From Polytrichum commune (Eukaryota; Streptophyta; Polytrichopsida; Polytrichales; Polytrichaceae), in contig OX485807.1 of assembly GCA_950295325.1 (NCBI GenBank), forward strand, positions 21,919,666-21,983,665: a stretch of DNA of 64,000 bases, in the 5' to 3' direction. Under the pieces are notes generated by a model. That model saw only the letters and a list, made by a program, of their open reading frames with translations. It was not told the origin of the DNA and did no database searches. Both the position numbers and the translations under genes were made by a program. This document shows, in pieces, positions 1 to 64,000 of the stretch; the first letter of the stretch is position 1, and the number at the start of each line of letters is the position of its first letter.

Positions 1-276
1 TTTCATTAAAACCTAGAATCACGTGCGTTCACTGCATACTCTAAAAACCCCCTATATACAAATTATTTTTTGTGAAATGAAGTAATACACATACAATTGC
101 AACAATAAATATACAAGTGACAATATGTATACACAAAAAAACATCTATTCATATATAGTCATTAACATAAGTATACAAATATACTTTTGAACAATAATCA
201 ACCCCTATAATATGTATAACAAAATATCGTAGCTTTCATCAGCAAAGTCATTGAAAACTTTTTCATCTCCCGGATG

Positions 277-420
277 TCACTCATAAATATTTGATTCACC
301 AATATATGTCATTGTAGCCAATGCAATTATTGTCTCTAAGTCTACCATCAAATGATCAGTAAGATCATATGTCCACTTGTTGTTAGCCCCTTTTTGATAC
401 CAACATAAACCAATCTCCAC
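277..420 (-). pseudogene. Conserved ~60-residue transposon protein module (copy A, truncated)
   Basis: On the minus strand the frame reads GLCWYQKGANNKWTYD and then MVDLETIIALAT, followed by GESNIYE and a TGA stop. The same module occurs in copies B and C and, more distantly, in element F, where the spacing of W, NK and VD(M/L)(D/E)xII is kept. In copy C the position of the TGA is TTA and the frame runs on through LHPGDEKVFNNF. A and B therefore share a derived stop codon. I do not recognise the family. The module is probably the 3' end of a transposon-encoded protein. In A its frame is one base out of register with the upstream HAUS1 frame, so a simple in-frame fusion is not encoded. Confidence 0.55.
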
Positions 421-595
421 GTTTGATGGATGGTGTGTACTCAAATTCAAGGACTTCCTTTCCCACGGCTTCAAATGCCCCTTTCAGCCATGCCTCCACA
501 TCTGCCACATGCGATGCATCGAACACCCCATCCCCGGCACTCCCATTCCCATTTCCAATTTCCAATGTAGCAGCAACACTGCTTAAACCAACCAT
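383..595 (-). pseudogene. HAUS1: Captured 5' coding fragment of augmin subunit HAUS1
   Basis: Starting at the ATG at 593-595, the minus strand encodes MVGLSSVAAT, a Gly/Ser-rich stretch, VADVEAWLK, FEAVGKEV and EFEYTP. This matches what I remember of the N-terminus of plant HAUS1 (Arabidopsis AUG1), whose start contains xAEVKxWLxxxFEAxGKEV followed by FEYTxRSV. HAUS1 is part of the eight-subunit augmin complex, which recruits gamma-tubulin to spindle and phragmoplast microtubules. Only the first 50 or so residues are present. The similarity ends after EYTP, which suggests the capture stopped at or near an exon end, and the frame then runs into transposon sequence and stops. The coiled-coil regions needed for augmin assembly are missing, so no functional HAUS1 is expected. 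Confidence 0.75.
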
Positions 596-639
596 GTCCT
601 CCTGAACCCTCACTGAACACTACATCACCTGCTGCAGAA

Positions 640-1180
640 GAAGAAGCCAGTGACGAGACCTAAGATTCCCTAAACCCCGAATGTTATTAATCCAAAAACC
701 CCAAGCATCTGAGCTACTTGACCCTTTCTCCCAAGCATCTTCCTACATCTCCATTTCAGACGCTCTCGTCAAATCCACCCTGCATTTGAATGATGAGGCC
801 TGACATTCCCTAAATCGAAATCTCTGCAAATGTATTTAACCCTCCAACCCCAAGCATCCGCGTTACCTAAGCAGCTTACCGCATCGTCTTCCTTTGAGAT
901 TCTCTCTCCATCCACCCTGCTTCTAAATGATGAGGCCTGAAATCTCCTAACCCACAGTCTCTGCAAATGTGGTTAACCCACTGACCCTAAGCATCTGAGC
1001 CACCCAAGGAGCTTCCTAGACCATCTTCCTTTCAGATTCTCTCTTCAAATCCACCATGCATTTGAACCATGAGCCCTAGCAAGCATTTCCTAACCCCCAA
1101 ATCTCTTCAAACGTCATAAATTCACAGACCCCAAGAATCTGAGCTACTCGCAATGAGCTCATCCGCCTTTTTCTCCCAAT
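640..1180. repeat. ~138-bp tandem array inside element A
   Basis: Four diverged units begin with variants of gatgaggcctgacattcc at about 652, 793, 929 and 1067, giving spacings of 141, 136 and 138 bases. Each unit also holds a copy of the motif ccccaagcatctgag and of caaatccaccctgcatttga. The array lies directly upstream of the HAUS1 ATG. It may have been captured together with the gene's 5' flank, or it may have expanded inside the transposon. Copy B has the same array, interrupted by two LTRs. Confidence 0.8.
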
Positions 1181-1944
1181 GAGATATTCCTAACTTACAT
1201 CTTCCATCCAGCTACTCTTTTTTTCAAGTTTCCAGTCACCGCCACCGAGCAACCTCCACCCTCGCTCTTTGGGTAGCTAGTATCAATCCCCGAAGCTTTT
1301 CTACCCGGAGAACCAAAGATTGCGTCTTCTAGCTCCGAATTTCAAAACGAGGCCATGACAATGTCAGGACTTTCGGTGATTCCCACGGCAGCAGTAACCG
1401 CAGGGACGTTGAGAAGCGCTGGAAGCAGCAGGTGAAAGAAGGAAAAGTGAAGCAGTTGTCGGCAAAAGAAGCAGGCTATGCGAGAAGAGAAAACAAAAAC
1501 CTTTGGTGTCCGACTATAAGAGAAAAGAAAAACCTTTAGCGCCCGACAAAAAGAGAAAACAAAAACCTAAGGATGGGAGGGGAAAAGGGTCCTTGTTACT
1601 TTGAGCTGAACGAATCATTTCAAAACCCTAATACTGCCTCTTTCCCCGATATTACCTTGACACCTTGTACATGGTTCATACTACCCTATAAGGTTGCTAA
1701 CGAAAATCGTTAATCCTAGTTAATCCTAATTTCATCCAATATGAAAACTTATGATATGTAGTATAGTAAAAGTACCATACAAGTACAATTATTGTATACT
1801 TTTTAAAGGCCTTCCATATATGTACGTAACTATAAATTATAACATGTATACCATATGTATACGTAATACGGCAAGGTCCAAATCAATACCCCTCCTGTGC
1901 ACTCACGTATACTCGTACATGTTTAGTACAGTGCACCCCCCGAG

Positions 1945-2364
1945 ATTGAACTCCTCAATGGCTATAAATTTTCTCTCACCTGGTCACTACCTATTTCCAA
2001 CATTCCAATTTACAGAATGATGATTACATGTGTGAAATTTCATAATTTTAGGGGACACTATGTATTAAGATTGGGTTGGTTATTGGAAATGGGTAAATCT
2101 ACCATATATGATAATAGTGAGCTCAATTTGTTAAGTGCTATGTTACCAAACCTTATGAAGCCCTTCAAATCCAATGTCATCCACCTGAGAAATCATGTAG
2201 TTGGCATCCACAATTGAAGAAGATGCAATCATACATGATTTGTGGACCTTTAGACTCAATGCACAACATTCATGTTAAATTTATTCTCATGAGCATCGGT
2301 TTGTACAATTTGGTGGGCTATGAAGGGGCACTTTGCACTAGAGAGCTTGAGGGCATGTGACCAT
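1945..2364. other. No recognisable feature
   Basis: Unique-looking AT-rich DNA to the right of element A. Short open frames are present, but none has a recognisable domain or a homologous copy in the window. Confidence 0.5.
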
Positions 2365-2720
2365 TGAAATCTAATCTAATTTCTCTCATTGGTGTCCAAA
2401 TTGCTAACACCATCCTTGGACTTCTCGGAGGCCTAAGGGACCAAGGAAAGTTTAAATGGATAATAATCCTACACGGAGTTTTACATGGCATGCAATGGAT
2501 AATTTTTCACGGCCTATCATATTTTGCATCAAGTCCATCTCGAAGAGGTGGGTCTCACATAAAAACATGGAGATAATAATACATCAAAGTATTTATTGTA
2601 TTTTATTGTGTAGAAGGCCATACTTGAGTAGGAGGTAATGTAATAACATTCGGTTGGGAGTTTGGTCACATATGTCTTTGCACTACACTTAAAGAGCCCA
2701 CAACCACACAAATTTTAACT
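2365..2720 (+). repeat. Dispersed repeat R1, copy 1
   Basis: This stretch is matched in inverted orientation at about 8060-8440. Shared words include ggcctaagggacc, acatggcatg, the phrase around gaagaggtggg and tgtctttgcactacactt. The two copies are diverged with indels. The repeat has no recognisable ends or coding content, so it is an unclassified middle-repetitive element. Confidence 0.6.
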
Positions 2721-3039
2721 CAATTTTCCATGGCATATCTTTAGATGAGTTTCAAGGGCTCACACAATTTCAAGACCACGACCCTTAGCCATTGCATAAA
2801 TGGCCCATAGTAATGTTATAGTTTAAAAGGAGCTAGAGCGGTGTATTGGGTCCGCTATATTGTTTATTGGGTCCCCATTCAAAACTGCAATTAGCATCAC
2901 TAGTACCCTTCTCTCATGCCAAAAGTTTAAACAAATGGAGGAAATAAAATCAAAGGTTCCACATCATGATAAAAATGAAGTATTTTTCGACCATGTGCTC
3001 AATTGCAAACTGGCGATTGCTATACACCATTTATGGTAT

Positions 3040-3250
3040 TGGATGCCACGTACATTGTTTGCGAAGGGCCTAAACTACATGCCTAGAGCTCTCAAAATGT
3101 CACGTTCACTAATTGCTAGTATGATATTATTCGTTAACTTTCAAAAAGTGAAATTGAACGTTGAGATGCTTGAGATGGTAGTTTTGCATTTTAGTATGCA
3201 AGGGGGAAATATTATCGAGCAAACTAATAGCAAGTGTCATGTATTTACAT
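3040..3250 (+). repeat. Dispersed repeat R2, copy 1
   Basis: This is a direct match to about 52835-53075. Shared words include acattgtttgc, cctaaacta.atgcctag, agtctcaaa/gctctcaaa, gagatggtagttttg and ccaagtgtcatg. A 131-codon open frame spans this copy, but the partner copy does not keep it open, which argues against a gene. Its class is unknown. Confidence 0.6.
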
Positions 3251-3464
3251 ATTGATAATACCATAACCAATGTAGTGCAAAGGAAAAAAAAAAATCATGT
3301 TGAAGGCAGTTGCTTTCTCATACACGTGCACATAAGTGCATCCCACTCCTCAACATCCACATGTGTTACGATGACTTATCCATTGGACAATCCGCCTTCC
3401 ATTCTCAAGCATCTTATCGTTGCAACGATTAACGTATTTGGGAGTCACTTCCACCACTAGGTAT

Positions 3465-3831
3465 GACGTAACCGGTTGGCCGCTTTGTTTCGCCGAGGTG
3501 GCACTACACGATTGGCTCTGAGCACACAGGTTTACAGACGATAACCTCGACATCCCAGCTGGTTATGATCTAAATCGGATATAGACAGATTACATAATCA
3601 CTTAAAGCCGGTTATAAGCAATTTGAAACGAATATGAGAACTATTCCGACACGTGGCATTTTAAGGATGCTCAAATTTCAACAGGTGATCCACTGTTTAG
3701 GTCACCTGCGCGGCTCAACAAAGCGGCCAACCAGTTACGTCCGGTAATCGTTTTATTGGAACCGGTCATCAGTGCAGAACCAGTTCTGTCAAGGTGGCAA
3801 GCCCGATAACCTTTCCAATAAAACGATTACC
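3465..3831. repeat. Fold-back element with two nested palindromes
   Basis: There are two adjacent inverted repeats. The first pairs 3465-3489 (gacgtaaccggttggccgct...) with 3717-3741. The second pairs 3743-3760 (ggtaatcgttttattgga) with 3814-3831. The interior is richer in GC than its surroundings and has several ACCGG words. The architecture resembles a fold-back or MITE-like transposon. No clear target duplication was found, and no coding sequence is present. Confidence 0.6.
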
Positions 3832-4524
3832 TATTACAACGGGGGTCTCATTATTGGTTCTCGTGGACTCCAAATCCACTATTACAACAATATGACCATT
3901 AATTAACCCATGCCGTGGCATGGTAAGACCACGTGATCCCCGAAAACGGTTTCTCTCTCAACGAGTGAGTCGTGTGCGACCCGTGACATCTCATTCATTC
4001 TTTGGCCCAACGTCATCGGCACCACAACACGATCATGGTCGCTCTCTCCTTTTCGAGGGCCATGGAATTTTTCTCGCAAAAAGCAAGGTGGAGGGTGGAA
4101 TGAATGTGAAGGAGGAGGAGGCAAGTCCAAAAGCGCAACTTCGACATGGCCTTGGGGATAGAGCCAGCAGCAGCATGCAGCTTCCCATGAAGCACGACTG
4201 CTCCCGTGAAGTATGTCACATGAAGCAACCCAGTACAACATAGCAGTACACTGACTCCTCAAGTGAGTGATGGGGCTTGGCTTGTTTCAGAGGTGTCAAC
4301 TGGCACACAGCCACATATTTCGCGATTTATAGGCTCCATTATTTTTATCACCAAATGGTGTGATAGCACAAGGCTACATGATTCTTGTACCCTCCCGTCC
4401 CCCCCCCCCCTCCCTCCTTTAATTCCACACACTTATTGTGAGCATTTACTACTAAGAAATGTCGGCCCAATGAATATGCTATATCGTCTTAGAATACCAT
4501 TTCGTTCCCTTTCCCATATGGATA

Positions 4525-4758
4525 ATGTGTTTGCAAGGGAACACAACCTCCTCCTTTGAAACCGAGGCACATTTTGTGTTGGAATGCCCCCTGTATAGCT
4601 TCATTGGTAGGGGGTTGTTTCTACGTTTCAAAATATGGAGTTTGGGTAATCTTGCGTCTTTCCACCGATTGAATCGTCGAGTTGTTGTTACCGGTTGTTT
4701 TGTAGAAGCCACTGCACTTTGGTGTTGTAGGGAATTAGCATTTCTGGCTCCTCCTTGA
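4525..4758 (+). pseudogene. C-terminal fragment of a LINE/reverse-transcriptase-like protein
   Basis: The frame contains ETEAHFVLECPLYSFI followed by RVVVTGCFVEATALWCCREL. This resembles the segment after the reverse transcriptase of plant non-LTR elements, and related solitary fragments, where E-x-H-(F/V)-LxCP-x-Y follows a Cys-rich zinc-binding stretch. Upstream catalytic motifs such as YxDD are absent, so this is a short dead fragment. The first codons are uncertain because the true frame probably extends upstream through a frameshift. The identification is from memory of the motif and is moderate. Confidence 0.45.
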
Positions 4759-4904
4759 TGCGGTTCGGGTCCCGTAAGCTTTTTGACATCCTGGAGTTTG
4801 AAAACAATTCCATTCCATTTCAATTTTTTATTTATTTTATCTCACAAAAGAAAACAATAGCTTGTGTGGAACATACTTCATTTTCTAAAACCTCGTAATG
4901 TAAA

Positions 4905-4985
4905 AAAAGACTCGTGCTTTGTGGTTATAGAAAAGTTGCGAGTTCGATTCTCACACAGTGTTTCGAGATCGAGATTTAGAGCGTT
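4905..4985 (+). repeat. tRNA-derived SINE head
   Basis: An RNA polymerase III A-box-like word, tgctttgtgg followed by ttatag, lies at 4915-4930, and a near-perfect B box, gttcgattc, lies at 4942-4950. The spacing of the two boxes is that of a tRNA gene. The flanks do not form an acceptor stem, so a SINE head or tRNA pseudogene is more likely than a functional tRNA. The 3' limit and target duplication are not visible. Confidence 0.5.
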
Positions 4986-4999
4986 TCTTTTGAGGATTA

Positions 5000-5960
5000 A
5001 AGAAATGACGGTATGAGAGTGTTAGGTTTGGACGCAACGAGAACGCGTCAAAAGTGTGACATTAAGATTGATGTGTCATGTAACAACAAATGTCCCACGC
5101 CACCTTTTTTGATGTCACCCGTAGATAACAAGACCAATCATGGGGGGGGGGGGTGACGATGAATAATATGGACCACACTAAATCATGTGTATAGTGTAGT
5201 GCCACACTATTTGCAGCCCTATACTAAACAAACCTACTTTGTGGAGGATTGATGTACTCGTGTGTGGCTCCAGTTGGCTTGCTTGGCCTTTGAGGAAAGA
5301 CATAAGGGAAATGGAACAGCTGTGCTATACTGGTACACCTGCCTCTTTGACAACCAACACGAAGTAGTAGCTTATGGATGCGCCGAGAGAGGATGGAAGG
5401 AAGAAAATTTCAACTACGGAACACATGTCACGTCAATTAAAATTATTTAATCTTGATGTTGAGGAAAAAAGGGTCACGCAACTCTGGTTGCTGTTGGACT
5501 AAAGTAAAGCATGCATTAAGTGGACACGTCTTTAAGCTCTGCCTGGTTTCTCATAAGACACGATACACACAATTAGAGTGAGATGATTAGCACATCCAAA
5601 TTGTGCATGTAGCCATTTTCCTCAACTTTTTTGGAATTCGTATGAAAATCTTCATCATCGTCAAAGTGAAGATCTTCTTTTTCAATGAACGATCATATAG
5701 GTTGCTTCGATTGGATTGACTATGAACAAACTCAAGCACGCACTCCGATCTTTTGTAAAATACATGTGTTTTGGGTGTTCATTCTTAGATCCACATCAAA
5801 CCACACACCACCACTTAATCAGAATTAGCATGCTTCTTTGAGAAGTAGGACTTCGGGATTGACAACCCAAATTACGAGCAACAAAAGAATGGAGTTGGGT
5901 AAGCAATTGTCATCCGAAAAGCAAAGCGTTGGGGTTTCTCGTTGGATTTTGGAGTGTGGG
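5000..5960. other. No recognisable feature
   Basis: AT-rich DNA with a 12-base G run near 5142-5154. The 62-codon open frame at 5262-5450 has no motif I recognise. I see no repeat partner elsewhere in the window. Confidence 0.4.
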
Positions 5961-5961
5961 T

Positions 5962-6135
5962 CTCCCACCTAAAGTATGTGAGCCTAAAATGGACACATCT
6001 CTTAAACGGTTCCCAATAAACAAACAACCACCCTATATTTACACTCTAGAACGACGAGACGTGCTACATTCCAAAAGAGACCATGACCACTTTGCAGTCC
6101 GTGTCCATTTTAGGTTCGTATACGTTAGTGGGAAG
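5962..6135. repeat. Small fold-back, arms ~34 bp
   Basis: The left arm at 5962-5996 includes agcctaaaatggacac, and it is complementary to the right arm at 6101-6135, which contains gtccattttaggttc. The loop is about 105 bases. A 124-codon open frame runs across the palindrome, but its sequence has no recognisable domain and its openness is probably incidental. This could be a short MITE or a decayed fold-back transposon. Confidence 0.55.
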
Positions 6136-6699
6136 TATGGAGTGAAGCTCGCTCTGGCTTCACACCACACTTGGAAACCTAGCTACTTGGAAGCCTACAT
6201 GATGACGCGAAGACGTGCCGTGAACCCAAAACTTGTCAATGGAAGGAATCGCAGGATCGGGGATTATCATACTGCACGGAGGATTGTTATTATTTCATTC
6301 TAAACGTTGATCCGATTTGTTGGAAAGGGTATGTGAGAGCCTTTTGCAAGATTCCACAAATTACTAAGAATCAATCATCCAAGGCATGTAAGTAGGTCGA
6401 TAGGAGTTGGCCGACAAAGACAACAGCATAACTAACGGGCACACTCAATTCTGTCGCTAGCGTCGCACTTTATACATGGGAGACTGCTCCAATAAGTTGG
6501 CCGTGCCTTTTGAGGTCTTGCCTTTGTTATAAAGAGTGGGTTTGAGACTCGGGAGGTGGTGAGCGCAATGCAAGATGATAAGCATGCTAGAAACCATGAC
6601 ACTTGCCACCAAAAGAACTTAGTTAGACTTGGGATTCATGTTGTTTACCATATTCAACTGTTTCCAGTTTGATCTCAAGCTTGGTTTACTTGTAACTTA

Positions 6700-6900
6700 A
6701 CATAGAACTGACTAGTGGGTGGCGGTTTGATTCTCGCTGTGAAATCTTCCCTGTACTTGGTAGGTAGGTAGGTAGGAAGTCAAGAGCCCACCCACCACAA
6801 GGTAGGCAGTTAATCCCACCCTACACTAAGAGGATTCTTTAGCAGGATAGGGCGAATGGGCTCAAATTCACGTCGGAGCGCCCGACGTCGGTTATTTATA
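6700..6900 (+). repeat. Dispersed SINE-like repeat S6, copy 1
   Basis: This is an inverted match to 53612-53830. Shared words are gtgaaatcttc, gaagtcaagagcccac, caaggtaggcagt, cccaccctaca, aagaggattctt and cccgacgt. A pol III B-box-like word, ggtttgattctc, lies at 6724-6735 and is preserved in the other copy as gtttgattccc, which supports a tRNA-derived SINE. The run of taggtaggtaggtagg in this copy is a local expansion. The 5' end and A box are not clear. Confidence 0.55.
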
Positions 6901-6904
6901 GAAC

Positions 6905-8050
6905 CAACTAACTTGTAAATACATTATCTTGTCAAGAGGGAATTGTTGCATGTGAGGCATACCTCTCATTCGTCTAATTGAAAAGAAACCTAAACTTTTA
7001 TGCAATTTGGAGGTTTTGTTTTTTAGTCGATTTGACATTGGAATGAGCTTTGAAGGTCCCGAATGAATGTAAATAAACACATTGGAGTTGATCTAGACAC
7101 AAACCTAGACGTGGTCACTTGTTAACATGGATGGATGAGAGTTACAATAAATCCTACACTCAATGGTCTTTGCATCATATAAAATATAGGACTCATGTGT
7201 ATGATATAATGTTAATAACAAGAGGTTTAGAGGAAAAGATATTGTTTTACGAAATGTATAACATCATGTAGGGGACTTTTGTGTCATTGACATATCTAGG
7301 GTCACACTCCCTATGAAACATGTATATGGACTTATATTTTTCAACTTGTGTAGTAAATATGTACAATATTTTCTTCAAAATCATGAATATAGTATGGATT
7401 AGATAACTGATGTTTGTAGATAATTTGAGGATATGCTTGAAAACTTAAGACTTTTCAGCCGCCCACTAATATCATACAACGATATAGTACTAAATAGCTT
7501 CATAAGCATGTCTTTGCATATGTTCTTTTCATTAAGGTTATATCATGTGATGCAAAGCATGGTTCCAAGTGCTCACCTTTTAATAATAATAAAAACTATT
7601 TTTCTACATCTATTCCATACAATGATGATGTCAACACTATGGTGTATGTGGTGGATAGGGAGGTCGGTTTGGGTACATACATAATGGATAGGGTTTTGGT
7701 CTCGAACATGTGGCGGATAGGGATTTGGGCATGCATAAGGTTCATCCACCTACAACATGCTTGAGCTATGGAAGCACTTAAAGGGATTCCAAAATTTCCC
7801 AGACACTATAGCTTGCTTTCCACCTAGAGTAAGCATGTCAATTTTCTAACTTCCCTCCTTCCTACCTGATTTCTCCTCCAAACAAGAAGAGAATCCTATT
7901 TCAATTGGATTGAAAGCACGAAGTTCCATCTACAATATGGATGTTTGGATCAATAAAATCAAGGTATGTTTTAGTCTAGATATCAAGAGCTCCACTTTTC
8001 TAGTGTAAAAGTGAAGAGCCTTGAACTTCGTGAGGGGTATGGAGCATTGA
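6905..8050. other. No recognisable feature
   Basis: AT-rich DNA with only short scattered open frames. No repeat partner, tandem array or domain could be identified. Confidence 0.4.
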
Positions 8051-8059
8051 AGTTGAATT

Positions 8060-8440
8060 TTGTGTGATCACGGACCTTCAAGTGTAGTGCAAAGACATAC
8101 GCAACGGATTCTCTACCAGATACTATTTTCTTATTTTCTTATTAATATACGGTTGTCTATATAATAAGTTGTAATTCATCAAAGGTACGGGATACTGAAG
8201 TGTCATGGTATCATGGTGTTGTGTTAGATCCACCTCTTTCAAGATGAGAATCTAATAAATCATAAAACATCATCCATTACATGGCATGTAGGACTCCATG
8301 TAGTTTCCTCACCCACTTCCTAGGTCCCTTAGGCCCTCAAGCTAGCTCCGATATAAAGCAAACTGAGATGGTCTCGGCATTTTCCACCAATGATAGATTC
8401 TACATTTTCATGGTCAAGGGCCCTCAAGCTCTAGTGTAAA
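8060..8440 (-). repeat. Dispersed repeat R1, copy 2
   Basis: The inverted partner of 2365-2720. On the minus strand it reads the same series of words, including ggcctaagggacc, acatgccatgtaatgg and gaaagaggtgg. Divergence is substantial, so the copies are old. Confidence 0.6.
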
Positions 8441-8449
8441 GTGCACAAT

Positions 8450-9095
8450 CAGGTTGAAGAATGTTTTGTTGCTACTTTATGAATCCTGGTGAGATAAACA
8501 AAGGGGAATGCTTGGGGACATCACGATGATTATCTACAAATCCGGTTTACTTACTTATTTATTCATTCATTCATTGATTATTCACGTTCGAGTTCTTTTG
8601 GTCCAGATGACTTGAAAGGCATCAAATTCATTCTCAACGGTTCCAAATGCCGTAAGTGCGGCTTCTTTTTGCAAGTGGGCCCCCTTGTGAATTCCTAGCA
8701 TCCATTCTCCAAGATAGGCTGCATTTTCTTTCTTTCACTCACTGTAGTAGGCAGCATGCCATCTGTTCAAATGAGATTCCACTGTTGAGGACAAAAAGTA
8801 GAAAAGGAACGGCGAATCGTGCATCGACCACAGATGGGTATCGACAAAACGGAAGCATAGGAAAAGAGAGAACGGAATAAGGTACACATACCGAAAACCA
8901 ACACTAATTTTGTATGTACCAGGCTCACCATGTATGTTTGGTGGCTTCAAATGTGTGACAATTGTACGTGGTGATGGCTTTAGGTCAAGGGACGTGGGTT
9001 TGTAATGGATATTTTTAGCTATGCACCCGCTTCTCAGAGGGCAGGAAACATGCATTTAGTGTGAAAGGAGTAGCAGATCTAGATCATGCCCGTAG
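8450..9095. other. No recognisable gene
   Basis: A short (ttca)n run lies near 8560. The 106-codon minus-strand frame at 8735-9055 contains no motif I recognise. Confidence 0.35.
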
Positions 9096-9099
9096 CCAT

Positions 9100-9340
9100 T
9101 TCTCTCGTGATGTTTTGGGGATAATATTGGGGGTGCACTGTATTTACCAACCCACAGGATATAACATTGGAGGTCCACATAGCAAGTGTTGGTCTTTATG
9201 TTGGATTGAAATCAATGTGCTATGTACTATTATCTTCTTAGTGAGTGGTTATGCCTACTTAAAGCAAGGACATGCCTAGTAAAGGTGGTGTGAATCTACA
9301 ACACCTACCTATGAAAAACACCTCCGATGGCTTAAAATGA
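9100..9340 (+). repeat. Dispersed repeat R4, copy 1
   Basis: A direct but diverged match to about 21900-22125. Shared words include ggataatattg, caccaaccc/ccaaccc, gaggcccatg/gaggtccaca, ccttaaagcaa, tagtaaa and aaaacacctcc followed by aaatgacgat/aaatgatgat. Its class is unknown. Confidence 0.45.
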
Positions 9341-9550
9341 TGATCATTTTGTGTCAATTGGAAATCAAAGTATCCGCACATGCAAGGCCTTCTAGGGCAT
9401 TGAAGGAGGTGGATGTGGTGGGCTCTATCACCTTACATGACCTTTGGGCTTGGTTTTATGTACACTAATAAAGGGGAGGGGGGGTCATGCACCTACAATT
9501 TTGAGTGGCAATTCATTATGGGATTTTATGTTCCAAGGGGCAAGGGTGGA

Positions 9551-11045
9551 TGTGAGCCCAAAATGGTGCCCACATGTGTTCTTAACCCTTTGAAACTATT
9601 AGAAGTTATGTTTTGATGTTTTATGATTATTCACAAAAATATAAAAAGAGTGAGGTTTGAGTAAGTTATGTTTAGACCTTAGGTTGATTAGAAGTTTAGC
9701 GGTATGAAGAAAATTCCTTAGTTAGGTGAACATAGTGTGTGGTGAACCAATGATGGCTCCTTGAGTTAAATGTTTTAATTAGGATCTATATGTTGGTTTA
9801 AGAGTTGAAGGCTTAAATGATAGGATGAGAGCTTACAAAGTAGGAAATGATCAAAAGGTTTATCTTGAGCCTTGGGGGTGTTTACCTACTCCCTTTCACC
9901 TCACTAAATAATCCCTACTCTCCCTTCTCCCTCTCCCTCTTTTCTTTGTGCTCCTTGACACCCCACATGTTATGAGTGTGGGTGTGTGAAAAGCAAGAAA
10001 GGAGCACGTGTGTGTGCAAGGTCTCAAGGTGAAGAACCAAGACTAATTAGCCTTGAAGTTAGTTGACATTTGTTAGAAATTGTCTTTGGTTTGAGGCATT
10101 TAGAGCTTAGCTCGTTGTGTTCAACTTATAGAATTTAGACTTATATCATTTAAATTTATAGTGTTTAGAATTATGATATTTAGAATTGTAGCATCTAAAT
10201 TCATGTTAGATTTAAAGCATTCAACCTTGTAGACTTTAAGGCGGAGGCCACATAGGCTAGCTGCTGGTTTAAAGTTGGAAGCAGTCAGCTTAGTTGCTGG
10301 TTTGAAGTTGGAGGCATTCGAGCTTAGCTGCTGGTTTGAAGTTGGAGACATTCGGGCTTAGCTGTTGGTTTGAAGTTGGAGGCATTCGGGCTTAGCTGCT
10401 AGTTTGAAGTTGGAGGCAGTTAGGCTTAGCGGCCGGGTTGAAGAGGGAGGCTAGTTAGGCCTAGCGGCTGGGTTAAGTAGAGCCAATTAGATTTAGCGAA
10501 TGGGTTAAGGAGGAATCTAGTTCCAACTAGTTGTGCACTCCCGAGTCTAAGCTAGATCGACAAGCTAAGTTACTACTAGTTAGTGAGGATGGTTAATTAG
10601 ACTAATTAATTAGGCTAGAGGGTTAGGCTAGTTGATTTAGTGGTTGCATTATGAGATGAAGTTGGGAAGGATTTGTGAGGGATTTGTGGAAGAGGAGGTA
10701 ATGTTAAGTTATATAAGTATTTTTCAACACTTGTATTAAAACTTATGTGCCTCATGGAATCAACACATCATAGCCTCAGCGAGGTGTCATGCACCAGTGA
10801 AGAATCGATAGTCAGAACCAAAATTGCAAAGGGGAAATCATTGAAGGCATGCGTGACAAAGACAATGGGGTGGACTCTGGAAAAAGCCAAGGATGTGTCT
10901 ATGCACGAGGTTCACACTAATAAACTGTCATGATTTGAATTAAGTTGGAAACTCATCAAGGTAGAACGTACATCCCATGTTACCACAAGTTGTTATGTTA
11001 CGCATGTGATCTCCAAACCTATTACCCGGACTAGGACGCTTAAGG
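9551..11045 (+). mobile_element. LTR-like repeat, third copy of the TGTGAGCCC family
   Basis: It begins TGTGAGCCCAAAATGGTG, matching the LTRs in element B through the first kilobase: tagaagttatgttttgatg, the TATA-proximal region, the ctccttg(a/g)caccccac box and the agccaagactaattagcc region. Beyond about 10250 it carries a private 34-bp array. The 3' part, gttgttatgttacgcatg and ggactaggacg near 10990-11045, corresponds to the LTR end in B. I cannot define an exact end or a target duplication, so the limit is approximate. No internal gag-pol is attached, which suggests a solo LTR. Confidence 0.6.
10258..10470 (+). repeat. 34-bp tandem repeat inside the LTR-like element
   Basis: About six diverged units start with ctgctggtttgaagttgga at roughly 10261, 10294, 10328, 10363, 10397 and 10431, each ending near cttag. 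The array is absent from the two related LTRs in element B, so it expanded in this copy or subfamily. Confidence 0.8.
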
Positions 11046-11049
11046 GTGG

Positions 11050-11855
11050 TAGGTTTGGCCTTACAATGGAGGAGCTGCAATTTGTGGTCCACATTTCCAT
11101 CAACTAAGGTGTTGGGTTAGTGACAAATTTTTGATGTTTGTCACAGATTTGTGGTATTTGTCCGCATGAAGACCTTTGATTATTGGGTGCAAGATGCTAG
11201 TAGGTGTGGCCATGTGTCTACATAGTGGGAGCATAGATCACAAAGTGTACTGAAGACGGGAGGGCAATCCTTGGGTCACAACATGTATTTCATGTATTTG
11301 CTCATGTATTGGCAAATTCCATATTTTATGGTTTGTGAGAATAGGGGATGAGAGATGAAGGAGTGGTTCCCGAGGGTATTGGAAAGGAAATGGTCCAAGT
11401 GGTGTGTGTTTGTGTACGTTGGGATGAAAGGAGATTTTTTGTTTAAGTCAGTTCAAGTTTATAAATGGTAGGTGTGTATCCATGTTGCAAATGGAGTATG
11501 TACATAATGCTACATAGGAAGGAGGGAAGCTAAAACATGAGTGATGAGTGATGAGTGATGAGTGATGAGCGGTGAGCATTGAGCAGTGGGCAGTAAGCGG
11601 TAACACATGAGCGATGATGCCACATTTAGTAACTTGGCACAATTTTAGGGTATATACTCTAAAATTGGCACTTGTATTTTTGCAATCTAGGGATCATAAA
11701 GTACTCACATTTTGATTGAACAAGAGTGAAAGGAGCCTATTACCATGGATACTTTTAAATCATCAGTCCATTGTTGATTTTTATTATAATCATCCACACT
11801 TATACATGTCACTTACTAAAATTATCAAACATGCGGTTGAATACAACACTCGGAA
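11050..11855. other. No gene; heptamer minisatellite
   Basis: The only structure is a tgagtga heptamer repeat at about 11538-11570, which grades into related gagc(a/g)gtg words. The rest is AT-rich DNA with no domain or repeat partner visible. Confidence 0.5.
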
Positions 11856-11857
11856 AA

Positions 11858-12364
11858 TTACTCACACTCTACAACACTTGCAAGTTTAAGAAGTTGCATG
11901 ACCTCATTGTAGGAGTATGTTGGAGCGTGAATGAACTTTTCACTATCATAATCCACCTTGCACAAAAATCTAAACACATAACAAAGATGTTTGCAATACA
12001 CCCATCTCTCTTTCTTTCCCAAAGACTGAGATGACATTTTCGTAAAGTCGGAGCATGTGCATTGCGGCATGTCGCCAATTATGACACAATATGTGATGTC
12101 CTCCTTGGAGACGGTGTTGATTAGAACTCCAAATATTGGATATGAAACAACAGTTACTCCAACCATATAATAACCGTCCATGAGTCCGATGCTCTCCCAT
12201 TTGTTTTTATGATTTGCCGTCAGTGTTGCTAGATTGAGACGCACTGTCCTTCCAAACCTAGAAGTTGGATGGGCATCCGGGTTTAGTGGTACACGGAAAT
12301 CCGTTTGAGGGATTCGGAGCATCGCAATTGGAGAAAGCCTATGGCGAGGAGAGAGAGCCTCCAT
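11858..12364 (-). CDS. SWIM-type zinc-finger protein fragment
   Basis: This 168-codon frame starts at a genuine ATG (12362-12364). It contains a SWIM signature, CxC at residues 102-104 and CxH at residues 124-126, followed by CYVFRFL. SWIM fingers bind DNA or protein and occur in MULE/FAR1 transposase-related proteins and in ubiquitin-linked factors. Residues 51-100 (WESIGLMDGYYMVG, VTVVSYPIFGV) look like the strand-rich region that usually precedes the finger. The N-terminal 50 residues have no motif. No catalytic transposase domain is linked. It could be a domesticated or decayed piece of a larger SWIM protein, and the intact frame is notable in this decayed region. No TATA box or intron signals were established. 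Confidence 0.5.
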   Translation of the reverse strand: MEALSPRHRLSPIAMLRIPQTDFRVPLNPDAHPTSRFGRTVRLNLATLTANHKNKWESIGLMDGYYMVGVTVVSYPIFGVLINTVSKEDITYCVIIGDMPQCTCSDFTKMSSQSLGKKERWVYCKHLCYVFRFLCKVDYDSEKFIHAPTYSYNEVMQLLKLASVVECE

Positions 12365-12369
12365 TTTCT

Positions 12370-14130
12370 ACAATTGGAACCCAACGTCATTTAGTGCCAA
12401 TACCTTCTGCCTTGAGATATTGGTACCTATCTTCATAGGCTATGTGTTGGGTACTACAAGCTAGTCTAGCACACACTTATTTTTGTTGCCACTTACACAA
12501 TGCTTGATGTTATTAAGGCAAAATAAAAACTCATATTTTTTTTCAATCCCTTGTACGTGAGAGCATGGGTGTCATGTTTGTCAATTCCGACTTTGGCATT
12601 CCACAAAGTCCCTATATTAGCTTGTATCGTTCAACATCTTTTGGTATATATATATATATATATCATGGATACTTAAAATTAAAATAACATTGGAAAATAC
12701 ATAGTGACGATGCACTTACAATAATCAAATGACCACGTTATTGCCTATAACAAAAGTGCCAGAACCCCAACAACACGGAGAGGTCGAGAATGCCTTCTTT
12801 TGTGGCAGCTCTAGATGATAACCACCATGAACGAATGACAAGATGTTTAGTTTTGGTTTCGTAATTTTTTTTTTTTTTGCATCTTTGTAATCCTTACATA
12901 GTTGTTTGTGTTAAAACTATAAAGATGCCTTTATGTAATTATGCAGCACCTTCTCCAAGCTCTGCGCAAATAGAATTGTATGCCATGAAACCCTTGAAGT
13001 TCATTTCTGACACTCCATTCTCTGCCATGACGGAACTTAAGTTTTCCCAGAAGAGAGTCTGAGATATGTCATATTCATTGCATGTCACAACACACAATGG
13101 TCAACACCTTGTAGTATTTGCTATTGTATATATAACACGCAAGGGTGGTGTAGTCCTTCAGACGTTTGACGTGGTCAAACATTATTCATGAATGCTCCAT
13201 ATTTCCTCCCACATGCATACGCTTAACAAAATCCACATTACCCCCCGGAAGATCTACTGACATTGTGAAGACAACTACTGCTCTTTGGACTGCCCCAGGA
13301 ATCTACTGCCATAGATGAACTTGCGAAGTGATGTCCTTCACCAATTGATGGAGATTCTAAGAGGTAGTTTTCTAAGAATTGTTTACTCGCTGCCATTATT
13401 ATAATTAAGTGTTTGGCAATGGGTGTTTTCATGACCTCATTAGCAACGCATTGGTAAGTCATGTCAAGTGACTTACAACATGTACCATTTGACACAAGGT
13501 GTTCATGAACACCAAGTTACATACAAGCCCCTGACATCCAAACAAATGTGGAGTAGACATATATTATGCAAGCATGATACAACGCAATACACACTAGTGT
13601 GGAACGACACAACTTACATGTCAATCATAATTATTTTGGGACAAAATCTCCTACAGAATATGAGATAGGAGTCGATCCAATCCATTTGGTGCAATTGTGG
13701 ACACCTCCATTGCGATACATATAATTAATATATTTTTGCGCACTGCAAATGAATGGCACGAGAAGAACATCTAAAGGAGAGTCCAAAATAATTTTGGATA
13801 TTTGTTGTTTGTGGTGTACACCAAGGATGTCCGTTGCACATCTTATCCATGCCATCTATGAAACGGAGATACGTACAAAGAACACTTATACTTATTGGGG
13901 CAAAATAAATAAAATATTATTATAAAAAAATGGTGACAAATACTTTACATCACATAGATCTCTACTATCAATATCAATTATGATAAGATCAAATTTAAAC
14001 CTCATCCTATACTTTGTCAATTTTAATGCATCAACAATATTCAAATATCAAGATTTTAAAGAAGGATGAAGAGGTGGACATTAAGATGAAGATCCATGGC
14101 GAGCCAAGTTCATGTACGACCGATTGTAAG
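12370..14130. other. No recognisable gene
   Basis: AT-rich DNA with a (ta)n microsatellite at about 12647-12663 and a T run near 12870. Short open frames have no recognisable content. Confidence 0.4.
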
Positions 14131-14134
14131 GAAT

Positions 14135-14611
14135 TTAATCAATAGAATCCAAAACTAGAGTTAGAGTCCCAATTCTACAAGGACATGATGATGTATCAGA
14201 AAATTCAGCAACATGACAAACATCATCATCTGAATCCAACATCACAAGAACATTATCATCATTTGGTTTTATCTTTATTGTAGCCACACTAGGTAGATAC
14301 ATTGTAGATGTGCCAAACTCATTTGTTGACACAATAGTGGACACTTGCATCTGAGAATCACAAAGAGCTATAACTTTAAATGATTCTAGACCCAAAATCC
14401 AAGCATGGCCATCTTCACACATGTTCTTGTGAATCAATATTATTTCCAAGATATCATTGTCCAAGGAATACATATCTTGCTATATTTACATGGTTCCTAT
14501 CCTAAGATTGAACCTTGAACTAAGTAAATCTGTTGAGACACTCACATAACCATCATCCTCAAGAGGCAAAGTAGAGGGCACAAATGATCCATAAGCTTTA
14601 ATTGTAGCCAT
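14135..14611 (-). pseudogene. Hypothetical protein gene interrupted by two stops
   Basis: Reading minus from the ATG at 14609-14611, the frame encodes MATIKAYGSFVPSTLPLEDD, then meets TAA and TAG two codons apart. It continues open in the same frame through MYSLDNDILEII, GHAWILGLESFKVIALCDSQ and an acidic stretch (MLDSDDDV) to a stop at 14135. I do not recognise the family. The amino acid usage is not the low-complexity pattern of AT-rich noise, which suggests a real gene remnant of about 158 codons. The 10-base stretch holding the stops starts with GT and ends with AG, but it is far too short to be a plant intron. Confidence 0.4.
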
Positions 14612-15770
14612 TTAAAAGAACAAAAAACAACACGCGTTGGAATGTATGGATGAGACACTATTTGTATTGGCAGTATGAGGCCAATTTACTTGAATTAAAA
14701 TATGATTACTATATAAATTGATAGAACGCGTATATAACAAGAAAATATCAACGCAATAAAATCCAATGTCTTATTCTATAAGTGTCTATTAAACACAAAG
14801 ATTGGATTAACGTCGTTATTAGCATGATAGTTATTATAAAGGCTTGTGTAACAAACTATAAATGCCAAGAAAATGATTCTAAATATCCAACAACTATGAG
14901 GGTAATAAAATTCAAGCATTAATATAGAAAAAAAGAAGAAAAAGAACAATTGGCAAGTCTCCATATAAAAATAAAAATAAAAATAAAAATAAATGATTAT
15001 AATGGATGCCCAAAAAACAGTGGAGGAAAATTTCCAACCCTAATCCTAACCATTGGATTAAATGCTACAAGCCTCCCCCCTCCCCTTGAATTTGATTCTT
15101 AAGTTTTTTGCTTATAATTATCTTTTGGATTATACATCACCAAAATTAAAATAAAATTGTACGATGTCAATATATTTTGAAATAAGTACTATAATCAATA
15201 TAAGAGAACTAGATGACAATAAGATTTAATACGCATCTGTTGGAGTATGTATCTAACTTCATGTGAGTATTATAGAGAGTGGGTTGTGTAGCATTTAGAT
15301 TTTACAATAAGAAATCTAAGATGTTGAATACCATGAAACTAATACACAATTGGATAGTAGACGAAAAAAACGGAGATGATTGTATTTTATGACAAAAATA
15401 GTTTGAAAATGAGCAAGTAGTATGAGAAAAAATTCCACATTGTAGTGCATAAATATATTGACAATTTAGCAGAGACACAGAGTTTAAAGTTGAATGATGT
15501 AGACCAAGAAAATTAAGGAGGCAAAAATAAGAGATTGATACAAATGTATCCAACAACAATGCAGAGTAATTTGAAGTTCAAGAAGAGGAGGAAAAAGAAT
15601 AAACCGAATACAACAAGATGTCTGAAGAAGATAAAAAAAACTCCGAGCATGAATACAAAGAAAATGAAGCTGGAGATGAAATCCATATCATAAGTATTCA
15701 TCGTAAAACTTCTTATGTTTTAAGCAAATCATAAAGATACAAATTATAGCAAATATTTGTGAAAATGCAA
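14612..15770. other. No recognisable gene
   Basis: Very AT-rich DNA with an (aaaata)n run near 14966-14990. Long hydrophobic minus-strand frames at 15302-15873 arise from base composition and have no recognisable domain. Confidence 0.4.
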
Positions 15771-15775
15771 GGCTT

Positions 15776-15960
15776 ACTAGCAGCACTGCTAATATTTCTG
15801 AGGGTACAAAATGAAAAATACTTGTAAGAGGGCAATGACTATTGGCGGCACTGCCAATACCCTTTGGATGCAAAACTAAAATTATTCATGCGAGCATTAG
15901 GGATATTGGTGGTGCTACCAATATCTTTAGGATACGAAACAAAAAATAGTTGTAAAAGTG
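15776..15960. repeat. Three-unit ~65-bp array, each unit with a short hairpin
   Basis: Three related units each contain a perfect or near-perfect palindrome: tagcagcactgcta at 15778-15791, attggcggcactgccaat at 15841-15858 and atattggtggtgctaccaat starting at 15903. The intervening sequence also repeats (gatgcaaaac / gatacgaaac / gtacaaaatg). The stem pair GGC/GCC in unit 2 is GGT/ACC in unit 3, a paired change that keeps the stem. Confidence 0.65.
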
Positions 15961-16458
15961 TCAATACCCGTCATTCAAATAATTTTGTCATTCAAATGAA
16001 TTTATTTATTTAATAAGATTTATTTGTGAAAATTTTATGTATAGAATATAAAAAATCCTAAGTTCATATTTTTATATTGTTGAACCTTGAGAGGAGCGAC
16101 AAGCCGAAGAGAGGTAAATCATATTAAAACACACGAATTGTTGTAGGCTTCTATACATCAATGTGAATTTTGGGAAAATTTCCAGAGTCTACTGTTTGTT
16201 TTGGACTTAAATTTGTAATTTAATGTACAACCTTGATACATTGCAAAAGTTATCTTTTGTGATGCAAATTTCGGTTAGGCAACTTTGTGACAATTCAAGA
16301 ATTTGATAAAAAAAATTATATGAAATAAATTGGATCATATTCAATTTTGTTTAATTCTACCTCTTCTTCATACAATTTTTTTTTGCATATGACTTGGTCT
16401 TCTAGTGTTAGAAAATTGTTAAACTTCTATATGTGACATATTTTTGGTCTTAAGTTGA

Positions 16459-17111
16459 TTGAAATGGATTGAGAGTTTCTTATTTTATAAAATTGCCTTG
16501 AAATTTTTGTTAGAGATGGAAACTAACAATTTCATAAATTATTTGATTCTTAATAGCAACTTGTGGAATGAGTTATTGGAATTCAATGTTAATGCAACTT
16601 CTAATCATAAAAAAATGCATTCTATCTTAAGTAATCATATGTTTAATTCAAAATTATTATTATTTATTATTTCAACCACCTTCAAAATCAAAATTCTTTA
16701 TTCTTTTATGCCTTTTTCAATGCTTTTGGTTTGACCGAATTTAATGTCAGATGTTCAAAAATTAAAGCAAAAATTTATTCATGAATATAGATCTAGAAGT
16801 GCAGTATTTTATGTTGAAATGGTCAACAAGCATATGAAATTTGAAGATGTCACCTCAAAGAATCCTTGGAATATGCACTAGAAAAATGCAAGTACAGAGT
16901 TTGATGAATATTCGAAAAAACACGATGATCTCAACAAATTTATGGACAAGATGTTTTGAATTTGGAATAGAAATCATCATCTGTAAGCGTGGAGGTCTAT
17001 TATCGATAAGGTTTATTCTGGAGAGGAAAATTGTCACATTTCAATGGACTCTATATTGTTGAATTCATCCCCCTATATTGTTGTGTCATTCAATGCAATA
17101 CATGACCTCAA
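16459..17111 (+). pseudogene. Decayed coding sequence, family not recognised
   Basis: Broken frames on the plus strand have protein-like composition, for example LKQKFIHEYRSRSAVFYVEM, FEDVTSKNPWNM, FDEYSKKHDDLNKFMDKMF and IIDKVYSGEENCHISMDSIL, separated by stop codons. The order is collinear and the frame changes little, which fits a decayed gene rather than noise. An upstream piece at 16459-16734 encodes ETNNFINYLILNSNLWNELL. No family could be assigned. A transposon-encoded protein is the most likely source given the neighbourhood. Confidence 0.3.
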
Positions 17112-17114
17112 CAT

Positions 17115-18955
17115 GTAAGTTTCTTATATATATATATATATACATGTAATCTGTCAATTTTTTCTTATGTTTTGAATTCTTATTGTATGCTCTGTATTTA
17201 GTTTTTTTTTGTTTTAATTACTTTCATCCTTTATTGCTTGCTTCCTTGGATATTGGCTACATGCTACTATCATAGTCAAATAAAGGGCCGATTGCTACTG
17301 TAGTAGTTGACTTTGTGATGATAACATAAGAAAACACCCTATGGTAACTATTTTTTTTACCATAGTAATATTTGTTGGTTGTCACACCTAGACGTGACAA
17401 CTAGAGGTCGCATCATGTCCATTTGCAAATCCCTGCTCATGGGCTCAATTGAGTATTTTTTTCTTTGGATTATGGCTAAATTACTGTGTTTTTTCTTTGT
17501 TTGCTTGGTGCAATTATTGAATTAGATGCTATGGATGAAATGGTCATTGACTCTTCCATTGGAAAATGGAAGTGGGTTTTATATGTTATAAATATTTATT
17601 CAATGCAAAATTTATATTTTATATATGTAGTGGAGACATTTATTACATTACATTGAAAAGCTTAGTGTCCATTTTCTACCTTGCCGTTAGTACATATACA
17701 TTTGTTTTTCTCTATAACTTCTCATATATATAGGGTTTAATTTCATAACTACCTATACACGTCATGTATGTTTCCAATGAAGAGCCCACCCCCGGGTGTC
17801 TATATGACCTTATGTGCCAACTATTTATGAATTGGACATGGTGGAAAATCACGTCAAAATATCTAGTTACAAAGTTATGTCAAGGTGTCAACCTACCAAG
17901 TTGAACCACTAAGTAGGTAGTTGTTATGAAGTATGTAAGGGTGGTCATAGAGCCTTTTGGCTCTCTTAGTTCAATGTTGCGAAGATTGCTCAGTAAGTGT
18001 ATGTGTGTATGTTTGTGAATTGTAGATCTAGTTATGTAGCACCTTTGGAGATATGTGGCAGTAAGGACGAATGGCAATCCTTGGGAAAGAAGTAGTGCAA
18101 TGTTTAGCAAGGGATTTAAATAATAGACTTACTGTTGGTATCATCTTATTGTTGATCTTCTTGTAAGATGACATATTTTTTAGGGTTGAAAAGGCTAAGG
18201 TGTCCAATATGTTAGTGAACAATTTGTATTGTAATACCTAGAGATGCATTAGGAAGTAGTTAGTGTGTGTGCTCGAACGTGACGCTCAAATTAAGAGGCC
18301 AAATTTGGACTATGTTTGCAAAAACCACCTTCAAAAGTTGGTAGATCTAGCTAAAAACTTTAGTTTGTCGCCTATGTGGAAGTGTTTAGAATGACCTGCA
18401 AAGTATACTGTGGATTTGGCCTCTCTAACCAACTTTTAGAGACTTAACACTCAATACTATTATTCTTCAATAAAGATAACTAAATCCTTTGCGCAAGGTT
18501 GACAATTGGCCATCAGTAAGATGAGGTTAATAGAAGGAAGGTCCGAGCCTTCCAGAGGTGGAAGTCGGTAATGAAATATGAGTGAAGGTGAAGTTGAATG
18601 TATCTTTAAAGTGGACACCTCAAGTAGTAAGGGTGAGCCTCTTTATTGCCGCAACTCTAGCAAGTGTCACAAATGCTAACTCACACATCACACACACACG
18701 CATGGTTTTCAATACTGCAGACCTCTAAACTCATGGCTTGGTAACTAACCCTCCTACAGATATATTCGGGACTCTCCCTTTAGTAAATAGCCAATGGTTA
18801 GTTATAAAATTTCATCCATGCAAGTCCAATCTTGAGTCCATCATCGTGTTGCTGAAGCAACACAACAATAACCCAAGGCATACTTGGCAACTATACCCCT
18901 ACAATGGGCCAACGCTCATAGAGGCCTTGCCGTTCGGCCTCAAGTTGGGTCTGTC
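17115..18955. other. No recognisable gene
   Basis: AT-rich DNA with a (ta)n run near 17128-17142. One interleaved pair of short inverted repeats at 18294-18437 is reported in the findings. Confidence 0.4.
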
Positions 18956-18959
18956 GACA

Positions 18960-20170
18960 ATGCTGTCGTGATGTGGGCGGTCTATTAGTTAGAATTTAGA
19001 TATTTTATTTGTTTTCGTTATTTTTAAGTTGATCTTAGTCGGGTAAAAACCGGTCTTAAGTTGAAGACCGGATGAATTGGTAGATGGATGTGGTAGGTAG
19101 GATTGGATTTACCGGCGGGCCAATAGCTAACCACCTAGGAGTTCTAGAAGGTTTTTACTTTAAATTCCTATTGGCTTGCCGGATTAGCCTTTAGCCATAT
19201 CTTTCCTATTTCTAGCGGGATTAAGGTTCTAGAAACCTTTAACCCCATATTTTTCCTATTTCTAATAGGATAAGGGTTCTAGAAACCTTTAACCCCAAAG
19301 GTCATCCATTAGCAAGCCACTTGGAGGGGTTTTAGAGGATCTTACCTCGATGGTTTCCTATTGGCCGAAGGGGGGCAAGGTGGAAGACTATTTAAGGGGT
19401 GTTAGAAGGGTGTTTAGGGGGGACCATTAGTATTTTGAAGTTGATACTTGTGTAGGATCGAGGGAGCTTAGAGCATTTTGAGAGGAATAAGTGCTTAGGA
19501 GGCTCATCTATACAAAAGGGTGTGGAAGTGTGGCATTTAGAGTGACTAGATTGCACTAGGAGCACTACTTGTTGAGTTTATTGGTTATGAACTTTAGCAG
19601 AACTTTATAGTGAAATATTTGTCAATTATGGATGATCAGAGTGTTTAATGGATATGAAAATTTGAGGGATTGTTTATTATGAGTTATGGAAGTTGTGGTA
19701 AAAATTTGAGAGCTTCAGTCATTGGCATAAAAAAGTTATTAAGAGTTGAAGGGAAGGGTGTTTAGGAACAAAGCCAACAAAACTAGCAAGGTTTGAAAAT
19801 ATGTATCTTTTAGAGGGTTATAGATATTGATACCAAAATTTGACACCACCTTCTGAACTTACACATCTATCTTGTGTTAAAATTTGAAATTTATTGGACA
19901 TAAGAGTAGAAAGTTATTAAGGTTTTAGTGACCGGGTGTTTTATCACAACATTCATGCTAGGTAGTTAGAGTTAGAATATAATGCATAACTCTTGCATAT
20001 GAATTCTGATTGTGCTCAAATTTGGTGGAAATATTTTAGATAAGGTACTTAATATGTATACCAAATTTCACTTGAAGAAGATGAGTTGGTTTTGAGTTAT
20101 ACTATTATGAAGTTTAGATGGACCGCATTGAGAAAGATTTACATCAAGAGTGTAGGAGAAGGAAAGCTAC
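18960..20170 (+). repeat. LTR-like non-coding repeat debris
   Basis: The stretch begins TGTCGTGATGTGGGCGG after a GC-richer region and has LTR-like organisation: no open frame, a tatttaagg box near 19390, an internal ~50-bp direct duplication at 19200-19300 (cctatttcta..ggttctagaaacctttaaccc twice) and an AT-rich 3' half. No terminal CA, target duplication or PBS was identified, so the LTR call is tentative. Confidence 0.3.
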
Positions 20171-20199
20171 TATATTTTTTTTAAACACTACCAGAAAAT

Positions 20200-21890
20200 A
20201 GAAGCCCGGCGCTTACCGGATAGTACACATTTTCCATGACAACGCCACCTCAACATATAAGCCCGTACGACTTTGGACATGGCCCCTATCCACTGTTAGG
20301 TAATTTTTTGGTCTCTCACCTAAGAGTGTGGGCAATTAGACATTTTCCCTTAGCGGTTGGAGGTGCAGTCCCCCAACAGCTTCATACCTCCATAACTTCA
20401 TTCTTTGGTCTCTTAATGTAACAAACAACCACTTCATTGACATCTTCTTTTTGCGTAGATGCCGATAGACTCCTCACTTACCCCATTCGGGCAAGTATTT
20501 GCGGGAGTCATGGCTCTTCTAACCTCTGCAGCCTTGGACCCCACTCCCAAGTCATTGTTGTCCCACCACATTGCCCCTTGGAGTGTTGGGCGTTGTCCCT
20601 TGGCATCGCCCAATTCAAATTGTCATATTTCTTAGCTCATACCTTCGATGGAGGTGTTCTTGAGCATTCTAAAATCGGGACACCATAAACTACCCAATGC
20701 TTATGGCCTTACTCTAGTTTATGACTCGTAGTCTCTGTGGGTGGGAGGTGTTCTCAACACCCGGGGCCCTCACCCAAACTAGGATCACTTGGGCCCTCTC
20801 AGCTATGGCGCCACAAGTCCTATGTGTCACTCCGGGGTCCCCCTTGTACCCATGATATTGCAGACAATCCTCATGTAGAGTTGCGTGACATTCCTTGTTT
20901 TGCGCCTCACCGTACATCCGGTTAACTCAATGTAGCATTCCTCACCATTCATTTGATTTGGATACTTATTCCAAGGACTTAGTTCTGCCACCCTTCATCC
21001 AAATTTTTTTCATTCATTGATGATTTTGTAGTGTCAAAAGATAGACGTCACATATTATCCTACATCGTTGAGGCCAATTCTACTAACTTAAAGGTTAGAT
21101 TGAATTAACAATTTGTGAAGTAAACTTGCTTCCAACCGTTCAACCGTCTTGGCATTTTGTGACCTCAAATTGCCTAAACTTAGCATTTTGATTTCATGCC
21201 ATTGTCAGTGACCAAGTCATTCTTTTATCCATCTTTTAATCTTCTTGTAATATACGTTGACTTTAGTTTAGTCTTTTCTAAACAACCTACCAATAATGCT
21301 TTCGTATCCATTGTTTAGGCTCTCATCTATCTAAATTAATTTTCATACCTAAAATCATCATAACTCCTTCTTTACCTTGAATTCTTACAATAAAAACTTA
21401 ATCAACCAAAGAGTCAAATAAATCTTTCACACCATGCTTAATTTTTTTTGCGTACACTTACCTAAACTTCCTACTTCTAGTCTTAACCAGACTTTGAGGA
21501 GTGGTTCTTCTTTGCTAATATATTCTCTCCTATCCTTCTTTGTTATTATTTTCTTTTGCTACTAGCTCTTATCCTTACTTATTGATTTCTACTTTCCTAG
21601 TTAATATAAAAGGTCACTTCTATTTACTGTTGACATAGTGCTTATATTTTCAAATGTATTTCGTGCCTCATTGATCATGTGTTACTACTCACCGTTCATA
21701 TGATAGCATAACCCCCTCTACAGTCAACAATCTTTTTGCATCTCTCTTACTTGATTAAGTCTTGAACCAACCTTGGCACATCCATATATGCCAAGAACAT
21801 TGTTTTCACACCGTCAATGTAGTGATTTGATCCGCTTTTCTCACACATACAACGGTATATATTGTGGACCACACTATTGAGCTTCGTTCC
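20200..21890. other. No recognisable gene
   Basis: The 20200-20930 part is richer in GC, with short frames on both strands lacking any motif. The 20940-21890 part is AT-rich and featureless. Confidence 0.4.
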
Positions 21891-21899
21891 ACATCAATA

Positions 21900-22125
21900 A
21901 ATAAATAAAGGATAATATTGTAGGTTCACACTATTCACCAACCCGCGATACTGAACACTAGAGGCCCATGTTGTAGGTTAGGATATTTCTATTCGATCGA
22001 AACAATTTGCAATGCAATGATCTACATTTGACAAGGAATACGATGTCCTTAAAGCAAACAAATGTTTAGTAAACCTTCAGAAAACACCTCCATTCGAGTC
22101 AAATGACGATATCTCCCTTCAAATC
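21900..22125 (+). repeat. Dispersed repeat R4, copy 2
   Basis: The direct partner of 9100-9340, diverged, with the shared closing words aaaacacctcc and caaatgacgat. No coding capacity. Confidence 0.45.
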
Positions 22126-22506
22126 TTGTTTGACTCTCCACAAAGGTGCAATCTACCTTGTAGAGCTTCTCCAACACTTTCCTTTGAGACCAATATTGCT
22201 TCCCAACTCCTACTCACTCGAAGGTAGTCGTTGCTTGATGAAACCGGAGATCAAATGACAAAGTTATGGACATCTGAAACTGCTAGAGGACTAGAGCATC
22301 GAAAACCCAGTTGTTATTCGGTGTTGCCTTCTACCCCAACTTTTGGACTGAAGAAGTGAGAATGAACTCATTAGATTCACATTCTCAATAGCTTTCATGT
22401 CATGTGCAAAGTAGGTGTGTCTACGTTATGCGCCATAATCAGTGTAGTGGCGAGGTCACATGATTCCCGCAGCAGGTGAGAGTGGAAGGGTCAACTCCCA
22501 TATAAC

Positions 22507-22536
22507 ACAATACAATACAATACAATACAATACAAT
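22507..22536 (+). repeat. (ACAAT)n microsatellite
   Basis: Six uninterrupted pentamers. Confidence 0.95.
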
Positions 22537-22925
22537 CGAAATGACCTAAAAAGACCGTTAATACGCAGCTCCTCACGGCTTCCTTGTTTTTCCCCACTTT
22601 CAACACCCCCTATATAACCTAAGGCAGTCGTCACCATGTCCTTGGGTGGATCTGATCTTCACAATGTAAGTTATATGAGGGCAGGGGCGCCCAACAAGAG
22701 GCTTCATGGGATGTTAACTTATCCCCGCTGATCTTTCACCCACGAGTGCATGGCCCAGTAATTGAGAGATGACGAGTGTGTGGGAGCTAGATCCTTTGTG
22801 GAGAAGCATGTGAAGCCATTGGGGGAGACGAAAAGGAAGCAGTTTGTACGATTCAGATTTTGGTTAGTATATATCCCTAGGGCCGCAGCCATTGGGAGAC
22901 CCAAAACGCCACTAAAAGTAGAGTC

Positions 22926-22960
22926 GAGGAGAGGAGAGGAGAGGAGAGGAGAGGAGAGTA
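22926..22960 (+). repeat. (GGAGA)n microsatellite
   Basis: About seven purine pentamers. Open frames through this block on both strands are compositional. Confidence 0.95.
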
Positions 22961-23149
22961 GAGTGGACCCCTTTCTCATAGGTACCAACATACACACCAC
23001 AATCATTAAGGGTGGTGGGTTCACACAAGCGTCCCACTCCAATACCCCTTAACCCCCAAAAATCTCATTAAATACACTTTTGTACACCCACCCGCCCCTC
23101 ACGAGAAAAGTAAGTAACCATGCCTTTCGATTTAGATTTGCTTTGTGCC

Positions 23150-23390
23150 TGGGAAGTGTTTTTGAGCATAGTCGGTCAAGATCCTAGTGATTCTAAATCC
23201 CGCCGGTTACATGTTGGCATCATCTTTCCGGTTTTGCTTCTTTATTCATGTGAGGTATATTCTATATAGATTCCTCTAAAATGATGGGTGAGTCTCCTGC
23301 AGTCTCGAACTTCAACCGGTTATTACTCAAACTCAACCGGTTCATGTGTAACTAACCGCCGGTTCTCCCCGAGCCTTTGCTTCATATCTT
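23150..23390 (-). repeat. Dispersed repeat R3, copy 1
   Basis: Inverted relative to 55195-55450. Shared words on the minus strand include gagaaccggc, gttagttaca, tgaaccggttgagtttgag, cgagact, gatgccaacatg/gatgtcaacatg, ccggc and atcactaggatcttgac. A third, shorter copy lies at 25535-25720. The CCGG-rich words and lack of coding capacity suggest part of an LTR or a long SINE. Confidence 0.6.
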
Positions 23391-23501
23391 AGGAGAAGTG
23401 GCTACAAGTGCCCGCCCCTAAGGAACACAATTTTTTTTTAAGGGACCAAGCCCCTTGTGATTTGGCATCCTCCGATGATTAGCTGAGATTAGTAGGCCTC
23501 A

Positions 23502-23724
23502 CTACACAAAATATGTTATTCAGTGTGACTTATTATTTGGGATTACACAATGTTATAATTGTCTACTGTGAATCTCATTTTTTACCAACCATGGTCGAAT
23601 TGGTTCTTTGCACACTATAGAACATCAACACCTTTACTTGGTAAAAAAAAACATTAATAATAAAAAGATACATGAACATGTAACTCCGAACAGGAAGTCA
23701 CACTAAATATCATATTTTGTGTAG
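23502..23724. mobile_element. MITE, family CTACACAAAATATG, copy 1
   Basis: Terminal inverted repeats read CTACACAAAATATG...TTAGTGTGACTT on both sides, about 33 bases each, around a 223-bp non-coding core. Two related elements occur at 27443 and 27785. The tip resembles CACTA or PIF-type termini, but no clean target duplication is visible, so the superfamily is left open. Confidence 0.75.
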
Positions 23725-23729
23725 TTCAG

Positions 23730-25530
23730 CATGCACTTCATCATAAACCTCACTTTGGGAAACATAAGATTTTACCCTAAATGGGGAAGGGCAAATGTTC
23801 TATGGGTAGAGAACTCTCCTACCCAACCTTGAATATAAACAAATGGACAATAATACGGTTGATGAGTATTCCTCACGGATGACAATGCGCCAACTACAAC
23901 CATATCGGGCCACGTGAGGTAAGGTAGAAAAATCAAAAACGGTGAATGACCACTGTTGGTACACTAGACTAGGGATAGAATGATTCTTGTGTGGACCCAA
24001 AATGGCTAATTGTAAAAGAGGTGGCCCGAAAAGGATGCAGTGATTGGCCGGATAGGTGTTGTTTCATATCACTTGCACTCACTTTTGGGTGCCATTGAGT
24101 TAACCGTTTTGTGTGCATTCGTACACAAAGTAGGATATTGTGATGCTCCAATTAGGGAGACTCTATTATACAAGTCAGAGGTTTGACGTACTTGCCTCTT
24201 GAGAACATGTAACTAATCATTTACATGGAATAAGATTATGAAACAACTTGCATTCCCCATATTTTCCTCTACTCCATCTTTGAAAAATATTGAACAAATT
24301 TCTAGCCACTCTTTCTAGCCGAATTAGCTCATTTTCACCGTTTTCCATATATCTACCTTATGTGGTATTTCTTCTGTATGTTTTTTCGTGTTCTTTAACT
24401 ACTATGAATCAGATTTACAAAACACAACTTGTGGCACATTAGCAAATCCACGATGAAGTATCAACACAAATTTGACAAAAATAAATGGACCTCCCTTAAT
24501 TTAGATATGATATATAGAAGTGCATGTATGTTGAGTCCTTAAGTGAATATGCACATCCTCCCAATTGCGTTCATTATTGAGTGTGGAGTAGTTCATTAAT
24601 TTTAGAAAGCATTATCCAATCTCTTATGAACATGTGTCTTTATGGTGTTTGTTCTTTGAACACACACCAGTCGAATATAGAGGTTTGATTAGGAAACATA
24701 ACCGAATAGCACATGCATACCTTAAGCAGTTAGAACTCGATTGGAACTTGTACACTTTAAACTCCGTAGTATCACACATGTGGTAACCAAAGTGCATGTG
24801 ACATTATGGAGTTATACAGTGTTAACATGGATGTGTGATAATAGAGAATTAGTGTAGAGTATGATATTATGGAATAACACAAAGTGAAACATTGTAATGT
24901 TGAAATTGATGATTTCATACATGGGACATGCAGAATCTCCCAAAGTTGCACACATACGCAAAGCTTATGGTACAATTGGGCAGTCCAAGAAGTAGAGAAA
25001 CACTTTGTACATGACCTTGGTGCAAAACCCCAACATGGAGTAGATGGGGAAGATTTTGTAGAGGGCAGTGGGAAGAATGATACAAGTATGGATCTACAAA
25101 ACTCCAGGATTTGATGAAAATTGGTCAGGTTCTCTGGTGGGTGGGCAACTGGATGATCTTGATTTTGGATTAAGTGAAGATATGAAGGCTTTGCATGTAG
25201 GAGGGAGGCATTTGGCCAACCGGGCCATTCAATGTGGGCTTTAGGAAGTTGATGTAGAAGGATGCGAACTTGATGATTTTGGACAACAACATTTGTGTTG
25301 TGAACTCTTGGTGTGTATGTGTCCACATAAGTGAACCTTTTTGAGAAGTGAATCTTACTCTTTTTGCCTTAATTTTTTTTTTTTTTTTTTGTAGATTCCA
25401 ATTCTAGTAGAAAACGAAGGAAACTTGCTATCACTGCTAATTTATGTCGTGTATGGATTAGAATAAAGTGATGATATCAAAATTTATGCAAAAATTAGAC
25501 CTTGAAGACAAGAAGTTCAAGGTGGAGTAG
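23730..25530. other. No recognisable gene
   Basis: AT-rich DNA. The 184-codon minus-strand frame at 24772-25326 has no domain. The opposite strand shows an acidic frame (HDLGAKPQHGVDGEDF) that is equally unassigned. A 20-base T run sits near 25372-25390. Confidence 0.35.
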
Positions 25531-25534
25531 TTCC

Positions 25535-25720
25535 GATTCAAGAGAGAAGAGAAAGACTTTACCTTGATCCACTCCATTTAGAATAATTTATAGAATACTC
25601 CTTAATTTAGCAAAGAAACATTGAAAGATGTCAACATGTAACTAGTTGGTCTTGGAACACTAGGATCTTGACTGATTATGCCCAAAATCCTCCCTAGACA
25701 CTGACAACGTTCTTCAACAA
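25535..25720 (+). repeat. Dispersed repeat R3, partial copy
   Basis: The same orientation as the 55195 copy. It shares aagaaaca, gaaagatgtcaacatgt, acactaggatcttgac and tatgcccaaaa. The GC-rich start of the repeat is missing. Confidence 0.55.
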
Positions 25721-25724
25721 AGAC

Positions 25725-27005
25725 TCAACCAATGGCACAATAAACAACAACACTTGCAAAACATGGGCAGGTGATCAAAACCATTTGGAACCTAATGTTG
25801 TGAGTTACTTGCAAAGCTTGTCATGGTTTAGTCCCTTGCAATGCACACTAAAATTGTCCATTACACACCACTCAACTTCTACCTCAAACACTAGATCACC
25901 CCTAGGAAAATTGCAACACATTTCGTCTTAAAGCAAACCACCCATGTTGATGATTCTGGAGGTTCTTTGGAGACATACCGGATGCAGTCATAGAGGTTCT
26001 TGAAGAGTTGGAAGCTTGCCTGGAAGTGCTCAAACTCCCACCCTTAGGGTAAAGATTGGATCCACCACCACCACCATCAATATTGCCTCCCAAGAGTACC
26101 CAAGCCAAACCGACCTCCTTCATCTTGCACACAAACCAAGAGAGGAGGGATTGACCAAGATGAGGTGGACTGAATTGCCGAGAGATGTGCAACATAGGTG
26201 AGAAGGAGAAGACTAGGGTTCACAATTAGGGTCAAGGGTTTAGAACAAGTCCTTGCATGAGAAAATTATGGTATTATAACACATGATCCATCTCCACATG
26301 TCAACCTCCCACTTAGCCTTCCTGGGTAATGTGGCATATCCATACATCAACAGTTCAACAAGTGGCAACAGAGGAAGAAGAAGAAAAATGAGATTAAGAA
26401 GAAGACACTCCTTGTATTGGCACATGGTGCAATGTGAGGGTGTGGATTGATTCTTTGGTGGTTTGCATAAATTTCAAAATCCGTGATACAAGGGAGAGAA
26501 ATGTGACAATAGGGAGAAAGAAATCATCTGAGAATATATGTTCGCCAAGGTTCCGGGACATTAGAGAAGGAGTAACATTACGGGGGTTGATATTACGGAG
26601 TTCATGGTGTATTTTGCACTTGAGAAGACCTTGCAAGTCACTGCAAAAAATGGGAAGTCTGTAAAAAACCACCATCATTTCCCCTCATAAACTAGTACAC
26701 AATATGGCTCTTCTAAACACTTTTTTCAACACAAAAATAGGCTAAAAGAGACATTTTGACATGTGTCTAAATTTTGGTCCATGGCTTTGTAGTTGGTCCA
26801 AAAAACATTGCTTGGATTGTGTGCTAAGGGTCATTGTCCTTTTGACACAACCCAATGTTCATTAAAACACTAATAGATTCTTCATTGTGACATGGTAAGT
26901 TTTTGGTCCATTGTAAGTCTTGTGCAATAAATTCTGTCAACAATTTGCATGGGTAATTTTTAGAAATTGAAAAATCATATTAATGCCAATGAAAAGTTAT
27001 CTCTA
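25725..27005. other. No recognisable gene
   Basis: Short frames such as the 97-codon minus frame at 25902-26195, with a glycine run (NIDGGGGGSN), have no recognisable family. Nothing else is supported. Confidence 0.35.
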
Positions 27006-27009
27006 ACAA

Positions 27010-27145
27010 ATTAGTAGGCCCTCCCCACCTAAAATGCCTAAGGCACATATCCACCTACAAGGTTAGGCCAAGGTGGTGACTAAGGGATTCAAATTTTGGA
27101 CCTCATGGCCCCCACTTGGATATATTAACCACCAACTCATTGCAC
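27010..27145 (-). repeat. tRNA-derived SINE remnant
   Basis: On the minus strand an A-box-like agttggtggtt (27127-27137) is followed at tRNA-like spacing by a B-box-like atttgaatccc (27083-27093). The A-box region resembles that of the SINE at 40012. No tail or target duplication is visible. Confidence 0.45.
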
Positions 27146-27442
27146 AACACATATGTAGAGCTTTGAAGCACTCTATATGCCAAAGGCCGTTTTTACCTTG
27201 AAATGTATGAATCTACCAAGTAAAATACCTCTCATCCATCCAACAAAAAATTGTCTACTATAGAATTTTGGCATTTTCATCGCAAGTGACTTGGACTAGA
27301 GTAATTTGGGGTCCTTAAACCAGGTCTAGTGTCTAAATAACTCAAATAGTGAATACACATTGTTTACTATTTTAGTTTTTTTTCATGTTGGATAAAAGAA
27401 AGACACACTTGTATGCGGTAATTCCCCCTCTCTCACATTAGC

Positions 27443-27664
27443 ACACTAAATATGATATTTAGTATCACTTACTATTTTAATTTACATAGTGTTATATATT
27501 TTACTATAAATGTACTTTTTAACAAATAAAGTTGTTAATTTTCTATAATGTCCAAATTACCAATTTCACATCTTTTAATTAAATATAATATATATAGTAA
27601 ATAGATATAGAATTTCTTAATTCCAAATAGTAAGTGACACTAAGTATCATATTTAATGTAGTCA
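27443..27664. mobile_element. MITE, family CTACACAAAATATG, copy 2
   Basis: The arms read cactaaatatgatatttagtatcactta on the left and the complement of taagtgacactaagtatcat on the right. The subterminal TAGTGTCACTTACTATTT matches copy 1, but the outermost bases have decayed. The core is AT-rich and non-coding. Confidence 0.65.
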
Positions 27665-27784
27665 CTTAGAAAGGTAATTTACATCTACAACTAGATCTAG
27701 ATCGGGATCTAGATCTATAAGATCTCTTAAACTTAAAACACATAGAACATTACTTCATGACATTTAATAATAAACATGAAATAG

Positions 27785-27905
27785 ACTACACAAAAAGGAT
27801 ATTTAGTGTTTGATACACTAAATACAAACGCATACACTAAATGTCAATTAACTTACGAAAGTAAGTAATATTAAATTTAAACTCAAACACTAAATATCAA
27901 CTATG
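27785..27905. mobile_element. MITE-like element, related copy 3
   Basis: The left arm, actacacaaaaaggatattt followed by agtgtttga, pairs with tcaaacactaaatatc at the right. The interior also has cactaaatgtc words. It is shorter than copies 1 and 2 and its right tip is missing. Confidence 0.5.
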
Positions 27906-28149
27906 GTAATATGTGGAAGTTACTTGTTTGAATTTAGTGTTAGTAAGGGTATGAAAAAAAAACAATGATAAAAGGAGAGATCACCGAGTAGGTCGGTGGG
28001 GTGCCAACCCTAAATTGCAAGTTTAGTGAAATCCATGGTTTACATGTCCAACTTCCGTTTGAACATCAGAGCAAAGCAATTGGTTATCCATGTCGAGGAC
28101 AGTGGTGTGCAAAGCTTCAAAGCCTTTGAAGTCAGTAGCACTTTCAAAT

Positions 28150-28356
28150 TCAACAAATGTCTCGATAGGTTGGATTTTGTTGTAGTATGTTCTCCCGATT
28201 GTTCTAGACTTTCCAGATGGTGCCTTCATTGACTTCATACTCCCGCCCTAGCACCTGCTTGCTCGGCGCGTTCGGCTTGCTCAACTTTGCAATGATTTCA
28301 CATCATTGGGCTTCGGTCAAGCGGGCTGCCTCAAGTTTCATCCATTTCCCATTGCG
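28150..28356 (-). pseudogene. pogo/Tigger-type transposase N-terminal HTH (CENP-B-like) fragment
   Basis: Minus strand from 28356 the frame reads WMKLEAARLTEAQ, stop, CEIIAKLSKPNAPSK, LGREYEVNEGTIWKV, stop, NNREN. This is the psq/CENP-B-type helix-turn-helix that starts pogo-like (DDE_1) transposases: RLT.xQRxEII...PSxxxLxxxYxVSxxTIxxxW. The first stop, TGA, sits where an arginine CGA is expected, and the second, TAG, where tryptophan TGG is expected. The catalytic domain is absent and the fragment ends about 130 bases before element B. Confidence 0.55.
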
Positions 28357-29982
28357 ATTCATCAAATCAGAAGGTTAAGAAAGCGATATGAGTAAGTACG
28401 CACCTACCAACTAAGTGCGCACCAACGGCTCCGGTTCAAAGTGTAGACTTAAGTAGGAAATTACTAATTGTAAAATCCTCTCGTAATGCCATGCGAAATC
28501 GGGGGGTGCACTGTACTAAACATGTACGAGTATACGTGAGTGCACAAGAGGGGTATTGATTTGGACCTTGCTGTATTACGTATACATATGGTATACATGT
28601 TATAATTTATAGTTACGTACATATATGGAAGGCCTTTAAAAAGTATACAATAATTGTACTTGTATGGTACTTTTATTATACTACATATCATAAGTTTTCA
28701 TATTGGATGAAATTAGGATTAACTAGGATTAACGATTTTCGTTAGCAACCTTATAGGGTAGTATGAACCACGTACAAGGTGTCAAGGTAATATCGAGGAA
28801 AGAGGCAGTATTAGGGTTTTGAAATGATTCGTTCAGCTCAAAGTAACAAGGACCTTTTTCCCCTCCCATCCTTAGGTTTTTGTTTTCTCTTTTTGTCGGG
28901 CGCTAAAGGTTTTTCTTTTCTCTTATAGTCGGACACCAAAGGTTTTTTTTTTCTCTTCTCGCATAGCCTGCTTCTTTTGCCGACAACTGCTTCACTTTTC
29001 CTTCTTTCACTTGTTGCTTCCAGCGCTTCTCAACGTCCCTGCGGTTACTGTTGCCGTGGGAATCACCGAAAGTCCTGACATTGTCATGGCGTCGTTTTGA
29101 AATTCGGAGCTAGAAGACGCAATCTTTGGTTCTCCGGGCAGAAAAGCTTCGGGGATTGATACTAGCTACCCAAAGAGCGAGGGTGGAGGTTGCTCGGTGG
29201 TGGTGACTGGAAACTTGAAAAAAATAGTAGTTGGATGAAAGATGTAAGTTAGGAATATCTCATTGGGAGAAAAAGGCGGATGAGCTCATTGCGAGTAGCT
29301 CATATTCTTGGGGTCTGTGAATTTACGACGTTTGAAGAGATTTGGGGACTAGGAAACGCTTGCTAGGGCTCATGGTTCAAATGCATGGTGGATTTGAAGA
29401 GAGAATCTGAAAGAAAGATGGTCTAGGAGGCTCTTTGGGTGGCTCAGATGCTTAGGGTCAATGGGTTAACCGCATTTGCAGAGACTGTGGGTTAGGAGAT
29501 TTCAGGCCTCATCATTTAGAAGCAGGGTGGATGAAGAGAGAATTTCAAAGGAAGACGATGCGGTAAGCTGCTTAGGTAACGCGGATGCTTGGGGTTGGAG
29601 GGCTAAATATATTTGCAGATGTGAGCCCAAAATGGTGCTCATATGTGTTTTTAACTCTTCGAAACCATTAGAAGTTATGTTTTCATGTTTTATGATTATT
29701 TACAAAAATATAAAAAGAATGAAGCTTGAAGGAAGTTATGTTTAAGCATTAGGCTTGTGTGGAGTGGATTGATTAGAAGATTAGTAGTGTGAGAAAGCTC
29801 CTTAGTTGGGAAGCGTAGTAGGTGGAGAATCAAGGGTAGTTTCTTGAGTTAAAAGTTTCAATTAGGATCTAGGTTGTTCGTTTGAGGGACAAAGGCTTAG
29901 AAGATAAGATGAGAGTCTACAAAGTAGGGGAGGATAACGAAGGCTTATCTTGAGGGTGCTCACCTACTCCCTCTTAACCCAC

Positions 29983-29990
29983 TATATAAA
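29983..29990 (+). promoter_or_regulatory. Putative LTR TATA box
   Basis: The word tatataaa lies in a pyrimidine-rich context and is followed by the conserved gctccttggcaccccac box shared by the three LTR copies. The position, some 360 bases into the LTR, is compatible with a U3/R boundary. This is inference only. Confidence 0.35.
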
Positions 29991-30426
29991 CCCACACTCT
30001 TCCATTTCTCATTCTCTTTCCTTCGTGCTCCTTGGCACCCCACGTGTTATAAGTGTGGGTGTATAGGAAGCAAGATAGGAGCACATGTGTGTGCATGGTT
30101 TTAGGGTGAAGAGCCAAGACTAGTTAGCCTTGAGGTGGGCTTGACTTCTTGTTAGAAGTACCTTGGGTTGGAAGAATTTAGAGTGTGATTTATAGTCTTT
30201 AAATTGTAGTACTTGGATTCATGATATCCATACTTATAATTATTTACACTTACAAGGTTATGTTTGTGAAATATTGGAGCATTTAGTTTTGTTGGACTTA
30301 CAAAGTTACATTATTGAAGTAGGTGAGCTTGTATGTGTATGGAATAAAAGAGAGGCACGTAGGTATGCGATGTTATAAGGTGAAGAGTCAAGATCAATTA
30401 GTCTTGAAGATTAGCCTTACATTATT

Positions 30427-30765
30427 AGATGTGATTTAGACTCAAGGTATTCATGAACAAGTGCCTAGTTCTAGCATCTAGATTTTTAATATTGAAATTA
30501 TAGTATTTGGATTTATAGTATTCACTCTTATAATTTTAAAAATTATGATGTTTAGACTTATAGTGTTGGATTTACATTGGATAGGAGTACTTGGATGTGA
30601 TTTAGTATTGGATGTGGTTTAGACTCAAGGCATTCATGAATAAGTACCTAGCTCTAGCATCTAGATTTTTAGTATTGGAATTATAGTATTTGGATTCATA
30701 TTATTCACTCTTATAGTTTATAGACTTATGATGTTTAGACTTAAAGTGTTGGATTCATTAAATAG
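30427..30765 (+). repeat. ~185-bp tandem duplication inside LTR 1
   Basis: Two units share agactcaaggtattcatgaa / agactcaaggcattcatgaa, tctagcatctagattttta and tatagtatttggatt, ending near gtgttggatt. Confidence 0.85.
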
Positions 30766-31032
30766 GAAGGGGTGTGTGTAACTTTTGAATGTATTGGTGA
30801 TTGACCATTGAGGTAAGTGTTTTTAAACACTCGCATTTTTTTGGTTAAAATAATTATATATTGAACTACCGAGGAGGGAGTTATTATGTGTTAGTCCAAC
30901 ATTTCACACTCGGGTTAGGACGAAATCAATGGTAAAAGATTTTGGATGACAACAGAGATTTCGATTTAGGGAATGTCATGCCTCATCATTCAAATGCAGG
31001 GTGGATTTGACGAGAGCATCTGAAATGGAGAT

Positions 31033-32127
31033 TGTTACCCAAAGTTCCTCATCTTTGATTTCGTCCTAGTCCGAGTGTGGAATGTTTCACTGGCACGTAA
31101 TAACTCCCTCCTTGGTAGTTCACTGTATCATTCCAATACATTGAATCAAGTGCTCCTATCCAATGTGAATCCAACACTATAAATCTAAACATTATAAGTC
31201 TAAAAACTATAAGAGTGAATACTATAAATCCAAATACTATAATTCCAATACTAAAAATCTAGATGCTAGAGCTAGGCACTTATTCATGAATGTCTTGAGT
31301 CTGAATCACATCTAATAATGTAAGACTAATCTTCAATACTACTTGATCTTGACTCTTCACCTTATAACCTCGCACACCTACGTGCCTCTCTCTTACTCCA
31401 CACACACACAAGCTCACCTAATTCAATAATGTAACTTTATAAGTCCAACAAAACTAAATGCTTCAATGTTTCATAAACATAAATTTGCAAGTCTAAAGCA
31501 TTATAATTGTGGATAATATGAATCCGAGTACTACAATTTGAAGACTATAAATTAAATTCTAAATTCTTCCAAACCACACTACTCCTATCAAGAGGTCAAG
31601 CCTACTGAAGGCCAACTAATTTTGGCTCTTCACTTTAAAATCATGCACACACACGTGCTTCTATCTTGCTTCCCACACACCCACACTTGTAATACGTGGG
31701 GTGCCAAGGAGCACGAAGGAAAGATGAAGAGAGAAGGAAGAATGAGGGCTTATATAGTGAGTTGAGAGGCAGTAGTTGAGCACCCCCAAGGCTCAAGATA
31801 AGCCTTTTGTAATCCTCCCCTACTTTGTAGGGTCTTATCTTATCTTCTAAGCCTTTGTCCCTCAAACGAACAACATAAATCCTTATTCAAACATTTAACT
31901 CAAGAAACTACCCTTGGTTCTCCACCTACTACGTTCACCAACTAAGGAATTTCCTCACACTACTAATCTTCTAATCAATCCAGTCCACACAAGCCTAATG
32001 CTTAAACATAACTTATTTCGAGCTTCATTTTTTTTATATTTTTGTAAATAATCAATAAACATTAAAACATAACTTCTAATGGTCTCGAAGAATTAAGAAC
32101 ACATGTGAGCACCATTTTGGGCTCACA
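31033..32127 (-). mobile_element. Solo LTR 2 (TGTGAGCCC family) in element B, inverted
   Basis: On the minus strand it reads TGTGAGCCCAAAATGG ... GGGTAACA. It is flanked by a perfect 5-bp duplication, gagat, at 31028-31032 and 32128-32132, and copy A shows the uninterrupted site ggagatgtagg. It faces LTR 1 across 78 bases of array sequence, so the pair can form a large hairpin. Confidence 0.85.
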
Positions 32128-32282
32128 GAGATGTAGGAAGATGCTTGGGAGAAAGGGATAAGTAGCTTAGATGTTTGGGGTTTTGGATTAACGACATTCA
32201 AGGTTTAGGGAATCTTAGATCTCGTCACTGGCTTCTTCTTCTGCAGCATGTGATGTAGTGTTCAGTGAGGGTTCAGGAGGAC

Positions 32283-32495
32283 ATGATTGGTTTAAGCAGT
32301 GTTGCTGCTACATCGGAAAGTGGAGATGGGAATGGGAGTGCCGGGGATGGGGTGTTCAATACATCGCATGTGGCAGATGTGGAGGCATGGCTGAAAGTGG
32401 CATTTGAAGCCATGGGAAAGGAAGTCCCTGAATTCGAGTACACACCGTCCATCAAACGTGGAGATTGGTTTATGTTGGTATCAAAAAATGGCTAA
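32283..32495 (+). pseudogene. HAUS1: Captured 5' coding fragment of HAUS1, copy B
   Basis: From the ATG at 32283 the frame reads MIGLSSVAAT, a Gly-rich spacer, VADVEAWLK, FEAMGKEVPEFEYTP. It is the same fragment as in element A with a few substitutions, and the valine/proline in KEVPEF is closer to what I remember of genuine HAUS1 than copy A's KEVLEF. The frame leaves HAUS1 similarity after EYTP and runs into transposon sequence before a stop at 32493-32495. Whether a transcript is made from the captured upstream region cannot be told from sequence. Confidence 0.75.
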
Positions 32496-32601
32496 CAACA
32501 AGTGGACATATGATCTTACTGATCATTTGATGGTGGACTTAGAGACAATAATTGCATTGGCTACAATGACATATATTAATGAATCAAATGTTTATGAGTG
32601 A
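32449..32601 (+). pseudogene. Conserved ~60-residue transposon module, copy B
   Basis: It reads NVEIGLCWYQK, NNKWTYDLTDHLMVDLETII and ESNVYE, then the same TGA stop as copy A. It overlaps the HAUS1 fragment in another frame. Confidence 0.55.
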
Positions 32602-32899
32602 CATCTGGGAGATGAAAAAGTTTTCAACGACTTTGCTGATGAAAACTACGATATTTTGTTATACATATTATAGGGGTTGATTATTGTTCAAAAGTATATT
32701 TGTATACTTATGTTAATGACTATATATGAATAGATGTTTTTTTGTGTATACATATTGTCACTTGTATATTTATTGTTGCAATTGTATGTGTAGTACTTCA
32801 TTTCACAAAAAATAATTTGTATATAGGGGGTTTTTAGAGTATGCAGTGAACGCACGTGATTCTAGGTTTTAATGAAAGGTGCACCGCCGAGCATGCGAA

Positions 32900-33570
32900 C
32901 CTTTACAAGGCCCATGTCACATTCCAAACTGGGCCACCATTGCTCAAATAAAACAATTCATTAGAGATGAAAATCATGGATGCATTTATTGTCATAAGTA
33001 ATTGTTGTTAATGTAAATCCAACAATACTTCAAAATTTAAGGATAAATCCAAATCTGTTAAATTTACTATATACAATACGGATCACTTTCATAGCATTCA
33101 TTGCACTTCAATGACAGTTGGGGATTCACAATGTGTATGTAAGCTCATCCGGTAACAAATTTTGGATGACTTCATTGGGTGTGTAGGATGGGACTTAGTT
33201 TATAGGGTCGGTTGCAAGTTGGTGGATAAGCCTTCCTTGTCCCCTCTTTATTAATTTCAAAGAAAAGAGGAAAACATGTGTACATGATGATCTTGGATTA
33301 TTATTTCTTAAAAGTATCAAGGCGGATCGGATGACAAGGTATGCATGATGTAGCTTTGGATCCTTCTTACTTAATTGGGAAAACAATTAATACGTGTTGT
33401 TGAAATATATCTATTATTTTATTGCCAATCCATCTTGCTTGTTACATTGCTCATATGTTTAGAATCATACTAAAAGATTGATTTTTGTTGGAAAAACGCC
33501 CACATATCTAGATACTTTCCCATAGTGTAATAGTGTAATACATGTGAAAAATATAGATATTTCATATGTA
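32900..33570. other. No recognisable feature
   Basis: AT-rich spacer between elements B and F with no domain, array or repeat partner. Confidence 0.45.
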
Positions 33571-33572
33571 TT

Positions 33573-33650
33573 ACACTTGGTTGTGGTTAGAGTATTCAAC
33601 TAGATTTAAATTCACGGGCCAGTGTTTCAATTGACAGCATGTGTTATAGT
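33573..33650 (+). repeat. Degenerate tRNA-like SINE head
   Basis: An A-box-like tggttgtggttagag at 33578-33592 is followed by a weak B-box-like gtgtttcaattgac at 33622-33635. Only the A box is convincing. Confidence 0.3.
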
Positions 33651-33714
33651 GATACATGACCATAAGAGTAATTTATACACATATCTACCTTCATATTATT
33701 ACTTAGGATATCGA

Positions 33715-35025
33715 CTCGGGGGGGGGGGGGGCACTGGCGAAAAACGTAGGAACTACGTGCGATAAAATATAGGGTCTTGTATAAAAATTTGGCGTAAAAT
33801 TTGTAAATTATTAGATGTAGTATAGGGTGCTTTGGGATTGTGAAACATGATTATATGTAATATAGCATTTGACAAAACATGATTAAATTACCTAAGTGGT
33901 ACATATAAAATAGCATGGAGAAAAAGCGATATTTTCAAAAATTAAATACTTTGCTACCAAAATATGGCATGTTCTATATAGGAAGGGTTCAAAAGATAAG
34001 GGTGAAGGTTGGTACTAAGTGGGGCAATTGTTGACAACCCATTGACTTGATGAAACGTGTAGTCCAGAACGGAAATAGAGAAACGCTCTTCCCAACTGCT
34101 ATGGCTTACCTCCATTGGTTCAAAAAACAGCCGGGTCTCAACAAATATAAGTATGTTGAGAGTGGCTGTGTGTGGGTTGATATGGATGCTATTATCTCAA
34201 CTGTGTCTCTACTGTATGAATCAACTAGCAAAATCTACACCTTAGATGAGGTAGATGCAAACTCATTGAGTGAGTTCATTTCAAATAAAAAATAAAACTT
34301 GCTAAATTTGTACTATCTCACACATGTGGAGATATAATTTGGAAAAGGGCTGAATGATCATTAGTATACCTTGAAATCTGTAGTAATCATTTCAGTTCGA
34401 GTACCCTCATATCTCCCACATGTGTAAATGGTAGCCTAGCTAGTTTAGGTGGATTTTGCTTGCATGGCGTGGGATTTTCCTCCAATGTGTAGGATTGGAA
34501 TATCAAGGCATCAATTGTAGGGATTCTGCAAACCTTGTAAATGTGACTTTGAGACACATGTGGCTGGCCTGTTCCCTAAGACCTCAAGGTTTCTAACTGT
34601 GTTATCCAACACAACTTTTATTCGTTGGCTCGTGTTGCTTTATGACATGTAATTGCAATCTTTTGTTGTTATTGTTTAGTGTTTTGCTTTGCCCGGACTT
34701 CAGTGTGACCCTGAACCCTAAACCCTAGTAAATGTTTGTTTCTCTTACTCTGTACATGTGCTTCTAACAAGAATTCTACTGTATCATACACTTTAAGGAA
34801 TGGGGGCAATCAGGGGTAAAAAATACATATAATAAAATAGGGTACCATAAAATCAACCATCCAAGAATTTATAATTACCAATAGGGTGCATATAATTACA
34901 ACAATTTACCATTATTTCAAAAATTAGCATCCCTTATAATCCTTTCTCATAGGTAAATAGCCCCCATTTTAATAGGTCATTATCGCAGGTGTATGCAAAA
35001 TATACAAGGGAGTGCCCCCCCCGAG
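33715..35025 (+). mobile_element. Element F: CTCGGGGGG-family TIR transposon, 1.3 kb
   Basis: The left tip is CTCGGGGGGGGGGGGCACT and the right tip is AGTGCCCCCCCCGAG. Both are flanked by an exact 8-bp duplication, gatatcga (33707-33714 and 35026-35033). Subterminal words tacgtgcgataa (left) and cacctgcgataatg (right, inverted) match those of D and E. The interior holds one 82-codon frame that shares the protein module of A, B and C. A short telomere-like aaccctaaaccctag at about 34718-34732 is probably incidental. No transposase is present. Confidence 0.9.
34050..34295 (+). CDS. Small transposon protein with the shared W-NK-VD module
   Basis: This is an 81-codon frame from an ATG, the only sizeable frame in element F. 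It reads ETLFPTAMAYLHWFKKQPGL, NKYKYVESG, VWVDMDAIISTVSLLYES and ends SEFISNKK. It aligns with the A/B/C module over about 62 residues: HWFKK/CWYQK, NKYKY/NKWTY, WVDMDAII/MVDLETII and a C-terminal acidic helix. No catalytic or metal-binding motif is visible. Conservation of this piece across elements otherwise sharing only their ends suggests either a functional accessory protein or the tail of the family's larger gene. The family is unknown to me. Confidence 0.45.
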   Translation: MKRVVQNGNRETLFPTAMAYLHWFKKQPGLNKYKYVESGCVWVDMDAIISTVSLLYESTSKIYTLDEVDANSLSEFISNKK

Positions 35026-35039
35026 GATATCGATTGTGA

Positions 35040-35880
35040 TGTATGCTCTCAGTTGATACCCTAATTTATGGTGTCTGTGATTATAAAATTCCATGTTATG
35101 ATAGTATATTAATCATTGTATTACTTAGTCAAAGACTTTGGGAAATCACAAAATAGATATTATTCATAATTTGTGAACGTGCCAATATTGTGAATGTGGA
35201 ATTATTGGGAACATTTGATATGATGGGAACATATTGTTTTGCATATCTTTGCATGATAGACAAATAAATTTTATAAATACAGTAAATTCATAAATCATAA
35301 TTAAGAAACATGCGCCAAAGAGGCATTTCAATGACACAAAATTGGATTGTTGACTTAATACCGAAAAGAATTATGGAGTCTAAAAACTACCATCATTTGT
35401 TCTAATTATAGATTATTGGATGCACATCCATAACATAAGGATTGTATTGAATTAGATGGCACACCCTAAATCATGTACAAATTTAAATTTAATATCATAC
35501 GAGTACAAATTCCTCAATTAAAGCTTGGAATATATAATTGTATATTTGTAGGGTAAAAATTAAGAAAAAATTAATAGCACATGAAAAGTGGGTTTCCACA
35601 TCAACAACCTAAAAACTATCATACATTATATAAATTTGTATATCTTGAAGTAACCTCTATAAAATGCGCCTAATTTAATCTTCCACCCTAATGTCATGTA
35701 ATTCCTAAAATAACTAATGCATATTTCAAACAATTCCCCAAAGCTCCTACGTTATTATTCACCATCTTTATATTCAACTTCATTTCCATTCTTAACATCA
35801 TTTAATATAGTAGGAATACAAGCCAAGTTGTCACTGGCAAAATCTATATGTTTTTAGGGGATGGTCATTGTTATGATTTG
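35040..35880. other. No recognisable feature
   Basis: AT-rich DNA between element F and the DUF7869-type remnant. It may be the 3' flank or 3' UTR of that gene. Confidence 0.4.
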
Positions 35881-35884
35881 GAAC

Positions 35885-36972
35885 CTTTTCGCGGCTTTCA
35901 AGCACAAAGTATAGTATTTTTCTTTATCCAAATTGGTTCATATGACAAGTCCACAATCCGTTTCTTGGTATCCCAACCCGAATAGGTGCGCACCATATTC
36001 GAGTCTCTAATGTTTGGGCGACAATATTCCACCTCAATTTGACGGAAATTGAGGCTAGTTCGAATAAAAGTTGGTGATGACAATGCATTCACTAGCCATA
36101 TGGTTTGGGGTGGTCCTCATCTCTAGCATGTACAAAGACCGTGGCAGTCACTTGACTTTGTGGCCAAATTCCTTGTGTCAAAGCGGATCGAACACAATCA
36201 ATGGTTCATATGTATCCCAAACAACCTTTGTGATGCCTTCCACACACAACTCTTTTCAATATTCAATGAATCCCAATATACCCTTACAAGACCCTAAAAC
36301 GTGATTAATGATTCATGTGTATCCCAAACAACCCTTGTGATGTTTTCTTCACACAAGTCTTTCCAATATCCTATAAATCCTAATATACCCTTAATGATTT
36401 CCAACCCATTCTTCATTGAGTTGGGTGCGCAAGGCTTTGGCTCTTCATCTAGTAACATACATTTGCCATGCTCATCTTGGCACCAAACAAATATTCCATC
36501 CCCTGGGTTCCAATTTGGTGAAGTGCACAACACTTGAATGGCATGGCCAAATATCATCATCACACATATAAAAGCATAATTGTTGAGCTTTGGTATGACC
36601 AACTCAGCGGTCCCCTCCTTTGAGAATGAATGGTTTGATGAACGCCTTGAAATTGGACACTTCTTCAATGAAATACGGAATGACTGGTACAATATCCAAA
36701 TCTATCTACCATTTCATGAGAAGTGAAATTGTTGGAAAATCCTCTTTGTGCAACTTCGTATTGCAATGTCTAGATGAAACATCAATATCGTCATGCGTAT
36801 GCCTGACCATCAAGAAAGAAACAAACACCTCCTTGAAAATTCCTTTGGCTACGAGCGTGGACCAAAGACAAAAACACATATCGATATTTGTTGTATCTCG
36901 CACAATATCAAGTTGCACGTGGAGAGTTGGTGGTAGTACTTTACCAAAAATGGATTGTTGAGGGGGTCCCAT
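35885..36972 (-). pseudogene. DUF7869-type transposon protein, C-terminal part, split by element D
   Basis: Minus strand from 36972 in shifting frames: GKVLPPTLHVQLD, a cluster reading MCFCLWSTLVAKGIFKEVFV, SFLMVRHTHDDID, LHKEDFPTISLLMK, then FIEEVSNFKAFI, GHTKAQQLCFYM, NWNPGDGIFVW and IIKGILGFIGYWKDL. This order matches my memory of large plant and moss proteins annotated DUF7869, where D(N)...HTHxDID probably forms an RNase-H-like catalytic core. At least two frameshifts and several stops separate the pieces. The gene continues upstream only on the far side of element D, at 41262, as shown by D's ggtcccat duplication. The arginine in VRHTH replaces a glycine usual in this motif. The C-terminal end is uncertain. 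Confidence 0.6.
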
Positions 36973-36985
36973 CTTGGGGGGATCA

Positions 36986-37470
36986 CACCCCCATTACATT
37001 CTGAAACCACGTGCGATAATGGGGTATTTAATGGGGGGATATTTATGCACCTTTCAATATAAAGCTACTTTGACTTATTTTTTAGCACCCTATATTTATT
37101 TTTAATTGTTTAGAGAGGTTAATTTTTGGTACCATTTTTTTTTTATAAATCGTACAAGTATCAAATAATGAACGGAATACTATAGCATCGCAAAATCAAT
37201 TGTGTGAGAAACAAACATTCCATATCATCCATCTTGTCATTCAATCGGTCTCAATTAGGTCTACCAATGCTAAACCATTCAATGTGCCATTTGAGACACA
37301 ACCAATAGCACTTAGATACTAGTTAAAAGGTTACCAATCAACATGGAGATAACAAAATGTACAAGCTAACATAAACAAGTTGTAAACACGGATAGAAAAA
37401 AACAAGAAATACAATCAATTGTCACAAGACATGATATTTTGCACAACTATCTACTAAAAAAAAAAGATTG
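36986..37470 (+). repeat. End-X region shared by elements D and E
   Basis: The inverted partner of 43890-44400. Shared words include gtgcgataatggggtattta, atatagggtg-type complements, acaaacattccata, gagataacaaaat, caagttgtaaacacggatag and gcacaacta/gcacaacca. The homology decays beyond 37470. Confidence 0.85.
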
Positions 37471-37474
37471 CATT

Positions 37475-39700
37475 CAAATGAAAGAAAGTAACCTCACCAT
37501 GGTAGACTCAGAGAATTGCGCTTTGCCTTGGAGGAAGATGCGGTGGAGTGGTTGAAGACTTTGAAGGTTGTCCGCCTCATGTCAATAATTAGTTTTAATT
37601 ATTCCTCATCATTGGTTTTAAACCTCTTGAATATTTTTAGTCTAATCATGATATTGTAGAGGATATTGACATGTAACTTAACATGTATTGGAGGGTGCAA
37701 AGTTATATTCTAACCCTTCGCATTGTAAACATTTGGTACAAGGTTGAATGTATTTGTGAACACAATTAATGTAAATGTTTCCTATTTTTGTACATCGATC
37801 ATCTACAAAAGGTAGTTGTAGCAAAAATGCAATCAATAGAATGTTGGCATATTGGACACTGCCAACAAGACTAGTAGGCGAACCACGGGTAGATCACTTA
37901 GTGCATTTTAAAAACGACGTGCAGCATAATATAGAGAGGATTAAAATCATTTGAAATAAAAATTATAAAGGAATTCCAAATAATGAAGGGGCCATTAAAT
38001 GTAGACAATCCCATTATAAGTAAGTTAGGTGGACATAAAACGTAGGCCATTATTTTTTGTAAAATGAATATAGGGGCTGAAGATAAGGATCCTAGAAGGT
38101 ATGTTTAGTATGGTATGTAAATGGGTTTAGGACTCACGGGGATGGATGATAATTGAGATTTCCGTCTGTCCAAAATTACTTAAAAAGAATATAGAGTACA
38201 AAAAATTGCAATGACTTGGACAATATAAGTAATGGAAGGGTGCAAAAAAAATGGGCCATTTTTGAAATTTAAGTAATTATAGGGAGGCTTTAATTCAGCC
38301 CTTGAAGGTAAATAGCCCCAAAACAAAAAAAAACCTCAGCCGCACGTGGTGCACAAAAATGCCTTAGAGTGATCTACCCGTGAGGCGAACAACAAAAACT
38401 GATGAAGAATGAACCACAAACCGACCTTAATTCTCATAATTTCATGGGTTGAAAGCTAGGGTTTTAGATTTAGAGAATTGAACATGCTCATTCAAAAATC
38501 TATACAAGACCAAACAACAAGAAAATGTGCAAATTCAAGGTTTAGGAAAACATAATACCTAGCTTCCTCCGAATTTGGATTGAAAGTTAACTCATTATCT
38601 TCATGCATTTGAAAAGTTTAATACATGCTTATCAGTTCAACCATCCAATGTTCATTAATAAACAATATCTTTAAATGAAGCAAGAGAACTTCATAAATTA
38701 AATTAACATCTACTAATTTAGAAAACATTTTCTACACCAATCATTCATAATTTGTACACTAGAAAGAAAATTAGTCATTTTGTGATATGGGTATGGGGTC
38801 ACAACCAATATCCTACATCGCTATTAATTTAATATAGATTTTTTAACAAACTCATTCAAGGAGTTTCCATTAATCGGATCAAGCCAAAGACATCTCAATC
38901 TACATCAAATGACATAGTCATTGTACAAATTACGCTATCTACATCAACCCAAATAGAATATGAGTGGTCATATTTGAATTTAAAGTGTCCAAGGACTTTT
39001 CTAAAATAATTAAGATAAACCATAAAACCGGATATGACAATACTTGTTTTTTTGTTTATCGTTGTTCACCTTTTGATTAAGAAGATCAATGGGATGCCTA
39101 CAACTTCCCCACCTTGTATTACCTTCCGTCTTATTTTCTAAACTCGTTACATACACCACGTGCCCTGGTTAACTCCATTAAGGACATATGTAATTTGCAA
39201 AATTTTGGAAGATCTTCCCCTAGTCCTCCTAACATTTGATTTAACTATAGATGAGATAGTTGTCATACTTTTCTGCATAAAATACACTCCATAATCCATC
39301 CCAAGACCCAACAACATTCATTTTGTAGAAAATGAAGCATTGATGTAATCATCAAAATCTCATCTTTCTACACTTACATTCAGGTCTTGTAACTCTTCAT
39401 CTTTCTATATCTCACATTTAGGAGGGTGTCGGAAATCAATAGCATGTCGTTGAAAAACGGTCAGTGGAAGGGAAAAATCAAGGAGTTGGAGTTTAAAATT
39501 GACTCTTACCACACGAGAGCGGAGCAAGCCAAATTTATGGCTCTCATGAAACACCCTGTGTGATTGCTATGGAGCAAAGAAAAAAGCTCCAAAAAATGTG
39601 TCTTACCTACCGCCTTTGTGCCGCTTCACTGTTTCACGCTTTACCAACGCAAGACCTCCTACCTGAACGCTTCACCACCTTCACGCCACTATGCTTGCCC
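37475..39700. other. Interior of element D, no recognisable gene
   Basis: AT-rich sequence. If D once carried the zinc-finger gene seen in E it should lie here on the minus strand, but I could not recognise it. Confidence 0.4.
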
Positions 39701-40011
39701 AAACCCTAAGCAAGCCCAAGGGCTATTGAGAAGTCACAACATTCCTTCCCAATAAAATCCACAACATTTCCTCGGGGGGTGCACCTTTCATTAAAACCTA
39801 GAATCACGTGCGTTCACTGCATACTCTAAAAACCCCCTATATACAAGTTTTTTTTTGTGAAATGAAGTAATACACATACAATTGCAACAATAAATATACA
39901 AGTGACAATATGTATACACAAAAAAACATCCATTCATATATAGTCATTAACATAAGTATACAAATATACTTTTGAACAATAATCAACCCCTATAATATGT
40001 ATAACAAAATA

Positions 40012-40385
40012 AAGGCACCACAAACCTTGGCTTGGTGGTTAGGGCTCATGACCCCCAATGAGGAGGTTGTGGGTTCTATTCCCCGTGCCGGCGTGGTGCT
40101 CACCACCTTAGTCCACCCAACTATGGTGGGGGGTCCTTGGACCTTGTTGTATGGGTACCTCAAAGTCCTTTTGGGGGGATACCATGTCCGGTATCTTCAA
40201 GGCACTAGTGGCTAGCTAGGAACTTGTATAGTGTGTCACTATAGTGTCCATCCTCAAAAGGGGAGAGTAGTATTTGTCCCAATGTCCCCTTGTCCAGTGG
40301 GCATCAGGTTATTGGCATTACGAACGGACACTTTATTCACGCCGGCCCCTTGCTTGAAAGGGGTTGGAGTTTCTATCTATCTATT
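40012..40385 (+). mobile_element. tRNA-derived SINE with target duplication
   Basis: A 374-bp insertion into element C flanked by acaaaata (40004-40011 and 40386-40393). The head has an A box, tggcttggtgg (40028-40038), and a B box, ggttctattcc (40072-40082), at tRNA spacing. The body is non-coding, and the tail is a short (tcta)n run. Copy A shows the empty site. The tetranucleotide tail rather than poly(A) resembles several plant SINE families ending in simple repeats. It encodes no protein and must depend on a LINE. Confidence 0.9.
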
Positions 40386-40395
40386 ACAAAATATC

Positions 40396-40611
40396 CTAGC
40401 TTTCATCAGCAAAGTTGTTGAAAACTTTTTCATCTCCCGGATGTAACTCATAAACAATTGACTCACCAATATATGTCATTGTAGCCAATGCAATTATTGT
40501 CTCTAAGTCTACCATCAAATGATCAGTAAGATCATATGTCCACTTGTTGTTAGCCCCTTGTTGATACCAACATAAACCTATCTCCTTGTTACTTTGAGTT
40601 GAACGAATCAT
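40396..40611 (-). CDS. Conserved ~60-residue transposon module, copy C (open form)
   Basis: The frame reads KEIGLCWYQQGANNKWTYDL, HLMVDLETIIALATMTY, ESIVYELHPGDEKVFNNFAD. It lacks the TGA found in A and B and so shows the longer native C-terminus, which aligns with YTLDEVDANSLSEFISN in element F. The start is arbitrary because the upstream part was lost at the C-specific junction, and the SINE insertion lies just after its 3' end. Function is unknown. Confidence 0.5.
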   Translation of the reverse strand: MIRSTQSNKEIGLCWYQQGANNKWTYDLTDHLMVDLETIIALATMTYIGESIVYELHPGDEKVFNNFADES

Positions 40612-41261
40612 TTCAAAACCCTAATACTGCCTCTTTCCCCGGTATTACCTTGACACCTTGTACATGGTTCATACTACCCTATAAGGTTGCTAACAAAAAT
40701 CGTTAATCCTAGTTCATCCTAATTTCATCCAATATGAAAACTTATGATATGTAGTATAGAAACAATACCATACAAATACAATTAGTGTATGCTTTTTAAA
40801 GGCCTTCCATATATGTACGTAACTATAAATTATAACATGTATACCATATGTATACGTAATACAGCAAGGTCCAAATCAATACCCCTCCTGTGCACTCACG
40901 TATACTCGTACATGTTTAGTACAGTGCACCCCCCGAGAACATTTCCTACCATACTAACGTGTTTCATTCAAATGTGGATAGAATTTACACAATATTCATT
41001 TAAGTAGTCAAATCCATAATTATTCTATTGATCCTACTACACACATTTGGGAGTATCTAATATCTATGACCCTTTTTTTTCTACTGAACACTAAAATGGA
41101 GGAATTATTCACCACCCTATTTTACATATAATCATGTAGGGGACTTATTTCCAATGCTATGGTAGATCTAACGAATTTATAAAATTTACCCTCAATGAAT
41201 TAAATTGACCTTATTTTTTATCTCACGTGGTTTCTAAAATTCAGATAGTCACCTCCCCGAG

Positions 41262-41480
41262 GGTCCCATCAATGAAGTCAAAAACACCTCCTTCCCATCA
41301 AGTATTGCCTCATATTTTGCATACATAACAAGGGCATGCAATATTGGCAAGGTCCATCTTGTCATGGATGACTATGAGAACATTCATGGCCCTCATCATG
41401 GATACTACACAATTTATGCAGTAATATTAAGGGTGCGCCCCGTGGTTGTTCACATGTTCAATGTAATTTGTTTTTCAGTT
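41262..41480 (-). pseudogene. DUF7869-type transposon protein, upstream part
   Basis: On the minus strand, IVIHDKMDLANIACPC is followed, after a stop, by the sequence that runs directly into MGPPQQSIFGKV at 36972 when element D and one ggtcccat copy are taken out. HDKMDxxxxAxP is the motif I recall preceding the catalytic block in this protein family. A further upstream frame, minus 41577-41762 (HIDGEAGNNAGCGPISLSKL), may belong to the same gene but is unassigned. Confidence 0.5.
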
Positions 41481-42919
41481 GTCTAGTGTGGGATTCAGTC
41501 CCTATAGGATGAGCGTCTCAATGACCTTTATATTTCTCATGAGTTGTGCCCCTAGCGAACTTGTTCCTAAATATTTTCAAAATGTATTCCGCAAACTATT
41601 GACACTCAACTTGGACAAAGAAATGGGACCACATCCCGCATTATTCCCCGCTTCCCCATCAATATGTTTTCCATTTTGTGCATGTTGGTAAGACCATCTC
41701 AACAACTTTCTCACTTGACGGCAATGTCTTTGTATGTGGGGCATTGCATTGGCCAAGGGCACTATGATGGTAGAGAGTGTGGTTGCACCTTACATAGGAA
41801 GAACATCAATATTTATATTGCCAGTGGACCTCAAGTTTCTTTGCCAATCACATACGAAAATTCGCAACCCACATCCCCTACTGAAGAGGATTAATTTTAT
41901 TGCATGGGAAAATTAGCAATACTTCCTAGCACAACAATCCTTTGTAGCCACATCCATAATAGATTCATCTCCCAATATGTGATCACGCTGGTGATGCTTC
42001 TCTTCTCAAGGCACATGACTGGAGTATATATTCTTAGTCCTTTTTGAGGTCACAATGTGGCCAACAAAGCTACTTAAATTTGGTTATGCCCATGGCCATG
42101 ATTCCAAAGGCTTGCTCCATTGTGCAAAGCTTGTCAATGGGGCCATTAACCTCGGGAAGGTGACTATTAAAAGTTTAGAAAACCACATGAGAAAAAGATT
42201 CAATTTAATTCGTTTAGGGTAAAATATTTAATTCTGTTAGATCTACCATATCATTGGAAATATGTCCCTTTACATGAATCTATGTAAAATAGGGTGGTGG
42301 ATAATTCCTTCATAGTAATCAATAAAAGAAGGAGAATAGGGTCATAGACATAGGATCCCCCTAAAAGTGTGTAGTAGGATCAGTAGAATAATTATGAGTT
42401 TGATTACTTGAATGAAGTGTGTAGTTTTTGTCCAAAGTTGTATCAAGTGCGTTAGTATGAAGGGGAATGTTGTAAGATTTTTTTTGGGAAAAGGAACATG
42501 CTGGTGCTCTTCAACGGCCATTGGGTTTTGCAATGGTATTGAACATGTGGAATCTTGCTGGATGCTTAGAATCTAACAACATCCACCGACACCCTCAACG
42601 GCGTCCTACAATCGGTTTTGGTTTTGTCACAACCTCAATCGTCAAGCTTATGTTTTATTGAGCATTTTCTAGGGTTTCTTTCATGCAAATTGATGGTGCA
42701 AAGTGGCCACTTCTTTTGAAAATTTTATGTGTGTATTTGGTTTAGGGTTTAGCTTTCATGGTTTGTCTCTTCTTTGTTGGTTTTGTGATTACGAGTTAAT
42801 TTTGGGGTTTGGATCATGGTCTTGCAAGGTTTGAATTTAGGGTTACATTTTTGGCATAAGAATGAAGAATATCCAGATATATATATATATATACTCACTA
42901 ATGAAGGAGCATCTTCAAA

Positions 42920-43760
42920 GTGCATTGAAACTATGAAGGGGAATAATGAAGATTGCTTAGCTGACCTAATAGTGCGCCTATAAGAAAACAAAGTTTTAAA
43001 GTTTGAATTTGAGTATTGGGATTAAGATGGGTGTTGTAGAATGATGACCAATTTTGAATCCCTTAACGACCTTGAGAATAAGGTTTTCATGATCCATGCC
43101 CTTTACGACATGGTTGAAGATTTAGCTTGTAAATGATAGTGCCTTGGATGTAAGTACCACTTCATAAACACAATTCAAAGTAATGAAGTTGAGGACATGA
43201 TGCCACAACCTCCCACTATCAAAAGTGGTGGATATGATGAAACCACCCTATTGCTCTAGAGTTAGTAGTTCAAGTGAAGAATGTCCGCCGCAATCGCAAA
43301 TTATGTCAACTAAGGTCATGCCAATGTACATGGAGGGAGACGTGAAATTGCGCAAAACATTGAAGGATGTCTCTTTGAAGGATCACAAATGGTACCTCAA
43401 GTCTTAAAATTGTCATGGCAAACTTATTGTGGTTCTTTATTGTCAAGAGTGCAAAAATGACTTTGGAGGGATTGATGGGTAACATACAAAGGAGAAAGTT
43501 TTGAATATCTTTTCCAATTTCAAAAAAGTCACATCATGAGTAATCAACACATTAGAAGTTGGTGTTTGAAGAAGGGCTTAGATTGGTACAATCACCCACA
43601 ATCAATTGCAAAATGAAAGAGATTTGTTATCCTTACCTTCGAAGATTATAGGCAGTTGGTGTTGGAAACTATAGACATATTGAATGTTGTCAATGATGTC
43701 ATTGACCCTACTAAACAAACTTTCAAAGTGAGTGGAGGAGATGTCTAAACCACTGAATTA
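42920..43760 (+). pseudogene. Zinc-finger protein remnant of element E
   Basis: Broken plus-strand frames read NDLENKVFMIHALYDMVEDL, MPMYMEGDVKLRKTLKDVSL, KDHKWYLKS, NCHGKLIVVLYCQECKNDFG, then NIFSNFKK, SHIMSNQHIRSWCLKKGLDW and VNDVIDPTKQTF. The CxxC at 43441-43452 and the later HxxxxxH (SHIMSNQH) are spaced like a BED/C2H2-type finger, a common DNA-binding part of transposon proteins. A frameshift lies in the A run at about 43520-43526, and there are several stops. I recall similar unnamed proteins in seed-free plants but cannot name the family. It may supply DNA binding for this transposon group. Confidence 0.45.
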
Positions 43761-43889
43761 AAGTGCTTTTGGTGGAAATCAAGTGTGTAATTTGCAATGA
43801 CATATTCAGCTTATGGCCACCATAAAAAACTTGGAAGACATCTTGAGAAGCCATCTTGTATTAATTTTTTATATTTAGTTCTTTTGTAT

Positions 43890-44400
43890 TTGAATGCAAC
43901 TTTGTTTTTTGGAGTAGGTGGTTGTGCAAAATTTCATGTCTTTTCACAACTTATCGTATTACTTGTTTTGTTCTATCCGTGTTTACAACTTGTCTATTTC
44001 AGCTTGTATATTTTGTTATCTCTATGTTTATTGGTAAGCCTTTAACTATATCCAAGTGTTATTGGTTGTGTTTTGAATGATACTTTAAATGATTTAGGAT
44101 TGGTATTACTAATTGAAACCAAATTAATGACAATATGAATGGTATGGAATGTTTGTTACTCACATAATCAATTTTGCAATGCTATAGTATTCCATCCACT
44201 ATTTGGTACTTGTGCGATTTATAAAAGATAATGTGTCAAAATTTAGCCTCTCCAAACAATTACAAATAAATATAGGGTGTTAAAAAATATGTCAAAGTAG
44301 CTTTTTATTTACAAATAGGGAGGGAAAAAATATTGAGAGGTAGATAAATATCCCCCCCTTAAATACCCCATTATCGCACATGATTACGAAACGTAAGGGG
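43890..44400 (-). repeat. End-X region of element E
   Basis: The inverted partner of 36986-37470, as described there. It includes the run tccccccc and taccccattatcgcac. Confidence 0.85.
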
Positions 44401-44409
44401 GTTGGCAAT

Positions 44410-44985
44410 AATATAATTTGTAATGTTACATACTAATAATATTTAAACACATATAGGTGTGGTTATGATTCACCCAATCTTATAGAATCTTGATCAACAA
44501 CTTCTAAAATGTCATTGAACCTTAAGAACACAAGTGACTTCACATGGTGGTGATTTGTCCAATTTCAAAGATTTAATGCACACATTATATTATTAAAATA
44601 TTGTATACATGTTTTATTTGTGAGATTCACCATATCAAGGCGATCTTATTAGAATGAAGTGATTAATAAATTCTTCCAATGTGGTAGTCTGTTGACTCCT
44701 TTAGGTATATAATTAAAGGTTAGGTGGAGACTTATTTCTATTACAACACTCTAACTATTGTAGAAACTTCATTTACATATGGTTTCATTTAGATATATTT
44801 AAGAGATATTCAACGTGATGTTCAATTGACAAATTTTATGAATAATCCCAATGATGTAATGAATGGTGACAATTACCTATGTTTTTTTAGGGAGATTGAG
44901 GATGAAAAGATAGATCACTCAAATGTTAAAAATATGCACATTCTAGCTAGATTTGGGGGATTATGAAAATATGATGAAAGTGGGA
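44410..44985. other. No recognisable feature
   Basis: AT-rich DNA to the right of element E with no domain or repeat partner. Confidence 0.4.
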
Positions 44986-44988
44986 GGA

Positions 44989-45330
44989 GGAGGTTGAGGA
45001 CATGGTCAAGTATAATGCACTAAGATTGTCAAATTGGAATGTTGGACAAGTAGATGTGATAGTGTACATGTTAGATCCTACTGATATATTTTTTTTGTCA
45101 CCAATATTTGGAGATGTTTTTCTACAACTTAATAATGGGTGGCCCCCATTGAAAATTACCAATTGACAACACCTATGGAGGATTTGACAATCACTTATTC
45201 TAGAACTATAAGGGATACTCTCAACTTGGGACACATTCAAAGGGCCATGTTGTCTTCATATACATAGGAATGGTAGACAACATATATATGGACAGTTCAT
45301 ACACAGAGATAGGAAGATTTATTTGTGGAA
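44989..45330 (+). pseudogene. Decayed coding sequence, family not recognised
   Basis: The plus frame reads VEDMVKYNALRLSNWNVGQV, DVIVYMLDPTDIFFLSPIFG, DVFLQLNNGWPPLKITN and, after several stops, RQHIYGQFIHREIGRFICGM. The composition is protein-like over about 110 codons, unlike its surroundings. No motif could be assigned. Confidence 0.3.
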
Positions 45331-45489
45331 TGAAGCTTTTGTTAGATTTGTGAACAAATCTTTGTATACAAGTATCCTTAGATAATATTATGTTCATGAT
45401 GTTTGGAAATGCTTATGCAAATAACCAATGTATTAAGTTATAGAATACGAACAATAAAGTGTATAACGCACACTAAACTTATTTCAATA

Positions 45490-45562
45490 TTTGTGTGAGG
45501 TTGGTGGTTTGTGTGAGCAGTTGTGTGAGGTTGGTGGTCTGTGTGAGCAGTTATGTGAGGTT
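45490..45562 (+). repeat. 36-bp tandem duplication
   Basis: Two near-identical units ttgtgtgaggttggtggt + ctgtgtgagcag, with the start of a third. Confidence 0.9.
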
Positions 45563-45569
45563 TGAGAGA

Positions 45570-48500
45570 GGACCTCGATGCTTGAGTTTGAAAGGTTTCA
45601 ATGTAAGAATTAGGGTTTGAGTGGAATTTGTGGGTTGTGAGTGAGTGTCACTCATTTTAGGGTGGAGGGTGATTTGTGATGATTAAGATTGGATTGAGTG
45701 TTGTGGGTTAGTGCAAAATAAAAAATTCAGCGCCTTCCACCTCAATGTGAGTTTCTTTTCCTCCTGATTTTCAAATCATCCTCTTTTGCTTCCAAATGCA
45801 TCTTGAATCGTATTCAATTGAGCATCTATTCTTTCTATTCTTAAAAGCCTCTTTTCTCTCCATTTAATTCATCTTGAATCTTGCTTTAGGGTGAATTTTG
45901 CAAAGCAATGCATTGTTCCCAAATACAAAAGCAATGCTTCATTTCATGTTCTGCATTTCTTTTGCCTATGAATTTTTTAAAGAACAAATATTGAACCATT
46001 TTGATCTTTCTCTATTCATTATTCATCTTTTTCTCTATTTTTTTTCATTACCTTTCTCAAGTTTGGAATGCTTCATGTTAACCTTTCTATCAATTCTGAC
46101 ATTCTGGTTTTTTTCCCCTTAATTCTACTATAATTTATACATATTTGAATTTATTAAGCGTGATTCAATGTAATAAATCATAATTAATTCAAGTAAGCAT
46201 ATATTAGATATAATAAGCATAATTACCTTGGTGATTATAATCCCTGGTTTAATTATATTTAATTAGGCTTGATACACTTAATTACATTTATTCAGCTTAA
46301 TGAGTTCGAATGTGTATGAATACTTCTGAAAGTAGAAGGCATTAACTAAATTATTATAAACTAAACAAACTACAAATAGCACACATATATAAGTTTCATT
46401 TTAGAGTGACAAAAGACCTTTTCAAATGACAACCGTGACATTTTGAGTTTTTCCATCATGTTCTCCTAGGCTAGACAATTTGTAGAAAATCCAATTCAGC
46501 CAACGCCAAAGATATAACTACCAACCCAAAGGCACCTCCGCAGGCGCCAAAGAATTCACACCCCAACATCATCATCACCAAGAGGTTAGATCAACATAAT
46601 CTTTCAGGTTTGTATTTCTACAAAGATCATTAGCACCATGAGTGCCATGGTCATTGAGATGAACAAAGTCAAGTCCAATCCATTGCTCTTTTGAATGACC
46701 ATAACATGGTGGAAGGTATTTGTCATTGTTACCATCATCGAAGACTTCATCATAGGCGAATTTGGAGTCGGAGCAACACCTTTCACAACATTGACGACGC
46801 CGGTTCCATATCCAATGCCAAGGACATCTTCAAATTCGCTAGAGGTCCGAGGACAATTCAAAGGCCCTATCGCCTTCATCAGTGCGCAAGCACCCCGCAT
46901 AGAAGCCAAATTAAAACTTTGTTAGCAAGAAATGGACACCAAGGCACCCAGAAAGAAAGGTGGCATTGCAACTTTACAAAAGCCCGTTTGTAGACATGAC
47001 ATTAAACTATTATTGAACTACTGACAAACGTGCACATGCAACCATGAGTTCCAATCTCCTAGAGAACACGCACATGGCATGAAGGTGCATTGTGATAATT
47101 CTCTACCTTACTGGATATCAAGGAAAGAGAGCATGAAACAGTTCATCTGAGCAAACTTTGTTACGTACGTGCGCCCGCAAACAACATCTCAACAATCAGG
47201 CAGCATGTACCTAGACACATGCCCACAAACAACCTCCTCCACCATGACCCAATGGCTCCTCACATGAAACATGAGGGAAGAGAGCATGAGTCAATACATA
47301 ACAATAGAGATTGTTTGTGATCGCATACCTGTAAAATAACCCATGCACCCATGCACCATGGAAAAACTCACAAACTCCATTGCGTGGATATACACGAGTG
47401 TTCACTATCCAACAAAGACTTCAACACGTACTATGCATTTGTTCCTTAGGATTCAAACAAACACTTCAAACTAGTTGCCAAATTGCACCATAATTCAAAG
47501 ACTTTGCTTTGTCAACCAAGAGCTACTCATACAATGTCATTCAACTTAAAATTGGTTCGCTTTCCTCAATAAATCAATCAGATTTTTGCCTTGGACAATC
47601 TTACCACATTGAGTTGTGCATAAAAAGGAATAATCTCATAAATAACAAGGGCTTCAGACCCAATTGCTTCAATTAGACAATGGTGCTTACACAAATTAAT
47701 CCAATAAATTAATCCTTCCCTAACCTTAAACATGTGTATTGCGTGTTGAGGATAACATGTTTATGAGCATAGTTTGTAAATGAGTAAACATGGTGAGAAG
47801 CCTTGGAGTTAATGAAATTAGATACAAGGGAAATTTAAGTGTGACCATTTGTCGTGCAAAGATGAAAGTGCGATGTTTGGCAAATTGTCTCAACTGATTG
47901 AGTGACCATCTACTTAAGGAAGTAGATGCTTGATGTTGTAAGTATCACATCTGTAATTGCCTAAGACTGATATGAGAGGAAAGAAATCTTTATTTTGCAA
48001 GAAAAAAATCCCTAGGATTGTGGATTGTTTGAGGCAAATGGTCTTGTGAAATGAGATTATTCATTTGCCTAGATTTTGTGCAAGGAATGGTTGGATACTT
48101 ATAGAAATTAAATTTATTTTTAAAGTAACAGCTTGATTGATGAAGAAGCCATGGTGTGAATATCTTAAAAGGATGTTGTAATTGTGTAAGGAACTATCGT
48201 TTAGAGTGTAGTAATTTACTCAAAATCCATTGCAATCACATGATAGAGTGAGAAACTCATCATTATGAAATTGAGAAAGGAATAAGAAAGGGTGGGATCA
48301 ATCCACCACGATATCAAAGTGCATTGACCATTGCCAACCTACCGTATCTCATATATGAATAGAATTCACACATAAATTGGCGATTAAGATCAAAGATTCC
48401 TAATACATTGGACATTATTATGTGATTGTAGTCACTTTTCACTATAATGAATGAAATCATGATCAAAGGATTTTAACAATAACCCTGAATGATAAGCTAT

Positions 48501-50020
48501 GTAAATGAGAAGGGCCATAGTCTAAGAGAGAAGAGGAAGCCACAGCTAGCAACATGTCCATTGTCTTTTGGAGATTTAGAGGCAATGAATAGGAAGTGTT
48601 GTGAGACCATGGGTAGGTGAAAGGACAAGGCAATTGTACCAACGGCGGGGTTACCGAAGGTGAACATGGAAGTTAGATTTGTAGAAGGGATCTAAAAGGA
48701 GATGGATTAATCATGCATGCAAACATAAAACCATTGAACTAAACTATGAAGCAATCTTGAATTAGTTAATCAGTAAGCTCTAGTTACCAATGTGACAATA
48801 ATGGACTATTGTCCAATACCGTGGTTTATTGCCACAACTAAATGTCATCTAAATAATTTGAGATCATTTGTGAATTGTAATCAAATCATGTAAGAGTCAA
48901 GGAATGGACAATTTCTCTAACACTTTCCTAACCTACCATGGAAAATAGTTTTGGAAACTTACATGTGGTTGTCCTTCAATTGGTCTAGGTAAGGACAATG
49001 GCCAGATGGACTCTTTAAAATTCAAAGAAATTAGCCCAATAACCCACGAGGTTTTCATTATAGTATTTCATGATCCATTAATTGATCACTTAAATTAAAA
49101 TATGATTATGGTTCACGTTGGGATGCCTTTGGCCCAATTATATGACGTTACTAGCACTAAAAAAACAATCGATGAGCTAAGCTCCCTCCATTGAAATTTT
49201 TGTTATAGCAAGTCATTATTACTAGACTATGGTTGGTTGCAAGAAAATAAAAATTGTACCTACTACAGTGAGTAACCCTTGCAATCCACCTTCTAATCTG
49301 GTTTTCCCCCATAAAATCACATCAAACATAATCTATTATAGGTTTTGGTACCCAAGTTTTACTTAGAACTCATTGTGACCTATCAAATGGCCTAATAATG
49401 ACATCTAGAACCCCAAAGTGACACTTATTTTAGCCTACCATGTATGTTTTGTTTAGTTGAATCCGTATCAAAAACCTTTATACAAGGCCAATTGTGAGCT
49501 TGCCATGCTTCATAATTAAGTTGATTTGTTGTGGTTGCATATGCCCGTTCATAACTAGTCATAACAACAAATGACTCAGTGAAGGCCCACATTAGGCCTT
49601 CATGTTATAAGTGTTATTTAGTGAGTCACTGAGGCCAAGAGAGAGCACTCCGTCCATAGGCGAGCCTTGCATGGGTCATTTGATACTATGATTGATTATA
49701 ATCACACATCCATAACCAAATCCAGAAAACCAATGAGCATATCAACCTCACACAAGGCCTTTCCAACATTTGGTGCTTCATTTGGTCAATGGTTCTTGGT
49801 ATGCTTACGAATGAGCGTCCATAAGGTATCATCACTACCATTGACCGAGTGGAGGCTATATGGAGCTACAAAGGGTCAATGGCAACTCATATATTTTACA
49901 CGCATTCATAGAGTGGTTGCGCTACCAACAACTTGATGAGACCTCAATTCACAAGGCGCCTTGTGACCCTAAGCCCTATGGTGCTACCCATGGGATATAT
50001 ACGGACCCGTATCCATAGAC
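45570..50020. other. Long stretch without recognisable genes
   Basis: AT-rich DNA. The frames at 46604-46993 overlap on both strands and give no domain (one reads IIGEFGVGATPFTTLTTPVP). No arrays, TIRs or repeat partners were found. It may be old transposon debris beyond recognition. Confidence 0.4.
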
Positions 50021-50022
50021 TA

Positions 50023-50965
50023 CCGTACGTTAAGGGCAGCTTCGACACATCTTAGCCGAATAATTAATTAAAGTTCAAAAAGTAGGTTCAACACCTAAAA
50101 ATAATGTATTCATATTTTCAGCAATTTTCTCTTTTAATTTTTAAAAATTCAGCCTAAATTCATTTTTAATTTTCTATTTAAGCTTATATCTTGTAAATCT
50201 CTCTTGCATTGAATGACAAGTAAGATGTGAGTGAAGAGTTGAGAATGCTATGTGCTTTATGCAAGTAGAGTGGAGTTGTGTTCAACAATGCATATGGGAT
50301 ATGTAAACTTTGAGGTGAAGCACCAAGTTAGACTTCATTTTTATAACACGCATAACTTTTGCATAGAGTCTTCAAATGATATAAAATTTCTTGGAGGTGA
50401 AAGATTACTTGATTTCTAAACTTTTCTTAGACAAACAAAATTCCAAAAAAGTTGATCTTCTATGCACAAATGAGCTCCGAAAAACTGTTATGAACGCATT
50501 TTAATTTTTTGATCTTTACACGGCTGCAATGTTTTGTCCATATCTTTTGCATAAAGACTTATTTTGACACAAAACTTGTTGAAGGTGGAAGAAGGATTGA
50601 TTTCTCAACTTTTGTTAGTTGGACAAAATTCTATAAAACTTCATCTTCTATGCTCAATTGGACTCCAAAAATTTGTGTACAACACATTTGAAAAGCCTCA
50701 CCTAGAGTCTTGCTACTTCTTAACCCATATTCTTTGTGGACTAATGTAAGTGAGCTTGATTACAAAAAGAGCACCTTCTCTCTTTCAAAATTCACATATG
50801 CTTCCACTGAAAGTAAAACTCTAGTGAGAAGTAAAAATTTCTTACTTTTTGGCAATTTTGAAAAATAATTAATTTTATATTCGGCAAAAAATGCCAATGA
50901 TTTTCCAAAATTTTCGGCATCTATTTTTAGAATTATTTTGTGCCGAACCTGCCCTTAACGTACGG
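50023..50965. mobile_element. TIR element with TA target, tips CCGTACGTTAAGGGCAG
   Basis: Perfect 17-base terminal inverted repeats CCGTACGTTAAGGGCAG are followed by a weaker extension (cttcgacac on the left, gttcggcac on the right). TA occurs on both sides (50021-50022 and 50966-50967). A TA duplication fits Tc1/mariner-type integration, though two bases is weak evidence. The 943-bp body is AT-rich, has no transposase and contains two diverged ~175-bp direct units. Confidence 0.8.
50340..50695 (+). repeat. Two diverged ~175-bp units inside the TA element
   Basis: Units at about 50340 and 50515 share tcttttgcata-type words, ggaggtgaaagattacttga / gaaggtggaagaaggattga, tttctaaacttttcttag / tttctcaacttttgttag and gatcttctatgc/catcttctatgc. 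Confidence 0.65.
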
Positions 50966-50969
50966 TAGC

Positions 50970-51765
50970 CTCGTGACCACTAGTCTATTGAAGACAATAT
51001 GCGAGTCTTTCATGAACCAATGGTTGTGGGCTAAGTTTATAGACACAGGTCCATAAACTCCTAGTATTCACAGGTATACGGTGTACTGACAAGACATACC
51101 GCATATGGAGTTGTCCATTGGAGCTTTGGTTGGGGGTTCTCCTTTCGGAACTCACGAGGACACACTCCCACCGAACCATGTGCAAAAACAATCTTTTGGT
51201 ATGGGGCTAACCCTTTAAGTACTCCTTTACACCCGACCACCTTTTAAAATAATAATAATAAATCCTATATAAGATTCCAGTCACCTATTGCCCCTATAAA
51301 TATTGCGTATAGCACATGGTAACTTCTTTGTGAAGGTATATAAGACATTGTATGGAACACTTATGCAATATGCTTATCATGATTGGACAATGACTCAACA
51401 TAATAAATGGAATCAAGAGCATCCATTAACAAAATATATAATTTTAGCATACTAAAGGATTTGTTTCACTTTGATATTCGAGCTTGGGGGTTGGGAGGGT
51501 CAGAAAGGGCTGAAGTATCTAGGGAACATTAGTAATAATGCAAAGAGTGCGTGTGTTGAATATGAGTCTATCATTCTTCAACCATGTGGAATAAGCACTA
51601 GTTTATGTATGTATGTATGTATTATAATCATATTCATGCATGAATCATCAACAATCTCCATCCCAAGATGTTAAAGGGATCCATATTTGTTGTTCATGCC
51701 AATTAAATGGTGCAAAAATAGCTAAACCGAATGCGCTACGCGCATGGCAATACCTTAGTACGTGT
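50970..51765. other. No recognisable gene
   Basis: A (gtat)n microsatellite at about 51605-51623. Otherwise unassigned. Confidence 0.4.
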
Positions 51766-51767
51766 AC

Positions 51768-52302
51768 ATCACTTTTATATGTAGTCACAAGGGAATCGGG
51801 GCATGTTAATATGTTCACTGACTCCAAATGCACTTATATTTTTTGGGGAGTCTTGTTGTAAGGTGGCACACCCACCCTAACCTAATCATCCCCAAGCTTG
51901 CTAAACAAACATCATTATCACTCATTTGAATGTCTAATAATAGAGAACATAGGCTATTTTGGGGGCATGTAGCAAGGGAGAGCGGGACTGTGTGACCCAA
52001 GTTTCATGTTGTTCTAGTTTGATTTCATTAAATATCATCCGAGAACCTTCATCCATTGCAATTTACAAGTATCATTTGTTTTATATGTAGTCACGAGGTC
52101 AATGGGGCATGTTAATATGTTATATGACTCCAAATGCACTCCAATGTTTTTTGGAGTCTTCTTCGAAGGTGCTACACCCACCCTAATCTAATCACCCCAT
52201 ACGTCGTTAACTAAGGGTCATCATCACTAATTGACATATAAGATAATAGGAGATAAAGTCTATTTTGGGGCATGTAGCCCGAGATAGTGGGACCACATGG
52301 CC
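51768..52302 (+). repeat. Direct duplication, period ~300 bp
   Basis: Unit 1 (51768-51990) and unit 2 (52070-52302) share ttatatgtagtcac, ggggcatgttaatatgtt, gactccaaatgcact, acacccaccctaa, tctaatcacccc-type words and ctattttgggg followed by catgtagc. The units are diverged, with indels, so the duplication is old. Confidence 0.8.
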
Positions 52303-52309
52303 TTCAACC

Positions 52310-52830
52310 TGAGTACCCTATGTAGAGGTGTATGCTAAATTTCACTAGTGAACAACAAATTCACTTCTAGAACCCCAAACCTTAATTTCTAAACCCTTAA
52401 CTGTAGTAGAGCTTCAATCGTGGTCTTTCATCACACCAAGATTGTGTCCTAACTCTTAGCCATTTGGACATTGTGATCACTCAAAGACCAGTTGCTCTTC
52501 ATGTCAGAAAAATTATGTTTTCTCCCTTTATTCGTAGACCTAGAAAGTGAGTTTATGCTATTTGGATTTGCATTATCAATAGCTTCTTCAATTTGGATCT
52601 AGATCACTCCACCTATTTAAAGCGTTCTATATTTCTTGGTCCAAAATCGCTTTGTGTCCTCAAGGTTGAAATGAAATGTATCGAGTGTCCAATGTGTCAA
52701 TCAACTATTTCTAATGAAAAATCTATGAAAGTCACTGACTGTACATTCCAATTCCTTGCAATTATGACTTTTCAAAATCTTACATTTTTGTTGGTGATTA
52801 GAGTGTACTTCACTGTTTATGGAATTTAGT
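52310..52830. other. No recognisable gene
   Basis: The 78-codon plus frame at 52593-52829 has two CxxC-like pairs (CIECPMC) but no recognisable fold. Nothing else is visible. Confidence 0.35.
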
Positions 52831-52834
52831 GTCA

Positions 52835-53075
52835 TGTACATTGTTTGCAAAGGACCTAAACTAGATGCCTAGAAGTCTCAAAGTGTCATTCCTGCTAATT
52901 GCCAATATGATGTTATTCATCAACGTAAGTTTTAAAGTAAAAAATAATTTACATTATGATATTTAGTGTAGCCTCATTGAGATATTTGAGATGATAGTTT
53001 TGTGTTTTTGTATGCATGGGGGAAATGATATTGAACATACTAATGCCAAGTGTCATGTGTTTATGTTTTAGTATG
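52835..53075 (+). repeat. Dispersed repeat R2, copy 2
   Basis: The direct partner of 3040-3250. Relative to that copy it contains an extra ~30 bases around acattatgatatttagtgta, which resembles the end of the CTACACAAAATATG MITE family and may be an insertion remnant. The phrase ccaagtgtca is repeated several times just downstream to 53240. Confidence 0.6.
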
Positions 53076-53611
53076 CAAGAGGAAGATATTCTTGATCGTA
53101 CTTATGCCAAGTGTCACTTGTGTACATTCTAGTCAACTTGTATACCATTGTGTACAATAGGCATACACCTCATATCATTATTGAACATACTCATGCCAAG
53201 ATACGAATAAGTGCACTTGAATGCCAAGTGTCATGAGGTGATACTAATGATGAAGTTGTTGATCATTAGTGTAACCTAGCATACGCCTCAAAATAGGGTA
53301 AGTGAGACTACTATGCATATAACAAATGGTGTACTCCTAGCCCTCTTAACATACACAACTCAAAACTAAGGGCACACTTTCAAATGCTAGTTGTTTTGCG
53401 AAGCAAAATAGAGTTCGCCAACATTGACATAGTTTTCACCAATATTTTCAATCACTTCCATGTGGAGTGGGGGTGAGGGATGTGGGGATAATATTTGTCT
53501 TGTAATCCAACATGCAAGTTGGAATGTGGTTGTCCATGCACTTACCCATTTTCTGTTGTTATTGATTATAATACTTCCAAAATGATGTCAATCTTAGGGG
53601 GTTGTGGCATA

Positions 53612-53830
53612 AATTAATAACCAACGTCGGGCAATCCGATGTGAATTTCAGCCTGTTGGCCCTACCCTGCTCAAGAATCCTCTTGATGTAGGGTGGGGTT
53701 TACTGCCTACCTTGCGGTGTGTGGGCTCTTGGCTTCCTACATACCTAGCTAATATTTTGTCCGTCAAGTAGGGAGAAGATTTCACAACGGGAATCAAACT
53801 GCCAACCATTCCATTCTCCACTATGAAAAT
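53612..53830 (-). repeat. Dispersed SINE-like repeat S6, copy 2
   Basis: Inverted relative to 6700-6900. On the minus strand it reads gtttgattcccgttgtgaaa, gaagccaagagcccac, gcaaggtaggcagt, cccaccctacatcaagagga and cccgacgt. The B-box-like start is slightly better preserved here. Confidence 0.55.
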
Positions 53831-53834
53831 GAGT

Positions 53835-54560
53835 ACCTCTCCACTATCACCCAGTAGTTTAGGGTCATCTTGAACCATTGCACCAAAGATGTAAAGGACC
53901 TCTGGAAAACATGATTTCCTTACTGGATTCCATGCCAAATCCTGGTACTTGGCTCGACCATTGTGCAGTTGTCTTTTCATTAACATACAATCTGTATGCA
54001 CCAACATTCCAACTGACCAAAATACATCTTATTTCATTTTCCAAGAAAAGAGTTTTATTGGTAGATGAACAAAAAACAACACAAAACCTGAAATCAAGAT
54101 GATGTACATTTTTGAATCAATATTGATACATATTAGTATGTATTTATTGTGCAAGTTTTTGGGGGTGTTGGTCTTAGCACCATCTATCAAATTGTCAAAT
54201 TATTTGGCTCCTTGGTGGGGAATAGAGTCAAGACTAGATAGTAGAGGGCGATGACACCAACCTAGCTGGTGCTTTTTCAGTTTCGTTGAATATATTTATA
54301 ATGCATCGGAATATAGTGTGCATCTACAACAATATGCATATATGTTACTGTGCTTTCCTCGTTTATAGCGTGGCCCACAATATTCACCACAAACAATGTG
54401 CCTAGAGTAGGTAAGTTTTTGTGGGTGGATGTGGTCCATGGCAAGTACATGCACCCCAAAAGGACGACAAGGACAAAAAGTATCTTGATCCATCTTTCAA
54501 GTTCTACAACCATCTTTTAGATGAAGTTCACTTGCTGTAACAAATACGAATACAATCTTA
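53835..54560. other. No recognisable gene
   Basis: Short overlapping frames on both strands near 54277-54513 have no assignable motif. Confidence 0.35.
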
Positions 54561-54565
54561 TATTG

Positions 54566-54769
54566 AGCCTCAATAGCCATAACATTATTAAACAACGTGC
54601 ATTTGTTCATGTGGGACCTGAGAATATAACCATGGGATGCCTCAACCTAGTGCCAGAAGACTTAGATTAAGTTTGAACTTGCACCACGTTGGGACATCCC
54701 ATGGTTATATTCTCAGGACCCACATGAACGAACATACATTGCTTAATAATATTATGGCCCAATAGGAGT
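54566..54769. mobile_element. Fold-back MITE, arms ~80 bp
   Basis: The left arm 54566-54648 pairs with the right arm 54691-54769. The inner part is nearly perfect (gttcatgtgggacctgagaa on the left, ttctcaggacccacatgaac on the right, and ataaccatgggatg). The loop is about 40 bases. The arms are far longer than ordinary terminal repeats relative to element length, typical of a fold-back MITE. No target duplication is obvious. Confidence 0.75.
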
Positions 54770-55194
54770 AGCATAGTTATTTAACAAGGTAAATCGGAGG
54801 GGCTTGTGCTTTGTCAATTGATGCACAAATCTAGGTAGAGTCAATTGGCTTGAGTCATCCATACTCGTCACACATAAATATAAGCTAGGCCTTTTCATCT
54901 CTTCAACTTGTGAACGTACACGCATGTGGGTTTACTAAGGGGATAACCATGCGCTCCTCCCTTATGTGATTGGTTTAGGACACCGCCACCGATCATTTTG
55001 TCTGCTCATGCAAAGTGAAGAAGAGGATCGGAATTCGGAACCATAGTATACCTATATGTATGTAGCATCTATTTAAGTAGGGCACTATAGAACCATGTAT
55101 TGGAGAATGTCCATAGTGGAGTGCAATTTGGAACCTAAGGATGGGAGCCAAAGGGAATTTCCATGGGTTATTGAACCGGAACCGTTATATAAAA

Positions 55195-55450
55195 CCCTAT
55201 GCCGGAGGCCAGGCTTGGGGAGAACCGGCAGTTAGTTACAGATGAACTGGTTGAGTTTGAGAAATAATAACGATTGAAGTTCGAGACTTCAGGAGAATTA
55301 CTGATCATTCATATGAATCTACGGAAGAATATACCTTGAATGAATAAAGAAACACCGGAAGATGTCAACATGTCACCGGCTGGATTTAGAATCACTAGGA
55401 TCTTGATTGACTATGCCCAAAAACTTCCCGGGCACTGGTCGGAGACAATG
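55195..55450 (+). repeat. Dispersed repeat R3, copy 2
   Basis: The inverted partner of 23150-23390 and direct partner of 25535-25720. It has the fullest GC-rich start (gccggaggcc, gagaaccggcagttag) and ends cttcccgggcactgg. Confidence 0.6.
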
Positions 55451-55454
55451 TTCA

Positions 55455-56090
55455 AGATTGAAACCCTCATATGAGTTTCATTTTGAAGGGCTCTCAAATT
55501 TCAAACCTTCAATTGAAGGGTTGGTTCAATTCCAAGACGCCAATCCAAGAATATAGAAATGAAATACAAAACTCATATTAAACTTGCGCATGAATTATAT
55601 GGTTCATGTTTCCAGTACAATGTGAAGAATTTAGAATCAACCATTTCACTTCATTTCTTGTAGTGACAATGCCCTACGCTTGTTGGTTCTTATGACGGAC
55701 AGATTGTATTGAGGACTTCAAGTCATGTCTTCATTTTCAATTTGGAATTGCATTTGGAAGGGTTGTTTTGAGAGAGGTATATTTTGAAGGGGCAAATCGC
55801 GTTTGAAGGGCATTGAAGACTTCAATCTTGGCCATGCTAGGTAGTGGTCATGTAGGAGTCTAACCGCATTGGAAACGGGATCAATCACGGCACATAGGGG
55901 CCAACATGTGCAAAGATTATGTTATCATCGTCCCTTAATTCCTAGGGATATTCTCTTGGCATGCGAGAAGATTACAAGCTCGATCTCAGCATATTATGCT
56001 TTCAACTGCATTCTAGTGACTTCCGGACAAGGTCTACAACCACCTTGGACCAGTTGTGTACAAGGTTTTGTGTATGTGGTGTTTGTAAGA
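55455..56090. other. No recognisable feature
   Basis: Contains a small local repeat around attgaaggg/tttgaaggg words (55485-55810) and otherwise nothing assignable. Confidence 0.4.
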
Positions 56091-56097
56091 CATTTAA

Positions 56098-56890
56098 GGG
56101 CCGGTTTACACTATGGACCATGAAGTTGGAACAGGTCTCTGCAAGGCATCTGATTGGCTATTGAAGTTGTCCCGGGACAACTTCGGTTTACACTAAGGAA
56201 AAAATGTCAAAGAGACCATGAAGGTTGAGGTCCCCAAAATATAATTTTTAAGGCCTAATAAATCCCTTGACATGGTCCAACGGGTTTTGCGGTGAGAGAG
56301 GCAAAACAAGTGGTCTGGTAGGAGAAGGCAAGGGCCCATGGCAAAGAAATGCAACTCTATTAAATTTTTAATGAATCTACCCTCTATGTGCCTTAATCAT
56401 ATCATAGCCCATGAGACATACCATTACTACCGTGCCCTACCCCTTAGACCGGCTCCCACGTGTTTCACCAAACAACGTGGGACGTCTAAAACATGTACAT
56501 TAAATACGTTAAATTTGTACATGTACAAATTAAATTGCTCATTTTTTTTGTGAATTTTTTTGTGAGAAGATTTGCAAGCCACATCCTCAACACATTTAGC
56601 AAGAAGTGAAAACAAGTGAAGCCCAAGAGAAGGCAAGAGAATGGTCAAACATTATTTATTTTTTCAAAATTGCCCTTTTTGGGCATGTATTAAAAAAATC
56701 AGCACCTTCACTTTTTGGTGCATAGTCATTCTTCTTGGTCCACATTCGGTTTACACCTAGTGAGGGGCCCAAGGCTCTCAAACCTAATTTTTTATGAAGT
56801 CGGACCATGAATGTTGGACCATGAACTCGGACCATTTACAAAGGCCATCTTCCATGGTCCGATTTCATGGTCCATAGTGTAAACCGGCCC
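56098..56890. mobile_element. PIF/Harbinger-like non-autonomous element
   Basis: Terminal inverted repeats GGGCCGGTTTACACTATGG, continuing accatgaa, are perfect over about 25 bases and flanked by TAA on both sides (56095-56097 and 56891-56893). A TIR starting GGGCC and a 3-bp TWA target duplication are the hallmarks of PIF/Harbinger (Tourist) elements. Further cggtttacac words near 56185 and 56748 act as subterminal repeats. The 793-bp interior has no transposase or Myb-like frame. Confidence 0.85.
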
Positions 56891-56894
56891 TAAG

Positions 56895-58680
56895 TAGCAT
56901 GTGGTTAATTAGTTTCAATCCTTCACTGACATAGTGCCATTTGTCAAGTAAGGACCATGCTCAAGGGATTTGAGCCAATTAACCCATACACTCGTTTCTT
57001 ATTGCATGCCTAAACCCTTGCCTCCAAGGAACCAGTGTACGGGTTGGTTCACCCCAGCCTGTTCAAGGTGTACCCAAAAGTTGATGCAACGACATCTATT
57101 AGGTATACATATACATGTACTCAACCAATATACGTATCATCGAAATAATGTAACCTACCAAATGCACTCACAACCACCTCCCAAACTCAACAAATGCCGG
57201 ATATTTAGATAGTAAGAAAGCTAGCCATTTGAGACCATTGATACAAGAGGCCAAAGGGGTGGCATGCTTGAAATGTGATAGGTCTATAATAACTTTACTG
57301 CTACCATATCTTAACTCCACTTATCTAACTGCTAGACAATTAGACAATCTGATGTATCAGATGACCAGCATAGACATTGAATACAAGATGGAATGGCCAT
57401 GTGAGGCCCTTAGGGAACAAGACCATCTGAGGTCCAGGGTATCCCAAGGGTACCGGGTTAGTTAGAGATAAACACTGGAGATTAGCTCCCGGGTATTCCG
57501 AGGGTACCAGAAAGCATTTAGGAGTCTACCAAATACCCTCCTCGGTTATCCCGAGGGTATAAACCTAGTAAGTAAAGCCGGTACAGCCAAGTGGTATTAC
57601 TTTATTAATTTACTTATTATATAAACAACTACCTATCATGGTAGTTCTACAGAATTATCCACTTACTTTGCCTCTTTGTATATTTGATAGTAGTATCCTC
57701 TCAACACATTATGAGCACGCTCCTGGCTTTACCATTCACCTATATATATATATATATATTTAAATTTTTTACCGCTCTCACTCACCGAAGTTTTTTTTTT
57801 CCCAAGCTATACTTCTGTTCAATCTAATCGCATTCTATCCAACCTCAGATAGATTTCTCCCGCAACATAATTAGTTTACTTCTTCAATAAAGCTCCACAT
57901 TAGGATAGAATTAGTTGTATAGACAATCTATGAGGAGACCGAGTGATCACATGAGTGAGTTCTATAGAAAATATACATTCTGGTTGCATATATATACACA
58001 CATTTTGCGCATATAGATAGAATATTTGTAGAGATCTTTTAAACTTATCTCGAAGTTTTTACCTTACCGAAATTTTGTCCAATTTTCTTCACAAAATCTG
58101 TATATAGAGGCGTTACTTTGCCCAAATTTTCCACAAAAATTCTGTCCAAATATGTCTAAATTTTGTCTATAGGAAAGTTATTATGTCAAAATTTCATCAA
58201 AAATTTTGAATTCCAATCCCATTTTCTTCCGTTGATTTCTAGATCAGTTTCGAATACCGAACTACTGCCAAAATTTTCCGATACTTTAGCTAACCTGTTT
58301 TGTGTACATATATATATATACTAATTATATATTGTCTTGTATATTCTGTTTGTATACTGACCGACCTAAATACTGAATAACATACTGTCTGTAATACTCT
58401 GTATCATGTTTATATACAATATAATTCCCGTATACTGTATTCTGCCAGTAAACGGTACCTTGTATGTATTCTGTTTGTATACAGTATACTGTCCATATAA
58501 TGTATTCTACCCATATACAGTATGACATACCCCTACTGTACTCTGTACATGCACCCTGTCCAATATTATACTGAAATACAATATGTATTTTACCCTGTAT
58601 TCTGTATTACACAGCATACAATACTGTACCTAAACACTTTCTGTCTATACACTTACTCTTCTTGTATACTCTCCCTTTTT
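56895..58680. other. Non-coding region upstream of the copia remnant
   Basis: It contains related gagggta(t/c)cc words (57420-57560), a (ta)n run at about 57741-57760 and a degenerate tact-gtattctg array at 58325-58620 whose minus frame is repetitive. Part of it may be the 5' LTR and leader of the copia element at 58686 (for example caacacattatgagcacg near 57701), but no LTR boundary is defined. Confidence 0.4.
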
Positions 58681-58685
58681 CCAAA

Positions 58686-59217
58686 ATGAATACATATTCT
58701 AGAGAGTCTCATACTACATACCTAGCTACAGTAGATTCTCGCCTCCAAGCTCTTATGTTTGCTCCTCTTAATTATGATGGATCAAATTTCCTCGAGTGGA
58801 TCAATGATGCCCGAATAATCCTGAATGCAGAAGATTTAGCAAAACACTTCATCCTCAGTACCATCTACTTCATCTGAGTCTGAAGTCCAAATCCCAGCAG
58901 TCTATAAGTGGCAAGCACTGTCGTTGTCACGCCGTCACTTGGATCATGTCCTTCGCTTACAATATCTCAAAATTAACGACTCAGCCGACCTGTGGGCCGG
59001 GTTTCACGCTGGTTTTTATCATCAACAAACATTTTTTCTCCCCCAGCCGCGTAAAGATTGGATCAACTTGCGGGTGCTCGACTTCTCCGACTTCGTTTCA
59101 TTAAACTTGGAGCTTCAACGAATCACGGCGCTGTCGGGTAGAGAAGTCTTTGCTTTGGGAAATATTGGATTTCTGGCTGCAATTAGTTTTGGCTTAAGAC
59201 ATGGGAGGCAAGGATAA
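58686..59217 (+). pseudogene. gag: Ty1/copia gag, N-terminal part
   Basis: From the ATG at 58686 the frame reads LQALMFAPLNYDGSNFLEWI, NDARIILNAEDLAK, then stops. After a frameshift LDHVLRLQYLKINDSADLWA, FYHQQTFFLPQPRKDWINLR and LRVLDFSDFVSLNLELQRIT follow. The LNYxGxNFLEWxxD start and the WxxL.xRxxHQQxxxLPxAxxDWxxLR pattern are those of plant copia Gag, the capsid precursor. The similarity breaks off near 59130-59215, where 1.8 kb of unrelated AT-rich DNA separates it from the rest of gag. Confidence 0.7.
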
Positions 59218-59219
59218 TG

Positions 59220-61010
59220 TAAAAAAATTCATCCTTGAATACATTATATATACAAACCCGTATAAGTCTTGTACATACCTTCAAAATTCCGGATCTCTCT
59301 CTAAAATTATAATCAAACTTTAAATAACCACCAAATTAGCAGAAATACTTCAAATCAAGAGTGCTTTGGCATTTTGAAAAGCTATTAAAGTGTTTAACAA
59401 AATATAAGAGATATTAAAGGTTAGTAAGGTATTGTCCAAGGTCCATAGCTCCTTAAAGGTCATACTTCCAAATTTATTATCAACTGCACTTTCTTTCACT
59501 TCACAGGGTGTTTGTCTTCATATAAGCTTTGTCAATGCCAAGTGATAGCTTTCTGAAAAGCTAACAACATTATATAGGTTCTCTCCAAAATTTATCTTAA
59601 GAATCTATACAAAATATTTTCTATGCTCTATTGAAGTTGATACATACTTTCATTTTTAAATCTGGTTGGCAACTCAACACCCCCTCATCTTGAAAGCCAT
59701 AACTCTCTCTTCAAAATTCTAAATCAAAAATTATAAAGCTCCATACAGAGCTAATACAATAACACTTCACTTGCTCAAATCTCATAAATAAAAATATTAT
59801 AAAAAATTTTCTACAAGCTTTTCAAGTCTCGGTCTTCTAATTTTCTTCACATCGTGCACTATTCCAATCTAACACTCATAGAATTCACATAGAAAGTCCA
59901 AATAGAGCGTGCTATATCATTTCAAATCACATTGACAAGATGTAAAAACTCCCAAAATTTCATAGAAAATTTTTAGTACAAATTGAGCTCTCGTTCTCTA
60001 CACAGCACACCCTCCAAAACTCCACCTGCAACAAAATCACCAATGTACGAGCATCTTGTTGAAGGTTTTCGTGGCACCACTACTTCACACAAGGTTACTT
60101 TCACGGTCGTAAAGGCCCAACTTCTTCTTGTGGACGCTCATATAGTAGTGCAGGACTAAGTGGCAGAAGAGTACAATACGGCAGTTGAGATAGACAGAAA
60201 TCCAGCTCAAGCTCTGATTGAAGTTCTTCATCTTGAGACTCAGAAAAAACTCTCCAATTCGACATCTTGAAAAAAAATCAAAAGAACTACATCAAATTAG
60301 TGAAGCTCTAAAATGGTCATTCTTCTTATAACATAAATATTTTCTAGTAAGAAGGCGTCATTTTGAAGCTTCCCCAAAAGATGTGATTATTTCTTACAAT
60401 AAAAATTCAGTCAAATAAATATAAAATAAATAATGTATAAACAATGGATGGGGATATAAATCCCTTCAGCATGCTCTGATAAATGCCAAGCCGCGGAAGC
60501 CCAACTAGTAAAGTGTTTCAAGCGTCATAGCACTAGTCCGGGTTTGAAACCCTTTGGACTTGTATGAGCACGCGAATGGCTATGTGGTTTGGCACTGCTG
60601 GTGAAAACTAGGCATGTAACTACCAGTTGGCGCCACCTACCCACTGAGCATGTGAGAAGACGCAAAGACTAAAAGTTTCATGGTTATAACCACGTCTTTT
60701 TCTCTTCCCCCTTTATTCTTTTGATCTCTCTTTTCCCTTTTGTCTATACTTTTATTTTTCTTATTTTTATTTTTATTTTCTTTAAACCCTACTTTCAAAC
60801 CATTTCATATTATATTTACATATTAAACCATTTCTTGCACGACAGTGCACCTTCGACTTTGCGGACAAATAGTTACCAACGTTGAGCTCATAGAGAAGAC
60901 ACTCTCCACATTCCCACCCGCAATAGCTATTTTGTCCCAGCAATACCAGAACATGAACTTCACCAAGCATTCCCACCTCATGTCTCATTTTCTGTTAGCT
61001 TGAAAAACAC
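59220..61010. other. AT-rich insertion between the two gag parts
   Basis: Non-coding DNA with many variants of 'tccaaaatt', 'ataactct' and 'aaagctaat' words in a loose periodic arrangement. It separates the two halves of a copia gag. Neither terminal repeats nor a target duplication could be defined. Confidence 0.45.
60490..60700 (+). repeat. Possible tRNA-derived SINE
   Basis: An A-box-like ctagtaaagtg (60504-60514) and B-box-like ggtttgaaaccc (60541-60552) are followed by a non-coding body and a pyrimidine-rich tail near 60697. No target duplication was identified. Confidence 0.4.
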
Positions 61011-61016
61011 CAACAG

Positions 61017-61406
61017 TTGTTGCTGAAGAATCCTCAATCACGCCCTGCACGGGAGGTACACTCCACAACTGTTGTTGCCAATCTTGAACATGTTGGACTT
61101 GCATGTCTTGTTGTTGCGGAGGTGCTCGCTGCTCAAGCATCTAGAAGGCCGCCAAAAGGTTCTTATCATAAATTTCAACCTTCACACATGGCAAAAGATA
61201 TGCGAGCCTATGACAAGAGTGATGTGCATAAAGGATATGACAAGAGAGATGTGCATAGCAGGAGAGAGCAACCTAGGCCGACTGGAAATCCATATAAGTC
61301 TAGGAACTACCAACCCAAGCAGTTTCAAGGTAATTGTCACAAGTGTGGACATAAGGGTCACTTAGCTAAGGAGTGTAGGGCTCCCTCGTACATACTCAAT
61401 ATGTAA
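61017..61406 (+). pseudogene. gag: Ty1/copia gag, C-terminal part with CCHC zinc knuckle
   Basis: LLKNPQSRPAREVHS, a frameshifted stretch, SRRPPKGSYHKFQPSHMAKD, basic repeats DMRAYDKSDVHKGYDKRDVH and then the knuckle CHKCGHKGHLAKEC (61335-61376), a perfect CX2CX4HX4C that binds RNA in the capsid. The frame runs to YILNM and a TAA, and homologous codons continue downstream (KLQQLRNQTRQTYNFETPN). Basic residues dominate, as expected for nucleocapsid. Confidence 0.75.
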
Positions 61407-62063
61407 AGGAAGTTACAACAACTCCGTAATCAAACCCGTCAAACCTACAACTTTGAGACCCCAAACCCCAACTCGTATACTAATGATGTCGAGAATTATA
61501 TGACTATCTATGAGCAGTCTACATCAGAAAATGATGTGGCTTTCTTAGATAGTGCATCTACCTATACCATTTTGACAAACCCCTAGTTTTTTTTATTTAA
61601 AAGGAAATGATGAACCCTGACAACATTGTAAGATAATTACAATGGCATGAAGCCGAAATATGAAATTTCGGGAGGGTCAGGCGATGGTAATTCTGCCCAG
61701 AGGATTCATTTTCAATTGCGAAAGAGCAATGTACGCTCCAGATGCCTCTTGTAGTCTGATCAGCTACAGGGATCTGAGAGCGAGGAATATCCACGTTTCC
61801 ACAGCGATGGAAAATGATAAAGAGGTTCTAGAACTCAAGCAAGGGTTGACGATCCTTGCCACCGTGAAAGCGGGAGGCAACGGTCTATATAAGATTGTCA
61901 TAAATTCCCTTGATAATGAAAGCCCATCTCACTGATAGATGAGGAAGAGGTGTGCATGGCAGCTTGGGCTAGAGACCCTGAAGCAATACGCCGCAACATG
62001 GCGCAAGGAGTATCTTTCGATACTAAAGCCACGCCTAATTTATGGCATGAGAGATTAGGACAT
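61407..62063 (+). pseudogene. pol: Ty1/copia pol start: protease and pre-integrase region
   Basis: NDVAFLDSASTYTILTNP (61530-61583) has the aspartic protease DS(A/G) core and ends at a TAG (61584-61586). The next frame, 61660-61935, gives MKFREGQAMVILPRG, CERAMYAPDASCSLISYRDL and a hydrophobic tail, typical of the region between protease and integrase. DTKATPNLWHERLGH (62019-62063) is the GAG-pre-integrase motif with its histidine zinc ligands. The second copia inserts exactly within this motif at 62064, cutting off integrase, RT and RNase H. Confidence 0.75.
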
Positions 62064-62246
62064 TGTTAGATCAATCAATTACCTTAGAGTTTTAGACTCA
62101 CACCGTTCTGTGTTTGAACAGTCATACCTTTTAGATATACCAAGCGGTGTCTCTCTCCTTCATAAGAAGGCTTATCTCTTGTAAACATATTAACATTAAT
62201 ATGACACACATCTTCAACTTCTTGTAGCTTTGCATTCCGCACAACA
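62064..62246 (+). mobile_element. Short LTR of a second copia element
   Basis: TGTTAGATCAATCAATTACC opens and CCGCACAACA closes a 183-bp segment immediately followed by a tRNA-iMet PBS, so this is the 5' LTR. It cuts the LWHERLGH motif of the older copia. The 5 bases before it are gacat; the 3' LTR and matching duplication are not in the window or were lost. Confidence 0.8.
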
Positions 62247-62258
62247 TGGTATCAGAGC
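62247..62258 (+). promoter_or_regulatory. Primer binding site for initiator tRNA-Met
   Basis: TGGTATCAGAGC directly follows the LTR. It is complementary to the 3' end of plant initiator methionine tRNA, the usual primer of plant copia elements. Confidence 0.9.
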
Positions 62259-62278
62259 AGAAAACTTAAAACTTCAAC

Positions 62279-63008
62279 ATGTGCCTCGCTCCAAATCCTC
62301 CTCAGGAGTGTTCCAGCAAAAATATTTTCGACACACTAGTCCGAGAGGAAGAAAGAGTTGAAAATGAAAATCAACATCACATCCAAGGCGGATTCTTTCA
62401 ACAACATCATATCCAAGAAGGATTCTTTCAACTTGCAGAAGAACTAGCAGGTGAAGACGTTGAACTCCCTTCGAATCCAAATTTCGAAATGATTTCATAC
62501 GGAATCAACAACGCACCTGAAAGCTTTATAAGCTACATCAATTTACTTAATCGAGCTGATCAGTTTGATGAGATAAATCCACAGTTCTTCGAGAACGATT
62601 CCGATAACAATGTGCCTTCTCATTTGTACCAAGAATTTTAAACCTCAACACTTCCAATTAACTTCAGCAAATCGAGTTTGGAGTATGAAACTTGAATTAT
62701 TATTAATTCGCTCTGAAATATGGGGCGTCGTAGATGGTAGCGATGTAGCTCTTGCTGCAAGTGACATAGTAGGTTTGGCAGCCTGGAAATTACATGATGT
62801 CAAGGCCCGATCAGAGTTTTTGCTCCATTGCAATGAGAAGCAGCTCCTTTCTTTACGTTCTCTCACAACCTCTAAGCAGGTTTGGGATCGTTTAAAACAA
62901 ATCTACAAGAAGTCTAAAAAAACGTCGCAAGTAAATTTGCATAAGCAACTCTGCTGCTCGACCATGTCAGATTCTGACGACATTATGTCATTCTTGGAAA
63001 CATGGTAG
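62279..63008 (+). pseudogene. gag: Ty1/copia gag with UBN2 domain, truncated
   Basis: The first frame (62279-62641) starts at an ATG 20 bases after the PBS and is acidic and Gln/Asn-rich. After a frameshift near 62640 the second frame reads RVWSMKLELLLIRSEIWGVV, GLAAWKLHDVKARSEFLLHC, LLSLRSLTTSKQVWDRLKQI, NLHKQLC and DDIMSFLETW. This is the UBN2 gag domain, with its W, DxxA, QLxxL.T(A/S)xxVWDxL and LxxxLxxxxM patterns. A TAG at 63006-63008 replaces a likely CAG, and LLLHEATIAG follows in frame before similarity ends near 63035. Everything downstream (knuckle, pol, 3' LTR) is missing. Confidence 0.75.
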
Positions 63009-63039
63009 TTGCTTCTTCACGAAGCTACAATTGCCGGAT

Positions 63040-64000
63040 GTGTTTTTGTCAGCCCTAAACCTCCACCTTTATGCGTCGTAGTCCAGATGAGGGCCGGGGG
63101 CTCATATGAATCTCAATAATCTAGTCTCTGCTTCAACTTCTACCGTACACCAGTGGGTTGGAACACTAGGCACATATTCTTTATAATAAAAGGATAATAA
63201 CGATTTAGCATTTAGAAATGTTTTTCTCTCACTCACATGTCATTCCACTTCCCCCTTAATTAATCCTTGACAATGAAGCTATGCACTAATTATTGCCCAC
63301 TAATGATGTGCCACCTTCTATCCTTGATCATCAATTAGCTAAGTAATTATTAGAATAAAACTTGCTTCTTCTGAACCTAACCAATAACTGCCGAGAGAGA
63401 CCAGCTAAACCGTCAACCAGCTTGTCCTCGTTCCTAAGTTGTTGGGCCGTCAACCAACCTTCTACCCGTCACTGCCCGTCGTTCCCCGTCAACCCAGTTG
63501 TAGTCACCTTCCTTTTGTTGTGTTCAATTCAATCCCGAGCCAGCACCCATTGTTTCCCGCGATGGCAACCTGAGATTGCTTGCGCTCCTTCCACTCACTC
63601 TCCGAGGAGCCTTCCCCCGCATTGGGCCCATCCATTCCCCTCTGACAACTGCATTCTTCACCCTTTTTTTTCAAAGCGCAAAACATCCAACCTTCAACCC
63701 CATTGTGACCTTGTGCCAAGGCCTACTGCCAGAGCTGTGATTGTGTGAAGGCTGGTCCATTGAAACCTCTTCCCCCTGCCATGTTGGTTCTGATGACACT
63801 CATCTTTCCCCTCAGAGTTCACAGCCCAATTCGACTTGCATTCTGTGCATTCCCCCCTGGTAGAATTCGGAAATCGAATGCCTCCCTCGCTGGCGGAGCA
63901 GTTGGTTCCCTCCTTCATGCCCTTCCTCTACACTCGGACTTGCACTCATTCACCGAACTATTAGCCTGACTTGATCTTCCGAAGGCCACCCAGTATGAAT
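63040..64000. other. GC-richer region without recognisable gene
   Basis: From about 63370 the base composition becomes clearly richer in C. Frames on both strands (for example plus 63362-63748) are Pro/Ser-rich and show no domain. This could be the edge of another element or a gene flank; nothing more is supported. Confidence 0.35.

Follow-up and report, generated by a model that had tools for sequence, protein, structure and literature searches.

The window, a 64-kb stretch of the moss Polytrichum commune genome, contains six transposable elements, A to F, each of which (6/6) holds remnant sequence from a single large type of transposase. Element A (1 to 1944, minus strand) is truncated by the window start. 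It has one visible tip, CTCGGGGGGTGCACTG, at position 1944, together with a C-terminal remnant of the transposase at 232 to 471 (tblastn, L015b, E = 7e-36). Element B (28498 to 32891, plus strand) has a 2.5-kb foldback insert at about 29620 to 32127 and a C-terminal transposase remnant at 32389 to 32646, and is flanked by the exact duplication catgcgaa (left, 28490 to 28497; right, 32892 to 32899). Element F (33715 to 35025, plus strand) is internally deleted, with a C-terminal remnant at 33813 to 34292 (E = 2e-24), and lies between exact copies of gatatcga (33707 to 33714 and 35026 to 35033). Element D (36973 to 41261, minus strand; 3,114 bp without the nested C) has its C-terminal remnant at 38874 to 39353, also on the minus strand (E = 3e-24), and an exact duplication, ggtcccat, at 36965 to 36972 and 41262 to 41269. 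Element C is nested in D (39771 to 40937, minus strand), with a C-terminal remnant at 40399 to 40656 and the duplication aacatttc at 39763 to 39770 and 40938 to 40945; 14 tip bases are common to its two ends (CTCGGGGGGTGCAC). Element E (42151 to 44417, plus strand), a relative of D, has a good left tip, CTCGGGAAGGTGAC, and a transposase remnant that is N-terminal (42828 to 43831; E = 7e-38).

The preliminary description had reported 8-bp duplications for B, F, D, and C, and all four were confirmed as exact repeats abutting the tips. It had also counted six elements with CTCGGG-type tips, which holds for B, C, D, and F; A offers one visible tip, and its duplication is out of reach because the window start cuts the element, while E has one good tip, the motif being lost at the right end near 44417, where no repeat of the 8 bases left of E (up to one mismatch) was found at 44351 to 44600. 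In a scan of the window for tip-like pairs 0.3 to 10 kb apart (n = 944), exact 8-bp flanks occurred in three, F, D, and C, against a chance expectation of about 0.014 (1/4^8 per pair); B was missed because its tips are ATCGGGG and CTCGGCGG. Flanking repeats of 5, 6, 9, 10, or 11 bp were absent from the window tip pairs, and the single case of 7 bp is a one-base-short reading of D. When one mismatch was allowed, the 9-base tip on its own gave 10 matches in the window versus 3.2 expected, a count reached by 1 of 100 shuffles. As this enrichment is only mild, the duplications and the repeat structure bear the case.

A further element of 499 bp, absent from the preliminary description, is nested in D at 37884 to 38382, with tips CACGGGTAGATCACT and an exact 8-bp duplication, aggcgaac, at 37876 to 37883 and 38383 to 38390. 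The scan that yielded it also returned pairs within foldbacks and AT repeats; we accepted it because related copies at two transposase loci elsewhere in the genome have the same tips (L020, 459 to 958, exact duplication; L011, 8589 to 9172, duplication matching at 7 of 8 bases).

Judged by sequence, the window elements are members of at least three related families, A/B/C, D with E, and F, rather than the single family first proposed. The arms of A and B are 97% alike, and the tip type and the transposase remnants are common to all three families. Exact 16-base A/B/C tips number 313 in the genome, versus 0 for a reversed control. Among 20 A/B/C copies sampled genome-wide, and with a tolerance of up to 3 bases at the right end in scoring, 19 had exact 8-bp duplications, at 18 distinct sites; the remaining copy had no right end within 1.7 kb. 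All four F loci sampled, one of them the window copy, likewise had exact 8-bp duplications. These samples did not refute the view that the elements are 8-bp-duplicating DNA transposons, and together with the window elements they bear it out. Empty sites are reciprocal: the D copy at locus L014 lacks C, the window D lacks the element found in the L014 copy, and in each the other's target stands uninserted. No clear target-site pattern emerged among 30 sites, and the copies fetched included no complete element close enough to be the parent of D/E.

Larger relatives of 5.8 to 8.4 kb, with exact 8-bp duplications and an encoded transposase, occur elsewhere in the genome. Their tips are short, inverted, and mostly of the form C-N-C-G-G-G(n). 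Such duplications flank 8 of 17 transposase loci, six identified in one scan, with one exact pair per locus among 49 to 728 pairs tested, and two in another analysis. In the other nine, no exact 8-bp pair turned up when this tip type alone was scanned for; one of these, L012, has the same tip as L009 but is interrupted. The elements at L009 and L020 are 99.5% identical over 8,424 bp, lie at different sites between exact duplications that differ from each other (GAAATCAC and ACCATTGC), and each contain a 1,518-codon open frame (stop to stop). The existence of near-identical, apparently complete copies suggests recent movement. One unbroken long frame is found in only three of the eight duplication-flanked loci (L009, L010, and L020); in L011, L013, L014, L023, and L024 the frame is split in two, by introns or damage. 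Bases 250 to 1307 of element F (1.06 kb) match transposase locus L008 at 96% identity, and element A matches transposase locus L015 at 96.5% identity across 434 bp. These identities, with the remnants in A to F, show that the window elements derive from a transposase gene. L008, the locus closest to F, and L015, the closest to A/B/C, each lack a complete pair of ends as well as an intact frame.

The encoded transposase is about 1,500 residues long. A presumed DDE core consists of D702, D821, D868-x-x-H871, and E1063 (L010 numbering); D, D, DxxH, and E do not vary among the transposase sequences compared (13/13), which go as low as 27% identity to L010. The core is preceded by a Cys/His-rich N-terminal part, presumed from inspection by eye to bind DNA, and followed by a conserved C-terminal domain. 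The L013-type protein is large, with a Cys-rich N-terminus. Searches of Pfam and the PDB with the transposase gave no credible match, so the DDE assignment rests on the invariant motifs and on the carriage of the gene by duplication-flanked elements. The matches that did appear were taken as chance: Thioredoxin_4 in 1 of 13 transposases (E = 0.038), PSK (E = 0.25), a Tc5 helix-turn-helix on one piece (E = 0.11), a few families above E 0.2 with core fragments, and PDB entries at E = 0.064, 0.6, and 0.45. Pattern searches for relatives gave 72 matches in viral contigs and 61 in prokaryote genomes, none of which was confirmed.

Some members appear to carry a passenger gene. Its one match, to a 2OG-Fe(II) family (PF13640), is weak (E = 0.033) and below the cut-off, no credible PDB match was found, and two longer homologues matched no dioxygenase model in Pfam; for these reasons we make no claim of a TET/JBP relationship.

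We conclude that the window elements are very probably (roughly 0.86) non-autonomous copies with internal deletions, belonging to a large group of cut-and-paste DNA transposons in the moss. On sequence grounds, the lineage is best read, short of a superfamily assignment, as DDE transposons within the broad hAT/P/Kolobok/MuDR/Dada motif group. Binding of the transposase to the tip and to subterminal motifs, ACGTGCGATAA among them, would be followed by excision of the element through cuts at both ends. Insertion would proceed through an 8-base staggered cut, repair of which would leave the 8-bp duplication, and internally deleted copies could be mobilised in trans by the same enzyme. We further propose, tentatively and at somewhat short of even odds, that this is a new eukaryotic superfamily, defined by C-N-CGGG(n) tips with a very variable G-run, 8-bp duplications, and a DDE/DxxH transposase of ~1,500 residues whose Cys/His N-terminal part and C-terminal domain are its own; its moss lineages, diverged to 27% identity, would be recently moving and able to carry dioxygenase-like passengers.

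Placement within an existing superfamily has to be weighed against this proposal. P enzymes have similar strings around the second D, a DxxH-K-N stretch, and a late E-x-F-F, and the ends of the P element are CA...TG. These strings count in favor of a divergent P-superfamily branch in plants, with the same mechanism and a transposase too diverged for the Pfam P models, as do the 8-bp duplications of the copies scored and the DxxH after the second D, a motif that PMC3706591 states for P, hAT, Kolobok, and MuDR. The combination of D, D, and E with C/DxxH is not diagnostic of P, however, because hAT, Kolobok, MuDR, and Dada have it in common. The G-run tips are unlike P ends, a profile search of the PDB was without a match, and no P-element or THAP model was found up to E 10 with six transposase pieces (five loci) and seven core fragments, a search whose HMMER filters remove most matches above E 0.1 and which remote P homology can escape. 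Our 30 sites also gave no clear motif, versus the 14-bp motif that PMC3706591 gives as the preferred insertion site of P and hAT, and P is missing from the plant TIR superfamilies, seven in number, that PMC10741241 lists. We consider a P origin possible but unlikely. By default, a plant transposon that has short inverted tips and makes 8-bp duplications would be read as hAT, here as an aberrant lineage, and the duplications, the 14 common tip bases of C, and the repeated subterminal motifs agree with this reading. Against it, no hAT dimerisation or transposase model was among the families listed for the 13 transposases, no clear target pattern was seen in the 30 sites, and the protein has about 1,500 residues. 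The usual hAT tip pattern is YARNG; the tips here are mostly C-N-CGGG, with a second base other than A except in CACGGG tips, and the preliminary description was right to set them apart. We regard a hAT assignment as improbable.

Two affiliations mentioned in that description fared worse. Membership in KDZ (Kyakuja-Dileera-Zisupton) might be argued from the L013-type protein and from Zisupton-1_PGr, a Dileera that makes 8-bp duplications according to PMC12730594. No KDZ or CxC model, PF18758 included, was listed for any transposase, and a PF18758 search of the genome was empty, a weak negative given that the control matched in 0 of 14 genomes; we think membership very improbable. A tie to DUF7869 proteins, with the elements mobilised by them or belonging with them, drew on the abundance of this domain in the genome (150 scored of 1,491 candidates) and on the position of 19 of 22 frame-shifted F-like rows, which sit 10.9 to 11.4 kb from a DUF7869 match. 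Because this spacing is near constant, a single 12-kb element comprising the DUF7869 gene and F was first suspected. At the one locus of the 19 that was opened, a complete F copy (460 to 1782 of the joined stretch) with an exact duplication, CTTAGGGA, is nested in a larger repeat, and the DUF7869 gene is part of that outer repeat; the single element is thereby ruled out there. The domain is found in 0 of 13 transposases, so a coding tie was not upheld, and we give the DUF7869 reading the slightest chance of all.

Searches of an open-access library, which takes in neither subscription journals nor Repbase reports, yielded no description recognised as this family. Against the seven plant TIR superfamilies of PMC10741241, PMC9033089 counts six. 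A lineage outside such lists that is abundant, recently moving, and equipped with an enzyme lacking a credible Pfam match would imply that annotations of such genomes pass over a major mobile component without naming it, or record its long open frames as genes of the host; the hAT/P/Kolobok/MuDR/Dada group would also gain one more lineage. The near-identical complete copies make the lineage directly testable.

The lineage resembles hAT elements in its 8-bp duplications, short inverted tips, subterminal motifs, and DxxH, and is unlike them in its tip sequence and in lacking a Pfam hAT domain. With Mutator-like elements (MuDR), transposons common in plants, it shares the DxxH motif class; Mutator duplications are 9 bp, whereas 8 bp was found in the copies scored, with no 9-bp repeat at the window tips, and no MULE transposase model was listed for the transposases searched against Pfam. 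A Dileera shares the 8-bp duplications and some KDZ elements have a dioxygenase gene (PMC12730594); the passenger here matched no TET/JBP model, and neither a KDZ core nor CxC modules were found in the moss transposases. In PMC3706591, DxxH or CxxH after the second D is reported for Dada, hAT, Kolobok, P, MuDR, and IS256. Dada is also alike in having a large DDE protein with DxxH and complete elements that span 4,666 to 10,979 bp, and is unlike in its 6- to 7-bp duplications in small-RNA genes, versus 8 bp and no common target in 30 sites here. The P superfamily (P element, THAP9) is alike in its duplications of about 8 bp and in C/DxxH after the second D (same source); the moss lineage, without a Pfam P or THAP match, is set apart by its G-run tips, its protein of about 1,500 residues, and its plant host.

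The six elements said in the preliminary description to share CTCGGG-type tips fall into three families (A, B and C; D and E; F), and its four 8-bp duplications, at B (28498-32891), F (33715-35025), D (36973-41261) and C (39771-40937, within D), were all found to be exact. The shared tips were borne out at these four elements; A (1-1944) has a single end within the window, and E (42151-44417) has a good left tip, a degraded right tip and no duplication that we could find. Three exact 8-bp flanking repeats (F, D and C) were present among 944 tip-like pairs lying 0.3-10 kb apart in the window, with approximately 0.014 expected; repeats of 5, 6, 9, 10 or 11 bp were absent from these pairs, and the single 7-bp repeat was D, one base short. 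Taken by itself, the 9-base tip gives little signal, with 10 one-mismatch matches versus 3.2 expected. D also holds a 499-bp nested element (37884-38382) with its own exact duplication. It carries CACGGGTAGATCACT tips, as do elements in two transposase loci, L020 (459-958) and L011 (8589-9172); the three measure 499-584 bp and have 8-bp duplications, exact in two.

The genome searched was a 408-Mb assembly of 64 contigs, approximately 406 Mb of it in seven, with the window at C5:21919666-21983665. The plastid contig, C8, encodes PsaA and PsaB proteins whose best PDB matches, 8htu and 6l35 with 7ksq, come from the moss Physcomitrium patens; the host is most likely a moss. The assembly contains 313 exact copies of the 16-base A/B/C tip and none of the reversed control. 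Twenty A/B/C copies were cut from 40 scored of 841 first-look candidates (rows 2-22, minus row 6, the window's A), and a displacement of the right end by 3 bases at most was tolerated in scoring duplications. Exact 8-bp repeats flanked both tips in 19 of the 20; in the twentieth, L028, the right end was not seen within 1.7 kb. Two copies, L026 and L032, share duplication and length and probably represent a single locus that was assembled twice, which reduces the 19 to 18 distinct sites. All four F-type loci sampled, the window copy among them, have exact 8-bp duplications. The stagger was constant among the copies scored. Thirty pooled sites gave no clear target consensus. Among the matches listed, A/B/C copies are 98-99% identical to the end of B versus 83-90% for D copies and the end of D, indicating that families of different age coexist.

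A short frame in F resembles diverged frames in A, B and C, as confirmed by tblastn. A genome search with the F frame, in which 150 of 868 candidates were scored, turned up longer copies and then a decayed 575-residue core (locus L006). Used as query in its turn, this core yielded 82 matches out of 293 candidates (76 scored). Among the matches listed, nine rows had stop-free frames 1,490 codons or more in length; the N terminus of one, L012 (C6:18752397), includes foreign sequence. Eight of 17 transposase loci (L008-L024) are bounded by CTCGGG-type tips with exact 8-bp duplications: L010 (5,802 bp, AATCTAGA), L011 (6,994 bp, ATTTCAAC), L013 (6,034 bp, CTCAGCTC), L014 (6,334 bp, GTATGGAG), L023 (5,800 bp, CTCGTTAC), L024 (7,004 bp, GGGATGGC), L009 (8.4 kb, GAAATCAC) and L020 (8.4 kb, ACCATTGC). 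A scan covering the CTCGGG tip type found no exact pair at the other nine. L009, L010 and L020 have a single long frame, and the other five a two-part split. L009 and L020 occupy different sites and share 99.5% identity across 8,424 bp; the figure for L011 and L024 is 98.9% across 7,006 bp. The G-run spans 3 to 16 bases where intact (24 ends listed) and varies strongly between near-identical copies (8 and 11 in L009, 9 and 8 in L020), as it does at the tips of L049 and F copies, possibly from slippage or end processing.

The short copies derive from the long ones. Transposase queries in tblastn found a C-terminal remnant in five elements (A, B, C, D and F) and an N-terminal remnant in E. F matches L008 at 96% identity along 1.06 kb that takes in the 3' end, and A is 96.5% identical to L015 over 434 bp at one end of A. 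The window elements thus arose from such transposons by deletion; L008 and L015 are themselves incomplete. Empty sites were also found: L014 contains a D-type copy without C, D is without L014's element, and in an alignment minus the inserts each displays the other's single uninserted target. The two 8-bp targets almost adjoin, and two independent insertions falling within approximately 10 bp of a 3.1-kb element may reflect chance or a preferred site. A further CTCGGG/CTTGGG pair encloses the L011 element with a duplication matching at 7 of 8 positions, which may be chance, given two one-mismatch pairs among 480.

Two further CTCGGG-tipped elements, L049 1168-3430 (duplication GATTAACA, exact) and L005 1670-4425 (7 of 8), contain, in place of transposase, a gene with weak similarity to 2OG-Fe(II) oxygenases; it has 29 genome matches, five of them 85-91% alike over at least 92 residues. 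B contains a 2.5-kb foldback insert (29620-32127) with long inverted arms beginning TGTGAGCCCAAAATGG, and related sequence occurs elsewhere in the window (9549-10054) as well as in L005, L007 and L008. Element A includes four tandem copies of an approximately 140-bp unit (680-1148). In A and B, part of the frame that includes VEAWLK..FEYTPS, which has no Pfam match, may resemble the plant augmin subunit HAUS1 and is possibly a captured gene piece. Elsewhere in the window, visual inspection suggests a SWIM-type Mutator-related piece in a frame at 11858-12367, for which Pfam returned no more than a weak DUF6208 match, and a frame at 60999-61406 has a CCHC knuckle typical of retrotransposon gag.

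The preliminary description had also suggested a tie to DUF7869-type proteins, which are abundant in this genome, and frame-shifted F-like rows do lie 10.9-11.4 kb from a DUF7869 match in 19 of 22 cases. At the one locus opened, however (L055-L056, C3:7192500-7207000), a large repeat with a 692-codon frame matching DUF7869 contains a complete nested F copy, and this nesting is the link there. The near-constant distance at the 19 places points to joint amplification of the pair, and we regard it as very improbable that the elements belong with DUF7869 proteins. They are very probably a DDE cut-and-paste transposon of unassigned superfamily. Excision would proceed by a double-strand cut and integration with an 8-base stagger, short copies being mobilised in trans; recognition would involve the tip and subterminal ACGTGCGATAA-like motifs, which are present in D and F and in diverged forms in E and A/B/C.

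In the transposase, Cys/His-rich stretches lie N-terminal to the core, and the C-terminal domain beyond it bears a resemblance, by eye, to BAH or Tudor readers. The 13 sequences of the transposase alignment share D702, D821, D868, H871 and E1063 (L010 numbering) without exception, in the contexts AEDET, GHxSDGDxRRR, QDxxHxGKK and GSDxCExFFS. Pfam gave no credible match for six transposase pieces, 13 members (best E value 0.038) or seven core fragments, and a profile search of PDB gave none. Membership in hAT, KDZ, Mutator or Dada was rejected by feature tests. The P superfamily stays a candidate because only sequence tests were possible, and we consider that assignment rather doubtful. DxxH or CxxH after the second D is described for Dada, hAT, Kolobok, P, MuDR and IS256 (PMC3706591), and by its DxxH motif the enzyme falls in that broad group.
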